Of a stretch of 64,000 bases of DNA, positions 1-64,000 are shown one piece after another. The notes under the pieces were generated by a model that was not told where the DNA came from, ran no database searches, and was given only the letters and a program-made list of their open reading frames with translations. Both the position numbers and the translations under genes were made by a program. Source of the stretch: Phytohabitans houttuyneae (GTDB taxonomy: Bacteria; Actinomycetota; Actinomycetes; Mycobacteriales; Micromonosporaceae); contig NZ_BLPF01000001.1 of assembly GCF_011764425.1 (NCBI RefSeq), positions 859,001 to 923,000 of the forward strand. The letters run 5' to 3'. Position 1 is the first letter of the stretch, and each line of letters starts with the position of its first letter.

Positions 1-1
1 C

Positions 2-897
2 CTGGAGGACGTGCGCCGCTGCGGCGAGTACGACGTGGCGGTGCTCGGCGCGCCCTTCGACGGCGGCACCACCTACCGGTCCGGCACCCGCTTCGGCCCG
101 CAGGGCATCCGCAAGATCTCCGCACTCTACGGCCCGTACTCGTTCGAGCTCGGCGTCGACCTCCGCGAGTCGATCACGATCGCCGACCTGGGCGACGTCT
201 TCACGATCCCGGCGAACATCGAGAAGACGTTCGACCAGATCTCCAAGGCGGTCGGCCACGTGTACGCCTCGGGCGCCTTCCCGGTCGTGCTGGGCGGCGA
301 CCACTCGATCGGCTACCCCACCGTGCGCGGCGTGGCCGAGCACCTCGACGGCAACCTCGGGATCATCCACTTCGACCGCCACGTCGACACCCAGGAAACC
401 GACCTCGACGAGCGGATGCACACCACACCGTGGTTCCACGCCACCGACATCCCGAACGTGCCGCCGAAAAACCTCGTGCAGATCGGCATCGGCGGGTGGC
501 AGGCGCCCCGCCCGGGGTCAAGGTCGGGCGCGAGCGCGGCACGACGATCATGACCGTCACCGACTGCGTCGAGATGGGCATCGAGGCGGCCGCCGCCAGG
601 GCCCTGGAGGTGGCCTGGGACGGCGCCGACGCGGTGTGGCTCTCGTTCGACGTCGACTGCCTCGACGCCGCGTTCGTACCCGGAACCGGATGGCCCGAGC
701 CCGGCGGCTTCCTCCCCCGCGAGGTGCTCAAGTTCATCCAGCTCATCGCCGAGCGGCCGCTCGCCGGCATCGAGGTCGTGGAGTGCTCGCCGCCCTACGA
801 CAACGCCGAGATCACCTCGCTCATCGCCACCCGGGTCATCTGCGACACGCTCGGCTGCCTCGTGCGCGCCGGTCACCTTCCCTTGAGAAGCGCGTAA
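2..897 (+). CDS. gdmH: Ureohydrolase, guanidine hydrolase (GdmH)-like; 5' partial, frameshifted
   Basis: Arginase/agmatinase-family metallohydrolase. The closest match from memory is the Ni-dependent guanidine hydrolase (Synechocystis Sll1077 type), which splits guanidine to urea and ammonia, rather than agmatinase. Visible family motifs are GGDHSIG, FDRHVDTQE (agmatinases usually have DAH), SFDVDCLDA and GTGWPEPGG, then a C-terminal VECSPPYDN segment. The N-terminus lies outside the window: about 295 residues are present against roughly 390 expected. The frame changes at the G run 514-517. One extra G there restores PGVKVGRERGTTIM and joins both halves, so this is probably a homopolymer error. 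It is followed after 17 bp by an ABC importer on the same strand, consistent with uptake of its substrate. Substrate assignment is inference; agmatinase or guanidinobutyrase remain possible. Confidence 0.75.
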   Translation, partial: GGRAPLRRVRRGGARRALRRRHHLPVRHPLRPAGHPQDLRTLRPVLVRARRRPPRVDHDRRPGRRLHDPGEHREDVRPDLQGGRPRVRLGRLPGRAGRRPLDRLPHRARRGRAPRRQPRDHPLRPPRRHPGNRPRRADAHHTVVPRHRHPERAAEKPRADRHRRVAGAPPGVKVGRERGTTIMTVTDCVEMGIEAAAARALEVAWDGADAVWLSFDVDCLDAAFVPGTGWPEPGGFLPREVLKFIQLIAERPLAGIEVVECSPPYDNAEITSLIATRVICDTLGCLVRAGHLPLRSA

Positions 898-914
898 CTC
901 GTTAGGAGCATGCA

Positions 915-1910
915 ATGAGAAGAGTTCTCGCCGCCGCCGCGGCGTTCGTGTTGCTGTCCGCCGCCGCCTGCTCCGAGGGCGGCGACGACGCCGAGGCGGG
1001 CGCGCCCACCACCGTCCGGCTCGGGTTCAGCGCGTGGCCCGGCTGGTTTCCCTGGCAGGTCGCGCAGGAGCAGGGCCTGTTCGCCAAGAACGGCGTGACC
1101 GTCGACCTGAAGTACTTCGACAGCTACACCGACAGCCTCACCGCCCTGTCCACCGGAAACCTGGACGCCAACAGCCAGACGCTGAACGACACGCTCTCCT
1201 CCGTGAGCGGCGGAGCCAAGCAGACGATCGTGCTGGTCAACGACAACTCGACCGGCAACGACCAGATCATCGCCCGCGCCGGCATCGACACCGTGGCCGA
1301 CCTCAAGGGCCGTACGGTGGCGGTCGAGCAGGGCACGGTCGACCACTATCTGCTGCTGCTCGCCCTGCGCAAGGCCGGACTGTCCGAAGGGGACATCACG
1401 GTGAAGGCGCTGCTGACCGACGCGGCCGCGGCGGCGTTCGTGGCCGGGCAGGTCGACGCGGTGGGCGCGTTCGCCCCGTTCACCACCACGGCGCTCGGGC
1501 TCGCCGGCAGCAAGGCGATCGCCACCTCCGCCGACTTCCCCGGCGCGATCCCGGACCACCTCGTCTTCGACGCCGACTTCGTCAAGGACCACCCGAAGGA
1601 GGTGCAGGCCATGGTGGACACCTGGTTCGACACGATCGCCTGGATCGCGGCCAACAAGGACGCGGCCATCGCCATCATGGCCAAGAAGGGCGGCGTCAGC
1701 GACGCCGACTACAAGACCTACGACGCCGGTACCACGATCTTCACGCACGAGCAGAACCTCGCCGCGTTCACGCCCGGCCAGAGCGCCGCCAACCTCGACT
1801 TCCAGGCCCGGTCCATCGCCACGTTCCTGGTCGACGCCAAGCTCGTGGACGAGGAGCCGCCGCTCGACGGTCTCTTCGACCCGACGTTCGTCAAAGCGGC
1901 GACGCCATGA
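915..1910 (+). CDS. ABC transporter substrate-binding lipoprotein, NitT/TauT type
   Basis: 331-residue extracytoplasmic solute-binding protein. The N-terminus is a lipoprotein signal (LLSAAACSEGG, lipidated Cys about residue 19). The mature part has the SsuA/THI5-like pattern typical of nitrate/taurine/thiamine-type ABC systems: GFSAWPGWFPWQVAQEQGLF near the start and later a KGRTVAVEQGT segment. An AGGAG ribosome site lies at 903-907, so ATG 915 is a good start. Its stop overlaps the permease start (ATGA), indicating translational coupling. Lying just downstream of a guanidine-hydrolase-like gene, it may capture guanidine or a related small cation. That is inference from context; the binding specificity cannot be read from sequence. 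Confidence 0.85.
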   Translation: MRRVLAAAAAFVLLSAAACSEGGDDAEAGAPTTVRLGFSAWPGWFPWQVAQEQGLFAKNGVTVDLKYFDSYTDSLTALSTGNLDANSQTLNDTLSSVSGGAKQTIVLVNDNSTGNDQIIARAGIDTVADLKGRTVAVEQGTVDHYLLLLALRKAGLSEGDITVKALLTDAAAAAFVAGQVDAVGAFAPFTTTALGLAGSKAIATSADFPGAIPDHLVFDADFVKDHPKEVQAMVDTWFDTIAWIAANKDAAIAIMAKKGGVSDADYKTYDAGTTIFTHEQNLAAFTPGQSAANLDFQARSIATFLVDAKLVDEEPPLDGLFDPTFVKAATP

Positions 1911-2788
1911 GCGAGCGGGCCGGCACGGCGGCCTCCCTCGCGGCGGAGCCCTCGGCCGTGCCCGAACCCGCGCCGCCGCGCTCCCTCCCGCGCCGCCGCC
2001 CGGCCCGCGGTGGCGGGCTGTGGGCCATCCGAACGCCACCGTCCCGCCCCGCCCGCTGGACCCTGACCGTGGTGTCGGTGGCGGTACCGGTGGTCGGCTG
2101 GCAGGTGCTGAGCATGGTGATCGACGGACGGCCGGACTACCTGCCCGGTCCGGTCGACGCGGTGGCGGCGGGCATCGAGATGGCCCGCTCGGGGCAGCTC
2201 GCCACCGACGCCTGGGCGACCGTCGCCCGGGTGCTGCAGGGCTTCGGGCTGGCCGTGCTCGTGTCGGTGCCGCTCGGCATCCTCATGGGCAGCTTCCCCG
2301 CCGGTCAGGCCCTGCTGGAACCGCTCGTGGGGCTGCTGCGCTACCTGCCGGCGAGCGCGTTCATCCCGCTGCTGATCATCTGGCTGGGCCTGGGCGAGCC
2401 GTCGAAGGTGGCCCTGCTGTTCCTCGCCGCGTTCTTCTTCAACACGCTGATGACCGCCGACGCGGTACGGCAGGTGCCGCTCGGCCTCATCGACGTGTCG
2501 TACACGCTGGGCGCGCGCCGGGGCGAGGTGCTCCGCAAGGTGATCGTCCCGTACGCCCTGCCCGGCATGATCGACTCGGTCCGGGTGAATGCGGCGGCCT
2601 CCTGGAGCTTCGTCGTGGTCGCGGAGCTGATCGCGTCCGAGTCGGGGCTCGGCTACCGGATCGTGCGGGCGCAGCGGTTCAACCAGATCGACCGGATCTT
2701 CGCGGTACTCGTCGTCATCGCCCTGATCGGCCTCACGATCGACCTCCTCCTCCGGCTCACCCGCGACCGGGTCGGGCGGTGGGTCTGA
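1907..2788 (+). CDS. ABC transporter permease, NitT/TauT type
   Basis: 293-residue inner-membrane permease of the BPD_transp_1 class. A long Pro/Arg-rich cytoplasmic N-terminus (about 45 residues) precedes the first membrane segment (VVSVAVPVVGWQVLSMV). Further hydrophobic segments follow, with an EAA-like cytoplasmic loop around YTLGARRGEVLRKVIVPYAL that would contact the ATPase. ATG 1907 overlaps the binding-protein stop by four bases. Its own stop overlaps the ATPase start (TGATG), so the three genes form a tight transcription and translation unit. Function: one membrane subunit, probably as a homodimer, of the importer downstream of the ureohydrolase. Confidence 0.85.
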   Translation: MSERAGTAASLAAEPSAVPEPAPPRSLPRRRPARGGGLWAIRTPPSRPARWTLTVVSVAVPVVGWQVLSMVIDGRPDYLPGPVDAVAAGIEMARSGQLATDAWATVARVLQGFGLAVLVSVPLGILMGSFPAGQALLEPLVGLLRYLPASAFIPLLIIWLGLGEPSKVALLFLAAFFFNTLMTADAVRQVPLGLIDVSYTLGARRGEVLRKVIVPYALPGMIDSVRVNAAASWSFVVVAELIASESGLGYRIVRAQRFNQIDRIFAVLVVIALIGLTIDLLLRLTRDRVGRWV

Positions 2789-3567
2789 TGCTGGATCTCG
2801 TCTCCCTGGGCAAGCACTTCCCCCGGCGTGGCGGCGCCGTGCAGGCCCTGGAAGCCATCGACCTGTCCGTCCCGGCCGGGCAGTTCGTCTGCGTGGTCGG
2901 CGCCAGCGGCTCGGGCAAGTCCACGCTGCTGTCGCTGATCGCCGGGCTGGCCGCGCCCACCGCCGGCGAGGTACGCCTCGACGGCGCGCCGGTCACCGGC
3001 CCGGGACCGGATCGGGGGCTGGTCTTCCAGCAGGGCTGGGTCTACCCGTGGCGGACGGTGGAGCGCAACGTCGCGTTCGGCCTCGAGCTGCTGCCCCTGC
3101 CCCGGGCCGAGCGCGAGCGGCGCGTGGCCTGGTACCTGGCCGAGACCGGGCTCACCGCCCTGCGCCACGCCCTGCCCAAGCAGCTCTCCGGCGGCCAGCG
3201 CCAGCGGGTGGCGATCGCCCGGGCGCTGGCCTGTGAGCCGGACGTGCTGCTGCTGGACGAGCCGTTCGGAGCGCTCGACGTGCAGACAAAGGAGGACATG
3301 CAGCTGCTCATCCGGCGGGTGTGGCAGGACACCGGTACGACCGTGCTGATGGTCACCCACGACGTGGAGGAGGCCATCTTCCTGGGCCAACGGGTGATCG
3401 TGCTCGCCAGCGACCCGGGGCGGGTGGCGGCGGATCTGCCCGTCAAGCTTCCCGCCGAACGGGAACTGTCGGTAAAACGACTGCCCGACTTTCTCGCGAT
3501 GCGGGCGCAGGTGGAGGACCTCGTCCGCGCTTACCACCGGCGCCACCAGCAAAAACGGGCCATCTGA
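2788..3567 (+). CDS. ABC transporter ATP-binding protein, NitT/TauT type
   Basis: 259-residue ATPase subunit that powers the importer encoded just upstream. It has Walker A GASGSGKST, a Q-loop in VFQQGWVYPW, signature LSGGQRQRVAIARAL, Walker B DVLLLDEPFGALD and the switch His in VTHDVEEA. The VEEA segment and the C-terminal 'VIVLASDPGRV' style are typical of the SsuB/TauB/NrtD subfamily. The ATG overlaps the permease stop by one base. No further gene of this system follows; the next gene begins 110 bp on with its own ribosome site, so the operon probably ends here. Confidence 0.87.
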   Translation: MLDLVSLGKHFPRRGGAVQALEAIDLSVPAGQFVCVVGASGSGKSTLLSLIAGLAAPTAGEVRLDGAPVTGPGPDRGLVFQQGWVYPWRTVERNVAFGLELLPLPRAERERRVAWYLAETGLTALRHALPKQLSGGQRQRVAIARALACEPDVLLLDEPFGALDVQTKEDMQLLIRRVWQDTGTTVLMVTHDVEEAIFLGQRVIVLASDPGRVAADLPVKLPAERELSVKRLPDFLAMRAQVEDLVRAYHRRHQQKRAI

Positions 3568-3677
3568 ACGGCGGTAATCGGAGCATCGGCCGATGGGTCC
3601 CCGTACGGATCTGGGATGGCTCGCCTCCCTAACAGGTGCTGAAGTGTTCATGCTGCGGTAGCACGGGAGGATCAGGC

Positions 3678-5472
3678 GTGGCGTCGTCGGGGCACGTCGT
3701 TGGGGGACGGTACCGGCTCGACTCGGTGCTGGGCTCCGGTGGAATGGGAGTGGTGTGGCGCGCGTTCGATGAGCGCCTCGCCCGATGGGTGGCGGTCAAA
3801 GAGCTTCGCCTCACCCAGCCCATGACTCCGGAGGAGCGTGAAGAGGTCAAATATCGGGCGATGGTGGAGGCGCTGAGCGCCGGCCGCCTCGTCCATCCGA
3901 ACGTGGTCGCGATCTACGACGCGGTGGATGACGCCGACCAGCCGTGGGTGGTGATGCGGCTGGTCGAAGGGCGCTCGCTGCGCGAGGTCGTGGCGCAGGA
4001 TGGCCCCTCGACCCGGTCGCCGCCGCCAAGCTCGGGCTGGGGTTGCTGGACGCGCTGGACGCGGCCCACGGGGCCGGTGTGGTGCACCGGGACGTCAAGC
4101 CGTCAAACGTGCTGATCGCCGGCGGCCGCCCGCTGCTCACCGACTTCTCCATCGCCACGGTGGCCGGCGCGCCGGTCCCGCTGCGCGGTGCGACGGTCAT
4201 GGGCAGCCCGGGGTACGTGGCGCCGGAGCGGCTGCACGGCGAGGAGGGCGGGGTCCCGGCCGACCTGTTCGGGCTGGGTGCGACGCTGTTCTACGCGGTG
4301 GAGGGCTACGGCCCGTTCGCCCGGGACGACGCGATGGCCTGCCTGATCGCCACGGTCTGCGACCCGCACCCCCGCCCGGTGCGGGGGATGGCGCTCGCCG
4401 CGGTGATCGACGGCCTGCTGGCCAAGGACGTGGCGGACCGCATGGACTCGGCCGCCGTCCGCGACGCACTGATCGCGGCGGCCCGGCCGAAGACCCGCAC
4501 GGTGTACCGGGTGCCGCTCACGTCCCGCCGCGCGTACACCGGCCACCGCAGCGTGGCCGTGCTGCCCACGGCCGCCGTGACGGCCCCTCCGGACCCGGCC
4601 GCTCCCCCGGCGGCGCCGGGCGGTCGCACCACCCGCCCGCCCCGCAGGCGGCGGGTCACCGTCCTCACCGCGGGAGCCGCGCTGCTGGTGCCCGTGGTGG
4701 CCACCTTCGCCAGCGCGGCCGGCGGGCCGAACAGCGCGGGCCTCGCCGGGCGCGCCGACGCCGCCGTGCGGCCCGCACCCCTGGTGTCGACCCCTCGGCC
4801 GGCCCACCCGGCGGGGCGCGGGCGCTGGGCATCCCGGGCGTCCTGCTGTCACCCTCGGGAAACCTGTACACCCCGTACAGCACGGACGGCCCCGACCCCG
4901 CCGGCGGCGTGATCACCGACCCGGTCTCCGGCACCACCCGGCCGGGCGTGGTGACAAAGCCCGGCACCGGGCCGGGCAGCGAGCCCAGCGGCGGTGGCGG
5001 CGGCGAGACCGGGGGCACCACGGCTCCGCCGGCGCCCGCGGTGACCGGCCTGACGGTGGCCGTGACGGTCGACCCGACCGCCTGCACGTACTCGGCCTCG
5101 GCCCTGGTCACCGTCTCCGCCGCGACCACCGTCACCTACCGGGTGACCTGGTCGGACGGCGGGGGCGGGACGTCGAGCGCCGAGTTCACCGGCGCGGGCG
5201 GGGGCACGCTCAGCACGCCGTCGTCCGTCTCGCACGGCGCCGGCCCGGTGTGGGTACAGGTGGACGTCCTGACCCCGACGGCGGTCAGCCAGCGCGGCAG
5301 CGGCGAGCTGCCCGCGTCCTGCTCACCGACCACCCCGTCCCCGGAGCCCGAACCGTCGCCGATGACCTCCCCGTCATCGCCCAACCCGGCCCCGGGCGCC
5401 GACCAGAACAACCCGGCCAGCGAGCCGACGCTCAGCCAGCCGCCGCAGGGGCCGGCCAGCACGACCCCGTAA
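3678..5472 (+). CDS. Membrane Ser/Thr protein kinase (PknB-like), two frameshifts
   Basis: Hanks-type receptor kinase. GTG 3678 is preceded by GGGAGGA (3665-3671), which favours it over the upstream ATG 3636. The kinase domain shows GSGGMGVVWRAFD (glycine loop), VAVKEL (ATP Lys), HRDVKPSN (catalytic loop) and APE-like VAPERL. The Mg-binding DFG is DFS here (TDFSIA). One membrane segment follows (VTVLTAGAALLVPVVATFA), then a Pro/Ser/Thr/Gly-rich extracellular tail. The frame breaks at C runs 4004-4007 and 4791-4794. Adding one C at each gives a continuous protein of about 598 residues. Both breaks are CCCCTCG contexts, suggesting sequencing error. Targets and ligand are unknown. Confidence 0.85.
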
Positions 5473-5520
5473 CCGCTTCTCGCGCGGGCGGGCCTGCCGG
5501 CCCGCCCGCCTGCCCTGCCG

Positions 5521-5991
5521 TCACCGCCGGCGGGCACCCTTTCCCGGCGCGGAGGCCACCTCGCGCGGCTTGAGGGCGTCGTGGCCGGACGCGCAGCGCA
5601 TCACGGACTGCACCTCCTGCCCGCACTCGCGGTGGACGATCGCCACGGGCGGGCCCTCGGGATCGGCGAGGTAGCGGTTGCCCCACTCGGCGACGGCCGC
5701 GAGCACCGGATAGAGGTCGAAGCCCTTGTCCGTGAGCCGGTACTCGTCGCGCGGCCGGGCGCCCGGCTCGCGGTACGGCACGCGGCGCAGCACACCGTTG
5801 TCGACGAGCATCGCCAACCGGTTGGCAAGCACCTGCCGCGGGATGCCGGAGCGCTGGCGCATGTCGTCGAAGCGGCGGATGCCGGCGAAGATGTCGCGCA
5901 GCACGACGAACGTCCACCGCTCGCCGAGGATCGCCATCGCGCGGGCGATCGTGCAGTTTTCCACCGACCATTCCAGTGCTTGAGGTCTCAC
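5521..5991 (-). CDS. HxlR-family transcriptional regulator
   Basis: About 156-residue winged-helix regulator of the HxlR/MarR-like family. The core reads ENCTIARAMAILGERWTFVV, then FDDMRQRSGIPRQVLANRL (recognition helix) and DEYRLTDKGFDLYP (wing), which is the standard HxlR layout. The conserved Cys in 'NCTIARA' is the position that senses electrophiles or redox stress in some HxlR proteins. The tail adds two more Cys (ECGQEVQSVMRCASG). I chose GTG 5991 because the longer frame (to 6054) would overlap the divergent thioesterase gene. It is divergent from that gene across a 56-bp gap and may regulate it. Confidence 0.85.
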   Translation of the reverse strand: MRPQALEWSVENCTIARAMAILGERWTFVVLRDIFAGIRRFDDMRQRSGIPRQVLANRLAMLVDNGVLRRVPYREPGARPRDEYRLTDKGFDLYPVLAAVAEWGNRYLADPEGPPVAIVHRECGQEVQSVMRCASGHDALKPREVASAPGKGARRR

Positions 5992-6047
5992 AACCGCGAG
6001 CCTAAGTCTCGTTGACAGACCCAGCAAACGGGTGGGAGTCTGCGTCC

Positions 6048-6575
6048 ATGACACAGACTCAGGCCGTGCCCGGCGAGGAAGCCCTGCGCACGCGGAGCCG
6101 GACCTTCGAGTGGGCCGACCCCGCGGGCAACGCGGCGCTGATCGGCCAGCGCTCCGGCCTGGACCTGCTGCGCGCGATGATCGCGGGCGAGCTCCCGGTG
6201 CCCCCGGTGATGCAGCTGATCGGCGCCTCCCGCCTGGAAGCCGAAGAGGGCCGGGTGTCGGTGGAGATGACCGCGCAGGAGTTCCACTACAACCCGTTGG
6301 GCTCGGTCCACGGCGGCGTACTCTCCACGCTGCTGGACACCGCCGCCGGGTGCGCGGTCCACTCGACCCTCCCGGCCGGCGTCGGCTACACCACGCTGGA
6401 CCTGAGCGTAAAGTTCCTCCGCCCGGTCACCACCGACTCCGGCCTCCTACGCTGCGAGGGCACCGTCCTGTCACGCGGCCGCCGCACCGCCCTGGCCGAG
6501 GCCCGCCTGACCGACGGCCGCGGCCGCCTCGCCGCACACGCCACGTCGAGCTGCCTCATCTTCGAGGTCCCGTAA
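6048..6575 (+). CDS. PaaI-family hotdog thioesterase
   Basis: 175-residue acyl-CoA thioesterase-like protein of the hotdog fold. The diagnostic stretch is NPLGSVHGGVLSTLLDTAAG (HGG motif plus the helix carrying the catalytic acidic residue), followed by TLDLSVKFLRPV and the GRRTALAEARLTD strand. Length and motif order fit the PaaI/YbgC-like group that hydrolyses aryl- or acyl-CoA esters. ATG 6048 is used because the frame upstream of it runs into the shared promoter region with the divergent HxlR gene. Substrate is unknown. Confidence 0.82.
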   Translation: MTQTQAVPGEEALRTRSRTFEWADPAGNAALIGQRSGLDLLRAMIAGELPVPPVMQLIGASRLEAEEGRVSVEMTAQEFHYNPLGSVHGGVLSTLLDTAAGCAVHSTLPAGVGYTTLDLSVKFLRPVTTDSGLLRCEGTVLSRGRRTALAEARLTDGRGRLAAHATSSCLIFEVP

Positions 6576-6663
6576 GAGCCGCGGGCACGGCCGCGTAGCA
6601 GTTAGGGGCCGCCGCGCGGCCGTGCCCGCCCACCTCCACCGCCGCCCGGTCGGCACAGGCCAA

Positions 6664-6990
6664 CAGGAGGCGCCCTTCGCGACCCGCGCGCGCCGGACGG
6701 CTTCCATGATCAGCACGGGCCGTCCAAGCGGCTGCATTACCCGATCGCCCTACCGGCGGCGCCTTTCGCCGTCCCCGTGACGACGGCCGATTAGCTCCCA
6801 TGGTCGACGCGGTCTGTCCGAGCGGTTGCGCTACTTGGTCGCTCCCACGGGCATCCTTCACGGCCCGCGCGAAAGCGGCGGAAGGGGCCTCCACGGTCAG
6901 CGCGGGCCGTCTGAGCGGCTGCATTACCCGGTCGCCATACGGGGGCCGTCCTTTCTCCGCAGAGGCCAGCCCTCCGTGATCAGAGCAGTG
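6664..6990. repeat. Degenerate ~93-bp tandem repeat
   Basis: The core AGCGGCTGCATTACCCG and diverged forms of it begin at 6727, 6821 and 6914, spacings of 94 and 93 bp. The flanks (a GGCGCCYTTCRCC-like block and a TCCATGRTCAGCRCGGGC-like block) also recur in order. About three and a half units are seen, all diverged, so the array is old. Confidence 0.65.
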
Positions 6991-6999
6991 GCCGGTTCG

Positions 7000-7019
7000 T
7001 GGGCGCATTGCTGCGCCCA
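7000..7019. repeat. Element B hairpin, copy 1
   Basis: TGGGCGCA, loop TTGC, TGCGCCCA: a perfect 8-bp inverted repeat with a 4-base loop, followed by GCTTGAGAGC. Five further copies occur in the window with the same stem and different loops. Confidence 0.75.
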
Positions 7020-7204
7020 GCTTGAGAGCCACTCCACGCCGAACCGCCTCCGAACCGCCGCCATGCGCACCGTGGTCCGGACCCCCGCGCCCGTGGCGGC
7101 CGGGGATCCCGACTCGCGGGTCGAGGCAAGGTCTGGCGGTGACAAAAGCCCGGGCCGCCCGCGGGCCCCGCACCGACCCACGGTCGCGCGAAGGTGGCTT
7201 GCGC

Positions 7205-7262
7205 ACCGCGGAGGGTGAGGCCGCGGGAGCAACGGTCCGGACCACCACGGACATCGCGGTAG
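7205..7262 (-). repeat. Element A, copy 1
   Basis: About 58-bp dispersed element. Read on the minus strand it runs from CTACCGCGATGTCC through GGTCCGGACCGTTGCTCC to CCTCACCCTCCGCGGT. The ends form an ACCGCG/CGCGGT inverted repeat. The CTACCGC end faces the urtE stop 20 bp away. Confidence 0.8.
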
Positions 7263-7281
7263 CTCGCTGTCTTCTCTCGAG

Positions 7282-7974
7282 TTAGACGGCCAGCGCCTGC
7301 CGCACGTCGCGCTCCGCCTCCTGGCCGCCGGAGCCGGATGAGGTGACGCGGCCCGATTCCAGGACGTAGTAGCGTTCGGCGGCCCGCAGTGCGAAGCCGA
7401 CGTGCTGCTCCACCAGCAGCACTGACAGCCCGCCGCGGCGGGTGAGGGACAGGATCGTCTCCTGGATTTCGGCGACCACCGATGGCTGGATGCCCTCGGT
7501 CGGCTCGTCCAGGAGCAGGAGGCGGGGTGAGGTGATCAGCGCGCGGGCGATCGCCAGCTGCTGTCGCTGCCCGCCGGAGAGCAGGCCGGCGCGCCGGCTC
7601 ATCAGGCCGCGCAGGGCGGGGAAGAGGTCCAGCGCGTCGGCCATCGCCGCCTTGGCGTTGGGGCGGGAGTCGGCGATCAGCTGGAGGTTTTCGGCGGTGG
7701 TGAGGTGGGGGAAGCACTGCTGGCCCTGCGGCACGTAGGCCATCCCGCGCGCGACCCGCTCGTGCGGCGCGAGCCGGGTCACGTCCTCGCCGGCGAAGAG
7801 TACGCGCCCGGACCTCGGCTTGAGCAGCCCGATCGCCGCGCGCAGGAGCGTGCTCTTGCCGGCGCCGTTGTGGCCCATCACCGCCGCTACGCCGTCGTCG
7901 GGCACGGACAGCGAGACGCCGTGCAGGACCAGGCTGCGGCCGTAGCCGGCCTGGACGCCGTCGATCTCCAGCAT
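7282..7974 (-). CDS. urtE: Urea ABC transporter ATP-binding protein UrtE
   Basis: 230-residue LivF/UrtE-type ATPase, the second nucleotide-binding subunit of the five-gene urea importer. Motifs: Walker A GHNGAGKST, LSGGQRQQLAIARAL, Walker B LLLLDEPTEGIQPS, switch VEQHVG. The PTEGIQPSVV segment is characteristic of UrtE. ATG 7974 overlaps the urtD stop (TGATG), so translation is coupled. It is the last gene of urtABCDE, and element A lies 20 bp after its stop. Confidence 0.92.
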   Translation of the reverse strand: MLEIDGVQAGYGRSLVLHGVSLSVPDDGVAAVMGHNGAGKSTLLRAAIGLLKPRSGRVLFAGEDVTRLAPHERVARGMAYVPQGQQCFPHLTTAENLQLIADSRPNAKAAMADALDLFPALRGLMSRRAGLLSGGQRQQLAIARALITSPRLLLLDEPTEGIQPSVVAEIQETILSLTRRGGLSVLLVEQHVGFALRAAERYYVLESGRVTSSGSGGQEAERDVRQALAV

Positions 7975-8702
7975 CACGACACCCCCAGGTACACCTGCTG
8001 CACGGCCGGGTCGGCCTGGACCTGCGCGACGGTCCCCTCGCTGAGCACCTTGCCGGCGTGCAGCACCGTCACCGTGTTGGCGAAGCTGCGCATGAAGTCC
8101 ATGTCGTGCTCGATCACCACCACCGTGCGGTCGGCGCTCACCACCCGCAGCAGCTCGCCCGTGGCGTCGCGCTCGTCGTGGCTCATGCCGGCCACCGGCT
8201 CGTCGAGCAGCAGCAGCTTCACGTCCTGCACGAGCAGCATGCCGATCTCCAGCCACTGCTTCTGCCCGTGCGCGAGCGCTCCCGCGGGCTTGTCGCGCAG
8301 GTCGGCCAGGCCGATTGTCTCCAGCGCCGTCGAGACCGCTTCCGGCACCCCGCGCCGGCGGCGCGCGAGCGTCCAGAAGGAGCGGCCCGAGCCGGCCGCG
8401 ATGTCGAGGTTCTGCAGCACGCTCAGCTCCTCGAACACCGTCGCCGTCTGGAACGTGCGCCCCACGCCCATCCGCGCGATCCGGTGCACCGGCCGGCCCA
8501 GCAGCTCGGTGTCGCCGAAGCGGGCCGAGCCGGTGGCCTTCACGAGCCCGGTCACGGCGTCGACGAGGGTGGTCTTGCCCGCGCCGTTGGGGCCGATGAG
8601 AAACCTGATGTCGCCCGGCGCCACCTCGAGGCTGACGCCGTCCACGGCCACAAACCCGTCGAACACCACCCGCAGGTCGCGCACCGAAAGCCCGCCGCTC
8701 AT
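7974..8702 (-). CDS. urtD: Urea ABC transporter ATP-binding protein UrtD
   Basis: 242-residue LivG/UrtD-type ATPase. Motifs: Walker A GPNGAGKTT, signature region LAHGQKQWLEIGMLL (the LSGGQ equivalent is AHGQK, the usual form in UrtD), Walker B KLLLLDEPVAGMS, and VVIEHDMDFMR as the H-loop. The start MSGGLSVRDLRVVFDGF matches the family and overlaps the urtC stop by four bases. It pairs with UrtE at the cytoplasmic face of the UrtB/UrtC channel. Confidence 0.92.
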   Translation of the reverse strand: MSGGLSVRDLRVVFDGFVAVDGVSLEVAPGDIRFLIGPNGAGKTTLVDAVTGLVKATGSARFGDTELLGRPVHRIARMGVGRTFQTATVFEELSVLQNLDIAAGSGRSFWTLARRRRGVPEAVSTALETIGLADLRDKPAGALAHGQKQWLEIGMLLVQDVKLLLLDEPVAGMSHDERDATGELLRVVSADRTVVVIEHDMDFMRSFANTVTVLHAGKVLSEGTVAQVQADPAVQQVYLGVS

Positions 8703-9792
8703 GCCGTCACCTGCTGTGGTGTGACCGTGGGCGCGGGCGAGACCGGAGCGGGATCGGGTGGCGGCCTTCGTCGCCGCCGGACCAGGCGCGCGACAGACGC
8801 CAGGCCGCCCGGCAGGAACGCCACGACCAGCACGAACAGCAGCCCTTGCAGGTACGTCCACGCGGCCGGGAACTCCTCGGACAGTGTGGTCTTCGCCCAG
8901 GCCACCGCGACCGCGCCGAGCACCGGCCCGAGCAGCGAGGCGCGACCGCCGACCGCGACGCCGATCACGAACTCGATCGACGGCACGATCCCGATCAGGG
9001 CGGGGTTGATGATGCCCACGGCCGGTACGAACAGCGCGCCGGCGAGGCCGGCCATGCCGGCGGCGGTCACGTACGCGACGAGCTTGACGTTGGCCGGGTT
9101 GTACCCGAGGAAGCGCACCCGCTCCTCGCTGTCCCGCACCGCCACGAGCAGCTCCCGTAGCGGGACCGCATCAGCTGCCGCGCGATGGCCAGCAGCAGGA
9201 GCAGCACGCCGGCGACGATGAAGTACACCATCCGCTGGTTGACCGGGTCGTCCAGGTCGTACCCGAAGAAGCCCTGGAAGTCGGTGAGCCCGTTCGTGCC
9301 GCCCGTCGTGCCCTGCTGTCCGATGAGGAGGATCGCCATCGCGGCGGCGAGGGCCTGGCTGAGGATCGCGAAGTACGCGCCGCGCACCCGCCGCCGGAAG
9401 ACCAGCGAACCGAGCAGGAACGCCACGAGCATCGGCAGCAGCACAGTGGCCGGCAGCGCGAAGGCCGGGTTGGCGAACGGCCGCCACCACCACGGCAGGG
9501 AGTCGAGCTGCCCGTACAGCTGCATGAAGTCGGGCATCTGACCGGGACCGGCGTCCGCGAGCTTCATGTGCATGGCCATCGCGTAGCCGCCGAGCCCGAA
9601 GAACACGCCCTGGCCGAGCGTGAGCAGCCCGCCCCTCCCCCAGGCCAGCCCGATGCCGACGGCGACCATCGCCAGGCACAGGTACTTGGCGAGCAGGCTG
9701 AGCCGGAAGTCGGAGAGCGCGAAGGGTGCGACGGCGAAAAGGAGAACCGCGCCGAAGGCGAAGCCGGCGCCGGCGCGCCAGGAAAATCTCAT
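8699..9792 (-). CDS. urtC: Urea ABC transporter permease UrtC (one frameshift)
   Basis: LivM-type permease of about 364 residues with many membrane segments. The N-terminal half (MRFSWRAGAGFAFG to RQLMRSRYG) and the C-terminal half (LLVAVRDSEERVRFLGYNPA to the end) lie in different frames. They join if one C is added to the plus-strand run 9154-9156, giving SRYGELLVAVRDSEER, the conserved cytoplasmic loop of LivM/UrtC proteins. Start ATG 9792 overlaps urtB by four bases; the stop overlaps urtD. The break is probably a sequencing error, since all four partner genes are intact. Confidence 0.88.
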
Positions 9793-10676
9793 GCCAAGCT
9801 CCGCGTACGCAACGTGAACAGCCCCTGCGGCCGCCACTGGAGGAAGGCCACGATCGCCACGAAGACACCGACCTTCGCGACGCTGACCGTGGTGGAGTAC
9901 TCGACGAGCGACTGGAGCGTGCCGAGCGCGAACGCCACGATCACGCTGCCCTTGAGGTGCCCGATGCCGCCGGCCACCACGACGAGGAACGCGTCGATGA
10001 TGACGTTGGTGCCCATCGTCGGCCCGATCGGTCCGAGCAGGGTGAGCGCGACACCGGCCACCCCGGCCAGCCCCGAGCCGATGAGGAAGGTGAGCCGGTC
10101 GACCCGCCCGGTCGGTATGCCCGAGACGGCGGCCAGGTCGCGGTTTTGCACCACCGCCCGGATCCGCCGGCCGAGCGAGCTGAAGCGCAGCACCAGCGTG
10201 AGCGCCACGACGGCCAGCAGCGCGAGCGTCAGGATGAAGAGGCGGTTGTTGCTGAGTACCAGATCGTCTGTGATCTTGATGTTTCCGGTGAGGAAGTCGG
10301 GCGCCCGCGTCTGCACGTTGGGCGCGCCGAAGATGTCCCGCGCGAGCTGCTGGAGGATCAGCGACACACCCCACGTGACGAGGAGGGTGTCCAGGGGCCG
10401 CGCGTAGAGCCGCCGGATGAGCAGGAACTCCAGCAGCACCCCCATCAGCCCGGCCACGGCGAACGCGAGCGGCAGCGCCACGAGCAGCGACAGGCCGGCG
10501 TCGGTGATCACGTTCTGGAGGACGTACACGGTGTAGGCGCCGGCCATGATGAACTCGCCGTGCGCCATGTTGATGACGCCCATCTGGCCGAACGTGAGCG
10601 ACAGGCCGAGGGCGATGAGCAGCAGTACCGCGCCGATGCTGACGCCGGTGAAGAGCTGGCTGACGATGACGGTCAT
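9789..10676 (-). CDS. urtB: Urea ABC transporter permease UrtB
   Basis: 295-residue LivH-type permease with about eight membrane segments. Family features include LTFGQMGVINMAHGEFIMAG near the N-terminus, the internal RRIRAVVQNRDLAAVSGI loop and a C-terminal GGIGHLKGSVIVAF segment. Length matches UrtB once the signal-like extension seen in some proteobacteria is absent. It forms the urea channel with UrtC. There is a 49-bp gap to urtA, and it overlaps urtC. Confidence 0.92.
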   Translation of the reverse strand: MTVIVSQLFTGVSIGAVLLLIALGLSLTFGQMGVINMAHGEFIMAGAYTVYVLQNVITDAGLSLLVALPLAFAVAGLMGVLLEFLLIRRLYARPLDTLLVTWGVSLILQQLARDIFGAPNVQTRAPDFLTGNIKITDDLVLSNNRLFILTLALLAVVALTLVLRFSSLGRRIRAVVQNRDLAAVSGIPTGRVDRLTFLIGSGLAGVAGVALTLLGPIGPTMGTNVIIDAFLVVVAGGIGHLKGSVIVAFALGTLQSLVEYSTTVSVAKVGVFVAIVAFLQWRPQGLFTLRTRSLA

Positions 10677-10725
10677 GGCGGACCTCCGCGGTGGGGGGTG
10701 CCCGCCCGAAGGCGGGCACCCGACG

Positions 10726-11967
10726 TCAGCTGAGGCCGGTGGCCCACGGGTAGCCCTTGAGGTACGGGTCCGGCTTGACGGGCTGGCCGGAGTTCCACAC
10801 CTCGGTGATCAGGCCGTCGGAGCCGACCTTGCCGATGCGCGCGGTCTTGTAGATGTGCTGCGTCGCGCCGTCGATCGTGACGAGCCCCTCGGGCGCTTCG
10901 AACGTCACGCCGTCCGACGCGGCCTTGACCTTCTCCACCTCGAAGCCGCCGGCCTTCTCGACCATGGCCTTCCACAGGTAGACCGACACGTACGCGGCCT
11001 CCATCGGGTCGCTGGTCGGCTTGTCCTGCCCGTACTTGGCCTTGTACGCCTTCACGAACTTGTCGTTGGCCGCGCCGGGCGTGGTCTGGTAGTAGTTCCA
11101 GGCGGTGAGCTGGCCGTCGAGGTACTGCGTGCCGATGCTCTTGACCTCCTCCTCGGCGATCGACACGGAGACGACCGGCATCGACGTCGCGGTGAGCCCG
11201 GCCGACTTGTACTCCTTGAAGAAGGCGACGTTGCTGTCACCGTTCAACGTATTGAAGACGGCCGAAGCCTTGGACGCCTTCACCTTGTTGACGATCGTGC
11301 CGAACTCGGTCGAGCCGAGTGGCGCGTAGTCCTCGCCGAGGACGGTCATCCCGTTCGCCTGCGCATATGCCTTTATGATCTTGTTGGCGGTACGCGGGAA
11401 GACGTAGTCGCTGCCGACGAGGTAGACGGAGGTCTTTCCCTGCGACTTGAGGTACTCCAGGCCCGGCACGATCTGCTGGTTGGTGGTGGCGCCGGTGTAG
11501 AAGATGTACGGCGACTGCTCCAGCCCCTCGTACTGCACCGGGTAGAACAGCAGCGCCTTGTTCTCCTCGAAGACCGGCTTGACCGCCTTGCGGCTGGCCG
11601 AGGTCCAGCAGCCGAAGACCGCGGCGACCTTGTCCTCCTTGATGAGCTTCTCGGCCTTCTCGGCGAACGTGGGCCAGTCCGAGGCACCGTCCTCGCTGAT
11701 CGGCTCGAGCTTCTTGCCGAGTACGCCGCCGGCCGCGTTGATCTCCTCCACCGCGAGCTTGATGGAGTCGCGCACGGTGACCTCGCTGATCGCCATCGTG
11801 CCGGACAGCGAGTTGAGCAGGCCGACCTTGACGGTGTCGCCGGAGGTGTCCGCGACCGCACCCGCCACCGAGTCGTTCTCACCCGTCTTGCTGCCGCACG
11901 CCGACAGCGCAACTACCGCCGCCAGCGGTATAAGGGCAGCCTTCCAGCGCCCACGAAAATCCAACAT
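10726..11967 (-). CDS. urtA: Urea-binding lipoprotein UrtA
   Basis: 413-residue extracellular urea receptor of the importer. The N-terminus is a lipoprotein signal ([15 protein letters not shown], Cys about 24). The mature protein is a Leu/Ile/Val-type periplasmic-binding fold: [38 protein letters not shown]-like ligand region and the UrtA-typical end [20 protein letters not shown] ribosome site lies just upstream of ATG 11967. It is the first gene of the urt operon; two palindromes and a hairpin lie upstream. Confidence 0.93.
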
Positions 11968-12071
11968 CGAAACCTCCGCACCAGGGGATTCGGCGCCACG
12001 ACAGCGGGGGCCGGAATGCAGGTCAGCGTCTGCGAGTTTCGTTGCGGAGGCATTTCCCGGCCCTTAAGAGC

Positions 12072-12086
12072 CTGTTTCCGAAACAG
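12072..12086. promoter_or_regulatory. Palindrome upstream of urtA
   Basis: CTGTTTC-C-GAAACAG, a perfect 7-bp inverted repeat with a single central base, 105 bp upstream of the urtA ATG. The GTTTC/GAAAC half-sites loosely recall actinomycete GlnR boxes but do not match the full spacing. It is an operator candidate only. Confidence 0.45.
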
Positions 12087-12098
12087 CACATCCCCTGC

Positions 12099-12144
12099 AT
12101 AAAGAAATGCCCGCACAAAGGTCTCCCAGACCTTGGCACGGGCA
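12099..12144 (-). terminator. Hairpin with U-rich tail between AmiC-like gene and urtA
   Basis: On the minus strand a two-part hairpin forms: outer stem TGCCCG/CGGGCA, internal loop, inner stem AAGGTCT/AGACCTT with loop GGG, followed by TTTCTTTAT. This fits an intrinsic terminator after the AmiC-like gene (stop at 12199), or an attenuator in a leader running into urtA. Confidence 0.65.
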
Positions 12145-12159
12145 ATTAAGAATGCGGGT

Positions 12160-12177
12160 TACTTCCCACAGGAAGTA
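12160..12177. promoter_or_regulatory. TACTTCC-CACA-GGAAGTA palindrome
   Basis: Perfect 7-bp inverted repeat around CACA, just after the AmiC-like stop and before the hairpin. It may be an operator for the neighbouring MarR regulator or another factor controlling the urt genes. Function is inferred from position only. Confidence 0.4.
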
Positions 12178-12198
12178 TCACGGCGGCCGTCCACAGTG

Positions 12199-13273
12199 TC
12201 AAGAGGTCAGCTCGGCCACCACGTTGAGGTCCAGCGCGTCGGCCTCGGCCAGGTAGATGCGCTGGCACAGGTGGCGGTCGCGCATCCACAGCCGGCCGCG
12301 CGGCCCCTCGTACGACACGGACTCGGCGCTCGCCCCGATCGCCCGCACGTCGAGCGAGCCGGCCCGCGAGATCAGCGCGGCGAGCAGCCGTACCCCTCGT
12401 AGCAGGACTCCCCAGGCTGCCCAGCGGCGGCGCCTCCACGCCGAAGCGGGCCGCGTACCGCCCGTGGAAGTCGAGGTTTTCCCGCGTGACGAGGCCGGCG
12501 AAGAACCCGGCCGTGCTGTAGAGGCCCGCCGTCGCGCCCGCCCCGCTGGCCAGCAGCATGTTTTCGTCCATGAGCGTGGACAGGCGCAGGCAGCGGGCGT
12601 CCAGGTTGGACCTGGCGAACGCGCGGTTGAAGCGCACCGCGTCGCTGCCCACGAGCAGCATCACCACGGCGTCCGCGCCGGTCTGCTCGATGCGGCGCAG
12701 CACGTCGCGGTAGTCGTGGGTGCCGAGCGGCAGGTACGTCTCGCCGGCCACCGACCCTCCACAGTCGACCGCGTACCGCCGGGCCTCGCGGGCGGTGCGG
12801 CGGGGCCACACGTAGTCGTTGCCCACCACGTACCACCGGCGGACGCGGCGCTCGCGTGCCAGCAGGCGCATCGCCGGCAGCAGCTGGTCGGCCGGGGTCT
12901 CGCTGGTCATGAAGACGCCCTCGGTGCGCTCGCCGCCCTCGTACAGCGCGGTGTACACATAGGGCACCCGGTGCGCGATCCGCGGCGCGACGGCCTGCCG
13001 CACCGAGGAGATGTGCCAGCCGGTGACGCCGTCGACCGCTCCCATCCGCACCAGCGACTCGACCTCGGCGGCCACCTGCTCGGGCGGCGTGCCCCCGTCG
13101 ACCGGCACGAGCCGCAGCTCGCGGCCGAGCACCCCACCCGCCTCGTTGATCTCCTCGGCGGCGAGCCGGGCGCACAGCTCGCAGGTCGGCCCGAAGATGC
13201 CGGCCGGCCCTCGCATCGGGTAGACCAGCGCGACATTGAGCGTCGCGTGGTCGACAATCGACATGACCCGCAT
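12199..13273 (-). CDS. Cytosolic AmiC/UrtA-like ligand-binding protein (two frameshifts)
   Basis: About 358-residue periplasmic-binding-fold protein without any signal peptide or lipobox (starts MRVMSIVDHATLNVALVYP). It is therefore probably cytoplasmic, like Pseudomonas AmiC, the amide sensor that controls antiterminator AmiR. Matching features are GPTCELCARLAAEEINEAGG, VDGVTGWHISSVRQAVAP and GNDYVWPRRTAREARRY. Near the C-terminus the frame breaks twice, at C runs 12393-12396 and 12410-12413. One C added at each gives PPLGSLGESCYEGVRLLAAL and a stop at 12199. ATG 13264 is an alternative start. It sits upstream of urtABCDE and divergent from a MarR gene, so a role in sensing urea or amides is plausible. 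No ANTAR gene was seen nearby. Confidence 0.75.
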
Positions 13274-13340
13274 GATTCCCGGCGTACGGCGGCGAAACCA
13301 GAGCCTGCCGCTACCTGCGGCCGATCTGTAGCATGAGCCG

Positions 13341-13877
13341 ATGCCGAGTCTCCCGCAGATGCCGGTGACATCCGCGCCGCGGAACGCGGCGACGATGACG
13401 GTCGAGGCCGGCGAGCGCCCGTTCGGGCAGGTGGAGTCGCCGCAGCGGCAGGCTCATGCGCCCGAAGACATCGTGCTCCTGGTGACCCGCGCCGAGCGGC
13501 TGCTGTCCCGGCGCCTGCGCGAGGTGCTCGACACGCACGGGCGCACGCCCGACGAGTGGCGGGTGCTGTCGATCCTCGCCGACGGCGCGGGACACCCGAT
13601 GACCGAGGTGGCGGAGCACGCGTTCCTCCCGCCGGGCTCGCTGACCAAGCTCGTCGACCACCTCGTCGACGAGGGCCTTGTCTACCGCCGCGTCGACCCG
13701 ATGGACCGCCGCCGCATCCGCGCCTACCTGACCGCCCGCGGCCGCACGACCCACGGCCGCGTCACCGGCGACATCCGCGCCGTCTGGAGCGAGCTGCCGA
13801 TGGCGGGCCCGGAGAGCGCGCTCCTCGGCGACCTCCTGCGCGGGCTTGTCGCGGCGCTGGACCGCCCGCCTCGCTAG
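13341..13877 (+). CDS. MarR-family transcriptional regulator
   Basis: Up to 178 residues with a winged-helix core: TRAERLLSRRLREVLDTHGR, EWRVLSILADGAGHPM, recognition helix FLPPGSLTKLVDHLVDEGLV and wing VDPMDRRRIRAYLTARGR, the DxRxxR pattern of MarR proteins. The first 50 residues are poorly conserved and have no ribosome site; an internal ATG about 13395 may be the true start. It is divergent from the AmiC-like gene across a 67-bp gap, which suggests joint regulation of that gene or of urt. The ligand is unknown. Confidence 0.85.
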   Translation: MPSLPQMPVTSAPRNAATMTVEAGERPFGQVESPQRQAHAPEDIVLLVTRAERLLSRRLREVLDTHGRTPDEWRVLSILADGAGHPMTEVAEHAFLPPGSLTKLVDHLVDEGLVYRRVDPMDRRRIRAYLTARGRTTHGRVTGDIRAVWSELPMAGPESALLGDLLRGLVAALDRPPR

Positions 13878-13988
13878 AGACCTTTCACGGTTGAGGTGCG
13901 CATCCGTCCACAGTGCAGCACCGCCCGACGCGGCCCGGTGCGGGCGGCGCTCACCGTCGAGATCTCGACGGTCATCCCAGGAGATGTG

Positions 13989-14047
13989 GGCTACCGCGAC
14001 GACCGACGTGGTCCAGACCGTTGCTCCCGCGGCCTCACCCTCCGCAG
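13989..14047 (+). repeat. Element A, copy 2
   Basis: Starts GGGCTACCGCGACGACC and ends GCGGCCTCACCCTCCGC. Plus orientation, 112 bp after the MarR stop. The central palindrome is GGTCCAGACC. Confidence 0.8.
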
Positions 14048-14396
14048 TCGCCCAGCTCACCCCCACAAGCGTGCTCCCGCAGACCCACGGGAGTTAGTGC
14101 TGTAACAGCGCACCAACCCACCCCTAGATCGCGACCCTCACAACGCCTGCCCTTGATCGATGGTCACGGACCGCCAGCACAGTGCTGCCTCACTCACGGG
14201 TTCGCCCTCACGGGCGCCCCCCTTTCTGCCCACCGACGGACCGGCTACCCACGGACCAAGGACCGGCATGGCCGGCCCGGGGTCCCAGGTCCGCGACGAA
14301 CCCCGCAGGGCCAGGCCCGCACGGCCCCGCCCTCTGGACCCCAGCCCGCGGCAGCGCGTAGCTAACGGCGCTGGTCCATCGGCGCGCCGCTGGTTC

Positions 14397-14418
14397 CTGG
14401 GCGCATTCGTGCGCCCAG
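14397..14418. repeat. Element B hairpin, copy 2
   Basis: CTGGGCGCA, loop TTCG, TGCGCCCAG: perfect 9-bp stem with a UUCG-type loop when transcribed, followed by CTTCAGAGC. Confidence 0.75.
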
Positions 14419-14489
14419 CTTCAGAGCCGCCGGCGGCAACCCCATGGGACCGGTCTGCCGGAGCTGGCTCTTCGGGGTGACCGCAACCG

Positions 14490-14549
14490 AACGCGGAGGA
14501 TGAGGCCGCGGGAGCAACGGTCCAGACCACCACGGACATCGCGGTAGCC
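14490..14549 (-). repeat. Element A, copy 3
   Basis: Minus-orientation copy of element A. The CTACCGCGATGTCC end faces the hisS stop, 108 bp away. It forms an inverted pair with copy 2. Confidence 0.8.
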
Positions 14550-14656
14550 CGGAACTATCTCAATGTGAATCTGACGTTCGCACTCACCCTGACCGCGAAA
14601 GGTGTCCAGCGTTCACCGCAGTAGGCGCCGCCGGTGCGTGTGCCGGCCGCCTTTGA

Positions 14657-15994
14657 TCAGCCCCCGGCGGCCGTGACCGCGGGTCGGAGGTCTTCCGCGG
14701 GTGGGCTCCACGTGGCGGGGTCGGCCTCGACCTGGTCGCCGGAGCGGATGTCCTTGACCGTGTCGGCCTCGCCCTCCGCGCCCGGAAACCACACGAACGG
14801 GATGCCGCGCCGCTCGGCGAAGCGGATCTGCTTGCCGTACTTCGCCGCGGTCGGCGCCACCTCGGTGGCGATCCCCCGCCCGCGCAGGGCCGCCGCGACG
14901 CGGTCGCAGCCGGCGCGCCGCTCCTCGGACGGGAGCGCGACGAGCACGGCCGTCGGCACCGAGCGGCTCACGGTGAGCGCGCCCGCACCGAAGAGCAGGC
15001 CCAGGATGCGGGTGATGCCGAGGGAGATGCCGACGCCCGGGTAGCGGTCGGCGCCGGCGCTGGCCAGGTTGTCGTACCGGCCGCCGGCCAGCACCGAGCC
15101 GAACCGCTCGAAGCCCCGCAGCGTGCCCTCGTAGACGGTGCCGGTGTAGTAGTCGAGGCCGCGGGCGATCTTCATGTCGGCGACGCACAGGCCGGGCGAG
15201 TGCGCGGCGGCGACCTCCATCACCCGCACCAGCTCGTCGATGCCCTCGTCGAGGAGGGGGTCGGTGACGCCCAGCGCGCGGATCTGGTCGGCGAACGACG
15301 CGTCCGGCGACGAGATCTCCGCCAGCCGGAGGCACGCCTTGGCCTGCGCGTCGCTCGCGCCCGCGGTCTCCGCCAGCAGCTCGGTCACCTTGCCCGGACC
15401 GATCTTGGCGAGCTTGTCGATGGCGCGGAGGGCGGCCTGCGGGTCGTCCAGGCCGATGCCCCGGTAGAAGCCCTCGGACACCTTGCGGTTGTTGACGTGG
15501 ATCAGGACCGGCGGGAGCGGCAGGCCGCCGAGCGCGTCGCCGAGCACGAGCGGCATCTCCGCCTCGTACTGGAACGGCAGCTCGTCACGGTCGACCACGT
15601 CGATGTCCGCCTGCAGGAACTCCCGGTACCGCCCCTCCTGCGGCCGCTCGCCCCGCCACACCTTCTGTATCTGGTAGCGCCGGAAGGGGAAGTGGAGCTT
15701 GCCCGCGTTTTCCAGGACGAAGCGGGCGAACGGGACGGTCAGGTCGAAGTGCAGCCCCAGCGTGTCCTCGTCCGTCTCACCTTCGGCGGCCTGGAGGCGG
15801 CGCAGCAGGTACACCTCCTTGGAGGTCTCCCCCTTGCGCAGCAGCTGGTCGAGCGGCTCGACGGCGCGCGTCTCCAGCGGGGCGAAGCCGTACAGCTCGA
15901 AGGTGCGGCGGATGTGGTCGATCATGCGCTGCTCGATCATCCGCTGCGGCGGGAGCCACTCGGGAAAGCCGGAGATCGACTTGGGCCGGCTCAT
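14657..15994 (-). CDS. hisS: Histidyl-tRNA synthetase
   Basis: 445-residue class II aminoacyl-tRNA synthetase that charges tRNA-His. It shows class II motif 2 (FRRYQIQKVWRGERPQEGRY), the HisA signature ARGLDYYTGTVYE, motif 3 (GVGISLGITRI) and a C-terminal anticodon-binding domain ending before residue 445. Start ATG 15994 begins MSRPKSISGFPEWLP, which matches actinobacterial HisRS starts. It follows the metallo-hydrolase gene by 55 bp on the same strand, the order also found in mycobacteria. Confidence 0.95.
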   Translation of the reverse strand: MSRPKSISGFPEWLPPQRMIEQRMIDHIRRTFELYGFAPLETRAVEPLDQLLRKGETSKEVYLLRRLQAAEGETDEDTLGLHFDLTVPFARFVLENAGKLHFPFRRYQIQKVWRGERPQEGRYREFLQADIDVVDRDELPFQYEAEMPLVLGDALGGLPLPPVLIHVNNRKVSEGFYRGIGLDDPQAALRAIDKLAKIGPGKVTELLAETAGASDAQAKACLRLAEISSPDASFADQIRALGVTDPLLDEGIDELVRVMEVAAAHSPGLCVADMKIARGLDYYTGTVYEGTLRGFERFGSVLAGGRYDNLASAGADRYPGVGISLGITRILGLLFGAGALTVSRSVPTAVLVALPSEERRAGCDRVAAALRGRGIATEVAPTAAKYGKQIRFAERRGIPFVWFPGAEGEADTVKDIRSGDQVEADPATWSPPAEDLRPAVTAAGG

Positions 15995-16049
15995 GCCCGT
16001 CCCCGCTCTCCGCGCGCGCTGACCTCGATGATTCGCTCGCTTCGCTCAC

Positions 16050-16733
16050 TCATGAAACGGTTCCAGCCTCGGCGACTTGTAGAAGGTACGGGTTGGTGGC
16101 GCGCTCGCGCCCGATCGTGGTGGCCGGCCCGTGGCCGGGCAGCACGACGGTCTCGTCGGCGAGCGGCAGGATCTTGTCACGCAGGCTGGCGATCATCGCG
16201 TCCATGCTGCCGCCGGGCAGGTCGACGCGGCCGACCGAACCGGCGAAGAGCACGTCTCCGGAGAGGCAGACCTCGACGGCGTCCGGCCCGGGCACCCGGA
16301 AGATCGCGGAGCCGCGGGTGTGGCCCGGCGCGTGGTCGACCGTGAACTCCAGCCCCGCGAGGCTGACCACTCCGCCGTCGGTGAGCTCGGCGACGTCGTC
16401 CGGCTCGCTCCACTCCAGCCCGCCCAGCAGCTGGCGCGGGTCGATCGAGTTGATCGCCTTGCTGGGGTCTTTGAGCAGCTCACGGTCGTCCGGATGGATG
16501 TACGCCGGGACGCCCCGCGCCCCGCACACCGGGGTCACGGAGAAGGTGTGGTCGAGGTGCCCGTGGGTCAGCAACACAGCCACCGGGTGCAGGCGATGCT
16601 CCTCGATCAGCGCGTCGAGCCGGTCGATAACGCCGATACCGGGATCGACCACCACACACTGCTCGCCCGGCCCTGTTGCGACCACGTAACAGTTGGTGCC
16701 GAACACGTCCGACGGGAACCCCTTCACCAACAT
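16050..16733 (-). CDS. Metallo-beta-lactamase-fold hydrolase (glyoxalase II-like)
   Basis: 227-residue hydrolase with the binuclear zinc motif THGHLDHTFS (HxHxDH), then APGHTRGS, LSGDVLFAGSVGR and LPGHGPAT, the four metal-binding blocks of glyoxalase II-like enzymes. ATG 16733 (MLVKGFPSDVFGTNCYVV) gives the family's usual start; the frame extends to 16793 without a better ribosome site. It precedes hisS, as does Rv2581c in M. tuberculosis. It probably hydrolyses a thioester, possibly S-lactoyl-mycothiol-like; the substrate is not proven. Confidence 0.87.
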   Translation of the reverse strand: MLVKGFPSDVFGTNCYVVATGPGEQCVVVDPGIGVIDRLDALIEEHRLHPVAVLLTHGHLDHTFSVTPVCGARGVPAYIHPDDRELLKDPSKAINSIDPRQLLGGLEWSEPDDVAELTDGGVVSLAGLEFTVDHAPGHTRGSAIFRVPGPDAVEVCLSGDVLFAGSVGRVDLPGGSMDAMIASLRDKILPLADETVVLPGHGPATTIGRERATNPYLLQVAEAGTVS

Positions 16734-16926
16734 GTGCACAAGCCTATCGGTGTTGATGACGGCCGATTGAGAACGGGCAACCTCGCCCAACACTTTCCCA
16801 GGTGATACCCGTACACTCTGGCGGGCGTTGTGTGGCGTGCGCTACACAGTTTCGGGCACCACGGCGTGTCGCGGTGCCGTGCGTCGCAGCGTGTGCGGCG
16901 TTGGCGGAATGAGGAGGGGAGCGCGG

Positions 16927-17838
16927 GTGGCTTCCAGCAAGACTCGGCAGCGCAAGCTGGCCCGGGCCAAGTACGACCGGCAGATGGCGCGCAAGGCCGC
17001 GCAGACCCGCCGCAAGCGGCGCGTCCAGGCCGGCGTCGGCGCGGCGGTCGCACTTGCGCTCATCGTGGTGGGCACCGTCTGGGTGCTGGGTGGCTTCGAC
17101 TCGGAGCCGACCGACACCGCCGCCGCCGACATCTGCAGCTGGACCGAGGCTGACGCCGCCAACAACCCCAACCTCAAGGACGTCGGCAAGCCGCCCACCA
17201 AGGACCTGCCGACCACCGGTACGCGGCCGATGACGATCACGACCGACCAGGGTGCCCCGATCACCGTCTCGCTCGACGTGGGCAGCGCCCCGTGCGCGAG
17301 CACGAGCTTCGCCCACCTGGCGTCCAACGGCTTCTACGACAACACCAAGTGCACGGAGATCACCGCGGACGGCGCGCTGCGCTGCGGCGACCCGGGCGGC
17401 ACCGGCACGGGCGGCCCCACGTATTCGTTCTACAACGAAAACGTGCCCTCCGCGCCCGAGGCGACGCCCAGCCCCGGCACCGAGCAGCCCCCGGCGTACC
17501 CCAAGGGCACGGTCGCGCTGATCGGCAACCCGCCCGGCTCCAACGGCAGCCAGTTCCTGATCTTCTTCAAGGACTTCAGCCCGACCGACACCCCCTCCTA
17601 CCCGATCGTCGGCCGTGTCACCTCCGGCCTCGACGTCGTGGAGACGATCGGCAAGATCAAGACCGTCGACAACGGCACGGGTGCCCAGGTCAAGCCGGAA
17701 AAGGACATCACCATCCAGAGCCTGACCGTCGGCGAGATGGACCCGGTCTCGCCCGAGCCGTCGGCGCCCGCGTCCGGCGCGCCGTCCGGTTCGCCGGCGG
17801 CTACGCCGACCCCCTCGGCGACGGCCAGCCAGTCCTGA
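16927..17838 (+). CDS. Membrane-anchored cyclophilin-type PPIase 1 (catalytic motif degenerate)
   Basis: 303 residues. GTG 16927 is preceded by GAGGAGGGGA (16911-16920). A basic, Arg/Lys-rich N-terminus (about 45 residues) leads to one membrane segment (VGAAVALALIVVGTVWVLGG), so the cyclophilin domain is extracytoplasmic. The domain has SFAHLASNGFYDNTKC and GSNGSQFLIFF. The usual catalytic FHR-type motif after the Cys is replaced (TKCTEITADGALRCGDPGG), so activity is doubtful. The C-terminus is Pro/Ser/Ala-rich. A paralogue follows 43 bp downstream and keeps the His-Arg. Likely role: folding helper or scaffold at the membrane. Confidence 0.85.
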   Translation: MASSKTRQRKLARAKYDRQMARKAAQTRRKRRVQAGVGAAVALALIVVGTVWVLGGFDSEPTDTAAADICSWTEADAANNPNLKDVGKPPTKDLPTTGTRPMTITTDQGAPITVSLDVGSAPCASTSFAHLASNGFYDNTKCTEITADGALRCGDPGGTGTGGPTYSFYNENVPSAPEATPSPGTEQPPAYPKGTVALIGNPPGSNGSQFLIFFKDFSPTDTPSYPIVGRVTSGLDVVETIGKIKTVDNGTGAQVKPEKDITIQSLTVGEMDPVSPEPSAPASGAPSGSPAATPTPSATASQS

Positions 17839-17881
17839 GAAGCTTAGGTAGGAGCGAGCACCACACCCCAGGAGGAAGAGC

Positions 17882-18703
17882 GTGACGTCCACAAGGGAGC
17901 GGCAGCGCGCCGCGGCGCGGGCCAAACTCGAAAGGGAGATGGCAGAGCGCGCCGCAGCGGCCAGAAAGCGCCGCCAGTGGCAGGTGAGCCTCGGCGCGGG
18001 TGTGGCGGTGATCGTGCTCGCGGTCGGCGTGGTGCTGCTGGTCAACCTCGCCGGCGACGACGATTCCACAAACACCGCGGCCGACCCGTCGGCCGGCCCG
18101 GTGAGCTGCGTGTGGAACGAGGTGCCCAAGGAAGAGCGCACCCCGACCACCAAGGACGTGGGCGTGCCGCCGACCACCACCCCGGCCAACACCGGCAACA
18201 AGACCATGACCGTCGACACCAACTTCGGCAAGGTCAACATCAACATGGACCTGTCGAAGTCCCCGTGCGCGGCCGAGAGCTTCTCGTTCCTGGCGGGTAA
18301 GAAGTTCTTCGACGGCACCAAGTGCCACCGGATGTTCCCCGGCATGCTCCAGTGCGGCGACCCGAGCGCCAAGGGCAAGGGCTACCGCGAGAGCGACGGC
18401 ACCGGCGGCCCGTCCTACCGGTACGCCAACGAGTACCTGCCGGCCAACGAGCGCCCCGCCTACCCCGCGGGCGTGGTCGCCCTGGCCAACAGCGGCCCGG
18501 ACTCCAACGGCAGCCAGTTCTTCTTCATCTACCAGGACGTCGAGCTGCAGCCCGACTACACCATCATCGGCAAGGTCGACGCGGCCAGCCTCGAGGTCAT
18601 CAAGAAGGCCACCGAGAAGGGCCACGACGGCGCGTTCGACCCCTCGCCGGGCGGCGGCCACCCCAAAAACGACATCAACATCAACGCGGTGACCGTCTCT
18701 TAG
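17882..18703 (+). CDS. Membrane-anchored cyclophilin-type PPIase 2
   Basis: 273-residue peptidyl-prolyl cis-trans isomerase, type II membrane protein. GTG 17882 follows an AGGAGGAA site. The N-terminus is basic (TRERQRAAARAKLEREMAER), then one membrane segment (VAVIVLAVGVVLLVNLAG) and the cyclophilin domain. TKCHRMFPGMLQCGDP retains the catalytic His-Arg missing in the upstream paralogue, and NGSQFFFIYQD is the second core motif. It corresponds in position to ppiB (Rv2582) of M. tuberculosis. A strong intrinsic terminator follows 13 bp after the stop. Confidence 0.9.
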   Translation: MTSTRERQRAAARAKLEREMAERAAAARKRRQWQVSLGAGVAVIVLAVGVVLLVNLAGDDDSTNTAADPSAGPVSCVWNEVPKEERTPTTKDVGVPPTTTPANTGNKTMTVDTNFGKVNINMDLSKSPCAAESFSFLAGKKFFDGTKCHRMFPGMLQCGDPSAKGKGYRESDGTGGPSYRYANEYLPANERPAYPAGVVALANSGPDSNGSQFFFIYQDVELQPDYTIIGKVDAASLEVIKKATEKGHDGAFDPSPGGGHPKNDININAVTVS

Positions 18704-18715
18704 CGGTTCGGGTCG

Positions 18716-18752
18716 GGGGCCAGGTCGCGGTTTGACCTGGCCCCGATTTTTT
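18716..18752 (+). terminator. Intrinsic terminator after PPIase 2
   Basis: GGGGCCAGGTC, loop GCGGTTT, GACCTGGCCCC: perfect 11-bp stem followed by GATTTTTT. A textbook rho-independent terminator for the cyclophilin pair. Confidence 0.92.
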
Positions 18753-18753
18753 G

Positions 18754-18814
18754 AGCTACCGCGACGTCCGCCGTGGTCCAGACCGTTGCTCCCGCGGCCT
18801 CACCCTCCGCGGTG
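18754..18814 (+). repeat. Element A, copy 4
   Basis: Starts GAGCTACCGCGACGTCC immediately after the terminator's T run and ends ACCCTCCGCGGT. The ACCGCG/CGCGGT ends are intact. Plus orientation, downstream of a plus-strand gene. Confidence 0.85.
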
Positions 18815-18838
18815 GTCCATCTCCCCCGCGACCCCCGC

Positions 18839-18886
18839 GATCGTGGACGTACGCCGCCCCTGACAGGGCAGGAAACGTCCACGATC
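18839..18886. repeat. Inverted repeat, 12-bp arms
   Basis: GATCGTGGACGT (18839-18850) and ACGTCCACGATC (18875-18886) are perfect complements around a 24-base loop, which itself contains GCCC/GGGC. Possibly a second terminator or a mobile-element relic; no T run. Confidence 0.6.
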
Positions 18887-18980
18887 CGCTGGCTCGCTCC
18901 GTGCGCGGACTGCGGCGCCTTCAGAGAAGGGCTTGTCGCGCGGGGCTGGCAGCGGAGGTCGGGGCTTTCGGCGAGCCCTG

Positions 18981-19047
18981 GCGAGCCGCCGACCTCCGCG
19001 GTGCCCGCGGGAGCGAACGGTCCGCAGCTGACGCGGACGCGGGCAAA
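18981..19047 (+). repeat. Element C, copy 1
   Basis: About 67 bp: GAGCCGCCGACC, then CGGTGCCCGCGGGAGC and GGTCCGCAGCTGACGCGGAC. Similar copies lie at 62749-62815 (same orientation) and 47370-47436 (opposite). Confidence 0.7.
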
Positions 19048-19055
19048 TAGATCCC

Positions 19056-21545
19056 CTACGCCCCTGAGGTGACCCGGTAGGCGTCGAAGACGCCGTCGAC
19101 CTTGCGCACGGCGGCCAGCAGGTGGCCGAGGTGCTTGGGGTCGGCCATCTCGAACGAGAAGCGGCTCACCGCCACCCTGTCGCGGGTCGTGGTGACCGTC
19201 GCGGACAGGATGTTGACGCGCTCGTCGGACAGTACGCGGGTGACGTCGGCGAGCAGCTTGTGCCGGTCCAAGGCCTCGACCTGGATCGCGACCAGGAACG
19301 TGGAGGCCGACGTCGGCTTCCAGGTCACCTCGACGATGCGGTCGGTCTGTGCCTGGAGGTCCTCGGCGTTGGCGCAGTCGTCGCGGTGGACGCTGATGCC
19401 GCCCGAGCGGGTGACGAAGCCGAACACCGCGTCGCCCGGCACCGGCGTGCAGCAGCGCGCGAGCTTGATCCAGACGTCGCTCACGCCGCGGACCACCACG
19501 CCCGGGTCCTGTGCGGCCTGGCGTGCCCTCGGCGGGCGGGTGGCGACGGCGGTCTCGGCGATGTCCTCGACCGCGCCCTCCTCGCCGCCGTAGCCGGCGA
19601 CCAGGCGCTGCACCACCGACTGCGCGGACACCTGCGACTCGCCGACGGCCGCGTAGAGCGAGGCGACGTCGGCCAGGTGCAGGTCGCGGGCGATCGCCAT
19701 CAGCGCTTCGGTGGTGAGCATCCGCGTCAGCGGGAGGCCCTGCCGGCGCATCGCCTTGACGATCGACTCCTTGCCGGCCTCGATCGCCTCCTCGCGGCGC
19801 TCCTTGTTGAAGTACTGCCGGATCTTCGTGCGCGCGCGGGGGCTCTTGACGAAGCCCAGCCAGTCCTGCGAAGGTCCGGCCGTCTCGGACTTGGACGTGA
19901 AGATCTCGATCACGTCGCCGTTGGACAGCGTCGACTCCAGCGGCACCAGCTTGCCGTTGACCCGCGCGCCGATGCACTTGTGGCCGACCTCGGTGTGCAC
20001 CGCGTACGCGAAGTCGACCGGCGTCGAGCCCGTCGGCAGCGGTATCACGTCGCCCTTGGGCGTGAAGACGTAGACCTCCTGGCTGGAGAGGTCGAACCGC
20101 AGCGCGTCCAGGAACTCGCTCGGGTCGCTCGCCTCCCGCTGCCAGTCCAGCAGCTGCCGCAGCCACGTCATCTCGTCGATGTGCGCCGGCGGCCCGACGA
20201 TCGTGGCGCCCTTCTGCTCCTTGTACTTCCAGTGCGCGGCGATGCCGAACTCCGCCGTGCGGTGCATGCCCAGCGTGCGGATCTGCATCTCCACCGGCTT
20301 GCCGGTGGGGCCGATCACGGTGGTGTGCAGCGACTGGTACATGTTGAACTTCGGCATCGCGATGTAGTCCTTGAAGCGCCCCGGCACCGGCTGCCAGTTG
20401 GCGTGGATGACTCCCAACGCCGCGTAGCAGTCGCGCACCGTGTCGACAAGGATCCGCACGCCGATCAGGTCGTAGATGTCGTTGAAGTCGCGACCCCGCA
20501 CGATCATCTTCTGGTAGATCGAGTACAGGTGCTTGGGCCGGCCGGTCGTCTCGGCCTTGATCTTCGCGGCCTTGAGATCCGTCTGGACCTTCTGCGTGAC
20601 CTGGCGCAGCAGCGTGTCACGCTGCGGCTGGTGCTCGCCGATCAGCCGGTTGATCTCCTCGAACCGCTTGGGGAACAGCGTGCCGAACGCGAGGTCCTCG
20701 AGCTCCCACTTGATCGTGTTCATACCCAGGCGGTGGGCCAGCGGGGCGAGGATCTCCAGCGTCTCCTTGGCCTTCTGCTCCTGCTTGGGACGCGGGAGGA
20801 AGGTCAGCGTGCGCATGTTGTGCAGGCGGTCGGCGAGCTTGATGACCAGCACCCGCGGGTCCTTGGCCATCGCGACGACCATCTTGCGGATCGTCTCGGC
20901 CTTGGCCGCGTCGCCGAGCTTGACCTTGTCGAGCTTGGTCACGCCGTCGACGAGCAGCGCCACCTCGCCGCCGAAGTCGGTGCGCATCTGGTCGAGGTTG
21001 TAGTCGGTGTCCTCGATCGTGTCGTGCAGCAGCGCGGCCACCAGCGTCGTGGTGTCCATGCCGAGGTTGGCCAGGATGGTCGCCACCGCGAGCGGATGCG
21101 TGATGTACGGGTCGCCGGACTTGCGGTACTGCCCCGAATGCCACTCGGCGGCCACGTCGAAGGCGCGCTGCAGCAGCCGCGCGTCCGCCTTGGGGTGGCA
21201 CGCGCGGTGAGTGGCGATCAGTGGCTCCAGCACCTCGCTCACCTGCGGTGTCTGCCAGGGCGCGTTGAAGCGGGCCAGCCGCGCGCGCACCCGGCGCCCG
21301 GTCGGCGCACCGGCCCAACCCGATGGGCTCGCCTGGTCGGCTGACTCGTCATCGTGGACGTGGTCGTCATGGTTGGCGGCCTCGACCTGCGGAAAGGGCA
21401 CGACCACGGCGGCGCTGTCCGCACGGCCTTCGACGGCCTCGACGGGTGCGCTGCCAGCAGCGGTCGCCGTCTCCTCAGGCGCGGTCCGCGCCTCGCCAGT
21501 CGGATGCACGCTGCCCTCCACTGAATGGGCGACGTCCTGAGACAC
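19056..21545 (-). CDS. relA: Bifunctional (p)ppGpp synthetase/hydrolase Rel
   Basis: 829-residue long RSH enzyme controlling the stringent response: makes (p)ppGpp from ATP and GDP/GTP and hydrolyses it. Domains in order: disordered acidic N-terminus (about 85 residues); HD hydrolase with [12 protein letters not shown] and [11 protein letters not shown]; synthetase with [17 protein letters not shown] and [21 protein letters not shown] ([19 protein letters not shown]); zinc-finger-like [15 protein letters not shown]-terminal ACT. GTG 21545 with GGAGG just upstream is preferred over ATG 21575. The intact HDxxED suggests both activities. It is downstream of apt, as in mycobacteria. Confidence 0.95.
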
Positions 21546-21699
21546 CGGCCTCCTCACCCTCGCCGGGGAATGCACCGACCGTATCCGGCCGGCGCCAACC
21601 TGCGCTACCCACGCCGGACCGTTCCTGGCCGGTCGCGGAAGGCAATCCTACCCGTCACGCCCGCTGAGCAGCCCATTCGGGCCACCGGGCGGTTGGTGA

Positions 21700-22227
21700 C
21701 TAGACGGTCAGGAGGGCATGAACCTCGCGCGGCGCCAGCCTGTCCCGCCCGGGCAGGAACGACAGTTCCAACAACACGGTGAAGCCGGCGACCGTTCCCC
21801 CGGCGCGCTCCACGAGGTCGAGCGTCGTGGCCGCGGTGCCCCCGGTGGCCAGCACGTCGTCGACCACCAGCACCCGCTCCCCCGGCTTGAACGCGTCGGT
21901 GTGCACCTCCAGCGCGGCCTCGCCGTACTCGAGCTCGTAGGACGCGCGGTGCGTCTCGCGGGGCAGCTTGCCGGCCTTGCGGACCGGGACGACGCCGAGA
22001 CCTGTCGCGTACGCGATGGCGGCGGCGAGCACGAACCCCCGCGCCTCGATGCCGGCCACCACGTCGAAGGAGCCTGCGCCGTGGTACGCCACGATCCCGT
22101 CGATGACCTCGCGGAACACCGGGCCGTCCGCGAACAGCGGCGTCAGGTCCTTGAAGAGGATGCCCGGCTTGGGAAAGTCCGGCACGTCGACGATGTGGCT
22201 CGCCACCAGTTCCGCGAGATCAGCCAC
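21700..22227 (-). CDS. apt: Adenine phosphoribosyltransferase
   Basis: About 175-residue purine salvage enzyme converting adenine and PRPP to AMP. Visible motifs: DVPDFPKPGILFKDLTPLF, GIEARGFVLAAAIAY and the PRPP-binding loop VLVVDDVLATGGTAATT. GTG 22227 is chosen because AAGGGGGC lies just ahead of it; ATG 22245 in the same frame lacks a ribosome site. It sits between secF and rel, the standard actinobacterial order. A hairpin separates it from secF. Confidence 0.93.
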   Translation of the reverse strand: MADLAELVASHIVDVPDFPKPGILFKDLTPLFADGPVFREVIDGIVAYHGAGSFDVVAGIEARGFVLAAAIAYATGLGVVPVRKAGKLPRETHRASYELEYGEAALEVHTDAFKPGERVLVVDDVLATGGTAATTLDLVERAGGTVAGFTVLLELSFLPGRDRLAPREVHALLTV

Positions 22228-22249
22228 GCAAGCCCCCTTACTCATGGTT

Positions 22250-22284
22250 CAGGGCGCCCCTCAAGTGGCTTGGGGGACGCCCTG
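22250..22284 (-). terminator. Hairpin between secF and apt
   Basis: CAGGGCGCCCC (22250-22260) pairs with GGGGGACGCCCTG (22272-22284) with one mismatch, around an 11-base loop. It lies after the secF stop and before apt, so it may end the sec transcript. No T run. Confidence 0.6.
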
Positions 22285-22299
22285 ATCGCTGAATGAACC

Positions 22300-23487
22300 T
22301 CAGTGACGCTTGCCGCCACGCGGCCGGCTGCCGGAGCGGCCGCCGCGGTTGCCGGACGGGCGCTTGGCGGTCGGGCGCGCGCCCACCTTCGGCGCGGCAC
22401 CGGCCATCGCGGCCACCTCGGCGTCGTCGCGCTGCTCGGCCGGCGTCGCCTGCTTCGGCGAGCGGGTCGCCTTGGGCGCGACCTCGCCGCGGGCGATCGC
22501 CGCGCGCCGGGCCAGCACCCGCTGGGTGTGCGCCTGGTACTTCGGCTCGTAGCCCTTGAGCGTGGTCAGCACCGGCGTGGCGAAGAAGATCGACGAGTAC
22601 ACCGCGATGCCCATACCCACGAAGAGCACGAGGCCGAGGTCGCGGAGGGTACCCGCGCCGAGGAGGCCGGCACCGATGAACAGCAGGCCGCCGACGGGCA
22701 GCAGCGCGACGAGACCGGTGTTGATCGACCGCATCAGCGTCTGGTTGACCGCCAGGTTGGCCGCCTCCGCGTAGGTCTGCGTGCTGCTCGCGGTGATGCC
22801 TCTGGTGTTTTCCTGCACCTTGTCGAACACCACGACCACGTCGTACAGCGCGAAGCCGAGGATCGTGAGGAAGCCGATGATCGTCGACGGGGTGATCTCG
22901 AAGCCGACCAGCGAGTACACGCCGGCGGTGAGCACCAGGTCGAACAGCAGCGAGGAGACGGCGGCCACGGCCATCCGCCACTCGAAGCGGACGATCAGGT
23001 ACAGCATCACGACCGCGATGAAGATGATCAGGCCGAGCAGCGCGCGCTCGGTCACCTGGGCACCCCACGCGCCGCTCACCCGGCTGTTGCTGATCTCGTT
23101 GGCCGGGATGCCGAACGCCTCGACGAGATGTTCCTTGACCGCCTCGGACTGCTCCGGCTCCATCTCGGAGGTGCGGATCAGGTAGGTGCCGTCGCCGCCG
23201 CCGACCTGCTGGGTGGACGCCACGCGCAGCGGGTCACCGCCGGGGTTGGGCACATCGCCGAGCGCCTCGTCGACCGTCTCCTCCGCGTGCTGCAGCGTGC
23301 CCACCGAGGCCGGCACCTGAAACTCGTTGCCACCGGAGAACTCGATGCCCAGCGTGAAGCCGCGCGCGAAGAAGCTGATCACGGCGATCAGCACCGCCAC
23401 CGCCGCCACGGTGAACCAGATCTTCCGCTTGGCGACGATGTTGAGGTCTGCCTGGCCCTTGTAGAGCCGCGTAGCGAGCCCACTCAT
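22300..23487 (-). CDS. secF: Protein translocase subunit SecF
   Basis: 395-residue membrane protein that works with SecD and YajC to drive late steps of Sec export using the proton gradient. The N-terminal membrane segment (IWFTVAAVAVLIAVISFFAR) is followed by FTLGIEFSGGNEFQVP, the SecF signature. The remaining segments include GFLTILGFALYDVVVVFDKV. The C-terminal tail is long, basic and disordered (about 70 residues, ending RGGRSGSRPRGGKRH), longer than in E. coli. It begins 4 bp after secD. Confidence 0.95.
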   Translation of the reverse strand: MSGLATRLYKGQADLNIVAKRKIWFTVAAVAVLIAVISFFARGFTLGIEFSGGNEFQVPASVGTLQHAEETVDEALGDVPNPGGDPLRVASTQQVGGGDGTYLIRTSEMEPEQSEAVKEHLVEAFGIPANEISNSRVSGAWGAQVTERALLGLIIFIAVVMLYLIVRFEWRMAVAAVSSLLFDLVLTAGVYSLVGFEITPSTIIGFLTILGFALYDVVVVFDKVQENTRGITASSTQTYAEAANLAVNQTLMRSINTGLVALLPVGGLLFIGAGLLGAGTLRDLGLVLFVGMGIAVYSSIFFATPVLTTLKGYEPKYQAHTQRVLARRAAIARGEVAPKATRSPKQATPAEQRDDAEVAAMAGAAPKVGARPTAKRPSGNRGGRSGSRPRGGKRH

Positions 23488-23491
23488 GGGG

Positions 23492-25387
23492 TCACGCCTC
23501 CTTCACGCGCGGGTTGCTGGGCTTGGCCGGCGGGTCGGTGGGTTCCTTTTCCAGGACGCGGCCGAGGCCGCTCACCCGTGGCGAGAGGAACGCGCGGGTG
23601 CGCGCGAACATCGTCATGATCGGATGCCGGAAGAGGAACACGACCACGAGGTCCAGGATGGTCGCGAGGCCGAGAGCGAACGCGAAGCCCTTCACCGTGC
23701 CGACCGACACGATGTAGAGCACCACGGCCGCCATGATGGTGATCGCGTTGGCCGAGATGATCGTGCGGCGGGCGCGGGCCCACGCGCGCGGCACCGCGCT
23801 ACGCGGACTTCGACCATCGCGGATCTCGTCCTTGAGCCGCTCGAAGTAGATGACGAACGAGTCCGCCGCCACACCGAGTGACACGATGAAGCCCGCGATG
23901 CCGGCGAGGTTGAGCGTGTACCCGATCTGCCGCCCCAGCACGATGAGCGCGCCGAAGACCAGCAGGCCGGACAGGATCAAGCTCAGGAAGATGACCGTGC
24001 CGAGCAGGCGGTAGTAGAAGAACGAATAGATGATGACCAGCAGCATGCCGATGCCGGCGGCCAGGAGGCCGGCCTTGAGGTGCTCGGTGCCGAGCGTCGC
24101 GGAGACGTTCTGCACCTCCTGCTGGGTGAAGGTCAGCGGCAGCGCGCCGTAGCGGAGCTTGCCGGCCAGCTCGTTGGCCGTCTTGGAGTTGAAGCTGCCG
24201 GTGATCTGCGAGTCGCCGGTCAGCACGCCCTGGATCTCCGGCGAGGAGATCACCTGGTTGTCGAGCACCACAGCGACGCGGCACTTGCCCTGGTCGCCGA
24301 GGGCCGAGGCGTCACAGGTGCCGCCCGTGTTCTCGTACGCCTCGCGGGTCAGCGCGGTCCACTTCTTCTGGCCGTCGCCGGTGAAGTCGAGCGAGACGAC
24401 CCAGTCGCCGCCCTGCTGGTCGAGCACGCCGCTGGCGTCCGAGACGTCGGTGCCGAGCACCTTGGCCACGTCGAGGAAGAGCTTCTGCGGGCCCTCACAG
24501 GAGACCGCCTGCTTGCTCGGGTCCTGGATCGAGCCCGGCGGCCGGCTGTCGAGCTGGGCGCAGCTGATCGTGGGCACGCTGTACTGCATCTTGGGGTCGA
24601 GCGCGGCCACCTCGGGCCCGTCGAGCTTGCTGAACGCCGCGAACTGCTGCACCGCCGTGGGGTCGGCGCTGAGGTCCGGCGGGTTTTCCAGGGCGCTCGC
24701 CGCGGCCCAGGCCGCGTCGCCGACCTTGCGCTTGGCGTCGGCCAGCGCCTGCTCCTGCGTGCGCGTGCCGGTCTCGCCGCCGGCCGGTGCGGAGCTCGTC
24801 GCGCTCGGGGTGGGCGTCGGGGTCGCCGAGGGGGACGCCGACGGGGCCGGCGCGCCGCCGCCCTGGCCGCCGGTCGCCGAGGCGCTCGGGGCCGGCGTCG
24901 CGGCCGCGCCCGTCGCCGAGGCGGACGGTGCGGGCGAAGCCGTGCCGGACGGGGTCGCGCTCGCCGTGGGCGCCACCGCGGCCGCCGAGCTGTCCGCCGT
25001 GATCTTGAGGACCTTACGGAACCGCAGCTCGGCAGCCTGCCCGAGGTTGGCCAGGGCGTCGTCGCTCTCGCCGGCCAGCGAGACCACGATGTTCTTGTCG
25101 CCCTCGGTCACCACCTCGGCCTCGGAGACGCCGTAGGCGTTGGCCCGGCTCTCGATGATCTGGCGGGCCTCTTCGAGCTGGTCGGCCTGGGGTGCCTGCC
25201 CGTTGGCCGTGGTGGCCGTATAGGTCACCCGGCTGCCGCCGATCAGGTCGAGACCGAGCTTGGGCTCGAGCCGGTCTTTGATACTGCCGCTACCGCCGAG
25301 AAAGACCAGGAGGTAGAGGACGACGAAGAGCAGGGCGAGCACGGCCAGCTGCCGCCCTGGGCGCATCTGTCCCTGAGGTGGTGCCAC
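23492..25387 (-). CDS. secD: Protein translocase subunit SecD
   Basis: 631-residue partner of SecF. Membrane segment 1 (LAVLALLFVVLYLLVFLGG) is followed by KLGLDLIGGSRVTY (D1 motif) and the extracytoplasmic P1 domain. Five more segments lie at the C-terminus, with SLGVAADSFVIYFERLKDEI typical of SecD. A stretch of about 75 residues around 136-210 is almost only Ala, Ser, Pro, Thr and Gly, an insertion into P1 not found in E. coli. GTG 25387 has an AGGAG site; an internal ATG eight codons in is an alternative. Operon order: yajC-secD-secF. Confidence 0.95.
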   Translation of the reverse strand: MAPPQGQMRPGRQLAVLALLFVVLYLLVFLGGSGSIKDRLEPKLGLDLIGGSRVTYTATTANGQAPQADQLEEARQIIESRANAYGVSEAEVVTEGDKNIVVSLAGESDDALANLGQAAELRFRKVLKITADSSAAAVAPTASATPSGTASPAPSASATGAAATPAPSASATGGQGGGAPAPSASPSATPTPTPSATSSAPAGGETGTRTQEQALADAKRKVGDAAWAAASALENPPDLSADPTAVQQFAAFSKLDGPEVAALDPKMQYSVPTISCAQLDSRPPGSIQDPSKQAVSCEGPQKLFLDVAKVLGTDVSDASGVLDQQGGDWVVSLDFTGDGQKKWTALTREAYENTGGTCDASALGDQGKCRVAVVLDNQVISSPEIQGVLTGDSQITGSFNSKTANELAGKLRYGALPLTFTQQEVQNVSATLGTEHLKAGLLAAGIGMLLVIIYSFFYYRLLGTVIFLSLILSGLLVFGALIVLGRQIGYTLNLAGIAGFIVSLGVAADSFVIYFERLKDEIRDGRSPRSAVPRAWARARRTIISANAITIMAAVVLYIVSVGTVKGFAFALGLATILDLVVVFLFRHPIMTMFARTRAFLSPRVSGLGRVLEKEPTDPPAKPSNPRVKEA

Positions 25388-25492
25388 GGCTGTCGGATCT
25401 CCTGTGCGGTCTCGGTGTGGGCCCGCCGGCGAGCCGGCGGCTTCTGGGCATGGTCGAACGGGTGGTGTGGGGGCGCCGCCCGCTCAAGCGTT

Positions 25493-25840
25493 TCAGTCCT
25501 TGACGTCGGCCTCGTCGACGACCTTCTCGGCCGCGGGCGCGTCCTGCGGCGTCGCGCCGCTCACGACGCGGGCGATGGCGGGACGGGCGTACCGGTTGTG
25601 CACGCCGGGCGCGACCTCGAGCGTGACCGTCTCGTCGTCGACGCTGACGACGTGGCCGTAGAGGCCGCCGATCGTCACCACCTCGGCGCCGGGGCCGAGC
25701 GTCGACTGCATCTGCTCCGCTTCGCGACGGCGCTTCTGCTGCGGGCGAATCATCATGAAGTACATGACGCCGAACAGCAGGACGATCATGAGAATCGGCA
25801 TGAAGCTGCCGGCGCCGCCGGAGTTTGCTGCCAAAGGCAC
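25493..25840 (-). CDS. yajC: Sec translocon accessory protein YajC
   Basis: 115-residue single-span membrane protein of the SecDF-YajC complex. After a short N-terminus comes PILMIVLLFGVMYFMMIRPQ and the family hallmark RPQQKRRREAEQMQSTLGPG, then a small beta domain (VVTIGGLYGHVVSVDDETV). GTG 25840 is preceded by GGAAGG nine bases upstream; the longer frame to 25906 has no ribosome site. It is the first gene of the sec cluster, 105 bp before secD. Confidence 0.92.
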   Translation of the reverse strand: MPLAANSGGAGSFMPILMIVLLFGVMYFMMIRPQQKRRREAEQMQSTLGPGAEVVTIGGLYGHVVSVDDETVTLEVAPGVHNRYARPAIARVVSGATPQDAPAAEKVVDEADVKD

Positions 25841-26000
25841 GATAGATGACCTTCCAAGTGGACCCGCACCCGGCGCGGGGGCGTCGGAGCGCAGGCGTGA
25901 TCTCACATCCTGTACGGATCGCGGCGAAGTCTAGTCCCTGTCCCTGTGAACACCGAACTTGGCACAGATCACGTTCAGATCACGGGATATCCAGGGACGA

Positions 26001-27065
26001 CTATGGCTCGGCCGAGAACAGGTCGGGTACCGGGCCGGCACCCGTACCGAACGTACCATTTGGTGGCGTTCGTCCGAGATGGTGCCATGCCGCTTCCGTG
26101 GCGACACGACCACGCGGGGTACGCGCGAGCAGGCCAGCACGCACGAGGAAGGGCTCGCAGACCTCCTCCACCGTGTCGGGTTGCTCACCCACCGCGACCG
26201 CGAGGGTCGACAGGCCCACCGGCCCGCCCCGGAACGAGTCGACCAACGCGGTCAGCACCGCCCGGTCGAGGCGGTCGAGGCCGATCTCGTCGACGTCGTA
26301 CACCTGCAGGGCCGCCCGGGCCGTCTCCAGGCTGACCACGCCGTCGGCCCGGACCTCGGCGAAGTCCCGCACCCGGCGCAGCAGCCGGTTGGCGATGCGC
26401 GGCGTCCCCCGCGACCGCCCGGCGATCTCCACGGCACCGTCCTCGGTGATCGGCACGCCGAGGATGCGCGCCGACCGGTGCAGCAGCGTGCGCAGGTCTT
26501 CGGCCGAGTAGAAGTCGAGGTGCGCGACGAACCCGAACCTGTCGCGCATCGGCCCGGTCAGCAGCCCCGATCGCGTGGTCGCCCCCACCAGCGTGAACGG
26601 CTCCACGTCGAGCGGGATCGCGGTGGCGCCCGGCCCCTTGCCCACGACCACGTCGACCCGGAAGTCCTCCATGGCGCTGTAGAGCAGCTCCTCGGCCGGC
26701 TTCGCGATCCGGTGGATCTCGTCGATGAAGAGGACGTCCCCCTCGGCCAGGCTGGTCACGATCGCGGCCAGGTCGCCGGAGCGCTCGATCGCCGGCCCGC
26801 TCGTCACCCGGATCCCCACGCCCAGCTCAGCCGCGACGATGTTGGCCAGGGTCGTCTTACCGAGGCCGGGCGGGCCGGACAGGAGGATGTGGTCGGGTGG
26901 GGTGCCGCGGCCCATGGCGCCGCGCAGCAGCAGGTCGAGCTGGTCGCGCACCCGGTGCTGGGCGATGAAGTCGGCCAGGCGCTTCGGGCGGACGCTGACC
27001 TCGGCGTCGCGCTCGGCGTCGCTCGCGTACGCGGAGACCAGGGCGTTGCCCTCGGGGGCGTCCAT
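26001..27065 (-). CDS. ruvB: Holliday junction branch migration ATPase RuvB
   Basis: 354-residue AAA+ motor that drives branch migration on RuvA-bound Holliday junctions. Motifs: [18 protein letters not shown], Walker [10 protein letters not shown], Walker [10 protein letters not shown], sensor 1 [19 protein letters not shown], arginine finger in the same stretch, and sensor 2 [23 protein letters not shown] 27065 overlaps the ruvA stop (TGATG). It is the last gene of ruvCAB. Confidence 0.96.
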
Positions 27066-27667
27066 CAGCGGGTCTTGCCGAGCAGGCGGATGGCCTGCTT
27101 GAGCAGCACCGGCACGGGCGACGTGGTGCCGTCGACGGTCTCGGCCACCGCGGCCACGGCCTGCTCCGCCTGCGACGCGGTCCAGCCGAGCCCGATCAGG
27201 CCCTGCCGCACCTGCTCCTGCCAGGCGCCGACGAGCACGCCGGCGGTCTCGTCGTTGCCCACCACGACCGGGCCGATGCGGTCGCGCAGCTCCAGTACCA
27301 AGCGCTCCGCGCCCTTCTTGCCGATGCCGGGCACGCGGGTGAGCGTCGCGGTGTCGGCGGTGGCGATGGCCCGCCGCACCGTCTCGGGCGAATGCACGGC
27401 CAGCACCGCCTGCGCGAGCCGGGGCCCGACGCCGCTCGCGGTCTGCAGCAGCTCGAAGAGCTGCTTCTCCTCGTCGTCGGCGAAGCCGTAGAGCGTGAGC
27501 GAGTCCTCCCGCACGATCAGGCTTGTCGCGAGCCTCGCCTCCGCGCCCAGCCGCAGCCCGGCGAGCGTGCCGGGCGCGCACTGCACGGCGAGGCCGACCC
27601 CGCCGACCTCGATGACGGCGCCGTCAGGCGACACCGCCGCGACCACCCCGCGCACGCTGGCGATCAT
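27065..27667 (-). CDS. ruvA: Holliday junction DNA-binding protein RuvA
   Basis: 200-residue tetrameric protein that binds four-way junctions and loads RuvB. The N-terminal OB domain begins [20 protein letters not shown]. Two helix-hairpin-helix motifs follow ([17 protein letters not shown] and [19 protein letters not shown]), then a flexible linker and domain III ([19 protein letters not shown]), which contacts RuvB. It overlaps both neighbours, so ruvCAB is translationally coupled. Confidence 0.96.
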
Positions 27668-28188
27668 CTTGCCCCTCCCCGGTGCTTGGACGCGGCGGCC
27701 TCCAGCTTCGAGCGCGTGCCGCCGCGCCAGATGTGACAGATGGCCAGCGCGAGGGCGTCGGCGGCGTCGGCCGGCCGGGGCGGCTCGTCGAGCCGGAGCA
27801 GGCGGGTCACCATCGACGTGATCTGCGCCTTGTCGGCCTGGCCCGAGCCGGTGATGGCCGCCTTGACCTCGCTCGGCGTGTACGTCCTGACGGGCAGCCC
27901 GGCCCGCGCCCCGGCGAGCACCGCGACGGCGCTTGCCTGGGCGGTGCCCATCACGGTGCGCACGTTGTGCTGGCTGAACACCCGCTCCACGGCCACGCTG
28001 CGCGGCCGGTGCTCGGCGACGAGGTCGTTGAGCGAGCGGTCGAGGTGGAGCAGGCGCAGGGCGAGGTCGTCGGCGGGGTCTGTGTAGATCACGTAGTAGG
28101 CGACAAGGGTGCACGGCCGGCCGGGCACGCCCTCGACGACGCCGACTCCGCACCGGGTCAGCCCCGGGTCGACGCCGAGCACGCGCAC
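27664..28188 (-). CDS. ruvC: Holliday junction resolvase RuvC
   Basis: 174-residue dimeric endonuclease that cuts Holliday junctions. RNase H-fold acidic residues are visible: [12 protein letters not shown] (first Asp), [11 protein letters not shown] (Glu), and a C-terminal [13 protein letters not shown] (two Asp). GTG 28188 is preceded by GGGAGGGGG; the longer frame to 28215 is unlikely. A LexA-like box lies 31 bp upstream, suggesting SOS control of the whole operon. Confidence 0.96.
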
Positions 28189-28218
28189 GCGACGACCCCC
28201 TCCCGCTGCACACACACC

Positions 28219-28234
28219 ACGTACGTGTGTTCGA
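28219..28234 (-). promoter_or_regulatory. Candidate SOS (LexA) box upstream of ruvC
   Basis: Minus strand TCGAAC-ACAC-GTACGT. The first half matches the actinobacterial LexA consensus TCGAAC-N4-GTTCGA exactly; the second half matches four of six bases. Position before ruvCAB fits known SOS control of these genes. Confidence 0.6.
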
Positions 28235-28254
28235 CACCCTAGCGGGTGGCCGCC

Positions 28255-28857
28255 TCAGCGCGGTGTAAGGCCCGCCAGCAGCGTGTCGACGACCCGCTCG
28301 GGCAGGTCCTTCTCGTCGATGTCGGGGCTCCATCTGAGGATCTTCTGCATCAGCACCGGCCCGGTCAGCATCGCCATGGCCAGCTCGATGTCGAGGTCGG
28401 CCCGGAGCTCACCGGTCTGCACGCCGCGGCGCAGGACCTCCCGGGTCATTTCGCGGCGGGGCTGGATCAGCTCCTGGTACACCGCGTACTGCTCGGGGCT
28501 GCGGTGCACCTCCGGCACGAGGCACGGCATGATCTTGGAGGCGCGGGGGTCGGGGTTGCGCCCGACGCCGCGCAGCAGCAGCACGAGGTCTTCGCGGACC
28601 GACTCACCCTTCGGCGCGGGCGGCTGCCCCTTGAGGGTGCGGAGCGCGTCGACGAGGAGGGCCTGCTTGCCCGACCACCGCCGGTAGATGGTCGCCTTGC
28701 CCACCCCGGCCTTGGCCGCGATCGCCTCGATGGACAGCGACTCGATCGTGCTGCCCTCGGCGAGCAGGTCGAGCACCGCCTCGATGATCGCCTCATCTGC
28801 GCGGGTGCTCCGCGGTCGACCGGGCGACCGCGGAGCACTTTCAACAGCGGAGCTCAT
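28255..28857 (-). CDS. TetR-family repressor
   Basis: 200 residues. The N-terminal DNA-binding domain has RADEAIIEAVLDLLAEGS and helix-turn-helix IEAIAAKAGVGKATIYRRW, with the TetR_C ligand domain after it (LTPR at the end). ATG 28857 has GAGGA nine bases upstream. It is 20 bp downstream of the MFS exporter on the same strand, so the pair is probably one operon repressed by this protein. Two matching 21-bp palindromes ahead of the exporter are its likely operators. Confidence 0.9.
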   Translation of the reverse strand: MSSAVESAPRSPGRPRSTRADEAIIEAVLDLLAEGSTIESLSIEAIAAKAGVGKATIYRRWSGKQALLVDALRTLKGQPPAPKGESVREDLVLLLRGVGRNPDPRASKIMPCLVPEVHRSPEQYAVYQELIQPRREMTREVLRRGVQTGELRADLDIELAMAMLTGPVLMQKILRWSPDIDEKDLPERVVDTLLAGLTPR

Positions 28858-28877
28858 ACCAATGCATCCTCGCCGAT

Positions 28878-30446
28878 CTAGGACGCGGCTGCTAGTTCCG
28901 CCGCCGCTGGCGCGTCGACCGGCTGCGGCTCCGGCTCCGACTTGCCCGGCATCCACCGCACCACCATGAGCACACCGAGCGCGGCCACGATCGCACCGAT
29001 CGCGGCGGTCCAGTGCATGGCGGTGACGAAGGCGCCGTTGGCCGCGTCGATCACCGCACCGCCGGCCGGGCCGAGCCGGTCGGCCACGCCGTACGCACCG
29101 GAGATCGACTCCTCCACCGCGTCCCGGGCCGGGGCGGGCAGCGCCTGGGCGGCGCCGTCGACCTGACCCCGGTACACGCCGGCCAGCACCGAGCCGAGCA
29201 CCGCGACGCCGAGCGCGCCGGCCACCTGGCGGACGGTGTTGGAGACCGCGGAGCCGACGCCGGCCTTCTCGCGCGGCAGCGACGACATGATCGACTCCAT
29301 CGCCGGCGGCATGATGTTGGCCATCCCGACGCCCTGGATGAAGAAGAGCGCCAGCACCGCGATGATCGGCGTGTCCACGCCGAGGAAGGCGAAGCCGCCC
29401 ATCCCGACCGCGGTGAGGGTCAGGCCCACGGCGGAGACGGCCTTGCCGCCGTACCGCTTGACCATGGCCGCGCTCCGCGGCGCGAACGCCATCTGCGCCA
29501 CCGCGAACGGCAGCATCATCAGGCCGGTCTGCAGCGGGCTGAAGCCGCGCACCAGCTGCAGGTAGAAGGCGCTGAAGAAGAACACGCCCATCGCGGCGAA
29601 GAAGACGAGGCCGATCAGCGCCACCGGGGCCGCGAACCGCGGCACCTTGAACAGGCTCACGTCCAGCGACGGGAACTCGATGCGCCGCTCGTAGGCGATG
29701 AAGGCCGCGAGGACCGCGAGGCCACCCACGACGGACACCCAGACGACCGGCCGGCCGAAGCCGTGCTCGCCGCCGTCGATGATGCCGTACGACAGGGCGA
29801 CCAGGCCCACGACGGACAGCAGCACGCCGATGACGTCGATCTTTCCGGGGCGCGGGTCGCGCGACTCCGGCACCATCACCGCGACCGCGATGAGACCGGC
29901 GATCACGACGGGCACGTTGATCAGGAAGACCGAGCCCCACCAGAAGCTTTCCAGCAGCGCGCCACCGAGGATCGGGCCGATCGCGATCGCGAGGCCGACC
30001 GAGCCGGACCAGATCGCGATGGCGCGGGCACGCTCGCGCGGGTCGAAGACGTTCGAGATGATCGACAGCGTTACCGGCATGATCGCGGCGCCGCCGAGGC
30101 CCATCAGCGCGCGGGCCCAGATCAGCTGGTCTGCGGACTGCGCGTTCGCCGACAGCAGCGACGCCAGCCCGAAGATCGCCAGGCCGACGCTCAGCATGCG
30201 CTTGCGACCGAACCGGTCGCCGAGCACGCCGGCGGTGAAGAGCAGGCCCGCGAAGACCAGCGTGTACGAGTTGATGGACCACTCCAGCTCACCCTGGCTG
30301 GCCCCGAGGCCGTGCACCGGATCCGCGAGCGTACGCAGCGCGACGTTGAGCACGGTGTTGTCGAGGACGACCACGAGCAGGCTGATGACGAGGACACCCA
30401 GGATGGCCCAGCGCCGTGGGTGTCCGGTGTTGAGTTGCGGTTGCAC
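28878..30446 (-). CDS. MFS drug:H+ antiporter, DHA2 (14-TMS) type
   Basis: 522-residue exporter resembling EmrB/QacA-class pumps. Key features: LDNTVLNVALRTLADPVHG in segment 1 (motif D1 region), motif A GDRFGRKRM, motif C GSVGLAIAIGPILGG in segment 5, and about 14 hydrophobic spans. The start is GTG 30446. The next gene is its TetR repressor. Expected role: efflux of hydrophobic or cationic drugs or a self-made metabolite; the substrate is not predictable. Confidence 0.9.
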   Translation of the reverse strand: MQPQLNTGHPRRWAILGVLVISLLVVVLDNTVLNVALRTLADPVHGLGASQGELEWSINSYTLVFAGLLFTAGVLGDRFGRKRMLSVGLAIFGLASLLSANAQSADQLIWARALMGLGGAAIMPVTLSIISNVFDPRERARAIAIWSGSVGLAIAIGPILGGALLESFWWGSVFLINVPVVIAGLIAVAVMVPESRDPRPGKIDVIGVLLSVVGLVALSYGIIDGGEHGFGRPVVWVSVVGGLAVLAAFIAYERRIEFPSLDVSLFKVPRFAAPVALIGLVFFAAMGVFFFSAFYLQLVRGFSPLQTGLMMLPFAVAQMAFAPRSAAMVKRYGGKAVSAVGLTLTAVGMGGFAFLGVDTPIIAVLALFFIQGVGMANIMPPAMESIMSSLPREKAGVGSAVSNTVRQVAGALGVAVLGSVLAGVYRGQVDGAAQALPAPARDAVEESISGAYGVADRLGPAGGAVIDAANGAFVTAMHWTAAIGAIVAALGVLMVVRWMPGKSEPEPQPVDAPAAAELAAAS

Positions 30447-30463
30447 CTTTGCGTGCTCCCCCC

Positions 30464-30484
30464 GATACGGAACAGTCTCGTATT
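30464..30484. promoter_or_regulatory. TetR operator, copy 1
   Basis: GATACGGAACAGTCTCGTAT plus T: imperfect palindrome with ATACG/CGTAT arms, 18 bp upstream of the exporter GTG. Nearly identical to copy 2. Confidence 0.75.
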
Positions 30485-30516
30485 TGTACGCGGTTGACGC
30501 TACGCCGGAACGAAGC

Positions 30517-30537
30517 GATACGGAACCGTCTCGTATC
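30517..30537. promoter_or_regulatory. TetR operator, copy 2
   Basis: GATACGGAACCGTCTCGTAT plus C: GATACG/CGTATC arms, differing from copy 1 at two positions only. The two sites are 53 bp apart, about five helical turns. Confidence 0.8.
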
Positions 30538-30552
30538 TAAAAGTGGGGGCGG

Positions 30553-31587
30553 TCACACAAGGGCGTTCAGGGCCAGGTCGACGTCGGCCTCGGTGGAGTA
30601 CACGTGGAAGGACGCCCGCACCCGCCCGGCCCGCACCGCCGCGCGGACGCCGGCCCGCTCGAGCCGCTCCTGCGCCCCCGGCACGTCCACGGTCACGATC
30701 GCGCTGGCGCCCGGCGGGCGCCCGAGACCGCCCAGGAAGCGGTTGGCCAGCGCGATGTTGTGCGCGCCGATCTCCGCGACCCCGATCCGCTCGATGAGGT
30801 CGAGCGCCGGCACCGCGCCCACGCAGCTGAACCACGCCGGCGAGATGTCGAACCGCCGGGCGTCGGCGGCCAGCCGCAGCGGCGGACCGTAGTAAGAGTC
30901 GTGCACGTCCTCCCCCGCGAACCACCCCGCCGCGTCCGGCCGCAGCCGCTCGCGCAGCGCCGGCGCGAGGTAGGCGAACGCGAGGCCGCGCGGCCCCATC
31001 AGCCACTTGTACGTCGAGATCGCCACCGCGTCGGCCAGCCCCGCCTCGAACGGCAGCCACCCGCACGCCTGCGTGGCGTCGACCACGACGAGTGCGCCGT
31101 GCGCGCGGGCGGCGGCCACGATCTCGTGGTACTCGGCGACCGTGCCGTCCGACGACTGCACCAGGCTGAACGCGACGAGGTCGGTGTCACCGTCGATCGA
31201 GGCGGCGAGCTTGCCGGCGGGCACGGTGCGCACCCGCACGCCGCGCGCCTCCTGGGCCAGCCACGGGAAGAGGTTCGAGGTGAACTCGACCTCCGGCGCC
31301 ACCACCCGCGCACCGTCCGGCAGCGCGGCGGCGACCGGCGCGAGGACCTGCGACACCGTCGCGCCCGCGGCCACGTCGGTGGCGGGCACGGCCATGATGC
31401 GGGCGACAGCTTCGCGGGCCGCACCGGTCGCCTCACCCCAGCCTTCCCACGAGGTACGCCCGGCGCGCCACTCGCCGAGCGCACGCTGCAACGCGTCCCA
31501 CGCGGGTCGGGGCGGTAACCCGAAGCTCGCGGTGTTGAGCCAGCCCGGCTCGGCGTCCCACAACCCCTGCGCCTCCGCAAGATCCAT
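30553..31587 (-). CDS. PLP-dependent aminotransferase class V family protein
   Basis: 344-residue fold-type I PLP enzyme of the NifS/isopenicillin-N-epimerase-like group. Visible: WLNTASFGLPPRPAW near the N-terminus, GATVSQVLAPVAAALPDG, the cofactor Asp in LVVVDATQACGW and the Schiff-base Lys in ISTYKWLMGPRG. The aromatic cofactor region fits non-desulfurase members; no active-site Cys loop typical of SufS is seen. ATG 31587 gives the usual start. It lies upstream of the efflux operon but is separated by the two operators. Substrate unknown. Confidence 0.85.
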   Translation of the reverse strand: MDLAEAQGLWDAEPGWLNTASFGLPPRPAWDALQRALGEWRAGRTSWEGWGEATGAAREAVARIMAVPATDVAAGATVSQVLAPVAAALPDGARVVAPEVEFTSNLFPWLAQEARGVRVRTVPAGKLAASIDGDTDLVAFSLVQSSDGTVAEYHEIVAAARAHGALVVVDATQACGWLPFEAGLADAVAISTYKWLMGPRGLAFAYLAPALRERLRPDAAGWFAGEDVHDSYYGPPLRLAADARRFDISPAWFSCVGAVPALDLIERIGVAEIGAHNIALANRFLGGLGRPPGASAIVTVDVPGAQERLERAGVRAAVRAGRVRASFHVYSTEADVDLALNALV

Positions 31588-31691
31588 GCGTTCCAGCCTA
31601 GTTCGTTTCCGGCATGCTGCATTCATGACTATCGACTTCTACTCTGTGCCGTACAGCGCCGATTTCTCGCTTATAGATGTCGAAACGACTT

Positions 31692-31703
31692 CGAAGCGCT
31701 TCG
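31692..31703. promoter_or_regulatory. LacI-type operator-like palindrome before GH12 remnant
   Basis: CGAAGCGCTTCG, a perfect 12-bp palindrome centred on GC, 36 bp upstream of ATG 31739. GAAGCGCTTC resembles CebR/LacI-family sugar-responsive operators. Confidence 0.5.
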
Positions 31704-31738
31704 ATGCGTGGTTTCGACCCCGTCCGAGAGGGCACGCC

Positions 31739-32071
31739 ATGCGCATCGCCGCCCTCACCGCCGCCGCACTCGCGCCCGTCGTGGGCCTGACCGTGGCGCC
31801 CGCGCAGGCGGCCGTCCGGGGCTCGTCCGACCCGTGGGCCACCTGGAACAACGGCGGCTACAGCCTCTACAACAACATCTGGGGCGGCGCCGGTCCACAG
31901 TCGATCTGGGCCAACTCGTACGGCAGCGTGCGCAGCAGCTTCAACGTCACCGTGCCGAACGCCGGCGCCTACACCAGCGCGTACGACATCTGGGCCGACG
32001 GGCACACGTACGAGATCATGCTGTGGATGAACAAGGTGGGTCCGATCGGCTCGTTCCAGACAAACAGCTAG
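31739..32071 (+). pseudogene. Secreted GH12 (endoglucanase/xyloglucanase) remnant
   Basis: 110 residues starting with a signal peptide (MRIAALTAAALAPVVGLTV...AQA). The mature part matches pieces of GH12 cellulases: GGYSLYNNIWGG near the start and YEIMLWMNKVGPIGS, whose Glu is the family's nucleophile. GH12 domains are about 220 residues. Here the strands between ANSYG and SVRSSF look deleted, and everything after the nucleophile, including the acid/base Glu, is missing. ATG 31739 has a GAGAGGG site; ATG 31625 in the same frame is less likely. A LacI-type palindrome still precedes it. Probably a decayed gene, inactive as a cellulase. Confidence 0.7.
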
Positions 32072-32084
32072 CCCTCCCCCGCTT

Positions 32085-32152
32085 GCGGTTGATCAGGGAG
32101 TTGGTGGGCGTGTCGGCCGGCGTTTCCACGCACGAACTCCCTGATCAACCGC
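32085..32152. terminator. Element D hairpin, copy 1 (convergent terminator)
   Basis: GCGGTTGATCAGGGAGTT (32085-32102) and its exact complement (32135-32152), an 18-bp perfect stem with a 32-base loop, between two convergent genes. The same stem and similar loop recur at 42353-42413. Likely a bidirectional terminator. Confidence 0.75.
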
Positions 32153-32160
32153 GAGGAGGG

Positions 32161-33315
32161 TCAGCGGATGTTGCCGGTGTGGCCGAGCGAGTAGCGGCCG
32201 GGCTGCGGCCAGATCGTCAGGCCGTGCGGGCCGGCGCCGACCGGGATGCGGGCCAGGAGCTTGCCGTCCTTCGTCCTTATCGCGTAGACCTCGCCGTCGT
32301 ACCGGCCGGACAGCCACAACACCGTGCCGTCCGCGGAGACGCCACCCATATCCGGACTGCCCCCGCCCGGAATCCGCCACTTGGTGAGCGGCTTCAGCGT
32401 GGCCGTGTCCAGCACGGTGACGGATCCTTCGCCGCGGTTGGAGATGTACGCGCGGGCGCCGTCCCGGCTGAAGTAGATGCCGTGCGTCCCCTTGCCGGTG
32501 GGGATGAAGCCGGTGCGTGTGGTGGCCGCGCCGTCGAAGACGTACACCCCGTCGGCGTGCATGTCCGCGACGAGGAAGTGCTTTCCGTCCGGCGTGAGCC
32601 GGGTGTCCTGCGGCATGCCGTGCGGCACCACGTCGAGGTCGAACTGGCGCAGCTTCTTGTGCGACACCCCGTCCAGCACGAGCATGCGGTTGGCGAACTC
32701 GCAGCTGACCAGCATCGTCTTCGCGTCCGCCGAGTAGTCCATGTGGTTGATGCCCGCGCACTCCGGGAAGCTCAGCGACTTGGTGCGCTTCCAGGTGGTC
32801 GGGTCGTAGAAGTCCAGCCGCTTGTACGCCTCGGCGACCACGATCCCCTGCTTGCCGTCCGGCGTGAAGTACAGGTTGTACACGTCCTGCACGTTGATCA
32901 GCTTGCCCGACTTGCCGGTGCGCGGGTCGATCGGCACCAGCCCGCCGGTCGGCACCCGGCTTGAGGCGACGTAGAGGGTGCCCAGGTCGTACGCCGGCAC
33001 GACGTGCTGCGGCTCCGGCCCGCCGTAGAAGCGGTCCACCACCTTGTACGTCTTCGGGTCGATGACCGTGACGTCGTCGCTCTGGGTGTTGGGCACATAG
33101 ACGAGCTCGCGGTGGCCGCGGACCGCCTCGCTGAGCATGCCGGGCCCGGCGGCGGCATAGACATTGGTACCGGTGGCGGCGCCGGCGGTGGCGGACGGGC
33201 TGGCCACGGCCGTGGCGGTTTCGGCCTCCCTGGGGGCGGCGTCACCGTTGTCACCGCACGCGGCGAGGAGGGCGAGCACGAGGCATCCGGCCACTGCCGG
33301 CCTGATCGTCGACAC
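32161..33315 (-). CDS. Secreted YVTN-type beta-propeller lipoprotein
   Basis: 384 residues. The lipoprotein signal is VLALLAACGDNG (Cys about 20), followed by a low-complexity Ala/Thr/Ser linker. The mature domain contains repeated 40-residue blades such as ELVYVPNTQSDDVTVIDPKT and AYISNRGEGSVTVLDTATLK, giving a seven-bladed YncE/YVTN propeller. Such proteins bind ligands or partners at the surface; no catalytic residues are evident. GTG 33315 has GGAAGG only two bases ahead, so the exact start is uncertain. Confidence 0.82.
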   Translation of the reverse strand: MSTIRPAVAGCLVLALLAACGDNGDAAPREAETATAVASPSATAGAATGTNVYAAAGPGMLSEAVRGHRELVYVPNTQSDDVTVIDPKTYKVVDRFYGGPEPQHVVPAYDLGTLYVASSRVPTGGLVPIDPRTGKSGKLINVQDVYNLYFTPDGKQGIVVAEAYKRLDFYDPTTWKRTKSLSFPECAGINHMDYSADAKTMLVSCEFANRMLVLDGVSHKKLRQFDLDVVPHGMPQDTRLTPDGKHFLVADMHADGVYVFDGAATTRTGFIPTGKGTHGIYFSRDGARAYISNRGEGSVTVLDTATLKPLTKWRIPGGGSPDMGGVSADGTVLWLSGRYDGEVYAIRTKDGKLLARIPVGAGPHGLTIWPQPGRYSLGHTGNIR

Positions 33316-33407
33316 CCTTCCAACCCTAGCCGTTTCGCCCCTTTTGTCCGGCGGAGTTTCGCCAAATCGGCGCCCTTGTATTTAAGAACATGGATGGATA
33401 CGGTCCT

Positions 33408-33420
33408 GGAAAGCGTTTCC
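33408..33420. promoter_or_regulatory. Palindrome before lectin gene
   Basis: GGAAA-GCG-TTTCC, 20 bp upstream of ATG 33441. It resembles LacI-family or catabolite-type operators and is comparable to the palindrome before the GH12 remnant. Confidence 0.4.
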
Positions 33421-33440
33421 CCCCGTGCCTGGGAGTCGCC

Positions 33441-34436
33441 ATGGCAAAGCTCCGCTCCGTCCTCGTCGCGGCCGCGACCGCGCTGTTCGGCACCGGCCTG
33501 CTCGTGACCGCCGTCGCCGAGCCCGCCTCCGCCGCGGTCGGCGCGATCCGCGGCGCCCCCTCCGGCCGCTGCGTCGACGTGCCCAGCGCGAGCAAGGCCA
33601 ACGGCACGCAGGTGAAGCTCTACGACTGCAACGGCGGCAGCAACCAGCAGTGGAACCTCACCTCCGGCCGGCAGCTGCGCGTGTACGCGGGGACCAAGTG
33701 CCTGGAGGCGGCGGGCAACGGCACCTCGGCCGGCACCCAGGTGGTCATCGGGGACTGCGCCGGCGGCGCCAACCAGCAGTGGAACGTGATCAGCGGCGGC
33801 ACCATCACCAACGCGCTGTCCGGGCTCTGCCTGGACGCCAACGGCGGCGGTACCGCCAACGGCACGGCGATCATCCTGTGGAGCTGCAACGGCGGCGCCA
33901 ACCAGCGGTGGAACAGCACGACCGGCGGCGCCGGCTGCCCGGCCTCCGGCGGCATCACCTACACGCTGAACCGGGCCTCCGCGCCGACCGCCGACCAGAC
34001 CGACTCGTACAACCGCATCACCGAGGCGATGAACCTCGCGCTGACGGTCTACAACTGCTACCTCAACGTCAGCAAGGCGCTGTCGGTCCACTATGTACCG
34101 AGCGTGCCCACCGCGGACGGCAACTACAACGGGACGATCCGCTTCGGCGCCAAGTCGACGATGGTGCAGGCCACCGCCATGCACGAGATCGCGCACACGC
34201 TGGGCGTCGGCACGTACAGCGGCTGGGCACCCCGCGTGTCCGGCGGCCGGTGGACCGGCGGCAACGCGATCAACCAGCTCCGCACGCTGGACGGCAACCC
34301 GTCGGCCGTGCTCTACGGGGACGGGGCCCACTTCTGGCCGCACGGACTCAACCAGGCCAGCGAGGCCACGTCCGCCGACGAGTACATCCGCAACGTCAGG
34401 ATGGTCGCCGCGCTCCGCCAGGACATGGGCCTCTGA
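33441..34436 (+). CDS. Secreted ricin-type lectin with C-terminal metallopeptidase-like domain
   Basis: 331 residues. ATG 33441 follows GGGAG. The signal peptide ends about LLVTAVAEPASAAV. A beta-trefoil lectin domain (CBM13-like) of about 125 residues shows three QxW-type repeats: NQQWNLTSG, NQQWNVISGG and NQRWNSTTGG. The C-terminal 155 residues contain MHEIAHTLGVGTY, a HExxH zinc motif, but the third ligand expected in metzincins (HxxGxxH) is not His. Another ligand such as those in HFWPHGL may substitute. It probably binds glycans and cleaves protein outside the cell; activity is unproven. Confidence 0.8.
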   Translation: MAKLRSVLVAAATALFGTGLLVTAVAEPASAAVGAIRGAPSGRCVDVPSASKANGTQVKLYDCNGGSNQQWNLTSGRQLRVYAGTKCLEAAGNGTSAGTQVVIGDCAGGANQQWNVISGGTITNALSGLCLDANGGGTANGTAIILWSCNGGANQRWNSTTGGAGCPASGGITYTLNRASAPTADQTDSYNRITEAMNLALTVYNCYLNVSKALSVHYVPSVPTADGNYNGTIRFGAKSTMVQATAMHEIAHTLGVGTYSGWAPRVSGGRWTGGNAINQLRTLDGNPSAVLYGDGAHFWPHGLNQASEATSADEYIRNVRMVAALRQDMGL

Positions 34437-34445
34437 GGAGACCCG

Positions 34446-35200
<755 letters not shown>

Positions 35201-35201
<1 letters not shown>

Positions 35202-35797
35202 TACCCCTCCGTCACGTTAAGCCCCGCGCGCACCATTTCCACGAAGTGGCGGTGGACCCTGAGGTCGCCGGTCAGCTCCGGGTGGAAGGCGGTGGCGAGC
35301 AGACTGCCCTGCCGAACCGCGACAATCCTACCGGCGGCGTGCCCCAGCACCTCCACCCCCTCGCCGACGCTCTCCACCCACGGCGCGCGGATGAAGACCG
35401 CGTGGAAGGGCTCCTCGAACGGGCGGAGCGTGACCGGCCCCTCGAACGAGTCGACCTGGCGGCCGAAAGCGTTGCGGCGCACGGTCATGTCGATGCCGCC
35501 GAACGACTGCTGGTCGGGGCGGCCGTCGAGCACGCGCTCGGCGAGCATGATCATGCCGGCGCAGGAGCCGTAGACGGGCATGCCGCCGGCGATGCGCTTG
35601 CGGATCGGCTCGAGCAGGCCGAACTCGATCGACAGCTTGCTCATCGTCGTCGACTCGCCGCCGGGGACGACGAGGGCGTCGACGGCGTCCAGTTCGGACG
35701 GACGGCGCACGGCCGACGCGGAAGCACCGCACGACTCGAGTGCGCGCAGGTGCTCCCGGACGTCGCCCTGTAGAGCGAAGACCCCGATCTGGGTCAC
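35201..35797 (-). CDS. pdxT: Pyridoxal 5'-phosphate synthase glutaminase subunit PdxT
   Basis: 198-residue class I glutamine amidotransferase that supplies ammonia to PdxS for PLP synthesis. Motifs: [26 protein letters not shown], nucleophile Cys in [11 protein letters not shown], and His-x-Glu in TAFHPEL, completing the triad. GTG start at 35797 overlaps the pdxS stop by four bases, so the two subunits are coupled. Confidence 0.96.
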
Positions 35798-36723
35798 CAG
35801 CCGCGCTCCGCGAGGCGGTGCGGCTGCGGGATGTCGTCGACGTTGATGCCGACCATCGCCTCGCCGAGACCGCGCGAGACCTTGGCGAGCACGTCGGGGT
35901 CGTCGTGGAAGGTGGTGGCCTTGACGATCGCGGCCGCGCGCTGGGCCGGGTTGCCGGACTTGAAGATGCCCGACCCGACGAAGACGCCCTCGGCGCCGAG
36001 CTGCATCATCATCGCCGCGTCGGCGGGGGTGGCGATGCCGCCCGCGGTGAAGAGCACCACCGGCAGCTTGCCTGCCTGAGCGACCTCGCGGACCAGCTCG
36101 AACGGCGCCTGCAGCTCCTTGGCCGCCACGTACAGCTCGTCTTCGGGCAGCGAGGTGAGCCGCTTGATCTCGCCGCGGATCTTGCGCATGTGCGTGGTCG
36201 CGTTCGAGACGTCGCCGGTGCCCGCCTCACCCTTGGAGCGGATCATCGCGGCGCCCTCGGTGATGCGGCGCAGCGCCTCGCCGAGGTTGGTGGCGCCGCA
36301 CACGAACGGCACCGTGAACGCCCACTTGTCGATGTGGTTGGCGTAGTCGGCGGGCGTGAGCACCTCGGACTCGTCGACGTAGTCGACGCCGAGGGCCTGC
36401 AGCACCTGCGCCTCGACGAAGTGCCCGATGCGGGCCTTGGCCATGACGGGGATCGAGACGGCGCTGATGATGCCGTCGATCATGTCGGGGTCGCTCATCC
36501 GGGAGACGCCGCCCTGGGCGCGGATGTCGGCGGGCACGCGCTCCAGCGCCATGACCGCGACCGCGCCGGCGTCCTCCGCGATCTTGGCCTGCTCCGGGGT
36601 GACCACGTCCATGATGACGCCGCCCTTGAGCATCTCGGCCATGCCGCGCTTGACGCGGGCGGTGCCGGTGGCGGGCGCGCTTGCTGTACCACTGGAATGC
36701 ATCGAGGCAGTGATCTCGGCCAT
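35794..36723 (-). CDS. pdxS: Pyridoxal 5'-phosphate synthase subunit PdxS
   Basis: 309-residue (beta/alpha)8 synthase that makes PLP from ribose 5-phosphate, glyceraldehyde 3-phosphate and ammonia from PdxT. Signature blocks are [20 protein letters not shown] (catalytic Lys region), [19 protein letters not shown] and [18 protein letters not shown]. Length and start fit the family. It is the first gene of the pdxS-pdxT-yebC run. Confidence 0.97.
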
Positions 36724-36786
36724 GACCTGCAGTTTAGTTGTGTCTCAGGCCGGCTCCCACGTCCAATCGCACCCCAGGTGGCCTGC

Positions 36787-37281
36787 TTAGGTAACGGGCG
36801 AGGCGGGCGTCACCACTGACGGCGCGAGGATCGGGTCGTCGATGTCGAAGTACTCCGGCTCGGGGTGCCGCCGGGTCATCCGCAGCAGCCGCACCACCCG
36901 CCGCCGGCGCAACGACAGCGCGTCGCGTACCAGGTCGGTGTGCACCTGCCGGGCCACCGCGAGCCGCCGGCTCACCGCGACCAGCGCCTCGGCCTCCCCG
37001 TCGAGGGGCACGGCCCGCAGCTGGCGCGTCAGGTCGTTTTCCGCGGCCCCGCGCTCTTCCGGCGCGGCGTCCAGCGCGATCCGGGCCGCCGCGTAGAGCT
37101 CGACCGTCGAGTGCTCCTCGGCGAACACCGCCGCCGCGGCCGCCCGCCGCAGCAGGTGCGCGTCGAGCGCCTTGGCCGCGGCCGCCGCCCGCGCGTGGAG
37201 CCGGTCGACCCGGCTGGCCGTCCAGGTCAGGTACGTCGACACGAGCACCACGACGGTGACGACGCCGACCACCCACCACAT
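36787..37281 (-). CDS. Conserved single-span membrane protein
   Basis: 164 residues: one N-terminal membrane segment (WWVVGVVTVVVLVSTYLTW) followed by an Ala/Arg-rich, probably alpha-helical cytoplasmic domain (SRVDRLHARAAAAAKALDAH and similar) and an acidic tail (PEPEYFDIDDPILAPS). I do not recognise a named family. It sits 18 bp downstream of pimA on the same strand, so it may take part in the same phosphatidylinositol mannoside cluster; this is inference from position. Confidence 0.7.
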   Translation of the reverse strand: MWWVVGVVTVVVLVSTYLTWTASRVDRLHARAAAAAKALDAHLLRRAAAAAVFAEEHSTVELYAAARIALDAAPEERGAAENDLTRQLRAVPLDGEAEALVAVSRRLAVARQVHTDLVRDALSLRRRRVVRLLRMTRRHPEPEYFDIDDPILAPSVVTPASPVT

Positions 37282-37299
37282 GAGCGCATGGTAGAGGGG

Positions 37300-38435
37300 T
37301 CAGACGGGCTGGTCGTCGATCGCCCTTCCGTCGGTAGCCTCGATCGCCGTCGCGTATACCTCGAGAACACGCTCCGCCACCACCGGCCAGTCGAACTCGG
37401 TGACGACCTGCCGCGCCGCCTCCGCGAACGCCCCTCGCCGCGCGGGGTCGTCCAGCAGCTCGCCGACCGCGGTCCGGAGCGCGGCGACGTCGCCGACCGG
37501 AAAGAGCGAGCCGGCCCGCCCGCCGTCCAGGACCCGCCGGAACGCGTCCAGGTCGCTGGCGACGATCGGGGTACCGGCCGCCATCGCCTCGGTGAGGATC
37601 ATGCCGAACGACTCGCCGCCGGTGTTGGGCGCCACGTACACGTCGACGCTGCGCAGCATCCGCGCCTTGTCCTCCTCGGAGACCTTGCCCAGGTACGTGA
37701 CGCGCTCGTGCAGCCCCGCCGGCAGCCCGTCGAGCAGCTCCTCCCGCTCCCCGGCCCGGCGACGAGCAGGCGCAGTCCGGGACGGGTGGCGGCGAGGTCG
37801 GCGTACGCGGCGCGGAGCAGCCCGAATCCCTTGCGCGGCTCGGTGAACCGCCCCAGGAAGCCCAGCGCGCCGCCCTCGCCGGGCCAGTCCGGCAGCGGCG
37901 CGGCGGAGGCGAACCTGGCGACCGCGACACCGTTCGGGATCTCGACCGCGCCGCCGCCCACGTGCTCGACCTGTACCTTGCGGGCCAGCGCGCTGACCGC
38001 GATCCGCGCGGTGATCCGCTCCAGCACGAGCTGGAGCAGGCCCTGCGCGGCGGCCATCGCCCGCGACCGGGTCATCGCTGTGTGGAACGTGGCCACCACC
38101 GGCCCCCGCGCCGACAGCACCGCGAGCATCGACAGGCTCAGCGTGAACGGCTCGTGGACGTGCAGCACGTCGAACTCACCCCGGGCCAGCCACCGCCGCA
38201 CGCGCGCGGTCGAGACCGGGCCGAAGCTGATCCGGGCCACCGAGCCGTTGTACGGCAGGGGCACCGAGCGGCCGGCCGGCACCACGTACGGCGGGAGGGG
38301 TGCGTCGTCGTCGGCCGGCGCGAGCACGCTCACCTCGTGCCCGAGCGTGATCAGCGCCTCGGCGAGGTCCATGACGTGGTTCTGCACACCACCCGGGACG
38401 TCGAAGGAGTACGGGCACACGATGCCGACGCGCAC
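37300..38435 (-). CDS. pimA: Phosphatidylinositol mannosyltransferase PimA (one frameshift)
   Basis: GT4-family GT-B glycosyltransferase of about 378 residues that adds the first mannose from GDP-mannose to phosphatidylinositol. N-terminal half: GIVCPYSFDVPGGVQNHVMD and VLHVHEPF. C-terminal half, in another frame: MLRSVDVYVAPNTGGESFGM and LTEAMAAGTPIVASDLDAF (EX7E region). One C added to the run 37749-37752 gives AGPGEREELLDGLPA and joins them. GTG 38435 has GGGAGGGGG upstream. The gene is essential in mycobacteria, so the break is almost surely a sequencing error. Confidence 0.9.
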
Positions 38436-38447
38436 GCCGCCCCCTCC

Positions 38448-39344
38448 CTACACCCGCTGTGCTGTCGCCGGGCTGTCCAGCCAGAGCCGCTGCAACATGT
38501 GCCAGTCTTCCGGATGACGGGCGATCCCCGCGGCCAGCCCGTCGGCCACCCGCTGCGTCAGCTCGCGCACCCGCTGGTCGAGCGGGCCCTCGGTGGGCGG
38601 CTCCAGCGGCTCGGAGAGGGCGCAGCGGGCACGCTCCGGCTCGTACCACGCGGTGACGGTGTAGAGCGGCGCCCCGGTGCGGAGCGCGAGCAGCGCGGGC
38701 CCGGCCGGCATCCGCGCGCGGCCGCCGAAAAAGGACACCTCGACGCCGCGGGCGGAAAGGTCGCGATCGGCCAGCAGCGGCACGATGAAACCCTGGCCCA
38801 GGCGGTCGACAAGATGATCGAAGGGAGGCCGCTCACCGCCGCCGGTGGGGATGATCTCCATTCCCAGACCGCGCCGGTACGCGAGGAAGCGCTGGTACAT
38901 GCTCTCCGGCTTGAGCCGCTCGGCGACCGTGACGATCGGCCAGCCCTTTGCGGCAACCCACGCGCCGGCCGCGTCCCAGTTGCCGCCGTGCGGCAGCGCG
39001 ACCACCGCGCCCCGCCCCGAGGCCACGTCGGCGGCGAGCCGCTCCTCGCCGTCGAGCGCGAAGTCGTCAAGGATCTGCGCCTTCGAGCGGGACGGCAGCC
39101 GGAACGCCTCCATCCAGTAGCGGGCGTACGAGCGCAGCCCGCGGCGTACCAGATCGTCGAGCTCGTCCTCCGGCATGTCCGGACCCACGACGCGGCGCAG
39201 GTTGCCGGCCAGGCGGGTGGCGCCCTTTCCGCGCTTGCGGGCCGCCCAGTCGGCGCCGGTCCGGAAAGCCGCCGCCGCGACCGGCCGGGGCAGGGCCCGG
39301 ACCAGCCGCCAGCCCGCCGCGTACCCGAGCTCGGCCGCGTTCAT
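38448..39344 (-). CDS. Phosphatidylinositol mannoside acyltransferase (LpxL/HtrB family)
   Basis: 298-residue membrane-bound acyltransferase, the positional counterpart of Rv2611c (PatA), which acylates PIM. The catalytic HX4D motif is in LPHGGNWDAAGAW. Other blocks: RSYARYWMEAFRLP and GFIVPLLADRDLSARGVEV. ATG 39344 overlaps the pgsA stop, and pimA follows after 12 bp, so pgsA-acyltransferase-pimA form one lipid operon. Confidence 0.9.
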   Translation of the reverse strand: MNAAELGYAAGWRLVRALPRPVAAAAFRTGADWAARKRGKGATRLAGNLRRVVGPDMPEDELDDLVRRGLRSYARYWMEAFRLPSRSKAQILDDFALDGEERLAADVASGRGAVVALPHGGNWDAAGAWVAAKGWPIVTVAERLKPESMYQRFLAYRRGLGMEIIPTGGGERPPFDHLVDRLGQGFIVPLLADRDLSARGVEVSFFGGRARMPAGPALLALRTGAPLYTVTAWYEPERARCALSEPLEPPTEGPLDQRVRELTQRVADGLAAGIARHPEDWHMLQRLWLDSPATAQRV

Positions 39345-39949
39345 GCCTGGGCTTGCTTGTACACGTGTGCGATGCGCTGCCCCACGGTGATCACCGAGAG
39401 CACCGCGAGGATCCACAGCGCCGCCGGCAGCGCCCACTCCAGGCCGATGATGGTGAGCAGCCCGCCCACACCGACGCTCAGCAGCCGCTCGGGCCGCTCG
39501 GCGATGCCGACGTTGCAGGTCATGCCGAGGCCCTCGGCGCGCGCCTTGACGTACGACACGATCTGCCCCACGCCCAGGCACAGCAGCGCGGCGACCATGC
39601 CCCAGCGGTCGCCCTCGGTGGCAAGGTAGTAGGCGACGGAGCCGAAGATGCCGGCGTCGGCCACCCGGTCCATCGACGAGTCGAGGAACGCGCCGAAGCG
39701 GGTCGAGCCGCCCTTCATGCGCGCCATCGTGCCGTCGAGAAAGTCGGTGAGCGCGAAGACCACGACCAGCACGAGCGCGATCAGCAGGTGGCCGCGCGCG
39801 GCGAACCCGACGGCGCCGACCAGCACGCCGACGGTGCCGGCCACCGTCACGGTGTTCGGCGAGATGCCCATCCTGAGGAGGGCGCGGGCGATGGGCTCGA
39901 CGACGGAACTGAGGGCCGTCCGAGCGGATACACGGAAGATCTTCGCCAT
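39341..39949 (-). CDS. pgsA: Phosphatidylinositol phosphate synthase (CDP-alcohol phosphotransferase)
   Basis: 202-residue integral membrane enzyme, positional counterpart of PgsA1 (Rv2612c), which condenses CDP-diacylglycerol with inositol 1-phosphate. The CDP-alcohol phosphotransferase motif is complete: DFLDGTMAR, then G in FGAFLDSSMD with the last Asp residues. About six membrane spans. ATG 39949 is preceded by GAGAGCC; a GTG four codons upstream is possible. It starts the lipid operon. Confidence 0.92.
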   Translation of the reverse strand: MAKIFRVSARTALSSVVEPIARALLRMGISPNTVTVAGTVGVLVGAVGFAARGHLLIALVLVVVFALTDFLDGTMARMKGGSTRFGAFLDSSMDRVADAGIFGSVAYYLATEGDRWGMVAALLCLGVGQIVSYVKARAEGLGMTCNVGIAERPERLLSVGVGGLLTIIGLEWALPAALWILAVLSVITVGQRIAHVYKQAQA

Positions 39950-40180
39950 GGCGGCTCTCACGATACGGCGTGGCGCCCCGATGCCGGGCGCGGGCCGTGT
40001 TGGGTTACTTCTCGCGTCGGGGTTGTGTACGGCGTGTTGCGGGTGTGGGATCGAAGGGCGAACGTGACGTTGCTCACGGGTGCTGGTTCGGCGCGGAGCG
40101 GGCACGCGACGCGGCGAACAGCGCCCTAATAGAGAGAGCAGCTCACGCCCTGATTCGCTCTCTTGAGGGAGGTTCTGGCG

Positions 40181-42340
40181 ATGGCGCAGAAGAGTCAGGA
40201 GAAGGGAGTCACCGGCCCCGCGCCGGTGGTGGACGCGCCCGGCAGGGTACGCAACGTGGTGCTCGTCGGCCATTCCGGCGCCGGGAAGACGACTCTGGTC
40301 GAGGCGCTGCTCGCCGCGACCGGCACGATCCCCCGGACGGGTGTCGTGACCGAGGGCACCACGGTCTGCGACCACGACCCGGCAGCGGTGAAACAGCAGC
40401 GGTCGGTGAGCCTTGCCTGCGCCCCGTTCATGCACGACGGCATCAAGGTCAACCTCCTCGACACCCCCGGATACGCGGACTTCGTCGGCGAGCTGCGCGC
40501 CGGGCTGCGCGCCGCCGACGCCGCCCTCTTCGTGGTCTCCTCGGTCGACGGCATGGACGCCGCGACCGCGACCCTGTGGGAGGAGTGCGCCTCGGTCGGC
40601 ATGCCGCGCGCGGTCGCCGTCACCCGGCTCGACCACCAGCGGGCCGACTTCGACGAGACGGTCGCGCTGTGCCAGCGCGTGTTCGGCGACAACGTGCTGC
40701 CCCTGTACCTGCCGATGCTGGGCGACGACGGCGAGTCCACCGTGGGCCTGATGGGCCTGATCACCAAGCGGGTCTTCGACTACAGCGGCGGGTACCCGCC
40801 GGAGGTCCGCGACCCGGACCCGGAGCACCTGCCGGCGATCGAGGAGGCGCGCAACGAGCTGATCGAGGGCATCATCGCGGAGAGCGAAGACGAGACGCTC
40901 ATGGACCGCTACCTCAGCGGCGAGGACATCGAGGTCGAGGTGCTGATCGCCGACCTGGAGAAAGCGGTCGCGCGCGGCCACTTCTACCCGGTCGTGCCCG
41001 TGTGCGCCGAGACCAAGGTCGGCCTCGACGCGCTGCTGGAGCTTCTCACCGCCGCCTTCCCCACGCCGCAGGAGCACGACCTGCCCGCGGTGACCGGCGT
41101 CGACGGCTCGCCGCAGCAGCCGCTGACCTGCGACCCCAACGGCCCGCTGGTCGCCGAGGTGGTCAAGACCACCATCGACCGGCACGTCGGGCGGGTCTCG
41201 CTGGTGCGGGTCTTCTCCGGCACGCTGCGCCCCGAGGCCACGGTGCACGTGTCCGGGCACGGCATGGAGGACCGCGGCCACCCGGACCACGACGCGGACG
41301 AGCGGATCGCGCACATCTACTCCCCGCTGGGCGCGACGTTGCGCGAGGTGCCCGCGGCGGTCGCCGGCGACATCTGCGCGATCACCAAGTCGGGCAGCGC
41401 GGAGACCGGCGACACGATCTCGGCCAAGGACCACCCGCTGCTCGTCGAGCCGTGGGAGATGCCCGAGCCGCTGCTGCCGGTGGCGATCGTGGCCAAGAGC
41501 CGCGCCGACGAGGACGCGCTGGCGAAAAACCTCGGCCGCCTCGTCGCCGGCGACCCCACCATGCGGCTCGAGCGCAACCCGGAGACCCACCAGCTCGTCC
41601 TCTGGTGCATGGGCGAGGCGCACGCCGACGTGGTGCTGGACCGCCTGCGGGCCGGCGGCGTCGACCTGGAGACCGAGCCGGTGCGGGTGGCGCTGCGGGA
41701 GACGTTCAGCAGCGAGTCGTCCGGGCACGGGCGGCACGTCAAGCAGTCCGGCGGCCACGGCCAGTACGCGGTCTGCGACATCAAGGTGGAGCCCTTGCCG
41801 CGCGGCAGCGGCTTCGAGTTCGTCGACAAGATCGTCGGCGGCGTGGTGCCGCACAACTACATCCCGTCCGTGGAAAAGGGCGTCCGGGCCCAGATGGAGC
41901 GCGGCATCGTCGCCGGCTACCCGGTGGTCGACCTGCGGATCACCCTCTTCGACGGCAAGGCGCACAGCGTCGACTCCTCGGACGCGGCCTTCCAGACGGC
42001 CGGCTCGATGGCGCTGAAGGACGCCGCCGAAAAGGGCCACCTGACGCTCCTGGAGCCGGTCGACGAGATCGTCATCCGCGTGCCCGACTCGTTCGTCGGC
42101 GCCGTCATGTCAGACATGTCCAGCCGCCGGGGCCGCGTGCTCGGCACCGAGCCCGACCAGGCCGGCACCGAGCGCACGCTGGTCCGCGCCGAGGTGCCGG
42201 CCACCGAGCTCGTGCGGTACGCGGTGGAGCTGAGGTCCATGACCAGCGGCGCCGGCACCTTCACCCGGAGGTTCGCGAGGCACGACCCCATGCCCGCCCA
42301 CCTGGCCGACCAGGTCAAGAAGGAACACACCTCCAGCTAG
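40181..42340 (+). CDS. Elongation factor G-like protein (FusA2 type)
   Basis: 719-residue translational GTPase paralogue. P-loop GHSGAGKT, switch II DTPGYADFV, but the guanine-specificity NKxD is changed to TRLD (VAVTRLDHQRADFD). Domain IV is recognisable from VVPHNYIPSVEKGVR and the loop GYPVVDLRITLFDGKAHSVD. Actinobacteria often carry such an EF-G2 besides the canonical fusA near rpsL, and in mycobacteria the second copy lacks full translocation activity. ATG 40181 follows GAGGGAGG. No ribosomal protein genes are nearby. Role unknown: recycling, stress or tetracycline-type protection are possible. Confidence 0.88.
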   Translation: MAQKSQEKGVTGPAPVVDAPGRVRNVVLVGHSGAGKTTLVEALLAATGTIPRTGVVTEGTTVCDHDPAAVKQQRSVSLACAPFMHDGIKVNLLDTPGYADFVGELRAGLRAADAALFVVSSVDGMDAATATLWEECASVGMPRAVAVTRLDHQRADFDETVALCQRVFGDNVLPLYLPMLGDDGESTVGLMGLITKRVFDYSGGYPPEVRDPDPEHLPAIEEARNELIEGIIAESEDETLMDRYLSGEDIEVEVLIADLEKAVARGHFYPVVPVCAETKVGLDALLELLTAAFPTPQEHDLPAVTGVDGSPQQPLTCDPNGPLVAEVVKTTIDRHVGRVSLVRVFSGTLRPEATVHVSGHGMEDRGHPDHDADERIAHIYSPLGATLREVPAAVAGDICAITKSGSAETGDTISAKDHPLLVEPWEMPEPLLPVAIVAKSRADEDALAKNLGRLVAGDPTMRLERNPETHQLVLWCMGEAHADVVLDRLRAGGVDLETEPVRVALRETFSSESSGHGRHVKQSGGHGQYAVCDIKVEPLPRGSGFEFVDKIVGGVVPHNYIPSVEKGVRAQMERGIVAGYPVVDLRITLFDGKAHSVDSSDAAFQTAGSMALKDAAEKGHLTLLEPVDEIVIRVPDSFVGAVMSDMSSRRGRVLGTEPDQAGTERTLVRAEVPATELVRYAVELRSMTSGAGTFTRRFARHDPMPAHLADQVKKEHTSS

Positions 42341-42352
42341 ACCCCTGTTGCG

Positions 42353-42413
42353 GTTGATCAGGGAGTCGGTCGGGCGTGTGCCGGCGCGGCACCCCACCAA
42401 CTCCCTGATCAAC
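42353..42413. terminator. Element D hairpin, copy 2 (convergent terminator)
   Basis: GTTGATCAGGGAGT (42353-42366) and exact complement ACTCCCTGATCAAC (42400-42413), 33-base loop with GGGCGTGT and GCCGGCG shared with copy 1 at 32085. It lies between the convergent fusA2-like and aldo-keto reductase genes. Confidence 0.75.
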
Positions 42414-42428
42414 GCCCCCGGCCCGGCG

Positions 42429-42472
42429 GTCACCGCTCCAGCCAGGCGGTCACCGCTCGAGCCAGGCGGTGA
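42429..42472. repeat. 20-bp tandem duplication across the aldo-keto reductase stop
   Basis: The minus strand reads TGACCGCCTGGCTCGAGCGG then TGACCGCCTGGCTGGAGCGG, one base different. The gene stops at the TGA between the units, so the second unit is a relic of the same C-terminal codons. Confidence 0.75.
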
Positions 42473-43436
42473 CCGCCGCGACGGCGTCCGGCGACAGCGG
42501 GCCCTTGGCCAGCGCGCCGGCGTTCTCCTCGACCTGGGCCACCGTGCGGCAGCCGGGGATGGGGACCGTGCGAGGGCTCCTCGCCCAGAGCCAGGCCAGG
42601 GCGCCCTGTGCCAGGGTGCGGCCGTCCGAGGTCAGCGCGTCGCGGACCGCGGAGACCCGGTCCAGCCACGCCGGCGCCGGCCGCCCGTCCTGGAAGAAGG
42701 AGAGCCAGTCCGGCGCGACGCCGCGCACGTCGTCCGGGCCCAACGTCGACGACCGGGTGAACTTACCGGTCAGCAGGCCCATCGCCAGCGGCCCCCGGTT
42801 GATGCTGGCCAGGTCGTACTTCTCCACGACCTCGAGCACGTCCGGCGAGTCCTCCAGCACCGACATCGCGTGCTGGATCGCGGTCACGTGCGCGCCCGCC
42901 GCGGCGATGGCCGAGGCGCGGTCGGCGAAGTCCGTGCTCCACCCGTACGACCGGATCTTCCCGGCGGCGACAAGCTCCTCAAGGGTCTCCACGAGGTCGA
43001 GCGCGACCGGGATGTCGAGGTCGTTCAGGTGCAGCTGGTACAGGTCGATGTAGTCGGTGCCCAGCCGCCGCAGCGAGCCCTCGACGGCCGTGCGCAGGTA
43101 CCCCGGCGTGCCGTCGCTGCCGGTCAGCTGGCGGGTGGCCTCGTCGAAGGTGTTGCCCCACTTGGTGGCGATCACCACCTCGTCGCGCCGGCCGGCGAAG
43201 GCGCGGGCGAGCATCCGCTCGCTGTGCCCCGTGCCGTACACGTCGGCGGTGTCGAAGAAGGTCACGCCCAGCTCCAGCGCCCGGCGCAGCGCGCGGACCG
43301 ACTCCTCGTCGTCGACCTCGCCCCACCCCAGGGGCTGCGTGCCCTGCCAGAAGGGCCCGCCGATCGCCCAGCAGCCCACGCCCAGCGCGGACACCTCGAT
43401 GCCGCTACGTCCCAAAGTCCGTGTCAAGGAAGCCAT
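42450..43436 (-). CDS. Aldo/keto reductase
   Basis: 328-residue NADP(H)-dependent oxidoreductase, (beta/alpha)8 barrel. Catalytic tetrad: Asp in FFDTADVYG, Tyr in the same stretch (VYGTGHSERML), Lys in VIATKWGN and His in YQLHLNDLD. The C-terminal cofactor region is PIPGCRTVAQVEEN. Start MASLTRTLGRSGIEVSALG is typical. The position between pgsA and the HIT gene breaks the mycobacterial order, so it is an accessory insertion. Substrate unknown. Confidence 0.9.
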   Translation of the reverse strand: MASLTRTLGRSGIEVSALGVGCWAIGGPFWQGTQPLGWGEVDDEESVRALRRALELGVTFFDTADVYGTGHSERMLARAFAGRRDEVVIATKWGNTFDEATRQLTGSDGTPGYLRTAVEGSLRRLGTDYIDLYQLHLNDLDIPVALDLVETLEELVAAGKIRSYGWSTDFADRASAIAAAGAHVTAIQHAMSVLEDSPDVLEVVEKYDLASINRGPLAMGLLTGKFTRSSTLGPDDVRGVAPDWLSFFQDGRPAPAWLDRVSAVRDALTSDGRTLAQGALAWLWARSPRTVPIPGCRTVAQVEENAGALAKGPLSPDAVAAVTAWLER

Positions 43437-43462
43437 GCGGCAACGCTCTCAATTCGAGCGCG

Positions 43463-43954
43463 CTATAAGTCAAGCCATGCCGAGGCGAAAAGGTCGCGGG
43501 TCTCGGACAGCAGCTGCGGCAGCACCTTCGTGTGGCCGATCACGGGCATGAAGTTGCCGTCGCCGCCCCACCTCGGCACCACGTGCTGGTGCAGGTGTGC
43601 GGCGATGCCCGCGCCGGCCACCGCGCCCTGGTTCATCCCGATGTTGAACCCGTGCGCCCCGCTCACGGCCCGCACGACCCGCATCGCCGTCTGCGTGAAC
43701 GCGGCCAGCTCGGCCGTCTCCTCCGCGTCGATCTCGGTGTAGTCGGCCACGTGGCGGTAGGGGCAGAGCAGCAGGTGCCCCGGGTTGTACGGGTACAGGT
43801 TGAGCACCGCGTAGACGAGCTTGCCCCGCGCGACGACGAGGCTGCCCTCCTCCATGCCGGGCGCGACGCAGAAGGGGCAGCCGGGCGGCTGGTCCTTCCC
43901 CGCGATGTACGTCATGCGGTGCGGCGCCCAGAGCCGCTCCAACCCGTCCGTCAC
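43463..43954 (-). CDS. HIT-family protein (Ap4A phosphorylase-like)
   Basis: 163-residue histidine-triad nucleotide-binding protein. The catalytic triad HxHxH is in AAHLHQHVVPRW, and a CPFC pair (GCPFCVAPG) near the N-terminus may bind zinc. The layout matches Rv2613c, an Ap4A phosphorylase located next to thrS in mycobacteria. GTG 43954 is used: the longer frame runs back into thrS. It starts 10 bp after the thrS stop. Confidence 0.9.
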   Translation of the reverse strand: MTDGLERLWAPHRMTYIAGKDQPPGCPFCVAPGMEEGSLVVARGKLVYAVLNLYPYNPGHLLLCPYRHVADYTEIDAEETAELAAFTQTAMRVVRAVSGAHGFNIGMNQGAVAGAGIAAHLHQHVVPRWGGDGNFMPVIGHTKVLPQLLSETRDLFASAWLDL

Positions 43955-43964
43955 GGCTGAGATC

Positions 43965-45968
43965 CTAGGCTGCCGACGGACCCGAGTTCGTCCGCGAGCG
44001 GACCACCTCGACCACGTGCGCGACCGCCTCGGCCAGCGGTACTCCGTTGCGCTGCGACCCGTCCCGGTACCGGAAGGAGACCGTGCCCGCCTCGACGTCC
44101 GCGTCGCCGGCGATCGCCATGAACGGGATCTTCTGCTGCTGCGCCGTACGGATCTTCTTCTGCATCCGGTCGTCGGACGTGTCCACCTCGGCCCGGATGC
44201 CCTCCGCGCGGAGCAGGTCCACAAAGGACGCGAGGTACTCGGCGTGGTCGTCCCGGATCGGGATGCCGACCACCTGCACCGGCGCCAGCCACGCCGGGAA
44301 CGCGCCCGCGTAGTGCTCGGTCAGGATGCCGAAGAACCGCTCGATCGACCCGAAGAGCGCCCGGTGGATCATGATGGGCTGCTGGCGCGTGCCGTCGGCG
44401 GCCTGGTACTCGAGCCCAAAGCGCTTGGGCTGGTTGAAGTCGAGCTGGATCGTCGACATCTGCCAGGTGCGGCCGATCGCGTCGCGCGCCTGCACCGAGA
44501 TCTTCGGCCCGTAGAACGCCGCGCCGCCCGGGTCCGGCACCAGCTCCAGACCCGAGTCCTCGGCCGCCTGCCGCAGGATCTCGGTCGCCTCCGCCCACTC
44601 CTCGTCCGAGCCGATGAACTTCTCCGAGTCGCCCCGCGTCGACAACTCCAGGTAGAAGTCCTCCAGGCCGTAGTCCTTGAGCAGGTCCAGCACGAACGCG
44701 AGCAGGTCGCGCAGCTCGCCCGGCATCTGCTCACGGGTGCAGTAGATGTGCGAGTCGTCCATGGTGAGGCCGCGCACGCGGGTCAGGCCGTGCACGACGC
44801 CCGACTTCTCGTACCGGTACACCGTGCCGAACTCGAACAGCCGCAGCGGCAGCTCCCGGTACGACCGCCCGCGCGCCCGGAAGACAAGGTTGTGCATCGG
44901 GCAGTTCATGGCCTTCAGGTAGTACTGCGCGCCTTCGAGCTCCATCGGCGGAAACATCGTGTCCGCGTAGTACGGCAGGTGGCCGGAGGTCTCGAACAGG
45001 TGCGCCTTGGTGATGTGCGGGGTGTTGACGAACTCGTACCCCGCCCGCTCGTGCCGCCCCCGCGAGTAGGCCTCCATCTCGCGGCGGATGATGCCGCCCT
45101 TGGGGTGGAAGACCGCGAGGCCCGAGCCGATCTCGTCCGGGAAGGAGAAGAGGTCCAGCTCCGCGCCGAGCTTGCGGTGGTCGCGGCGGGCGGCCTCCTC
45201 GAGCAGCCGCAGGTACGCCTTCAGCGCGTCGCGGGTCGGCCACGCCGTGCCGTAAACCCGCTGCAGCTGGGGGTTCTTCTCCGAGCCGCGCCAGTACGCC
45301 GCGGCGCTGCGCATGAGCTTGAACGCGCCGATCAGCCGCGTGCTCGGCAGGTGCGGGCCGCGGCACAGGTCCGACCAGCACACCTTTTCCGACGAAGCGT
45401 CCACGTTGTCGTAGATCGTCAGCTCGCCCTCGCCGAGCTCCATGATCTCCGAGGCGTCGAAGCCGCCCGCTCCCGACGCGTCGACCAGCTCCAGCTTGAA
45501 CGGCTCGTCGGCCAGCTCGGCGCGCGCCTCCTCGACGCTGTCGAAGCGCCGCCGGCGGAAGCGCTGCCCCGACTTGACGATCTCCTGCATGCGCTTTTCG
45601 AGCTTGTCGAGGTCGTCCGGCTGGAACGGCTTCGGCACCGCGAAGTCGTAGTAGAACCCGTTGTCGATCGGCGGGCCGATGCCGAGCTTCGCCTCCGGGA
45701 AGATGTCCTGCACCGCCTGGGCGAGCACGTGTGCGGTGGAGTGGCGCAGCACGTTGAGCCCGTCCGGCTCGTCGAGCGCCACCGGCGTCACCGTCTCGTC
45801 GGCCGCCGGCGCCCAGTCGAGGTCACGGAGGTGGCCGGCGCTGTCGCGTACCACGACGATCGCCTTGGGCCCCGCGGCCGGAAGGCCGGCGGCGGACACC
45901 GCCTCGGCCGCCGTCGTCCCGGCCGGGACGACGAGGTCGGCCACAGCGGGGGTACGGGGTGCGGACAC
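43965..45968 (-). CDS. thrS: Threonyl-tRNA synthetase
   Basis: 667-residue class II synthetase. Domains: N-terminal TGS-like part; editing domain with [14 protein letters not shown] (HxxxH) and [12 protein letters not shown]; catalytic core with motif 1 region, [20 protein letters not shown] (zinc Cys and motif 2) and motif 3 near [16 protein letters not shown]; anticodon domain at the end. The start is preceded by GAGGAG. It is the first gene of the thrS-HIT pair, divergent from the methyltransferase gene. Confidence 0.97.
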
Positions 45969-46055
45969 GGTGATCTCCTCAAGGTGGGCTCGTCGGTAAC
46001 CGGTGCAATGCTATAGAGCCGAGCCGTCGCGCCCGCGCAGCGGTAGATTGCCGGT

Positions 46056-47216
46056 GTGGCAGTCTCGGATCTGATCAACGCGCTCCAGCGCAGGTACCAG
46101 GAGTTTTCCGCCTCCCGGACGGCTGTGCCGTTCGCGGTGGCCACCGCGGGCGGGCCGGCACACCGGTTCGGCGCGGGCGATCCCGTGTTCACCATCACCG
46201 TCAAGGACGAGCGCGGGGCCAAGGCGCTCGCCGGCCTCGACCAGTTCGGCGTGGCCGTGGCCTATCTCAAGGGCTGGCTGGACGTCGACGGCGACCTCGC
46301 CGAAGCGCTGAAGATGCGCGCTTTCTTCAAGGACTTCCACCCGATCGCGTTCCTGTCCCGCTTCACCCCCGCCGCCATCTGGCGCGGCCGCAAGGAGGAC
46401 GACCGTCGGGCGATCTCGCAGCACTACGACGAGGACTCCGAGTTCTTCCTGACGTTCCTCGACGAGCGGCACCGCTGCTACACCGAGGGCGTCTTCGCCA
46501 GCGACGACGAGCTGCTCGAAGACGCGATGACCCGCAAGATGGACCTCGCGATCGACGCGATCGGCGTCAAGCCCGGCGACCGCGTGCTGGAGGTCGGCGG
46601 CGGCTGGGGCGCGTTCTCGGAGCACGCCGCCCGCCGCGGCATCGACGTCACCACCACGACGTTGTCGAAGGAGTCCGAGCGCTACCTGCTGGACCTCTTC
46701 GAGCGCGAAAAGCTCCCGGTCAAGGTCGTCCGCCAGCACATCTTCGGCTACAAGGACCCGGACCGCTTCGACGCGATCGTCAACATGGGCGTGACCGAAC
46801 ACCTGCCCGACTACCGCACGACACTCGCCAAGTACGCCGAGCTCCTACGCCCGGGCGGCCGCGTCTACCTGGACGCGCTCGCGATGCGCCGCAAGCACAT
46901 GGTCTCCACCTTCATGAAGCGGTACATCTACCCCGGCAACAGCGCGCCGCTGCTGCTCCACCAGTACCTGCGCCACGTCGCGAGGTCACCCTTCGAGCTG
47001 CTCAGCGTCACCGACGACCGCCACAACTACTTCCTGACCTGCCGCGAGTGGGCCAAACGCCTCGACGACGCCCGCGAGGACGTGATCGCCCGCTGGGGCG
47101 AGCCGCTGTACCGCCGCTTCCGCCTCTTCCTGTGGGGCTCCGCGGCCGGCTTCGACACCGGGCTCGTACAGGCGTACCGCTGGGTCCTCCAACTCCCCGC
47201 CCGCCCCGCCACCTGA
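46056..47216 (+). CDS. SAM-dependent methyltransferase, cyclopropane-fatty-acyl-phospholipid synthase-like
   Basis: 386 residues. The N-terminal ~110-residue domain (VAVAYLKGWLDVDGDLAEAL) is typical of CFA synthases. The Rossmann methyltransferase core has VLEVGGGWGAFSEHAARRG (SAM binding) and FDAIVNMGVTEHL. The Cys and Glu of canonical CFA synthase are only partly recognisable, so lipid cyclopropanation or methyl branching (tuberculostearic type) are both possible. Start is GTG 46056 with no clear ribosome site. It is divergent from thrS. Confidence 0.83.
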   Translation: MAVSDLINALQRRYQEFSASRTAVPFAVATAGGPAHRFGAGDPVFTITVKDERGAKALAGLDQFGVAVAYLKGWLDVDGDLAEALKMRAFFKDFHPIAFLSRFTPAAIWRGRKEDDRRAISQHYDEDSEFFLTFLDERHRCYTEGVFASDDELLEDAMTRKMDLAIDAIGVKPGDRVLEVGGGWGAFSEHAARRGIDVTTTTLSKESERYLLDLFEREKLPVKVVRQHIFGYKDPDRFDAIVNMGVTEHLPDYRTTLAKYAELLRPGGRVYLDALAMRRKHMVSTFMKRYIYPGNSAPLLLHQYLRHVARSPFELLSVTDDRHNYFLTCREWAKRLDDAREDVIARWGEPLYRRFRLFLWGSAAGFDTGLVQAYRWVLQLPARPAT

Positions 47217-47223
47217 CGCGCAC

Positions 47224-47261
47224 GCCCTGGACCTCGCGCTTGCCGCGGCGAGGTCCAGGGC
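47224..47261. terminator. 14-bp inverted repeat after methyltransferase
   Basis: GCCCTGGACCTCGC and exact complement GCGAGGTCCAGGGC around a 10-base loop, 7 bp after the stop. Strong stem without a T run. Confidence 0.7.
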
Positions 47262-47379
47262 CTCCTACGCGCCGGTCCGTCCAGGGCTTCATACGCCCCG
47301 GGTCAGTCCAGGGCCTTTACGTCCCGGTCCCTCCAGGACCTTTACCCCCGGTCCGTCCAGGGCCTTTATGCCCCGGTCC
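47252..47379. repeat. Tandem array, ~25-27 bp unit
   Basis: TCCAGGGC or close variants start at 47254, 47280, 47307, 47332 and 47356. The unit is approximately GTCCAGGGCCTTTAYGCCCC plus GGTCC. The first unit shares its sequence with the right arm of the preceding inverted repeat, suggesting the array grew from it. Confidence 0.8.
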
Positions 47380-47436
47380 GCGCCAGTGACGGACCGCTCG
47401 CTCCCGCGGGCACCGCTCCGGTCGGCGGCTCGCAGG
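47370..47436 (-). repeat. Element C, copy 2
   Basis: Reverse copy: on the minus strand GAGCCGCCGACCGGAGCGG, CGGTGCCCGCGGGAGC, GGTCCGTCACTGGCGCGGAC, matching copies at 18981 and 62749. Confidence 0.7.
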
Positions 47437-47759
47437 GCTCGCCGAGTGCCCCGACCTCCGCTGCCAGGCCCGCGGGTCAAGCCCACCCCGCCGCGGCCGC
47501 CCCCTTGCGGAACCCGCTCCGCACCGCCCTCATTCGGGCGCGTTCGCACCTAATCCCCTGATCTGGCTGCACTGGTGAATCGCTCGCTCCCCAGGCCGCC
47601 GGGACACATCCGACCAGCACGCCGAGCCGACCGCACCGGGCCGCTCGAACAGCGCCCGGCAGGAGCGACGGCATCGTCTCCGGCCAAGCCGGGCTGACCG
47701 AAGCCAGTCGCGCCCCGCCCGATCGCCGGTCCCCCGGCCGCCTCCGTCGTCGTCCGGAA

Positions 47760-47781
47760 CTGGGCGCACCCATGCGCCCAG
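47760..47781. repeat. Element B hairpin, copy 3
   Basis: CTGGGCGCA, loop CCCA, TGCGCCCAG, followed by CCCGAGAGG. Part of the 190-bp unit. Confidence 0.75.
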
Positions 47782-47950
47782 CCCGAGAGGACGTCCAGCC
47801 GCACCCACAGAACCCGCTCCACGAGGCCCTCGTCCCGGGGCGTTCGCCTCCGCCCCTGTTCTGGCTGCAATAACGGACCGCTCGCTCCCGCCTGGCCGCC
47901 GAGACACATCCAACCCGCACCCCGAGCCGACCGCACCATCGTCCGAAACC

Positions 47951-47968
47951 GGGCGCACCAGTGCGCCC
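47951..47968. repeat. Element B hairpin, copy 4
   Basis: GGGCGCA, loop CCAG, TGCGCCC, followed by AGCCCGAGAGG. The outer base pair of the stem is lost here (CGGG against CCCA). Confidence 0.7.
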
Positions 47969-48139
47969 AGCCCGAGAGGACGCCAAGCCGCACCCGCGGA
48001 ACCCGCTCCACGCCGCCGCCTCGTCCCCGGGAGCGTTCGCACTTGCCCTGGTCCGGCCACGCAGACGGACCGCTCACTCCCACCAGCCGCCGGGACACAT
48101 CCGACCGGCGCCCCAAGCCGACCGCACCGTCGTCCCAAG

Positions 48140-48161
48140 CTGGGCGCACCAATGCGCCCAG
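48140..48161. repeat. Element B hairpin, copy 5
   Basis: CTGGGCGCA, loop CCAA, TGCGCCCAG, followed by CCCGAGAGG. Confidence 0.75.
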
Positions 48162-48264
48162 CCCGAGAGGACGTCCAGCCGCACCCGCGGATCCGCTCGG
48201 CGCCGGCCCTGGCAGCACCCACAACGCCGCCCCGCCCCAGCCCGGTCCGGGCTACCTGTTCCCC

Positions 48265-48323
48265 AGCGGAGGGTGAGGCCGCGGGAGCAACGGTCCGGAC
48301 CACGACGGACGCCGCGGTAGCCC
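48265..48323 (-). repeat. Element A, copy 5
   Basis: Minus orientation: GGGCTACCGCGGCGTCC to GCGGCCTCACCCTCCGC, with central GGTCCGGACC. The CTACCGC end faces the glycosidase stop. Confidence 0.8.
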
Positions 48324-48437
48324 AAATCCGCAAAGACCACCACGGAGGGCGAGGCCCGGAAGACACGCTCCGTTCCGCGGCAACCCCGCGCAGGTCCGGC
48401 CGCGACAGACGCCGCTGTAGGCCAAACCGGTCTCCCC

Positions 48438-48490
48438 CGCGCAGGGTGAGGCCGCGAGAGCAAAAGTCCGGACCGCGACCGACGCCGCGG
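48438..48490 (-). repeat. Element A, copy 6 (diverged)
   Basis: Minus orientation. The GGTCCGGAC-like centre and GCGGCCTCACCCT block are recognisable but carry several substitutions. It ends directly at the glycosidase stop codon. Confidence 0.65.
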
Positions 48491-48491
48491 G

Positions 48492-49847
48492 TTAGGGGGT
48501 CGCGGCCATCAGGTCGAGGGCGAGGGCCGCGGTCCAGCTGAAGGCGGCCGCGCCGATGCCGTGGCCGGTGACCGGGTCGAAGTACTCGTGGCAGCCGCCG
48601 CGGCGGATGACGCCGAGCATCGCGGCGCGCAGGGCGGCGGCCTCGTGCTCGTGGCCGTGGGCGCGCAGGCCCTGCCAGAGCAGCCAGTTGACGTTGATCC
48701 AGACCGGGCCGCGCCAGTAGCGGAGGCGGTCGAAGTCGGGGGCCGTGCGGTCGTACGACGGCAGCGGGAGCTCGCCGCCCAGGCCGAACGCCTCCGAGCG
48801 GGCCACCTCCAGCAGCGACGATCGGTGCGCCTCGGGCAGGCCGGGCAGCACCAGCGGGATCAGGCCGCTCACGCAGCGTGCGGTGCTCAGCTGGCCGGTG
48901 CGCACGTCGCGCGCGTGGAACATGCCGGTCGACGGGTTGAACAGGCGGTCAACCAGCACCTTCGTGATGTGCTCTGCCCGGTCACGGTGGGGCGCGGCGT
49001 CGGCGCCGATCACCTCGGCGATGCCGGCCAGGGCAAGCTCGGCCAGCGCGAGCAGCGCGTTGAAGGACGGGCACTCCACCAGGAACGGGTGGCGCTCCAG
49101 CAGCCCCTCGTCCAGGTAGCCGCCGTCGCGGTAGGCGGCGGCGATCGCGATGTACCGCGCGTAGTCGGTGTCCGTCGGCCGGTGCGAGTGGACGGACACC
49201 TGCGTGTCCTGGCGGCGGTGGCTGCGCAGCAGCGAGAGGTCCACGGGGACGGCGGCGAGCGCGTTGTCCCAGGCCGGGCTGTTGTCCAGACCGGACTCCC
49301 AGGGGTGCACGATGCTGGCGAGCCCGTCGCCGGCGACGTCGCGGCCCTCGAAGAGGTACGTCTGCTGCTTGACCAGCCGCGGGTACAGCCACTCCAGCTC
49401 GTGCCGCGCGGCGTCGCGGTCGAGGCAGCGCAGGTAGACGTCGCGGGCGGCGACCGCGTGTACCGGCGGCTGCACGATTCCCGTGGTCAGACCGCCGAGG
49501 CGGCCCGGTGACGCCGGCGCGTCCCAGAAGGCGGGACCCGGGAAGTAGTCGCGCTCGGACACGTCCGGGTCGAACACGATGTGCGGGACACGCCCGTCGT
49601 ACCACTGCGCGGCGAACAGGCTGCGCAGGTCGCGCCAGGCCCGCTCCGGCCGGTGGTGCGCGAGTCCGACCGCGATGAAGGCGGCGTCCCAGCTCCACTG
49701 ATGCGGGTACAGGGCGCGCGATGGCACCGTGTGGTCCCGTTCCCAGTTGGCGTCCAGGACCTCGACGGCCTGGCGCCGGAGCTCTTCCTCGCTCATGACA
49801 GCGCCGGCCTCAGGGGCCGGCGCGAGGGGCGTATCCGTGGCGCTCAC
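48492..49847 (-). CDS. GH63-type glycosidase (glucosyl/mannosylglycerate hydrolase-like)
   Basis: 451-residue (alpha/alpha)6-barrel glycosidase without signal peptide, so cytosolic. Conserved blocks: SRALYPHQWSWDAAFIAVGL, SIVHPWESGLDNSPAWD and RYWRGPVWINVNWLLWQGL. The HPWESGLDNSP block matches mannosylglycerate and glucosylglycerate hydrolases, where the Asp is thought to be the acid catalyst. Glucosylglycerate is a nitrogen-stress and osmotic solute in actinobacteria, a plausible but unproven substrate. ATG 49796 (MSEEELRRQAVEVLD) may be the true start rather than 49847. Confidence 0.8.
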   Translation of the reverse strand: MSATDTPLAPAPEAGAVMSEEELRRQAVEVLDANWERDHTVPSRALYPHQWSWDAAFIAVGLAHHRPERAWRDLRSLFAAQWYDGRVPHIVFDPDVSERDYFPGPAFWDAPASPGRLGGLTTGIVQPPVHAVAARDVYLRCLDRDAARHELEWLYPRLVKQQTYLFEGRDVAGDGLASIVHPWESGLDNSPAWDNALAAVPVDLSLLRSHRRQDTQVSVHSHRPTDTDYARYIAIAAAYRDGGYLDEGLLERHPFLVECPSFNALLALAELALAGIAEVIGADAAPHRDRAEHITKVLVDRLFNPSTGMFHARDVRTGQLSTARCVSGLIPLVLPGLPEAHRSSLLEVARSEAFGLGGELPLPSYDRTAPDFDRLRYWRGPVWINVNWLLWQGLRAHGHEHEAAALRAAMLGVIRRGGCHEYFDPVTGHGIGAAAFSWTAALALDLMAATP

Positions 49848-49974
49848 GCAACCTATATTGGCAGGTCACTGCTCGTATCGCAGGATCATCTGGATTGTGT
49901 CTCGATTATCGGTACGGCGTGAGATCAGCAATCCGGGATCGTCCGTGGCTTGCCAAGGGCAGTACCGTCTTCGC

Positions 49975-50663
49975 ATGGCCACCGTCCTCCTGGTCGAAGA
50001 TGACCATGTCGTGCGCAGCGCGATGCTGCGTTCGCTGGCTGATCGGGGCCACGCCGTCCACGCCGTCGGCACCGCGCTGGACGCGTTGCGCCGGGTCGCC
50101 TCCGAGACGCCTGACCTGGTCGTCCTGGACCTCGGCCTGCCCGACCTCGACGGCGCCGACGCCCTGCGCATGCTGCGCGGCATCACCGACATCCCGATCA
50201 TCATCGCGACCGCGCGAGACGACGAGCAGGCGATCGTGCGGCTGCTGCGGGCCGGCGCCGACGACTACATGGTGAAGCCGTTCACCGGCGCCCACCTCGA
50301 CGCGCGCATCACCAGCGTGCTGCGCCGCGCGGGCCGCGCGAGCCGCACCGTGCAGCCGGCCGTGCACGAGGTCGGCGGCCTCAAGGTCGACGTCGGCGAG
50401 CGGAGCGCCCATCTCGACGGGGTGCCGCTGGCACTGACCCGCAAGGAGTTTGACCTGCTGGCATACCTGGCGGCGCGTCCCGGCCGCGTGGTGTCCCGAC
50501 GCGAGCTGTTGGAGGAGGTATGGCGGCAACCGTCGGTCGGCGAGGACCAGACCATCGACGTGCATCTGTACTGGCTGCGCCGCAAGCTGGGCGAGTCCGC
50601 GGCGAAACCCCGCTACCTGCGCACCGTGCGGGGGTCGGATTCCGGTTGGTGGCACCGGACTAA
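49975..50663 (+). CDS. OmpR-family response regulator (one frameshift)
   Basis: About 229 residues. Receiver domain: LLVEDDHVVRSAML (acidic pocket), phospho-Asp in LVVLDLGLPDLDG, Thr/Ala in IATARDD and Lys in DDYMVKPFTG. The winged-helix DNA-binding domain includes LTRKEFDLLAYLAARPGRVV and TIDVHLYWLRRKLGE. One G added to run 50630-50634 gives RTVRGVGFRLVAPD and stop TAA at 50663, the normal OmpR-type ending. Without it the frame runs on to 50865. The cognate kinase gene follows immediately. Confidence 0.9.
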
Positions 50664-50665
50664 GG

Positions 50666-52071
50666 CAGGCCCACGCGTACGTCACGGCGGCCCTCACCAC
50701 GATCGCCGCGCTCGCCTTCATGATCCCGCTCGGCCTCGAGCAGCGGGCGGACGCGCACGACGAGGCGGTGGCCGAGGCGCAGCGGCGTGCGGCCGCCGTG
50801 GCCGGCGCGCTCACCATCGCGGCCGGCGACGACCAGCTACGCCGCGCCTCACTCGCCGCGGGTGAGGGTGACCCGGTCGTGGTGCACGGACTCACGGCGC
50901 CCGCCGAGGGTTCGCACGCCGAGCAGGAAGACGTGACCCGGGCGGCGCGCGGCACCGAGGCGGTGCTCGCGGACGCGGAGGGGGCAAGGTCTACCTCCAG
51001 CCGGTACCGATGGCGGGCACCGTCGCCGTGGTGGAGGTCTTCCTGTCCGACGGCGCTTTCGGCGGTGCCAACTGGTGGCTCCTGATCGGTCTCACCCTCG
51101 GCCTGGTGGCCGCGTCGGTGATCGTGGTCGACCGCCTCGCCGCCGTCGCCGTCAACTCCGCGCGCAACCTCGTCAACGCCGCGATGGCGGTCGGTGACGG
51201 CGACCTGGCCGTGCGCGTGCAGCCCAGCGGCCCGCGCGAGCTGGCCGAGGCGGGGTACGCGTTCAACCGCATGGCCGACAAGCTCGTCGCCGCCCGCAGC
51301 AACGAGCGCGAGCTGGTGGCCGACCTCTCCCACCGCCTGCGTACCCCGCTGACGGTGCTGCGCCTGGACGCGGACGCGCTCGACTCGGACGACACGAGCG
51401 TGGGGCAGTTCAGCGCGGCGGAGCTGGACCGGCGGCGCACGATCCGCCGCATCCGGCAGGCGATCGTGACGCTGGAGGGCGAGGTCGACGTGCTCATCAA
51501 GACCAGCCGCAAGGTGGTCGAGCAGGCCGAGCAGCCCGAGGAGAGCATCTGCGACGCGGCCGAGGTGGTGCGCGACCGCATGGTCTTCTGGTCCGCGCTC
51601 GCCAGCGACCAGCAGCGTCCCAACCAGGTCACCGGCGCGCACACCCGCATCCCCGTGCCGCTGCCCCGCGCCGAGCTGGCCGCCGCGCTGGACGCGGTGC
51701 TGGGCAACGTCTTCCGGTACACGCCGCAGGGCACCGCCTTCGAGGTGGCCATCTCCCGCCGCGACGGCTACGTGGCGGTCCGCGTCGACGACGCCGGCCC
51801 GGGCATCGCCAACCCCGACCGCGCCCTCCGCCGCGGCGCCAGCGACCGCGGCTCGACCGGCCTGGGCCTGGACATCGCCCGGCGCGCGGCCCAGCAGGCC
51901 CGCGGCTCGGTGAGCATCGACCGCGCCCGCCTGGGCGGCGCCAGCGTGGTCATGCTGCTCGCCGACGCCGAGGCCGTCCCCAAGCAGGTGAGCCGCTTCG
52001 GCCTGGTCGGCCGCCTGGCCCGCGAGCCCGGCGCCCGCCGCTGGCCCCGCCAGCGCTCCAGCCGCGACTGA
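50666..52071 (+). CDS. Sensor histidine kinase (one frameshift; start unresolved)
   Basis: About 468 residues. First membrane segment (TAALTTIAALAFMIPLGL), an extracellular sensor of about 90 residues, second segment (WWLLIGLTLGLVAASVIVV), HAMP, then HisKA with VADLSHRLRTPLTVLRLD (phospho-His) and HATPase with VLGNVFRYTP (N box), DDAGPGI (G1) and STGLGLDIARR (G2). One G added to run 50980-50984 joins both frames (AEGGKVYLQPVPMAG). No ATG, GTG or TTG in frame precedes segment 1 after the regulator stop, so another indel or an unusual start may exist near 50664-50690. Confidence 0.85.
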
Positions 52072-52440
52072 ACCCGCGCATCTGATCGCCCAGGTCCGGT
52101 GCCGCCGCGCTCCGGCTGGCCGGCGCGCGGCACGTCGCCCGGCTCCGGGCCTGCCGCCCTCGGTTGGCAGGCGCGGCACATCGCCCAGGTCCGGGGCCGA
52201 CGGGCCTCGGGTTGGGTGGCGCGCTCCACAGGGGACCGGCAAGTTCTCCTTAGGTCTGAATTAACCGGACGGTTCACAGGGTGGCCGGATGGCAGCATCA
52301 ACGTCGATCCCATCCTGGTTCCACCGGACCACCACCCGCAGTAGGTCCACCCACCCCGGTCCGGTGGGACCTTTTGCGCGCGCGGCGGGAAATGGTCCCC
52401 AACCCTGATCCCGCCGCGCGCCCACCTAGGAGGAGGGCAC
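52072..52440. other. 369-bp non-coding gap with tandem repeats
   Basis: No gene. It holds a 46-49-bp tandem array (52085-52224), an AT-richer stretch (GGTCTGAATTAACCGG) that may be promoter, and a weak GGTCC/GGACC hairpin followed by TTTT near 52345-52375 ahead of the next small gene. Confidence 0.55.
52085..52224. repeat. Tandem array, 46-49 bp unit, three copies
   Basis: RTCGCCCRGSTCCGG starts units at 52085, 52134 and 52180. Each continues with a GCCG...CTCGG/CTCCGG block and ends GCGCGGCAC or similar. Confidence 0.7.
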
Positions 52441-52689
52441 ATGAGCGAGCGCAGCCGCGCGTCGACGCCCTCACCGTGGCGCCGCCCCGGGCCGTCGGTG
52501 GTCCAGCCGGCACCCGACTTCCTGCTGCCCAGCCCGGCGGCGAGCGCTCCGGAAGCCACGCCGCCCGAGGAGCCGGAACACCGCCACCCACCCCGCGGCC
52601 GCCGCCGCCTCATCCGGTGGGTCGCCATCATCGCCGGCGTCATCCTCGCGGTGCTCGCCTGCTGGCAGGACCCGCTCTACGCCCTCTAG
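52441..52689 (+). CDS. Small single-span membrane protein
   Basis: 82 residues with a strong ribosome site (AGGAGGAGG, 52429-52437) before ATG 52441. The first 60 residues are Pro/Ser/Arg-rich and probably disordered. One C-terminal membrane segment (WVAIIAGVILAVLACW) ends seven residues before the stop (QDPLYAL). Not recognised as a named family. It stands alone after the two-component system; function unknown. Confidence 0.75.
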   Translation: MSERSRASTPSPWRRPGPSVVQPAPDFLLPSPAASAPEATPPEEPEHRHPPRGRRRLIRWVAIIAGVILAVLACWQDPLYAL

Positions 52690-52760
52690 AGCTCCCTCCG
52701 CCGGCACCGGGAACGCACCCCAAGGAAACGCTCAGCTGCGCTCCACGTTTCCCGGGGGCC

Positions 52761-52803
52761 CCGCGCAGGGGTCCGGACCACGACGGGCGTCGCGGTAGCT
52801 CGC
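52761..52803 (-). repeat. Element A, copy 7 (internally deleted)
   Basis: Minus orientation: GAGCTACCGCGACGCCC then GTGGTCCGGACC, missing the middle GTTGCTCCCGCGGC block. The CTACCGC end faces the adenosine deaminase-like stop. Confidence 0.65.
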
Positions 52804-52815
52804 ATCCAAAGGTCG

Positions 52816-52837
52816 CTGGGCGCATTGGTGCGCCCAG
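52816..52837. repeat. Element B hairpin, copy 6
   Basis: CTGGGCGCA, loop TTGG, TGCGCCCAG, followed by CTTGGGAGC. It lies between element A and the stop of the next gene. Confidence 0.75.
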
Positions 52838-52888
52838 CTTGGGAGCAACGTGCGCGCGGCAGGTCGACCCGGCGCGGAGGGCGACGCG

Positions 52889-53908
52889 CTAAGCGCGGTG
52901 CGCGGCCACGTACGCGTCGATCTCCGCGGCGATGCGGGCCTTCTCCGGCGCCGGCAGGAACGATGCCGCCACCGCCTCGCGGGCCAGCTCGCCCAGGCCC
53001 TCCTCGTCGAGGTCGAGCAGGCGCGCGGCCACCGCGTACTCGTCGTTCAGCGTCGTGCCGAACATCGGCGGGTCGTCGGAGTTGATCGTCACGGGTACGC
53101 CGGCCGCGCGCAGCACCGGCAGCGGGTGCTCGTCGAGCGAGGCCACCGCGCGGGTGCGCACATTGGACGTCGGCGAGATCTCCAGCGGGATGCGGTGCTC
53201 GGCCAGGTACGCCATCAGGCGCTCGTCCCGCGCCGCCGAGATGCCGTGCCCGATCCGCTCGGCGCCGAGCTCGCGGATCGCGTCCCAGATCGTCTCCGGG
53301 CCGGTGGTCTCGCCCGCGTGCGGTACCGAGTGGAGGCCCGCCGCACGTGCCTTGTCGAAGTACGGCTTGAACTGCGGGCGCGGCACCCCGACCTCCGGCC
53401 CGCCCAGCCCGAAGCTGACCAGCCCGTCCGGCCGCTGGTCGAGCGCGATAGCGAGCGTCTCCTCCGCCGAGGGCAGCCCCGCCTCGCCGGGGATGTCGAA
53501 GCACCAGCGCAGCACGATGCCGAGCTCGGCCTCGGCCCGCACCCGCGCGTCCTCGATCGCCGCGCAGAACGCCTCGGCCGGGATGCCGCGCGACACATGC
53601 GAATATGGCGTCACCGTCAGCTCCGCGTACCGCACCTGCTGGCGGGCCAGCTCGCGCCCCACCTCGAAGGTCAGGATGCGCACGTCCTCGGGGTCGCGGA
53701 TCAGGTCGACCACGCTCAGGTAGATCTCGATGAAGTGCGCGAAGTCGCGGAACTCGAAGTACTTCGCCACCGCCTCGGGATCGGCGGGCACCGGCGTGCG
53801 CCCCTCGTGCCGGGCGGCCAGCTCGGCCACGATGCGGGGCGACGCGGACCCGACGTGGTGCACGTGCAGCTCCACCTTGGGCAGTCCGGCGATGAACGAC
53901 TCCAGCAT
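52889..53908 (-). CDS. Adenosine deaminase-family hydrolase
   Basis: 339-residue zinc amidohydrolase. The first metal motif is KVELHVHHVGSA (HxH, with HHVG where adenosine deaminases have HLEG), followed by VPHAGET, ERIGHGIS, ISPTSNVRTR and NSDDPPMFGT. Substrate could be adenosine, or aminodeoxyfutalosine of the alternative menaquinone route; the atypical HHVG makes the latter worth considering. No other futalosine gene is in the window. The ATG overlaps the tam stop (TGATG). Confidence 0.85.
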   Translation of the reverse strand: MLESFIAGLPKVELHVHHVGSASPRIVAELAARHEGRTPVPADPEAVAKYFEFRDFAHFIEIYLSVVDLIRDPEDVRILTFEVGRELARQQVRYAELTVTPYSHVSRGIPAEAFCAAIEDARVRAEAELGIVLRWCFDIPGEAGLPSAEETLAIALDQRPDGLVSFGLGGPEVGVPRPQFKPYFDKARAAGLHSVPHAGETTGPETIWDAIRELGAERIGHGISAARDERLMAYLAEHRIPLEISPTSNVRTRAVASLDEHPLPVLRAAGVPVTINSDDPPMFGTTLNDEYAVAARLLDLDEEGLGELAREAVAASFLPAPEKARIAAEIDAYVAAHRA

Positions 53909-54674
53909 CAGTCCCCTGCGTACGCGCTACGAAGAAGATCCGTCGGAACGGAAACGACACGACCGTACCCCGCACCGGGTAGGCCGCCGCGAGGCGTTTT
54001 TCCAGCGTGTCCCGGAACACGTCCCACGCCGGCGGGTCCAGCGCCGCCTTCACCGGCCGCAGCGCGGTGCCCTCCATCCAGGTGAGGACCGGGTGGGCGG
54101 CTCCGGGGACCACCGGCAGCCGGTGCAGGTACGTCGTCTCCCACGCGTCCACCGCGCACCCGGCGCCGGCCAGCACGTCGGCGTAGCCGGCCGGGTCGAG
54201 CACCGGCGCGTCGCGCGCGAGGTCGCCCAGGCCGGCCTCCGCTGCCAGCGAGCGGAGCGCGAGGTGGGACGGCGCGTCGAAGTTGCCCGGCACCTGCACG
54301 GCCAGCCACGCACCGGCCGGCAGCGCCGCCACCCACCGTGGCAGCAGGTGCTCGTGGCCGGGCACCCACTGCAGCGCGGCGTTGGAGACGACCACGTCGT
54401 GGTCACCCTCCGGGGTCCACTCGCGCAGGTCGCCCACCGCGAATTCCACCGGGTACCCGCCGGCGCGCGCCTTTTCGATCATCTCGGCGGAGGAGTCGAC
54501 TCCTGACAGGCGCGCGCCAGGCCACCGCGCGGCGAGAGTGGCGGTGAGGTTGCCCGGCCCGCAGCCGAGGTCGACCACGGCACGCGGCTTCTCGGCCCCG
54601 ACCCGGGCGACGAGGTCGAAGAACGGGCGCGACCGCTCGTCGCCGAAGCGCAGGTAAGTGGCTGGATTCCACAC
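53908..54674 (-). CDS. tam: Trans-aconitate 2-methyltransferase-like (one frameshift near 3' end)
   Basis: About 255-residue SAM-dependent methyltransferase. Start MWNPATYLRFGDERSRPFFD is the Tam signature, followed by VVDLGCGPGNLTATLAARWP (SAM motif) and VVVSNAALQWVPGHEHLLP. The raw frame runs on through the next gene to 52686. One C added to run 53913-53916 gives TQGD and a TGA at 53908 overlapping the next start, a normal operon join. It methylates trans-aconitate, relieving aconitase inhibition. Confidence 0.88.
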
Positions 54675-54729
54675 GACAGACCTCCAAACCGTACGTACGT
54701 CTTGTGAAGAATACCGCTAGGGTGTCCGC

Positions 54730-55716
54730 GTGGAGAAGCGCAGCTTCGGCCGGTTGGGCCGTGACGCGGGAGTGATCGGACTCGGTGCCTGGCAGCTGGG
54801 CGCGGACTGGGGCGAGGTGAGCGAGGACGCCGCCTTCGCGACGCTCGGCGCCGCGGTCGACGCCGGCGTCACGTTCCTGGACACCGCCGACGTGTACGGC
54901 GACGGCCGCAGCGAGCAGATCATCGGCCGCTTCCTGCGGCAGCACCCCGCCGGGCCGCGCCTGACCGTGGCCACCAAGATGGGGCGGCGGGTGGCGCAGG
55001 AGCCCTCGGCGTACAACATCGACAACTTCCGCGCGTGGAACGACCGGTCCCGCGCCAACCTCGGTGTCGACACGCTCGACCTGGTGCAGCTGCACTGCCC
55101 ACCCACCCCGGTGTACTCGACGGACGCCGTCTTCGACGCCCTCGACACGCTCGTGCAGGAGAAGCGCATCAGGGCGTACGGCGTGAGCGTCGAGCGGGTC
55201 GAGGAGGCCCTCACCGCCATCGCCCGCCCCGGCGTCGCGTCCGTACAGATCATCCTCAACGCGCTGCGCCTCAAGCCCGTCGACACCGTGCTCCCCGCGG
55301 CGGCGGCCGCCGGCGTGGGCATCATCGCGCGGGTGCCGCTGGCCAGCGGGCTGCTGTCCGGGCGGTACGACGAGCGCACGACGTTCGGCGCGGACGACCA
55401 CCGCAACTACAACCGGCACGGCGAGTCGTTCGACGTGGGTGAGACGTTCTCCGGCGTGCCCTACGAGGTGGGTCTGGAGGCCGTCCGCCGGCTGAAGGCG
55501 CTGGTCCCGCCCGGTGCGACGATGGCGCAGTGGGCGCTGCGGTGGATCGCCGACCAGCCCGGCGTCACGGTGGTGATCCCGGGTGCGCGTGGCCCGGAGC
55601 AGGCAAGGGCCAACGCGGCGGCCGCGGACCTGGCACCCTTGTCCCCTGAGGCGCACGCCGCCGTCGCCGAGGTGTACGACGAACTCATCCGCCCCCTTGT
55701 GCACGACCGCTGGTAA
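54730..55716 (+). CDS. Aldo/keto reductase
   Basis: 328-residue NADP(H)-dependent oxidoreductase of a different subgroup from the one at 42450. Tetrad: Asp in FLDTADVYG, Tyr in DVYGDGRSEQII, Lys in VATKMGRR and His in VQLHCPP. Cofactor segment VVIPGARGPEQARAN. GTG 54730; only a weak TAGGG precedes it. It is followed by a small membrane protein 13 bp downstream. Divergent from tam, 55 bp apart. Confidence 0.9.
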   Translation: MEKRSFGRLGRDAGVIGLGAWQLGADWGEVSEDAAFATLGAAVDAGVTFLDTADVYGDGRSEQIIGRFLRQHPAGPRLTVATKMGRRVAQEPSAYNIDNFRAWNDRSRANLGVDTLDLVQLHCPPTPVYSTDAVFDALDTLVQEKRIRAYGVSVERVEEALTAIARPGVASVQIILNALRLKPVDTVLPAAAAAGVGIIARVPLASGLLSGRYDERTTFGADDHRNYNRHGESFDVGETFSGVPYEVGLEAVRRLKALVPPGATMAQWALRWIADQPGVTVVIPGARGPEQARANAAAADLAPLSPEAHAAVAEVYDELIRPLVHDRW

Positions 55717-55729
55717 GGGAGGCACGTCC

Positions 55730-55951
55730 GTGAAGGCGTGGTTGCCGCTCGCCCTGGGGATGCTCGCCATCGTGGTGGGCGCTGTATGGACCCTCCAGGG
55801 ACTGGGATACCTGTCCGGCAGTGTGATGACCGACGACCGCACCTGGGCGGTCGTCGGCCCGATCGTGGCCCTCGTCGGCCTGATCCTCGTCGCGGTGGGC
55901 CTACGGGTCCGCCGCCGCGGTCAGGCCGGCAACGGCCCAGCCGGAGACTGA
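55730..55951 (+). CDS. Small two-span membrane protein
   Basis: 73 residues. GTG 55730 with AAGGGAGG seven bases upstream. Two hydrophobic spans (LALGMLAIVVGAVWTLQGL and VVGPIVALVGLILVAVGL) joined by SGSVMTDDRTW, with a basic C-terminus (RVRRRG). Such proteins are common in Micromonosporaceae, with no known function. It is followed by a strong bidirectional hairpin. Confidence 0.78.
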   Translation: MKAWLPLALGMLAIVVGAVWTLQGLGYLSGSVMTDDRTWAVVGPIVALVGLILVAVGLRVRRRGQAGNGPAGD

Positions 55952-55958
55952 CAGCAAG

Positions 55959-55992
55959 GAGCCCCCGCGAACGTTGGTGATCGCGGGGGCTC
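55959..55992. terminator. Bidirectional terminator hairpin
   Basis: GAGCCCCCGCGA, loop ACGTTGGTGA, TCGCGGGGGCTC: perfect 12-bp stem between the convergent small membrane gene and the cold-shock gene. Confidence 0.85.
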
Positions 55993-56009
55993 TGTGCTGT
56001 CGCGGCTGA

Positions 56010-56213
56010 TCAGATGGGGCGGACCTGCTCGGCCTGCGGGCCCTTCTGGCCCTGGGCGATCTCGAACTCCACCCGCTGGTTTTCCTCCAGCGTCCGGTAT
56101 CCGCTGGTCTGGATCGCCGAGAAGTGGACGAAGACGTCGGAACCCCCGCCGTCAACGGTGATGAAGCCGAAGCCCTTGTCTGCGTTGAACCACTTCACGG
56201 TTCCCTGCGCCAT
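56010..56213 (-). CDS. cspA: Cold-shock protein
   Basis: 67-residue OB-fold nucleic-acid chaperone. [18 protein letters not shown] contains RNP1 (KGFGFI), and DVFVHFSAI contains RNP2. ATG 56213 has AAGGAGA upstream; the longer frame to 56249 is not supported. The ~230 bp upstream is non-coding and may form the long regulatory leader typical of csp genes; no clear structure stood out. Confidence 0.95.
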
Positions 56214-56445
56214 GCTGTATCTCCTTCTGAAACTGGCGGCCGAGCACACCGTGCGGCGGCCGGTTGGCCGTTTTCGAGCACTGGCGCCGAGGCGGCCTCC
56301 GGTGAAGGAGTCTTCCCAACCACGCCATCTCTAGAACAGCGTGGAACAGCAAACCACGTACGCAAAAACTTCGCACAGTCTACCGGAGGAAATTCTCCGA
56401 CATGTGACCTGATTCGCCGTTAACAAGGGTAAACGCGAGTCTGTT

Positions 56446-56718
56446 TCAGGCCGGCCAGCGGCCCGTCAAGCGCCGCACGCCGGTAGCCCCGCCACGGTCG
56501 ACAGCGGCCTTGACCACGGCGAATATGGCGCCCTGCAGGGCCGCGGCGGCCAGGATCTCGCCCCAGCCCCGCTCCTCGTCGGTGGCGTCCGGCGCATCGT
56601 CGTCACCGGCCGCGACCTTCCACAGCTGCTTGAAGATCGCGCCAGCCACGATGCCGGCCCCGATGCCCAGCAGCATCCCGACCGGCTTGTACGCCACCTT
56701 GCTCACGACCTTGGCCAC
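56446..56718 (-). CDS. DUF4235 membrane protein
   Basis: 90 residues: KVAYKPVGMLLGIGAGIVAG (span 1), an acidic loop (GDDDAPDATDEERGWGEIL) and a second amphipathic or membrane helix (AAALQGAIFAVVKAAVDRGG). This is the DUF4235 pattern. It is the third gene of a holin-like/DUF3618/DUF4235 trio often found together in actinobacteria. Function unknown; probably envelope or stress related. Confidence 0.85.
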   Translation of the reverse strand: MAKVVSKVAYKPVGMLLGIGAGIVAGAIFKQLWKVAAGDDDAPDATDEERGWGEILAAAALQGAIFAVVKAAVDRGGATGVRRLTGRWPA

Positions 56719-56751
56719 CGCATCCTCCCCCTCGATACTCGAAAAAGATGC

Positions 56752-57024
56752 TCAGCGGGAACGCTTTCGCATCACCATCAGCACAACGATCGCCGCCAGC
56801 ACGCCGGTGACAGCGGTGGCGGCGGCCACGAGCGGCACCCGGTTTTCCCGCGCCCGCTCGGTGGTTTGCGCGACCGACTGCCGTACCCGCGCCTTGACAT
56901 CGGCCTTGGCGGCCAGGGCCTGGACCGTCTCCCCCAGCTCGGCCCGCGTCTGCCGGATCTCCGCCCGCAGCGCCTCGGTGTCCACCTTGCCGTTGGTGGA
57001 CACCTTGCCGTTCGTCGCAACCAT
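56752..57024 (-). CDS. DUF3618 protein
   Basis: 90 residues: a helical N-terminus with DTEALRAEIRQTRAELGETV (the DUF3618 signature), a second helix (RVRQSVAQTTERARENRVP) and a C-terminal membrane span (LVAAATAVTGVLAAIVVLMV) ending RKRSR. It starts right after the holin-like gene stops. Function unknown. Confidence 0.87.
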   Translation of the reverse strand: MVATNGKVSTNGKVDTEALRAEIRQTRAELGETVQALAAKADVKARVRQSVAQTTERARENRVPLVAAATAVTGVLAAIVVLMVMRKRSR

Positions 57025-57474
57025 CTACGCCCCCTCGCCGTGGCCGTTGGCCCGCGCCCGCACGGCCCCCTTGACCGTGTCGACGTCGGCCTTCAGCCCG
57101 GAGGCGGCCGCCTCGGGCATGGGCGGCACAGCCTGCTTGACCTGCCGCTTGCCGACGAGCGCCATTATCCCAGCGGAGACGAACAGCAGGACGGTCACGA
57201 TGAGCGCGGCGAGCCACGCCGGCATCACCAGCGCGAGCAGGAGGATGCCGGTCGCGATGAGCGCGCCGACGCCGTACAGCGCGAATGCGCCCGCGCCGCC
57301 GAAGAGGCCGATGCCGACGCCGGCGTGCTTGCCCTTCTCGGCGAGCTCGGCCTTGGCGAGCGCCAGCTCGTCGCGGACCAGCAGGGAGATCTGTTCACTT
57401 GCGCGCTGCACCAGCTCGGCGGTTGACTGCTCACTCAACGGGCGGGCCGGACCGCGTTCGAGAACATCGGCCAT
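57025..57474 (-). CDS. Phage-holin-family (DUF1469-type) membrane protein
   Basis: 149 residues. Helical N-terminus (STAELVQRASEQISLLVRDE, LALAKAELAEKGKHAG), two membrane spans (FGGAGAFALYGVGALIATG; LAALIVTVLLFVSAGIMAL) and an acidic or Gly-rich tail. ATG 57474 has GGAGG six bases ahead. Although called holin superfamily, such proteins in actinobacteria are chromosomal housekeeping membrane proteins. First gene of the trio. Confidence 0.87.
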   Translation of the reverse strand: MADVLERGPARPLSEQSTAELVQRASEQISLLVRDELALAKAELAEKGKHAGVGIGLFGGAGAFALYGVGALIATGILLLALVMPAWLAALIVTVLLFVSAGIMALVGKRQVKQAVPPMPEAAASGLKADVDTVKGAVRARANGHGEGA

Positions 57475-57539
57475 GGCGTCCTCCTTCACCCTCTCTCGGG
57501 GACTATGCCCAGCTTATGAGCGCTCCAATCCCCGTGGCG

Positions 57540-58751
57540 TCAGGTTCGGGACTCGTCCGGGTCCGAACGTTCGGGCGGACCTTCGAACTCGGCCGCGCGG
57601 GCCTCCCCTTCGGGGCTGCCGCCGAAGACCCGGGCGTCGTCGTCCGGTTCGGTGGGCACGTCCCGGCGGCCCGGGCGGACGTCATGCGCGGTCGAGGGGC
57701 GCACCCACTGCCACGCGAGCCGGTTTGCCCCGTCGCCGACCTCGGCGCGCACCCGGGGAAGCGAGGTGGGCTGGCGGTCGCGGATCCAGCCGACGAAGTG
57801 CTCGCGGACCAGGCAGCGCAGGTCCCAGAGGGTCGGCGCGTCATTGGCGCTGACGAGTGCGCGCACCCTGATCATGCCGCCCACCGCGTCGGTCACCTGC
57901 AGCACGCAGACCCGGCCGTCCCACAGCTGGCTGCCTTCGAGCAGGGTGCGCAGCTCCTCCCGCATGTCCTGCACCGGCACCGCCCAGTCCAGGTCGAACT
58001 CGGCCGTGCCGAGCACGGCTGAGCCCGTGCGGGTCCAGTTCTGGAACGGTCGGGTGGTGAAGTACGTGGTCGGCATGATCAGCCGCCGGTCGTCCCAGAT
58101 CTGCACGACCACCGTGGTGAGCGTGAGCTCCTCGATGCGGCCCCACTCGTCCTCGACCACGACCACGTCGTCGAGCCGGAGCGCGTCGCTGAACGTGAGC
58201 TGCAGCCCCGCGAAGATGTTGCCCAGCGTGCTCTGCGCCGCCAGCGCGGCCACCACGCCGATGATGCCGGCCGAGGCGAGCAGGCTGGCGCCCACGGCGC
58301 GGACGTGCGGGAAGGTCATCAGCATGATGCCGAACGTCACCACGACGACGGCCGCGACCGTGACCCGGCGCAGCAGCCGCACCTGCGTCTGCACCTTGCG
58401 GGCGCGCAGGTTGTCCGGCACGTCGGTGCGTACCCGCGACACGGCGACGTCCTCGACCACCAGGGCCAGCGCGGCGAGCAGCCACGCGAACGCCGCGATC
58501 ACCGCGAGCACGAGCAGGTGCAGGACCACGTCACGACCGGCGAACTCACCGCCGGTGGCCCGGACCCCCACCTCGATGGCGAGGACGGTCATCGCCACCT
58601 GGAACGGGCGGTGCGCGTGGTCGGACAGCTCCCTGAGCAGGACGGATCGCCGGCCGAGCCGCCGCGCGACGCGGTGCACGACCGCCACCACCGCGAGGGC
58701 GAGCACGGCGGCGCCGAGCGTCACCGAAATCGCCCAAAGCACGGTATCCAC
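57540..58751 (-). CDS. MscS-family mechanosensitive channel
   Basis: 403 residues with several N-terminal spans, then the pore-lining segment and beta domain: GIIGVVAALAAQSTLGNIFA (TM3 region, Ala/Gly-rich), GLQLTFSDALRLDDVVVVED and ELTLTTVVVQIWDDRRLIMP. The C-terminus has an extended disordered acidic tail. GTG 58751 is preceded by GAGGGGA; ATG 58784 is less likely. It releases solutes on osmotic downshock. Confidence 0.9.
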   Translation of the reverse strand: MDTVLWAISVTLGAAVLALAVVAVVHRVARRLGRRSVLLRELSDHAHRPFQVAMTVLAIEVGVRATGGEFAGRDVVLHLLVLAVIAAFAWLLAALALVVEDVAVSRVRTDVPDNLRARKVQTQVRLLRRVTVAAVVVVTFGIMLMTFPHVRAVGASLLASAGIIGVVAALAAQSTLGNIFAGLQLTFSDALRLDDVVVVEDEWGRIEELTLTTVVVQIWDDRRLIMPTTYFTTRPFQNWTRTGSAVLGTAEFDLDWAVPVQDMREELRTLLEGSQLWDGRVCVLQVTDAVGGMIRVRALVSANDAPTLWDLRCLVREHFVGWIRDRQPTSLPRVRAEVGDGANRLAWQWVRPSTAHDVRPGRRDVPTEPDDDARVFGGSPEGEARAAEFEGPPERSDPDESRT

Positions 58752-58813
58752 GTCCCAATCCCCTCGAATCAGGCGAACGAACAACCTTGCCCGATCAAAC
58801 AGGGACCAACCGC

Positions 58814-59140
58814 CTAAGCGCGGGCGATCTTCACCACGACGTTACTATCCGTGACGCTCTCAAGCGTCACGTTCATCCCGGCGACCTCCGTGCCGCCCTG
58901 CCCCACAGTCAGGCTGAGCTGCTCGCCGGCCACTTCCAAGGTGACCCGGTCGCCTTCCGCGCTCACCAGCTTGGCGTCGACCCCCAGCACGCTGGCCTGC
59001 GCCTCCACGCCTCTGTCGAACGTCACCGTGCACTGGTCGAGGCCACAGTTGGTATCGGCGCCTTCAGAACTACACCCCGTCAGCACCGCGGCTGCGAGGG
59101 CCAGGCCGATCGCCACGCGGGCGGTCAGTCGCTTCGTCAC
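58814..59140 (-). CDS. Small secreted lipoprotein
   Basis: 108 residues. Signal with lipobox (ALAAAVLTGCSSEG, Cys about 21), then two nearby Cys (NCGLDQCTVTF) and a beta-rich domain (SVLGVDAKLVSAEGDRVTLE). The family is not recognised; the small beta domain resembles conserved actinobacterial lipoproteins. GTG 59140 gives an intact signal peptide; the longer frame belongs to the upstream gene read out of frame. Confidence 0.75.
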   Translation of the reverse strand: MTKRLTARVAIGLALAAAVLTGCSSEGADTNCGLDQCTVTFDRGVEAQASVLGVDAKLVSAEGDRVTLEVAGEQLSLTVGQGGTEVAGMNVTLESVTDSNVVVKIARA

Positions 59141-59180
59141 GCCGCCCAGCCTACGTGGTCGCGGCGATCCCGGCCTGGCG

Positions 59181-59944
59181 TCAGACCGCGTGCTCGGGCG
59201 CGGGCAGGTCGTCGAAGGGAAACCGGCGGGCGAACGCCGGCCACGGGATCGTGAGGCGCACCCGGTCGCGAGCGGCGAACGGCGGGGGTGGACGTGGACG
59301 CCGGCGACCTCGACGAGGCGGGCCAGCGACCGGCGCACCTCGCCCTCCGGCATGCGCAGCGCCGCGGCGAAAGCGCGCAGGTCGGTGGTGACCTGCCGGC
59401 GCCGCCACCGCGGCCGGGTGCGCTCGGCGAGCGCCCGCACGGTGATCGCGACGAGCACCGTGCGGTCGTCCTGCTGGGCCCGCTCCTCGTCGACGATCTC
59501 GTTGCCGGCGAGCGGCAGCACCTCGATCGGGTTTTGCTCCAGGCGGGGCGTCAGCCACTCACCGTCCATCTCGAACAGTCCGAACCCGACAAGGCAGGAA
59601 AGCAGCTCCTCCAACGTGTGCGGCACCGGCAGCCCGCGCCGGCGGCACATCTCGGTGAACAGCTCCACCCGCGCGGCCCGCACCCGCACCACCCGGTCGT
59701 AGTGCTCGCGCGCCTGCAGCTCGGCGTGGTCGGCCTCGCGACGCGGGTGGTGGCTCTGCGCCTGCGCCACCCAGTCGTCGACCGAGCCCGGGTCGCACCA
59801 CACGGCCTTGTCCCAGGGCAGCATCGACCACGCCTTGCGGGAGAAGCCGTGCTGGTCGGGCACGACCGTCAGGTACGCGAACGAGCATGGCAGCCAACGG
59901 ATCCACGACGGCACCATGACCGCGCGCTGCCATTGGTTGGCCAC
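59181..59944 (-). CDS. Unrecognised cytosolic protein (one frameshift)
   Basis: About 254 residues after correction. One G added to plus-strand run 59284-59288 gives VHVHPPPPFAARDRVRLT and an end FDDLPAPEHAV. Features: a Trp-rich N-terminus (SWIRWLPCSFAYLTV, WSMLPWDKAVWCDPG), a helical middle (ELFTEMCRRRGLPVPHTLEE) and a possible winged-helix near MPEGEVRRSLARLVEVAG. No signal peptide, and no family named with confidence. It precedes the lipoprotein gene by 40 bp. The start (GTG 59944) is unsupported by a ribosome site. Confidence 0.65.
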
Positions 59945-60022
59945 GCAAGGACGATAGCGCCACTACGCGTGTCCGTGGGGGCACCCTCCGCTGTGGACAG
60001 TGATCCACTGGAGCGCCTTCCC

Positions 60023-61501
60023 TCAGCGGCCGGCGAGCACCTCGGCGGCGGCCTCGCCGTTGGCGCGGGTCGCGCCGTACGTGGCCACGTGCGTCGCGCC
60101 CACCACCGAGGCGGGCACGCCCATCTCCACGACGATCGCGTCCGGACGCGCGGCGAGGGCGGTCGCGACCGCGCGCCCCATCCACTCGTACCGGTGGACG
60201 TCGCGGACGACGAGGACCAGCGGCCGGCCGGCGGCCGCGGTGTGGAAGTCGCCCGCGGCCTCGGCGGCGGAGAGCCGCGCGGCGGTGGTGCCGGGCAGTC
60301 GGGCGGCGAGTGGCACGGCAACGCCCCACGGCGTCTCCGGGCCGATCGCGAAGTTGCGCGGCGGCTCGAACTCCACCACGTGCGGCGCGGCGGCCAGCGG
60401 CAGCGCGGACGCGGCGCCGGTGACCCGGACCGCGCGGCGGGCGCCGGCGAGCCCGACCGGGATCCCGTCCAGCCGATCGGGCACCGCCGCGGCCCTCGCC
60501 TGCGCCGTCCACGCGGCCAGCTGCTCGACCCGCTTGGCCGCCTCGGCCAGCCGCTCCTCGGGCAGCTCGCCCGCCGCCACCGCGGCCACGATCGCGTCCC
60601 GCAGGCGGGTGGCGGTCGCCTCGTCGGCGTGGTCGCCGCCCACGCAGATCGCGTCGACGCCGGCGGCGAGGGCCAGCACGGCCGCGCCCTCCAGGCCGTA
60701 CCGCGTGGCGATGGCCTTCATCTCGATGCCGTCGGTGATCACCGCGCCGTCGAAGCCCAGCTCGTCGCGGAGCAGGTCGGTGAGCACGATCCGGCTCAGC
60801 GTGGCCGGGCGTTCCGGATCGATGGCCGGCACGAGCAGGTGGCCGGTCATGATCGCCTGCACTCCCGCGGCGATCGCGGCCCGGAACGGCGGCAGCTCGC
60901 ACCCGTCCAGCTCGGCCCGGGTGGCCGCGATCCGCGGCACGTCCACGTGCGAGTCCACGCTGGTGTCGCCGTGGCCGGGGAAGTGCTTGGCGCAGGCCGC
61001 GACGCCGGCCGACTGCAGACCCGTGATCCACGCGGCGGTGTGCCGCGCGACAAGCTCAGGATCGGCGCCGAAGGCCCGCACGCCGATGACCGGGTTGTCC
61101 GGGTTGTTGTTGACGTCGGCGTCCGGCGCGTAGTCCAGCGTGATCCCCGCCGTGGCCAGGTCGTGGCCCAGGTCGCGGGCGACCGCCTCGGTGAGCGCCA
61201 CGTCGTCGACCGCGCCGAGGGCGAGGTTTCCGGGGCGCGAGCTGCCCTGCCAGGTCTCGAAGCGGGTGACGTCGCCGGCCTCCTCGTCGACCGCGACGAT
61301 CACGTCGGGACGCTCCGCGCGCAGCGCGGCGGTCAGGTCGGCGACCTGGGCGGGGCTGGCGAAGTTGCGGCCGAAGAGGGCCACGCCGCCCAGTCCCTCG
61401 CCCAGCCAGCGCCGTACCCAGGTCGGTGGGAGCGTCCCCTCGAAACCCGGCTGCAATACGGCACCCGCGAGGCGAAGCAAGTCCCGGCTGGTCTCCGACA
61501 T
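60023..61501 (-). CDS. GH3 beta-N-acetylhexosaminidase-like (NagZ family)
   Basis: 492-residue glycoside hydrolase family 3 enzyme that would release N-acetylglucosamine from peptidoglycan or chitin fragments. Motifs: GGVALFGRNFASPAQV, the phosphorylase/hydrolase His-Asp loop AACAKHFPGHGDTSVDSHVD and the nucleophile Asp in VITDGIEMKAI. No signal peptide, so probably cytosolic. ATG 61501 follows GGGGG; two upstream ATGs exist. A C-terminal domain of about 150 residues is typical of actinobacterial members. It is divergent from a small membrane protein gene, with an AT-rich palindrome in the shared region. Confidence 0.88.
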   Translation of the reverse strand: MSETSRDLLRLAGAVLQPGFEGTLPPTWVRRWLGEGLGGVALFGRNFASPAQVADLTAALRAERPDVIVAVDEEAGDVTRFETWQGSSRPGNLALGAVDDVALTEAVARDLGHDLATAGITLDYAPDADVNNNPDNPVIGVRAFGADPELVARHTAAWITGLQSAGVAACAKHFPGHGDTSVDSHVDVPRIAATRAELDGCELPPFRAAIAAGVQAIMTGHLLVPAIDPERPATLSRIVLTDLLRDELGFDGAVITDGIEMKAIATRYGLEGAAVLALAAGVDAICVGGDHADEATATRLRDAIVAAVAAGELPEERLAEAAKRVEQLAAWTAQARAAAVPDRLDGIPVGLAGARRAVRVTGAASALPLAAAPHVVEFEPPRNFAIGPETPWGVAVPLAARLPGTTAARLSAAEAAGDFHTAAAGRPLVLVVRDVHRYEWMGRAVATALAARPDAIVVEMGVPASVVGATHVATYGATRANGEAAAEVLAGR

Positions 61502-61583
61502 GTGGCCCCCGTACTCCATAGTGGACAGTCCCCACCGGTCCGGCGGGTAGATGCCATGGTCACACCGGATCCGGGAAATAGTC

Positions 61584-61599
61584 AATAAACCTTTCTATT
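61584..61599. promoter_or_regulatory. AT-rich imperfect palindrome upstream of GH3 gene
   Basis: AATAAACCTTTCTATT, an imperfect palindrome in an unusually AT-rich stretch between the GH3 gene and the small gene at 61695. Possible operator or promoter; resemblance to aminosugar-responsive sites is weak. Confidence 0.35.
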
Positions 61600-61694
61600 A
61601 AGTCTCACTAGACGGGCAGGCCTTTGTGCCGGTATGCCCACGAACGGGTGTCACGGGGCGGCGACTTCTTGCCTCACCGTGAAAGAGTGCGGGG

Positions 61695-61844
61695 ATGGAC
61701 GCGTTGCTCTCGGCTGCCACCATCGCTGCCGAGGACCGGAGCTGGTTCGACATACCGGCCGTCCGCGTCGTCGGGTCGATCCTCGGCGCGCTCCTGCTGC
61801 TGGCCGCGATCCGGTCGATGTTCGGCAAAGGCAAGGGAAAGTAG
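61695..61844 (+). CDS. Small membrane protein, 49 residues
   Basis: Reads MDALLSAATIAAEDRSWFDI, then one hydrophobic span (VRVVGSILGALLLLAAIRSM) and a basic end FGKGKGK. GGGG lies directly before ATG 61695, with GAAAGAG further up. The composition (acidic outside, Lys-rich inside) fits a real single-span protein. No family recognised. Confidence 0.6.
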   Translation: MDALLSAATIAAEDRSWFDIPAVRVVGSILGALLLLAAIRSMFGKGKGK

Positions 61845-61930
61845 CGACGCGCTGTTCAGCAGGGGTGGACACTCCTGCCCGGTTAAGGAACCGCTGAGGA
61901 AGCCGCCGCCCATCTGTGACTGTTTCCGCA

Positions 61931-61962
61931 CGTACCGCAGGAGTAACGTGACGCGCGGTACG
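61931..61962. promoter_or_regulatory. Inverted repeat upstream of Cys-rich MarR gene
   Basis: CGTACCGC (61931-61938) and GCGGTACG (61955-61962), exact complements around 16 bases, 50 bp before GTG 62012. Candidate autoregulatory operator. Confidence 0.45.
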
Positions 61963-62011
61963 AACGGTGTACCCCTCCCCCCGAATCGTTACCAACCAGG
62001 GATAAATACGC

Positions 62012-62626
62012 GTGGACCTGGAAACCTCTACCCGCCAGCTAGCCACGGGCCTGACCCGCGTGGCGGTGGCCGTGCAGGCCGCCGAGAGCCCGCTCCAGCT
62101 GGAGCGCACGATCGCGCAGCAGCAGGTGCTGCTCCTGCTCAGCCGCCGCAGCGAGGTCTACCCGCTGTCCGAGCTCTCGGCCGACCTCAACATGACCACC
62201 CACGCGACGATGTCGGCGATAGCGACGCTGGCCCGCGAGGGCCTGGTGTCGGTAGACCCCTCCCCGTCGTACGCACCACACGCCGTCCGCATCGCCCTGA
62301 CCGACGCCGGCCGCGCCCAGTCGCCCGAGCTGCTCAACTGGGCCGCCGACCTGCTCGCCGAGCTGCACAATCTGGACCACGAGGGCCAGCACCAGCTGCT
62401 CGGCGTGGTGGCCAGCCAGATCCGCCGCATGCAGCGCGAGGGCCGCATCCCGGTCACGAAGATGTGCGTGAGCTGCCGCTTCTTCGACGGCTACGCCCAC
62501 CCCGGCACCGACGAGCCACACCACTGCTGGCTGATCGACAAGCCGTTCGGCCACCAGTACCTGCGCCTCCGCTGCCCCGAAGGCCAGCCCGGCGAAGGCC
62601 CCGTCCGCCCCGACGAGGCGGCCTAG
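62012..62626 (+). CDS. MarR-type regulator with Cys/His-rich C-terminal extension
   Basis: 204 residues. Winged-helix core: QQVLLLLSRRSEVYPLSELS, recognition helix NMTTHATMSAIATLAREGLV, wing VRIALTDAGRAQ. After residue about 150 an extension carries MCVSCRFFDG, DEPHHCWLID and YLRLRCPEG: four Cys plus His in a pattern that could bind a metal or form a redox switch. GTG 62012 lies about seven bases after a GATAAAT -10-like box with no ribosome site, suggesting a leaderless mRNA. Target genes unknown. Confidence 0.82.
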   Translation: MDLETSTRQLATGLTRVAVAVQAAESPLQLERTIAQQQVLLLLSRRSEVYPLSELSADLNMTTHATMSAIATLAREGLVSVDPSPSYAPHAVRIALTDAGRAQSPELLNWAADLLAELHNLDHEGQHQLLGVVASQIRRMQREGRIPVTKMCVSCRFFDGYAHPGTDEPHHCWLIDKPFGHQYLRLRCPEGQPGEGPVRPDEAA

Positions 62627-62642
62627 CGGTCACCCTCTTTTG

Positions 62643-62702
62643 AGCTACCGCGACGTCCGCGGTGGTCCGGACCGTTGCTCCCGCGGCCTCACCCTCCGCG
62701 GT
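62643..62702 (+). repeat. Element A, copy 8
   Basis: GAGCTACCGCGACGTCC to CCTCACCCTCCGCGGT, 16 bp after the MarR stop. ACCGCG/CGCGGT ends and central GGTCCGGACC intact. Confidence 0.85.
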
Positions 62703-62748
62703 CGCCAGGCTCAACCCCAAGGGGGGCGGCACCTGCGCGGCGATCCCT

Positions 62749-62815
62749 GTGAGCCGCCGACCGGAGCGGTGCCCGCGGGAGCATGCGGTCCGCAGCTGAC
62801 GCGGACGGGGGCATA
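62749..62815 (+). repeat. Element C, copy 3
   Basis: GAGCCGCCGACCGGAGCGG, CGGTGCCCGCGGGAGC, GGTCCGCAGCTGACGCGGAC. It follows element A in the same order and orientation as at 18754-19047. Confidence 0.7.
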
Positions 62816-62905
62816 TCTGCCGATAAAGCGTCACGACGGCGCCGGCGGGGCGGAGGGCGGCCCGGCTGTTTGCGGGTGGCGCGTGGGGGGCACGATGGCG
62901 GCGCC

Positions 62906-64000
62906 ATGAGACTGCCTCTTCCCCTCTCCCGGCGGCTGCGCCGCGCCGCCCGCACCCACTTCGGATGGCGCCGTCTGCGCCCGGGCCAGCTCAACCCCAT
63001 GCGCGCGGTGATGCGCGGGCGGGATGCGCTGGTCGTGTTGCCTACCGGTGGCGGCAAGTCCGCCATCTACCAGGTGCCCGCGATGATGCTGCCCGGGCCG
63101 ACCGTGGTGATCTCGCCGCTGCTCGCGTTGCAGCAGGACCAGATCAACGCCATCAACGACCGCCCGGGGATGGCGGCCGTCCGGGTCAGCTCGGCCGAGA
63201 CGCCGGGTCAGCGGGCGGCGGCGCTCGATGCGGTCGGCAAGGGGTTGGCGCGGTTTCTCTTCATCACGCCCGAGCAGCTCACCGACCCCGAGCGGCTCGC
63301 CCAGGTGAAGGCGCTCCGGCCGGCGCTGGTCGCGGTCGACGAGGCGCACTGCATCTCGGCCTGGGGGTACGACTTCCGGCCGGACTACCTCGCGCTCGGC
63401 CACCTCATCGAGGGCATCGGCCGCCCGCCCGTGGTCGCGTTGACCGCCACCGCGTCGCCGCCGGTGCGCGACGACATCGTCGAGCGGCTGCGGCTGCGCA
63501 GCCCGCTCGTCGGCGTGTCCGGCCTGGACCGCTCCAACCTCTTCCTCGAGGTCGCGCACTGCCCCGACGAGGACTACCGGTGGCGCCGCCTGCTCACGCT
63601 GCTGCAGGACGGCGAGCGGCCCGGGATCGTGTACGTGCCGACCCGCCGCGCCGCCGAGGAGCTGGGCGAGCGGCTGTCCGCGGCCGGGTACGCGGCGGAG
63701 GCCTACCACGGCGGCATGGCCGCGGGCCTGCGCGAGCGGCGGCACGAGGACTTCCTCGCCGGGCGGGTGCCGGTGATGGTGGCGACCTCCGCGTTCGGCA
63801 TGGGCATCGACAAGCCGGACATCCGGTGGGTGGCCCACATGGCGCTGCCCGACTCGCCGGACAGCTACCAGCAGGAGATCGGCCGGGCGGGGCGGGACGG
63901 CGCGCCGGCCCGCGGGCTGCTGCTGTGGCGGGCCGAAGACGTGGGGCTGCAGCGCTTCTTCACCGGTGGCGCGCCGGACGAGACCGAGCTGCGCGACCTC
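62906..64000 (+). CDS. recQ: RecQ-like DNA helicase, 3' partial
   Basis: Superfamily 2 ATP-dependent 3'-5' helicase; 365 residues are present and the gene continues past the window. Motifs: Q/0 region HFGWRRLRPGQLNPM, Walker A LPTGGGKSAIY, DEAHCISAWGYDFRPDY (motif II plus aromatic loop), ALTATAS (III), VYVPTRRAAEEL (IV), ATSAFGMGIDKPDIRWVAH (V) and QEIGRAGRDG (VI). ATG 62906 gives the family-typical start. Likely role: recombination and repair. Whether it carries HRDC or other C-terminal domains is not visible. Confidence 0.93.
   Translation, partial: MRLPLPLSRRLRRAARTHFGWRRLRPGQLNPMRAVMRGRDALVVLPTGGGKSAIYQVPAMMLPGPTVVISPLLALQQDQINAINDRPGMAAVRVSSAETPGQRAAALDAVGKGLARFLFITPEQLTDPERLAQVKALRPALVAVDEAHCISAWGYDFRPDYLALGHLIEGIGRPPVVALTATASPPVRDDIVERLRLRSPLVGVSGLDRSNLFLEVAHCPDEDYRWRRLLTLLQDGERPGIVYVPTRRAAEELGERLSAAGYAAEAYHGGMAAGLRERRHEDFLAGRVPVMVATSAFGMGIDKPDIRWVAHMALPDSPDSYQQEIGRAGRDGAPARGLLLWRAEDVGLQRFFTGGAPDETELRDL

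Follow-up and report, generated by a model that had tools for sequence, protein, structure and literature searches.

A dispersed repeat at gene 3' ends in Phytohabitans houttuyneae is probably an internal module of MITE-like blocks that target CTAG

The REP, BIME and REPIN sequences associated with RAYT proteins are short, many-copy, intergenic repeats that occur as inverted pairs and lie mostly between convergent genes. Gene-free repeats with ends like those of insertion sequences (ISs) are also described. For example, the MITECca01 repeats of Cardinium are ~240 bp long, gene-free and mostly intergenic, and have inverted repeats very similar to those of an IS982-family IS (PMC9769881). The 100-nt MITEPsy1 of Pseudomonas syringae is linked to ISPsy2, uses CTAG or YTAA as its target, duplicates that target on insertion, and has six genome copies, two of which interrupt genes, according to PMC3189936. 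In addition, a title cited in PMC2170065 names a preference of IS630 for TA within CTAG.

The DNA analyzed here, called the window, comprises 64,000 nucleotides of Phytohabitans houttuyneae (contig NZ_BLPF01000001.1, positions 859,001 to 923,000). A preliminary description of this DNA had placed a ~60-bp repeat, element A, at eight positions, with inverted ends and a central GGTCCGGACC, and had proposed that its position always in the sense direction after gene 3' ends reflected either a role as a 3' UTR RNA element or targeted insertion. A search of the window with nhmmer recovered element A at all eight places, with the inverted ends and central motif that had been described. The evidence presented below suggests that A is probably a recurring internal module, lying slightly inward from the ends of non-autonomous MITE-like blocks that target YTAR (C/T-TA-A/G), typically CTAG.

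Full copies of A are found at 7205..7265 (minus strand, 68.3 bits), in a convergent gap (6576-7281) where a CTAA stop is 16 nt away; at 13987..14050 (plus, 62.6 bits) and 14489..14550 (minus, 59.7 bits), the left and right partners of an outward-facing pair; at 18752..18815 (plus, 68.1 bits); at 48264..48324 (minus, 60.4 bits); and at 62641..62704 (plus, 69.0 bits), 14 nt after a CTAG stop. A degenerate or partial copy at 48435..48490 (minus, 36.4 bits) abuts a CTAA stop, 1 nt from the gene at 48492-49796. The eighth copy is a long form at 52714..52801 (minus, lower bound approximate), in which the 5' half of A (52770-52801, 23.3 bits) is followed, as judged by eye, by a ~54-nt palindromic insert that recurs in loci L075 (twice), L086, L087 and L098. 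Inspection by eye also revealed a terminator-like stretch, a hairpin plus a T run, between the TTAG stop of the gene at 17882-18703 and the copy at 18752.

The outward pair lies within a MITE-like block of ~736 bp (13874..14609). The left end of this block consists of CTAG, which supplies the TAG stop of the gene at 13341-13877, followed by the terminal repeat AGACCTTTCACGG, and its right end is CTGG plus ACACCTTTCGCGGTCAGG on the minus strand (contig 873588-873609). The orthologous gap, as called, measures -39 bp in genomes G002 and G003 and 206 bp in G004, where gene 3' ends are different as well. The window also contains three A-like paralogues, termed 'B', at 18981..19070 (minus; resemblance to A judged by eye only), 47344..47444 (plus) and 62738..62816 (minus). 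The first is related to 47344-47433 through inverted repeat I2 and to 62751 through direct repeat D14, the second carries inverted repeats I1 and I2, and the third carries I1 and D14. Probably, the first is the opposite end of a block that opens with the A copy at 18752, and the third is the right end of a block that opens at 62641. The second lies in a 1275-bp gap (47217-48491) whose orthologues are 59 bp (G002), 45 bp (G003) and 389 bp (G004) long, and the gap that holds the A copy at 62641 is 279 bp here and 46, 27 and 32 bp in the same three genomes; the third paralogue is absent from all three orthologous gaps.

Comparison of sister species extends these local differences in gap length. 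Among 1103 orthologous gap comparisons across five Phytohabitans genomes, which are pairwise and non-independent in that one gap may count several times, A was present on one side in 44, on both in 6 and on neither in 1053. The A-bearing gap was the longer member in 41 of the 44 one-sided pairs (median 736 vs 68.5 bp). Since A is missing from most orthologous gaps of the sister species, and these gaps are ~10 times shorter, A marks inserted DNA.

Element A is abundant in the host. In the 11.3 Mb genome there are 320 matches to a 25-base A core at up to 3 mismatches (reversed-pattern control, 0), and a sample of 864 kb, the window included, has 46 matches, some of them halves of one copy (reversed-sequence control, 0). 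Genic copies are rare, as only one of these 46 falls inside a gene. The palindromic centre of A is kept across several genera, although several of these rest on 1-3 matches. Asanoa has a weak YTAR enrichment (12/30 vs 45/225 of all genes), and downstream of its conserved core are stretches that by eye resemble different hairpins. A 61-nt A query found no match in plasmids and a 20-nt core found none in viral contigs, and an origin from either source was rejected.

The view that A always lies in the sense direction after gene 3' ends did not survive a wider count. Seven of the eight window copies are in convergent gaps, in which a copy meets a stop codon whichever way it points, so the only window copy informative on orientation is that at 62641, the sole one in a tandem gap. 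Tandem gaps hold sense and antisense copies equally, with 13 sense and 12 antisense in the host genome (96 distinct copies, 101 loci) and 15 and 14 at named loci, mostly of P. suffuscus and P. maris (100 copies, 80 loci), in samples that mix tiles with loci picked for having A; thus, the orientation test proposed by the preliminary description reveals no bias in these gaps. Genes were called with an unpublished in-house codon-usage script that misses AT-rich genes. Open reading frame candidates, part of them weak and part not, lie directly upstream of some antisense tandem copies, so a few of these may be mis-called; a search for tRNAs as an explanation found none in 15 loci.

A different order is apparent in the pairing of copies. 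When neighbouring A copies in one gap lie on opposite strands, the plus copy always precedes the minus copy and the 5' ends point outward. Such outward pairs occupy 18 gaps of the host genome and 20 named-locus gaps, and inward pairs none, after repeated gaps were dropped, split halves were merged, and gene-internal and edge copies were left out. In convergent gaps, the 5' end of A is closer to its own gene in 57 of 61 copies (host genome) and 46 of 57 (named loci). Because both A copies of a block face outward, an observer of convergent gaps would gain the impression of a repeat that follows stop codons in the sense direction.

These data bear on the proposal that A functions as RNA at gene 3' ends, in termination, processing or stability, and that selection has retained it once inserted. 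Such a role would fit the strong sequence constraint on A, the short distance of sense copies from the stop (median 33.5 nt in the host genome), variable stem columns that mostly stay paired via G-U, and the hairpin-like stretches after the Asanoa core. Against it are the equal frequency of antisense copies in tandem gaps and the fact that A is seldom common to orthologous sites. In addition, 15 pairs across 60 full-length copies had no double compensatory change (a weak test, given the little variation), pair 10-22 is unpaired in 33 of the 60, folding of A is unremarkable relative to shuffles (z -0.72), and downstream of A there is no conserved T run. Rfam yielded no match for the window at the gathering cut-off or for five loci at E<=1, which agrees with the earlier statement that A belongs to no described family, as far as Rfam and the portions of the literature searched extend. 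Thus, the 3' UTR part of the preliminary proposal is not supported, and we consider an RNA function quite improbable.

The other part of that proposal, targeted insertion, is supported by the A-free orthologous gaps and by the sequence of the neighbouring stop codons. In a 1.06-Mb sample, chosen independently of A except for inclusion of the window, stops that face A are YTAR in 25 of 39 cases, vs 90 of 876 in gaps that lack A. This enrichment is seen in convergent gaps (20/34 vs 32/244) and in tandem gaps (5/5 vs 58/632). It also holds when A matches of at least 25 bits with a complete 5' end are counted, both across all host-genome loci (42/81 vs 113/988; Fisher p 6.5e-17), where tiles are mixed with loci picked for having A, and at named loci (22/59 vs 62/489) or in tiles of the relA region of five sister genomes (13/21 vs 120/824). 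The same 1.06 Mb contains 301 CTAG sites, vs 2758 expected from base composition, of which 71 are at stop codons, 152 are elsewhere in intergenic DNA and 78 are in genes. Because CTAG is rare in this 71% GC genome and concentrated at TAG stops and in intergenic DNA, blocks with this target would build up at gene 3' ends and most of all in convergent gaps, where insertion would do no harm.

The possibility that A forms an exact terminus with a target duplication was rejected, as 30 pairs lacked a consistent duplication at A ends. A minority of copies lie just inside terminal repeats that start from CTAG and resemble those of two ISs, which further supports targeted insertion. The blocks of P. 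suffuscus have the ends CTAGACGATCTATTCC...GGAATAGATCGTCTAG, a repeat with 49 sites (control, 0) and 8 pairs spaced 372-385 bp. Similar ends bound a 1030-bp IS in G002, whose protein exceeds the IS982 cut-off (167.6 vs 130 bits), and these ends recur in its relatives at 81-85% from three other genomes. Two of seven copies of this IS982 type, both intact 85% host-genome copies, end exactly at a stop codon. The second repeat, CTAGAGACCTTTCGCGGTCAGG, occurs at 30 sites in the host genome (control, 0), and an IS630-type element of 1173-1175 bp, present in G004 and the host genome, has ends similar to it. The ends of gene-free host-genome units differ from the two ends of the host-genome element by 2 and 4 mismatches in 22. 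The IS630 protein halves score 91.6 and 87.7 bits, each below the whole-protein cut-off of 100, and three of eight complete units, including that of the host genome, end exactly at a called stop, so across both types 5 of 15 IS units do so. Most ISs and units are flanked at either end by CTAG, which, being palindromic, could be a duplication or part of the repeat; it is absent at IS copy L343. Among units that have repeats, gene-free units and an autonomous IS of the same genome have a terminal repeat in common for the IS982 type in G002 and for the IS630 type in the host.

Most A copies have no such repeat nearby. Repeats scoring at least 11 within 70 nt of A number 3 of the IS982 type and 12 of the AGACC type among 94 host-genome copies, and 16 and 2 among 90 copies at named loci, so only ~16-20% of copies have a recognizable terminal repeat. 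Measured against the reversed repeat, the mean match reaches significance in a single case, the IS982 type at named loci (p 6.5e-5; host genome, p 0.66 and 0.09; AGACC type at named loci, p 0.20), and the host-genome tile sample had no match to the IS982-type repeat at 3 mismatches. Repeat-bounded host-genome units of 435, 495 and 202 bp contain one, one and no A copy detectable by HMM, and A is absent from both ISs. Of 123 repeat ends, 77 have no A copy closer than 130 nt, 57 are preceded by YTAR and 22 coincide exactly with a called stop; many of the loci concerned had been obtained with CTAG-containing patterns. Locus L099, where the A copies of a pair are farther apart (2.7 kb) than in any other pair of the tile sample, was considered as a site for an internal transposase. 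This candidate was rejected because the gene there, an AT-rich open frame that the gene-calling script had missed, resembles by eye a P-loop ATPase and not a transposase.

Together, these features suggest how the blocks may have spread. The best-preserved ones, those of the P. suffuscus family and 13874-14609 of the window, have two inverted A copies with 5' ends outward. An IS630-family (Tc1/mariner-type) IS is the likely mover of blocks ending in CTAG-AGACCTTTCG..., and an IS982-family IS that of blocks ending in CTAG-ACGATCTATTCC..., in which case their transposases would have acted in trans. The many A copies that lack a recognizable terminal repeat may be decayed or rearranged relatives.

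The conservation of A complicates this picture. An alignment of 60 of the 61 full-length matches found (38 G000, 11 G002, 10 G003, 1 G005, 1 G004), from which partial and degenerate copies were left out and conservation is therefore raised, has 34 invariant columns of 66; the centre is GG in 42 copies and AG in 18. Flanks are near background. The invariant columns might be those of a young repeat, but the flanks are much more diverged. In favour of the MITE interpretation, identity in P. suffuscus blocks (6 of 8 aligned) is similar in the A copies (0.94 and 0.92) and the interior (0.90), and 0.33-0.36 in outside DNA. The terminal 20 nt of this family have mean identities of 0.69 and 0.71, lower than in A, to which the absence of an end from some copies, as judged by eye, contributes. 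Conservation of A above its flanks is the opposite of what mobility driven by terminal repeats predicts, and counts against the MITE interpretation.

It is possible, if doubtful, that A is an independent ~60-bp passenger lodged in both IS630- and IS982-ended MITEs, its near-invariance maintained by an agent other than a transposase. If so, an A core of ~23-30 bp would persist across several genera of the host family, where two unrelated transposase families have only their CTAG target in common; its sequence might be kept, for example, by a protein of the host, by an insulating structure or by gene conversion among the copies, and convergent gene ends would be a reservoir for module exchange. 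It is unlikely that A is instead a REP-like mobile unit of 60 bp, copied on its own by another factor into inverted pairs near gene edges, with terminal repeats around some copies as later captures. A nearly invariant A between near-background flanks, identical copies with differing flanks on both sides, the inverted intergenic pairs and the presence of A beside two terminal repeat types, and beside neither in ~80% of copies, would all be expected of such a unit. However, the Y1/RAYT transposase (PF01797) has no match in the host genome, whereas 5 of 14 control genomes have one, the YTAR association occurs at variable distance from A, and three longer A-subfamily flank motifs sit only beside A in the sample (2/2, 1/1 and 3/3), so A does travel with flanks; a fourth motif, 15 nt, is too short to tell (353 matches vs 209 for the reversed control). 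Finally, the GGTCCGGACC centre resembles the dre site recognized by DasR, a GntR regulator, and its palindrome is conserved in several genera, as might be expected of an operator for a DNA-binding protein; with hundreds of copies, mostly in convergent gaps instead of at promoters, this role is highly improbable.

If A blocks do move as the MITE interpretation suggests, they offer a testable, base-level reason for dispersed repeats of GC-rich bacteria to crowd at gene ends. A transposase that prefers CTAG would find its target largely at TAG stops and in intergenic DNA, and could insert beside the gene while re-forming the stop. Positioning at 3' ends could thus arise without an RNA function, a caution against inferring terminators from conserved 3'-end repeats. 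A module that is more conserved than the repeats presumed to move it, and common to several genera, also poses a question for transposition biochemistry.

Among known systems, REP, BIME and REPIN sequences are similar to A in being short, many-copy and intergenic, with inverted pairs mostly in convergent gaps, and differ in that this host lacks a Y1/RAYT transposase. The P. suffuscus blocks are, like MITECca01, gene-free with IS982-like inverted ends, whereas the host is unrelated and the pertinent passages of PMC9769881 refer to no A-like module and to no stop codons. Unlike MITEs of the IS630/Tc1-mariner type, the blocks contain a module that is absent from the IS and more conserved than the terminal repeats, which are recognizable in a minority of A copies only. 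With those same MITEs they have in common short, gene-free intergenic units, inverted terminal repeats like those of the IS630-type element, CTAG ends and insertion polymorphism of the A-bearing DNA, and the target class of MITEPsy1, CTAG or YTAA (PMC3189936), is also that of the A blocks.

The preliminary description of a ~60-bp repeat, element A, at eight places in the window held at all eight: six of the copies are full-length, that at 48435-48490 is degenerate, and that at 52770-52801 consists of the 5' half alone of a longer form. Across the 11.34-Mb P. houttuyneae genome (five contigs), a 25-base core of A has 320 matches at up to three mismatches, and the reversed pattern has 0. When the window and 40 evenly spread 20-kb tiles were searched with an HMM, and genes were called with a codon-usage caller written for this analysis, 46 hits were obtained, some of which are halves of a single copy split by an interruption. 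Convergent gaps account for 34, tandem gaps for 7, a single gap called divergent for 2, tile edges for 2 and the interior of a called gene for 1. The 'divergent' gap, in locus L099, proved to be a gene-caller error that overlooked an AT-rich gene. The open frame there (L099:14600-16450, ~600 aa, P-loop ATPase-like by eye) sits between outward-facing A-like copies 2.7 kb apart and is possibly a cargo gene. Several copies contain, at one fixed point within A, a palindromic insert of ~54 nt that represents the long form of the element (L075:3950-4200, L098:6300-6530, window 52714-52801).

Convergent gaps, which hold 7 of the 8 window copies, present a stop codon to the element in either orientation. 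In tandem gaps, the proposal that A always lies in the sense direction fails: sense and antisense copies number 13 and 12 across the full set of loci from this genome, and 15 and 14 in a second set of loci fetched mostly from P. suffuscus and P. maris (the named loci). Despite this balance, the orientation of A is non-random. Opposite-strand neighbours within one gap always occur in the order plus then minus, with their 5' ends (GAGCTACC) outward; this arrangement is seen in 18 gaps here and in 20 gaps of the named loci, and inward pairs number 0 in both sets. Copies in convergent gaps are mostly closer to their own stop (57/61 in this genome, 46/57 in the named loci). Pairing of this kind marks the two ends of a unit and not a 3'-UTR motif.

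The suggestion that A acts as RNA in the 3' UTR is disfavoured by the lack of a sense excess in tandem gaps, by the lack of two-sided changes at any pair over 60 copies, and by the absence of a match to A in Rfam. The consensus folds no better than shuffled sequences (z -0.72), and the pair formed by columns 10 and 22 is unpaired in 33 of 60 copies. RNAalifold favours a variant with this pair open, and the varying stem columns are mostly wobble-compatible, which is at most suggestive.

The proposal of targeted insertion fared better, on the evidence of orthologous gap lengths and of the stops that A faces. Five genomes were compared over as much as 270 kb of the relA region, the other four having a median protein identity to this one of 85-93%. 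Among 1103 pairwise comparisons of orthologous gaps, which are not independent since one gap may count several times, A is in neither member in 1053, in both in 6 and in one in 44; in 41 of these 44 the A-bearing gap is the longer (median 736 vs 68.5 bp). For example, the window gap that starts after 62626 measures 279 bp, vs 46, 27 and 32 bp in P. suffuscus, P. flavus and a further genome, G004, and that after 47216 measures 1275 bp vs 59, 45 and 389 bp. After 18703, A is present in this genome, P. suffuscus and P. flavus in differing arrangements, and G004 has few copies in the compared gaps. The inserted DNA exceeds A in size and holds further repeats; one of these, at its far end, is by eye an A-like paralogue.

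Other repeats occupy the same gaps. A second dispersed palindromic repeat, with a core near CTGGGCGCATTGGTGCGCCCAGC, lies at window 6991-7030, 14389-14428, 48117-48162 and 52808-52860. The 1275-bp gap includes three ~110-nt units spaced 189-191 nt apart (47591-48194), and the gap adjoining the copy at 7205 has three ~68-nt direct repeats spaced 93-94 nt apart (6699-6953). In G004, gaps orthologous to those at 18703 and 47216 (L241-L244) carry a palindromic repeat of another kind (around CGTCGATCAAGG ... CCTTGATCGACG), the latter with a short tandem array in addition.

Stops facing A are enriched in YTAR (C/T-TA-A/G). A 1.06-Mb sample from this genome, which was not selected for A except that it includes the window, has YTAR at 20/34 such stops in convergent and 5/5 in tandem gaps, at 9/26 and 0/2 stops that do not face A in A-bearing gaps, and at 32/244 and 58/632 in gaps without A. 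The enrichment extends to all loci of this genome (42/81 vs 113/988, p = 6.5e-17), the named loci (22/59 vs 62/489) and relA-region tiles of five sister genomes (13/21 vs 120/824). CTAG is depleted ninefold (301 observed vs 2758 expected from base composition), with 71 sites at stop codons, 152 elsewhere in intergenic DNA and 78 within genes; therefore, an element that seeks CTAG tends to turn up at gene ends. A study cited in PMC2170065 reportedly finds that IS630 prefers TA in CTAG.

Alignment of eight P. suffuscus pairs (~267 bp) revealed that the unit extends beyond A to a terminal repeat, CTAGACGATCTATTCC...GGAATAGATCGTCTAG, although one end is missing in some copies. P. suffuscus has 49 occurrences of this repeat (control 0), which include 8 pairs spaced 372-385 bp and others at different spacings. 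In six of the eight blocks, A and the interior show similar decay (identity 0.94/0.92 vs 0.90), and the terminal 20 nt are more decayed (0.69, 0.71), partly because some copies are without an end. One repeat pair, 1030 bp apart, surrounds a 304-aa transposase that exceeds the NCBIfam IS982 cut-off (167.6 vs 130 bits). Relatives at 81-85% identity occur as two copies in this genome and also in P. flavus and genome G005; searches of G004 and G001 found none. These relatives have identical ends and, in all but one, CTAG on both sides; among seven IS982-type copies examined, the flanking CTAG is the stop codon of an abutting gene in two, which are the intact copies at 85% identity in this genome.

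A second terminal repeat, CTAGAGACCTTTCGCGGTCAGG (the AGACC type, resembling IS630-type ends), occurs 30 times in this genome (control 0), and 4/4 sites in the tile sample adjoin A. Units bounded by it measure 435, 495 and 202 bp; the first two have one HMM-detected A each plus a degenerate partner by eye, and the HMM detected none in the third. A block at window 13874-14609 has ends of this type and contains A twice; the CTAG at its left end doubles as the stop codon of the gene at 13341-13877. A similar repeat delimits an IS630-type element of 1173-1175 bp, with several copies in G004 and, in this genome, one complete copy and a second showing one end only. In one G004 copy, two frames with HTH and DDE_3 domains match halves of the IS630 model at 91.6 and 87.7 bits, each below the whole-protein cut-off of 100. 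The transposase of L454:1092-2155 and other G004 copies (~1174 bp) lies in two overlapping frames, possibly a programmed-frameshift arrangement. Three of eight complete units read (one from this genome, two from G004) end exactly on a called stop codon.

A clear terminal repeat lies within 70 nt of A in only 3/94 (IS982 type) and 12/94 (AGACC type) copies in this genome, and in 16/90 and 2/90 in the named loci. When mean match is compared with that of the reversed repeat, significance is reached by the IS982 type of the named loci alone (p = 6.5e-5; the other three combinations gave 0.66, 0.09 and 0.20). Among 123 repeat ends over all loci, many of them fetched with CTAG-bearing patterns, 57 follow YTAR, 22 coincide exactly with a called stop, and 77 (61 AGACC, 16 IS982 type) are without A within 130 nt.

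The module itself is nearly invariant, with 34 of 66 columns unchanged in 60 copies (full-length only, partial and degenerate copies omitted) and variable flanks. Among the matches listed, a 20-base core occurs mainly in Phytohabitans, with further matches in Virgisporangium, Asanoa and one thermoplasmatal MAG, the last of which looks like chance. At two mismatches, the core GTGGTCCRGACCGTYGCTCCCGC turns up in 35 of the 121 genomes sampled from the family and in 14 of their 44 genera. With the reversed core as control, six genomes give one match each, so the secure part of this spread is the 16 genomes with at least 4 matches, in five genera: six Phytohabitans (4-424 per genome), six Asanoa (13-39) and four others (5-8). 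Stretches that resemble, by eye, different hairpins come after the core in 50 Asanoa copies. Tandem copies there are 9 sense and 15 antisense, 19/21 convergent copies are closer to their own stop, and YTAR shows a weak enrichment (12/30 vs 45/225 genes). The module thus appears to be older and more widespread than either terminal repeat. This over-conserved, genus-crossing module is the odd feature of the family and merits a second look.

On the best reading, element A is a module of MITE-like mobile blocks in intergenic DNA, MITEs being non-autonomous derivatives of cut-and-paste insertion sequences. Its position at 3' ends would then reflect target choice plus tolerance rather than a demonstrated RNA role. 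It is undescribed in the titles and abstract openings of literature on actinobacterial REP/RAYT systems, MITEs, IS982 MITEs and targets, insertion sequences at CTAG or stop codons, and Phytohabitans repeats. Cardinium has an IS982-derived MITE (PMC9769881), MITEPsy1 inserts at CTAG or YTAA (PMC3189936), and ISY100, of the IS630/Tc1 family, inserts at TA (PMC2170065). Element A is a new family within a known kind of element, the MITE-like.
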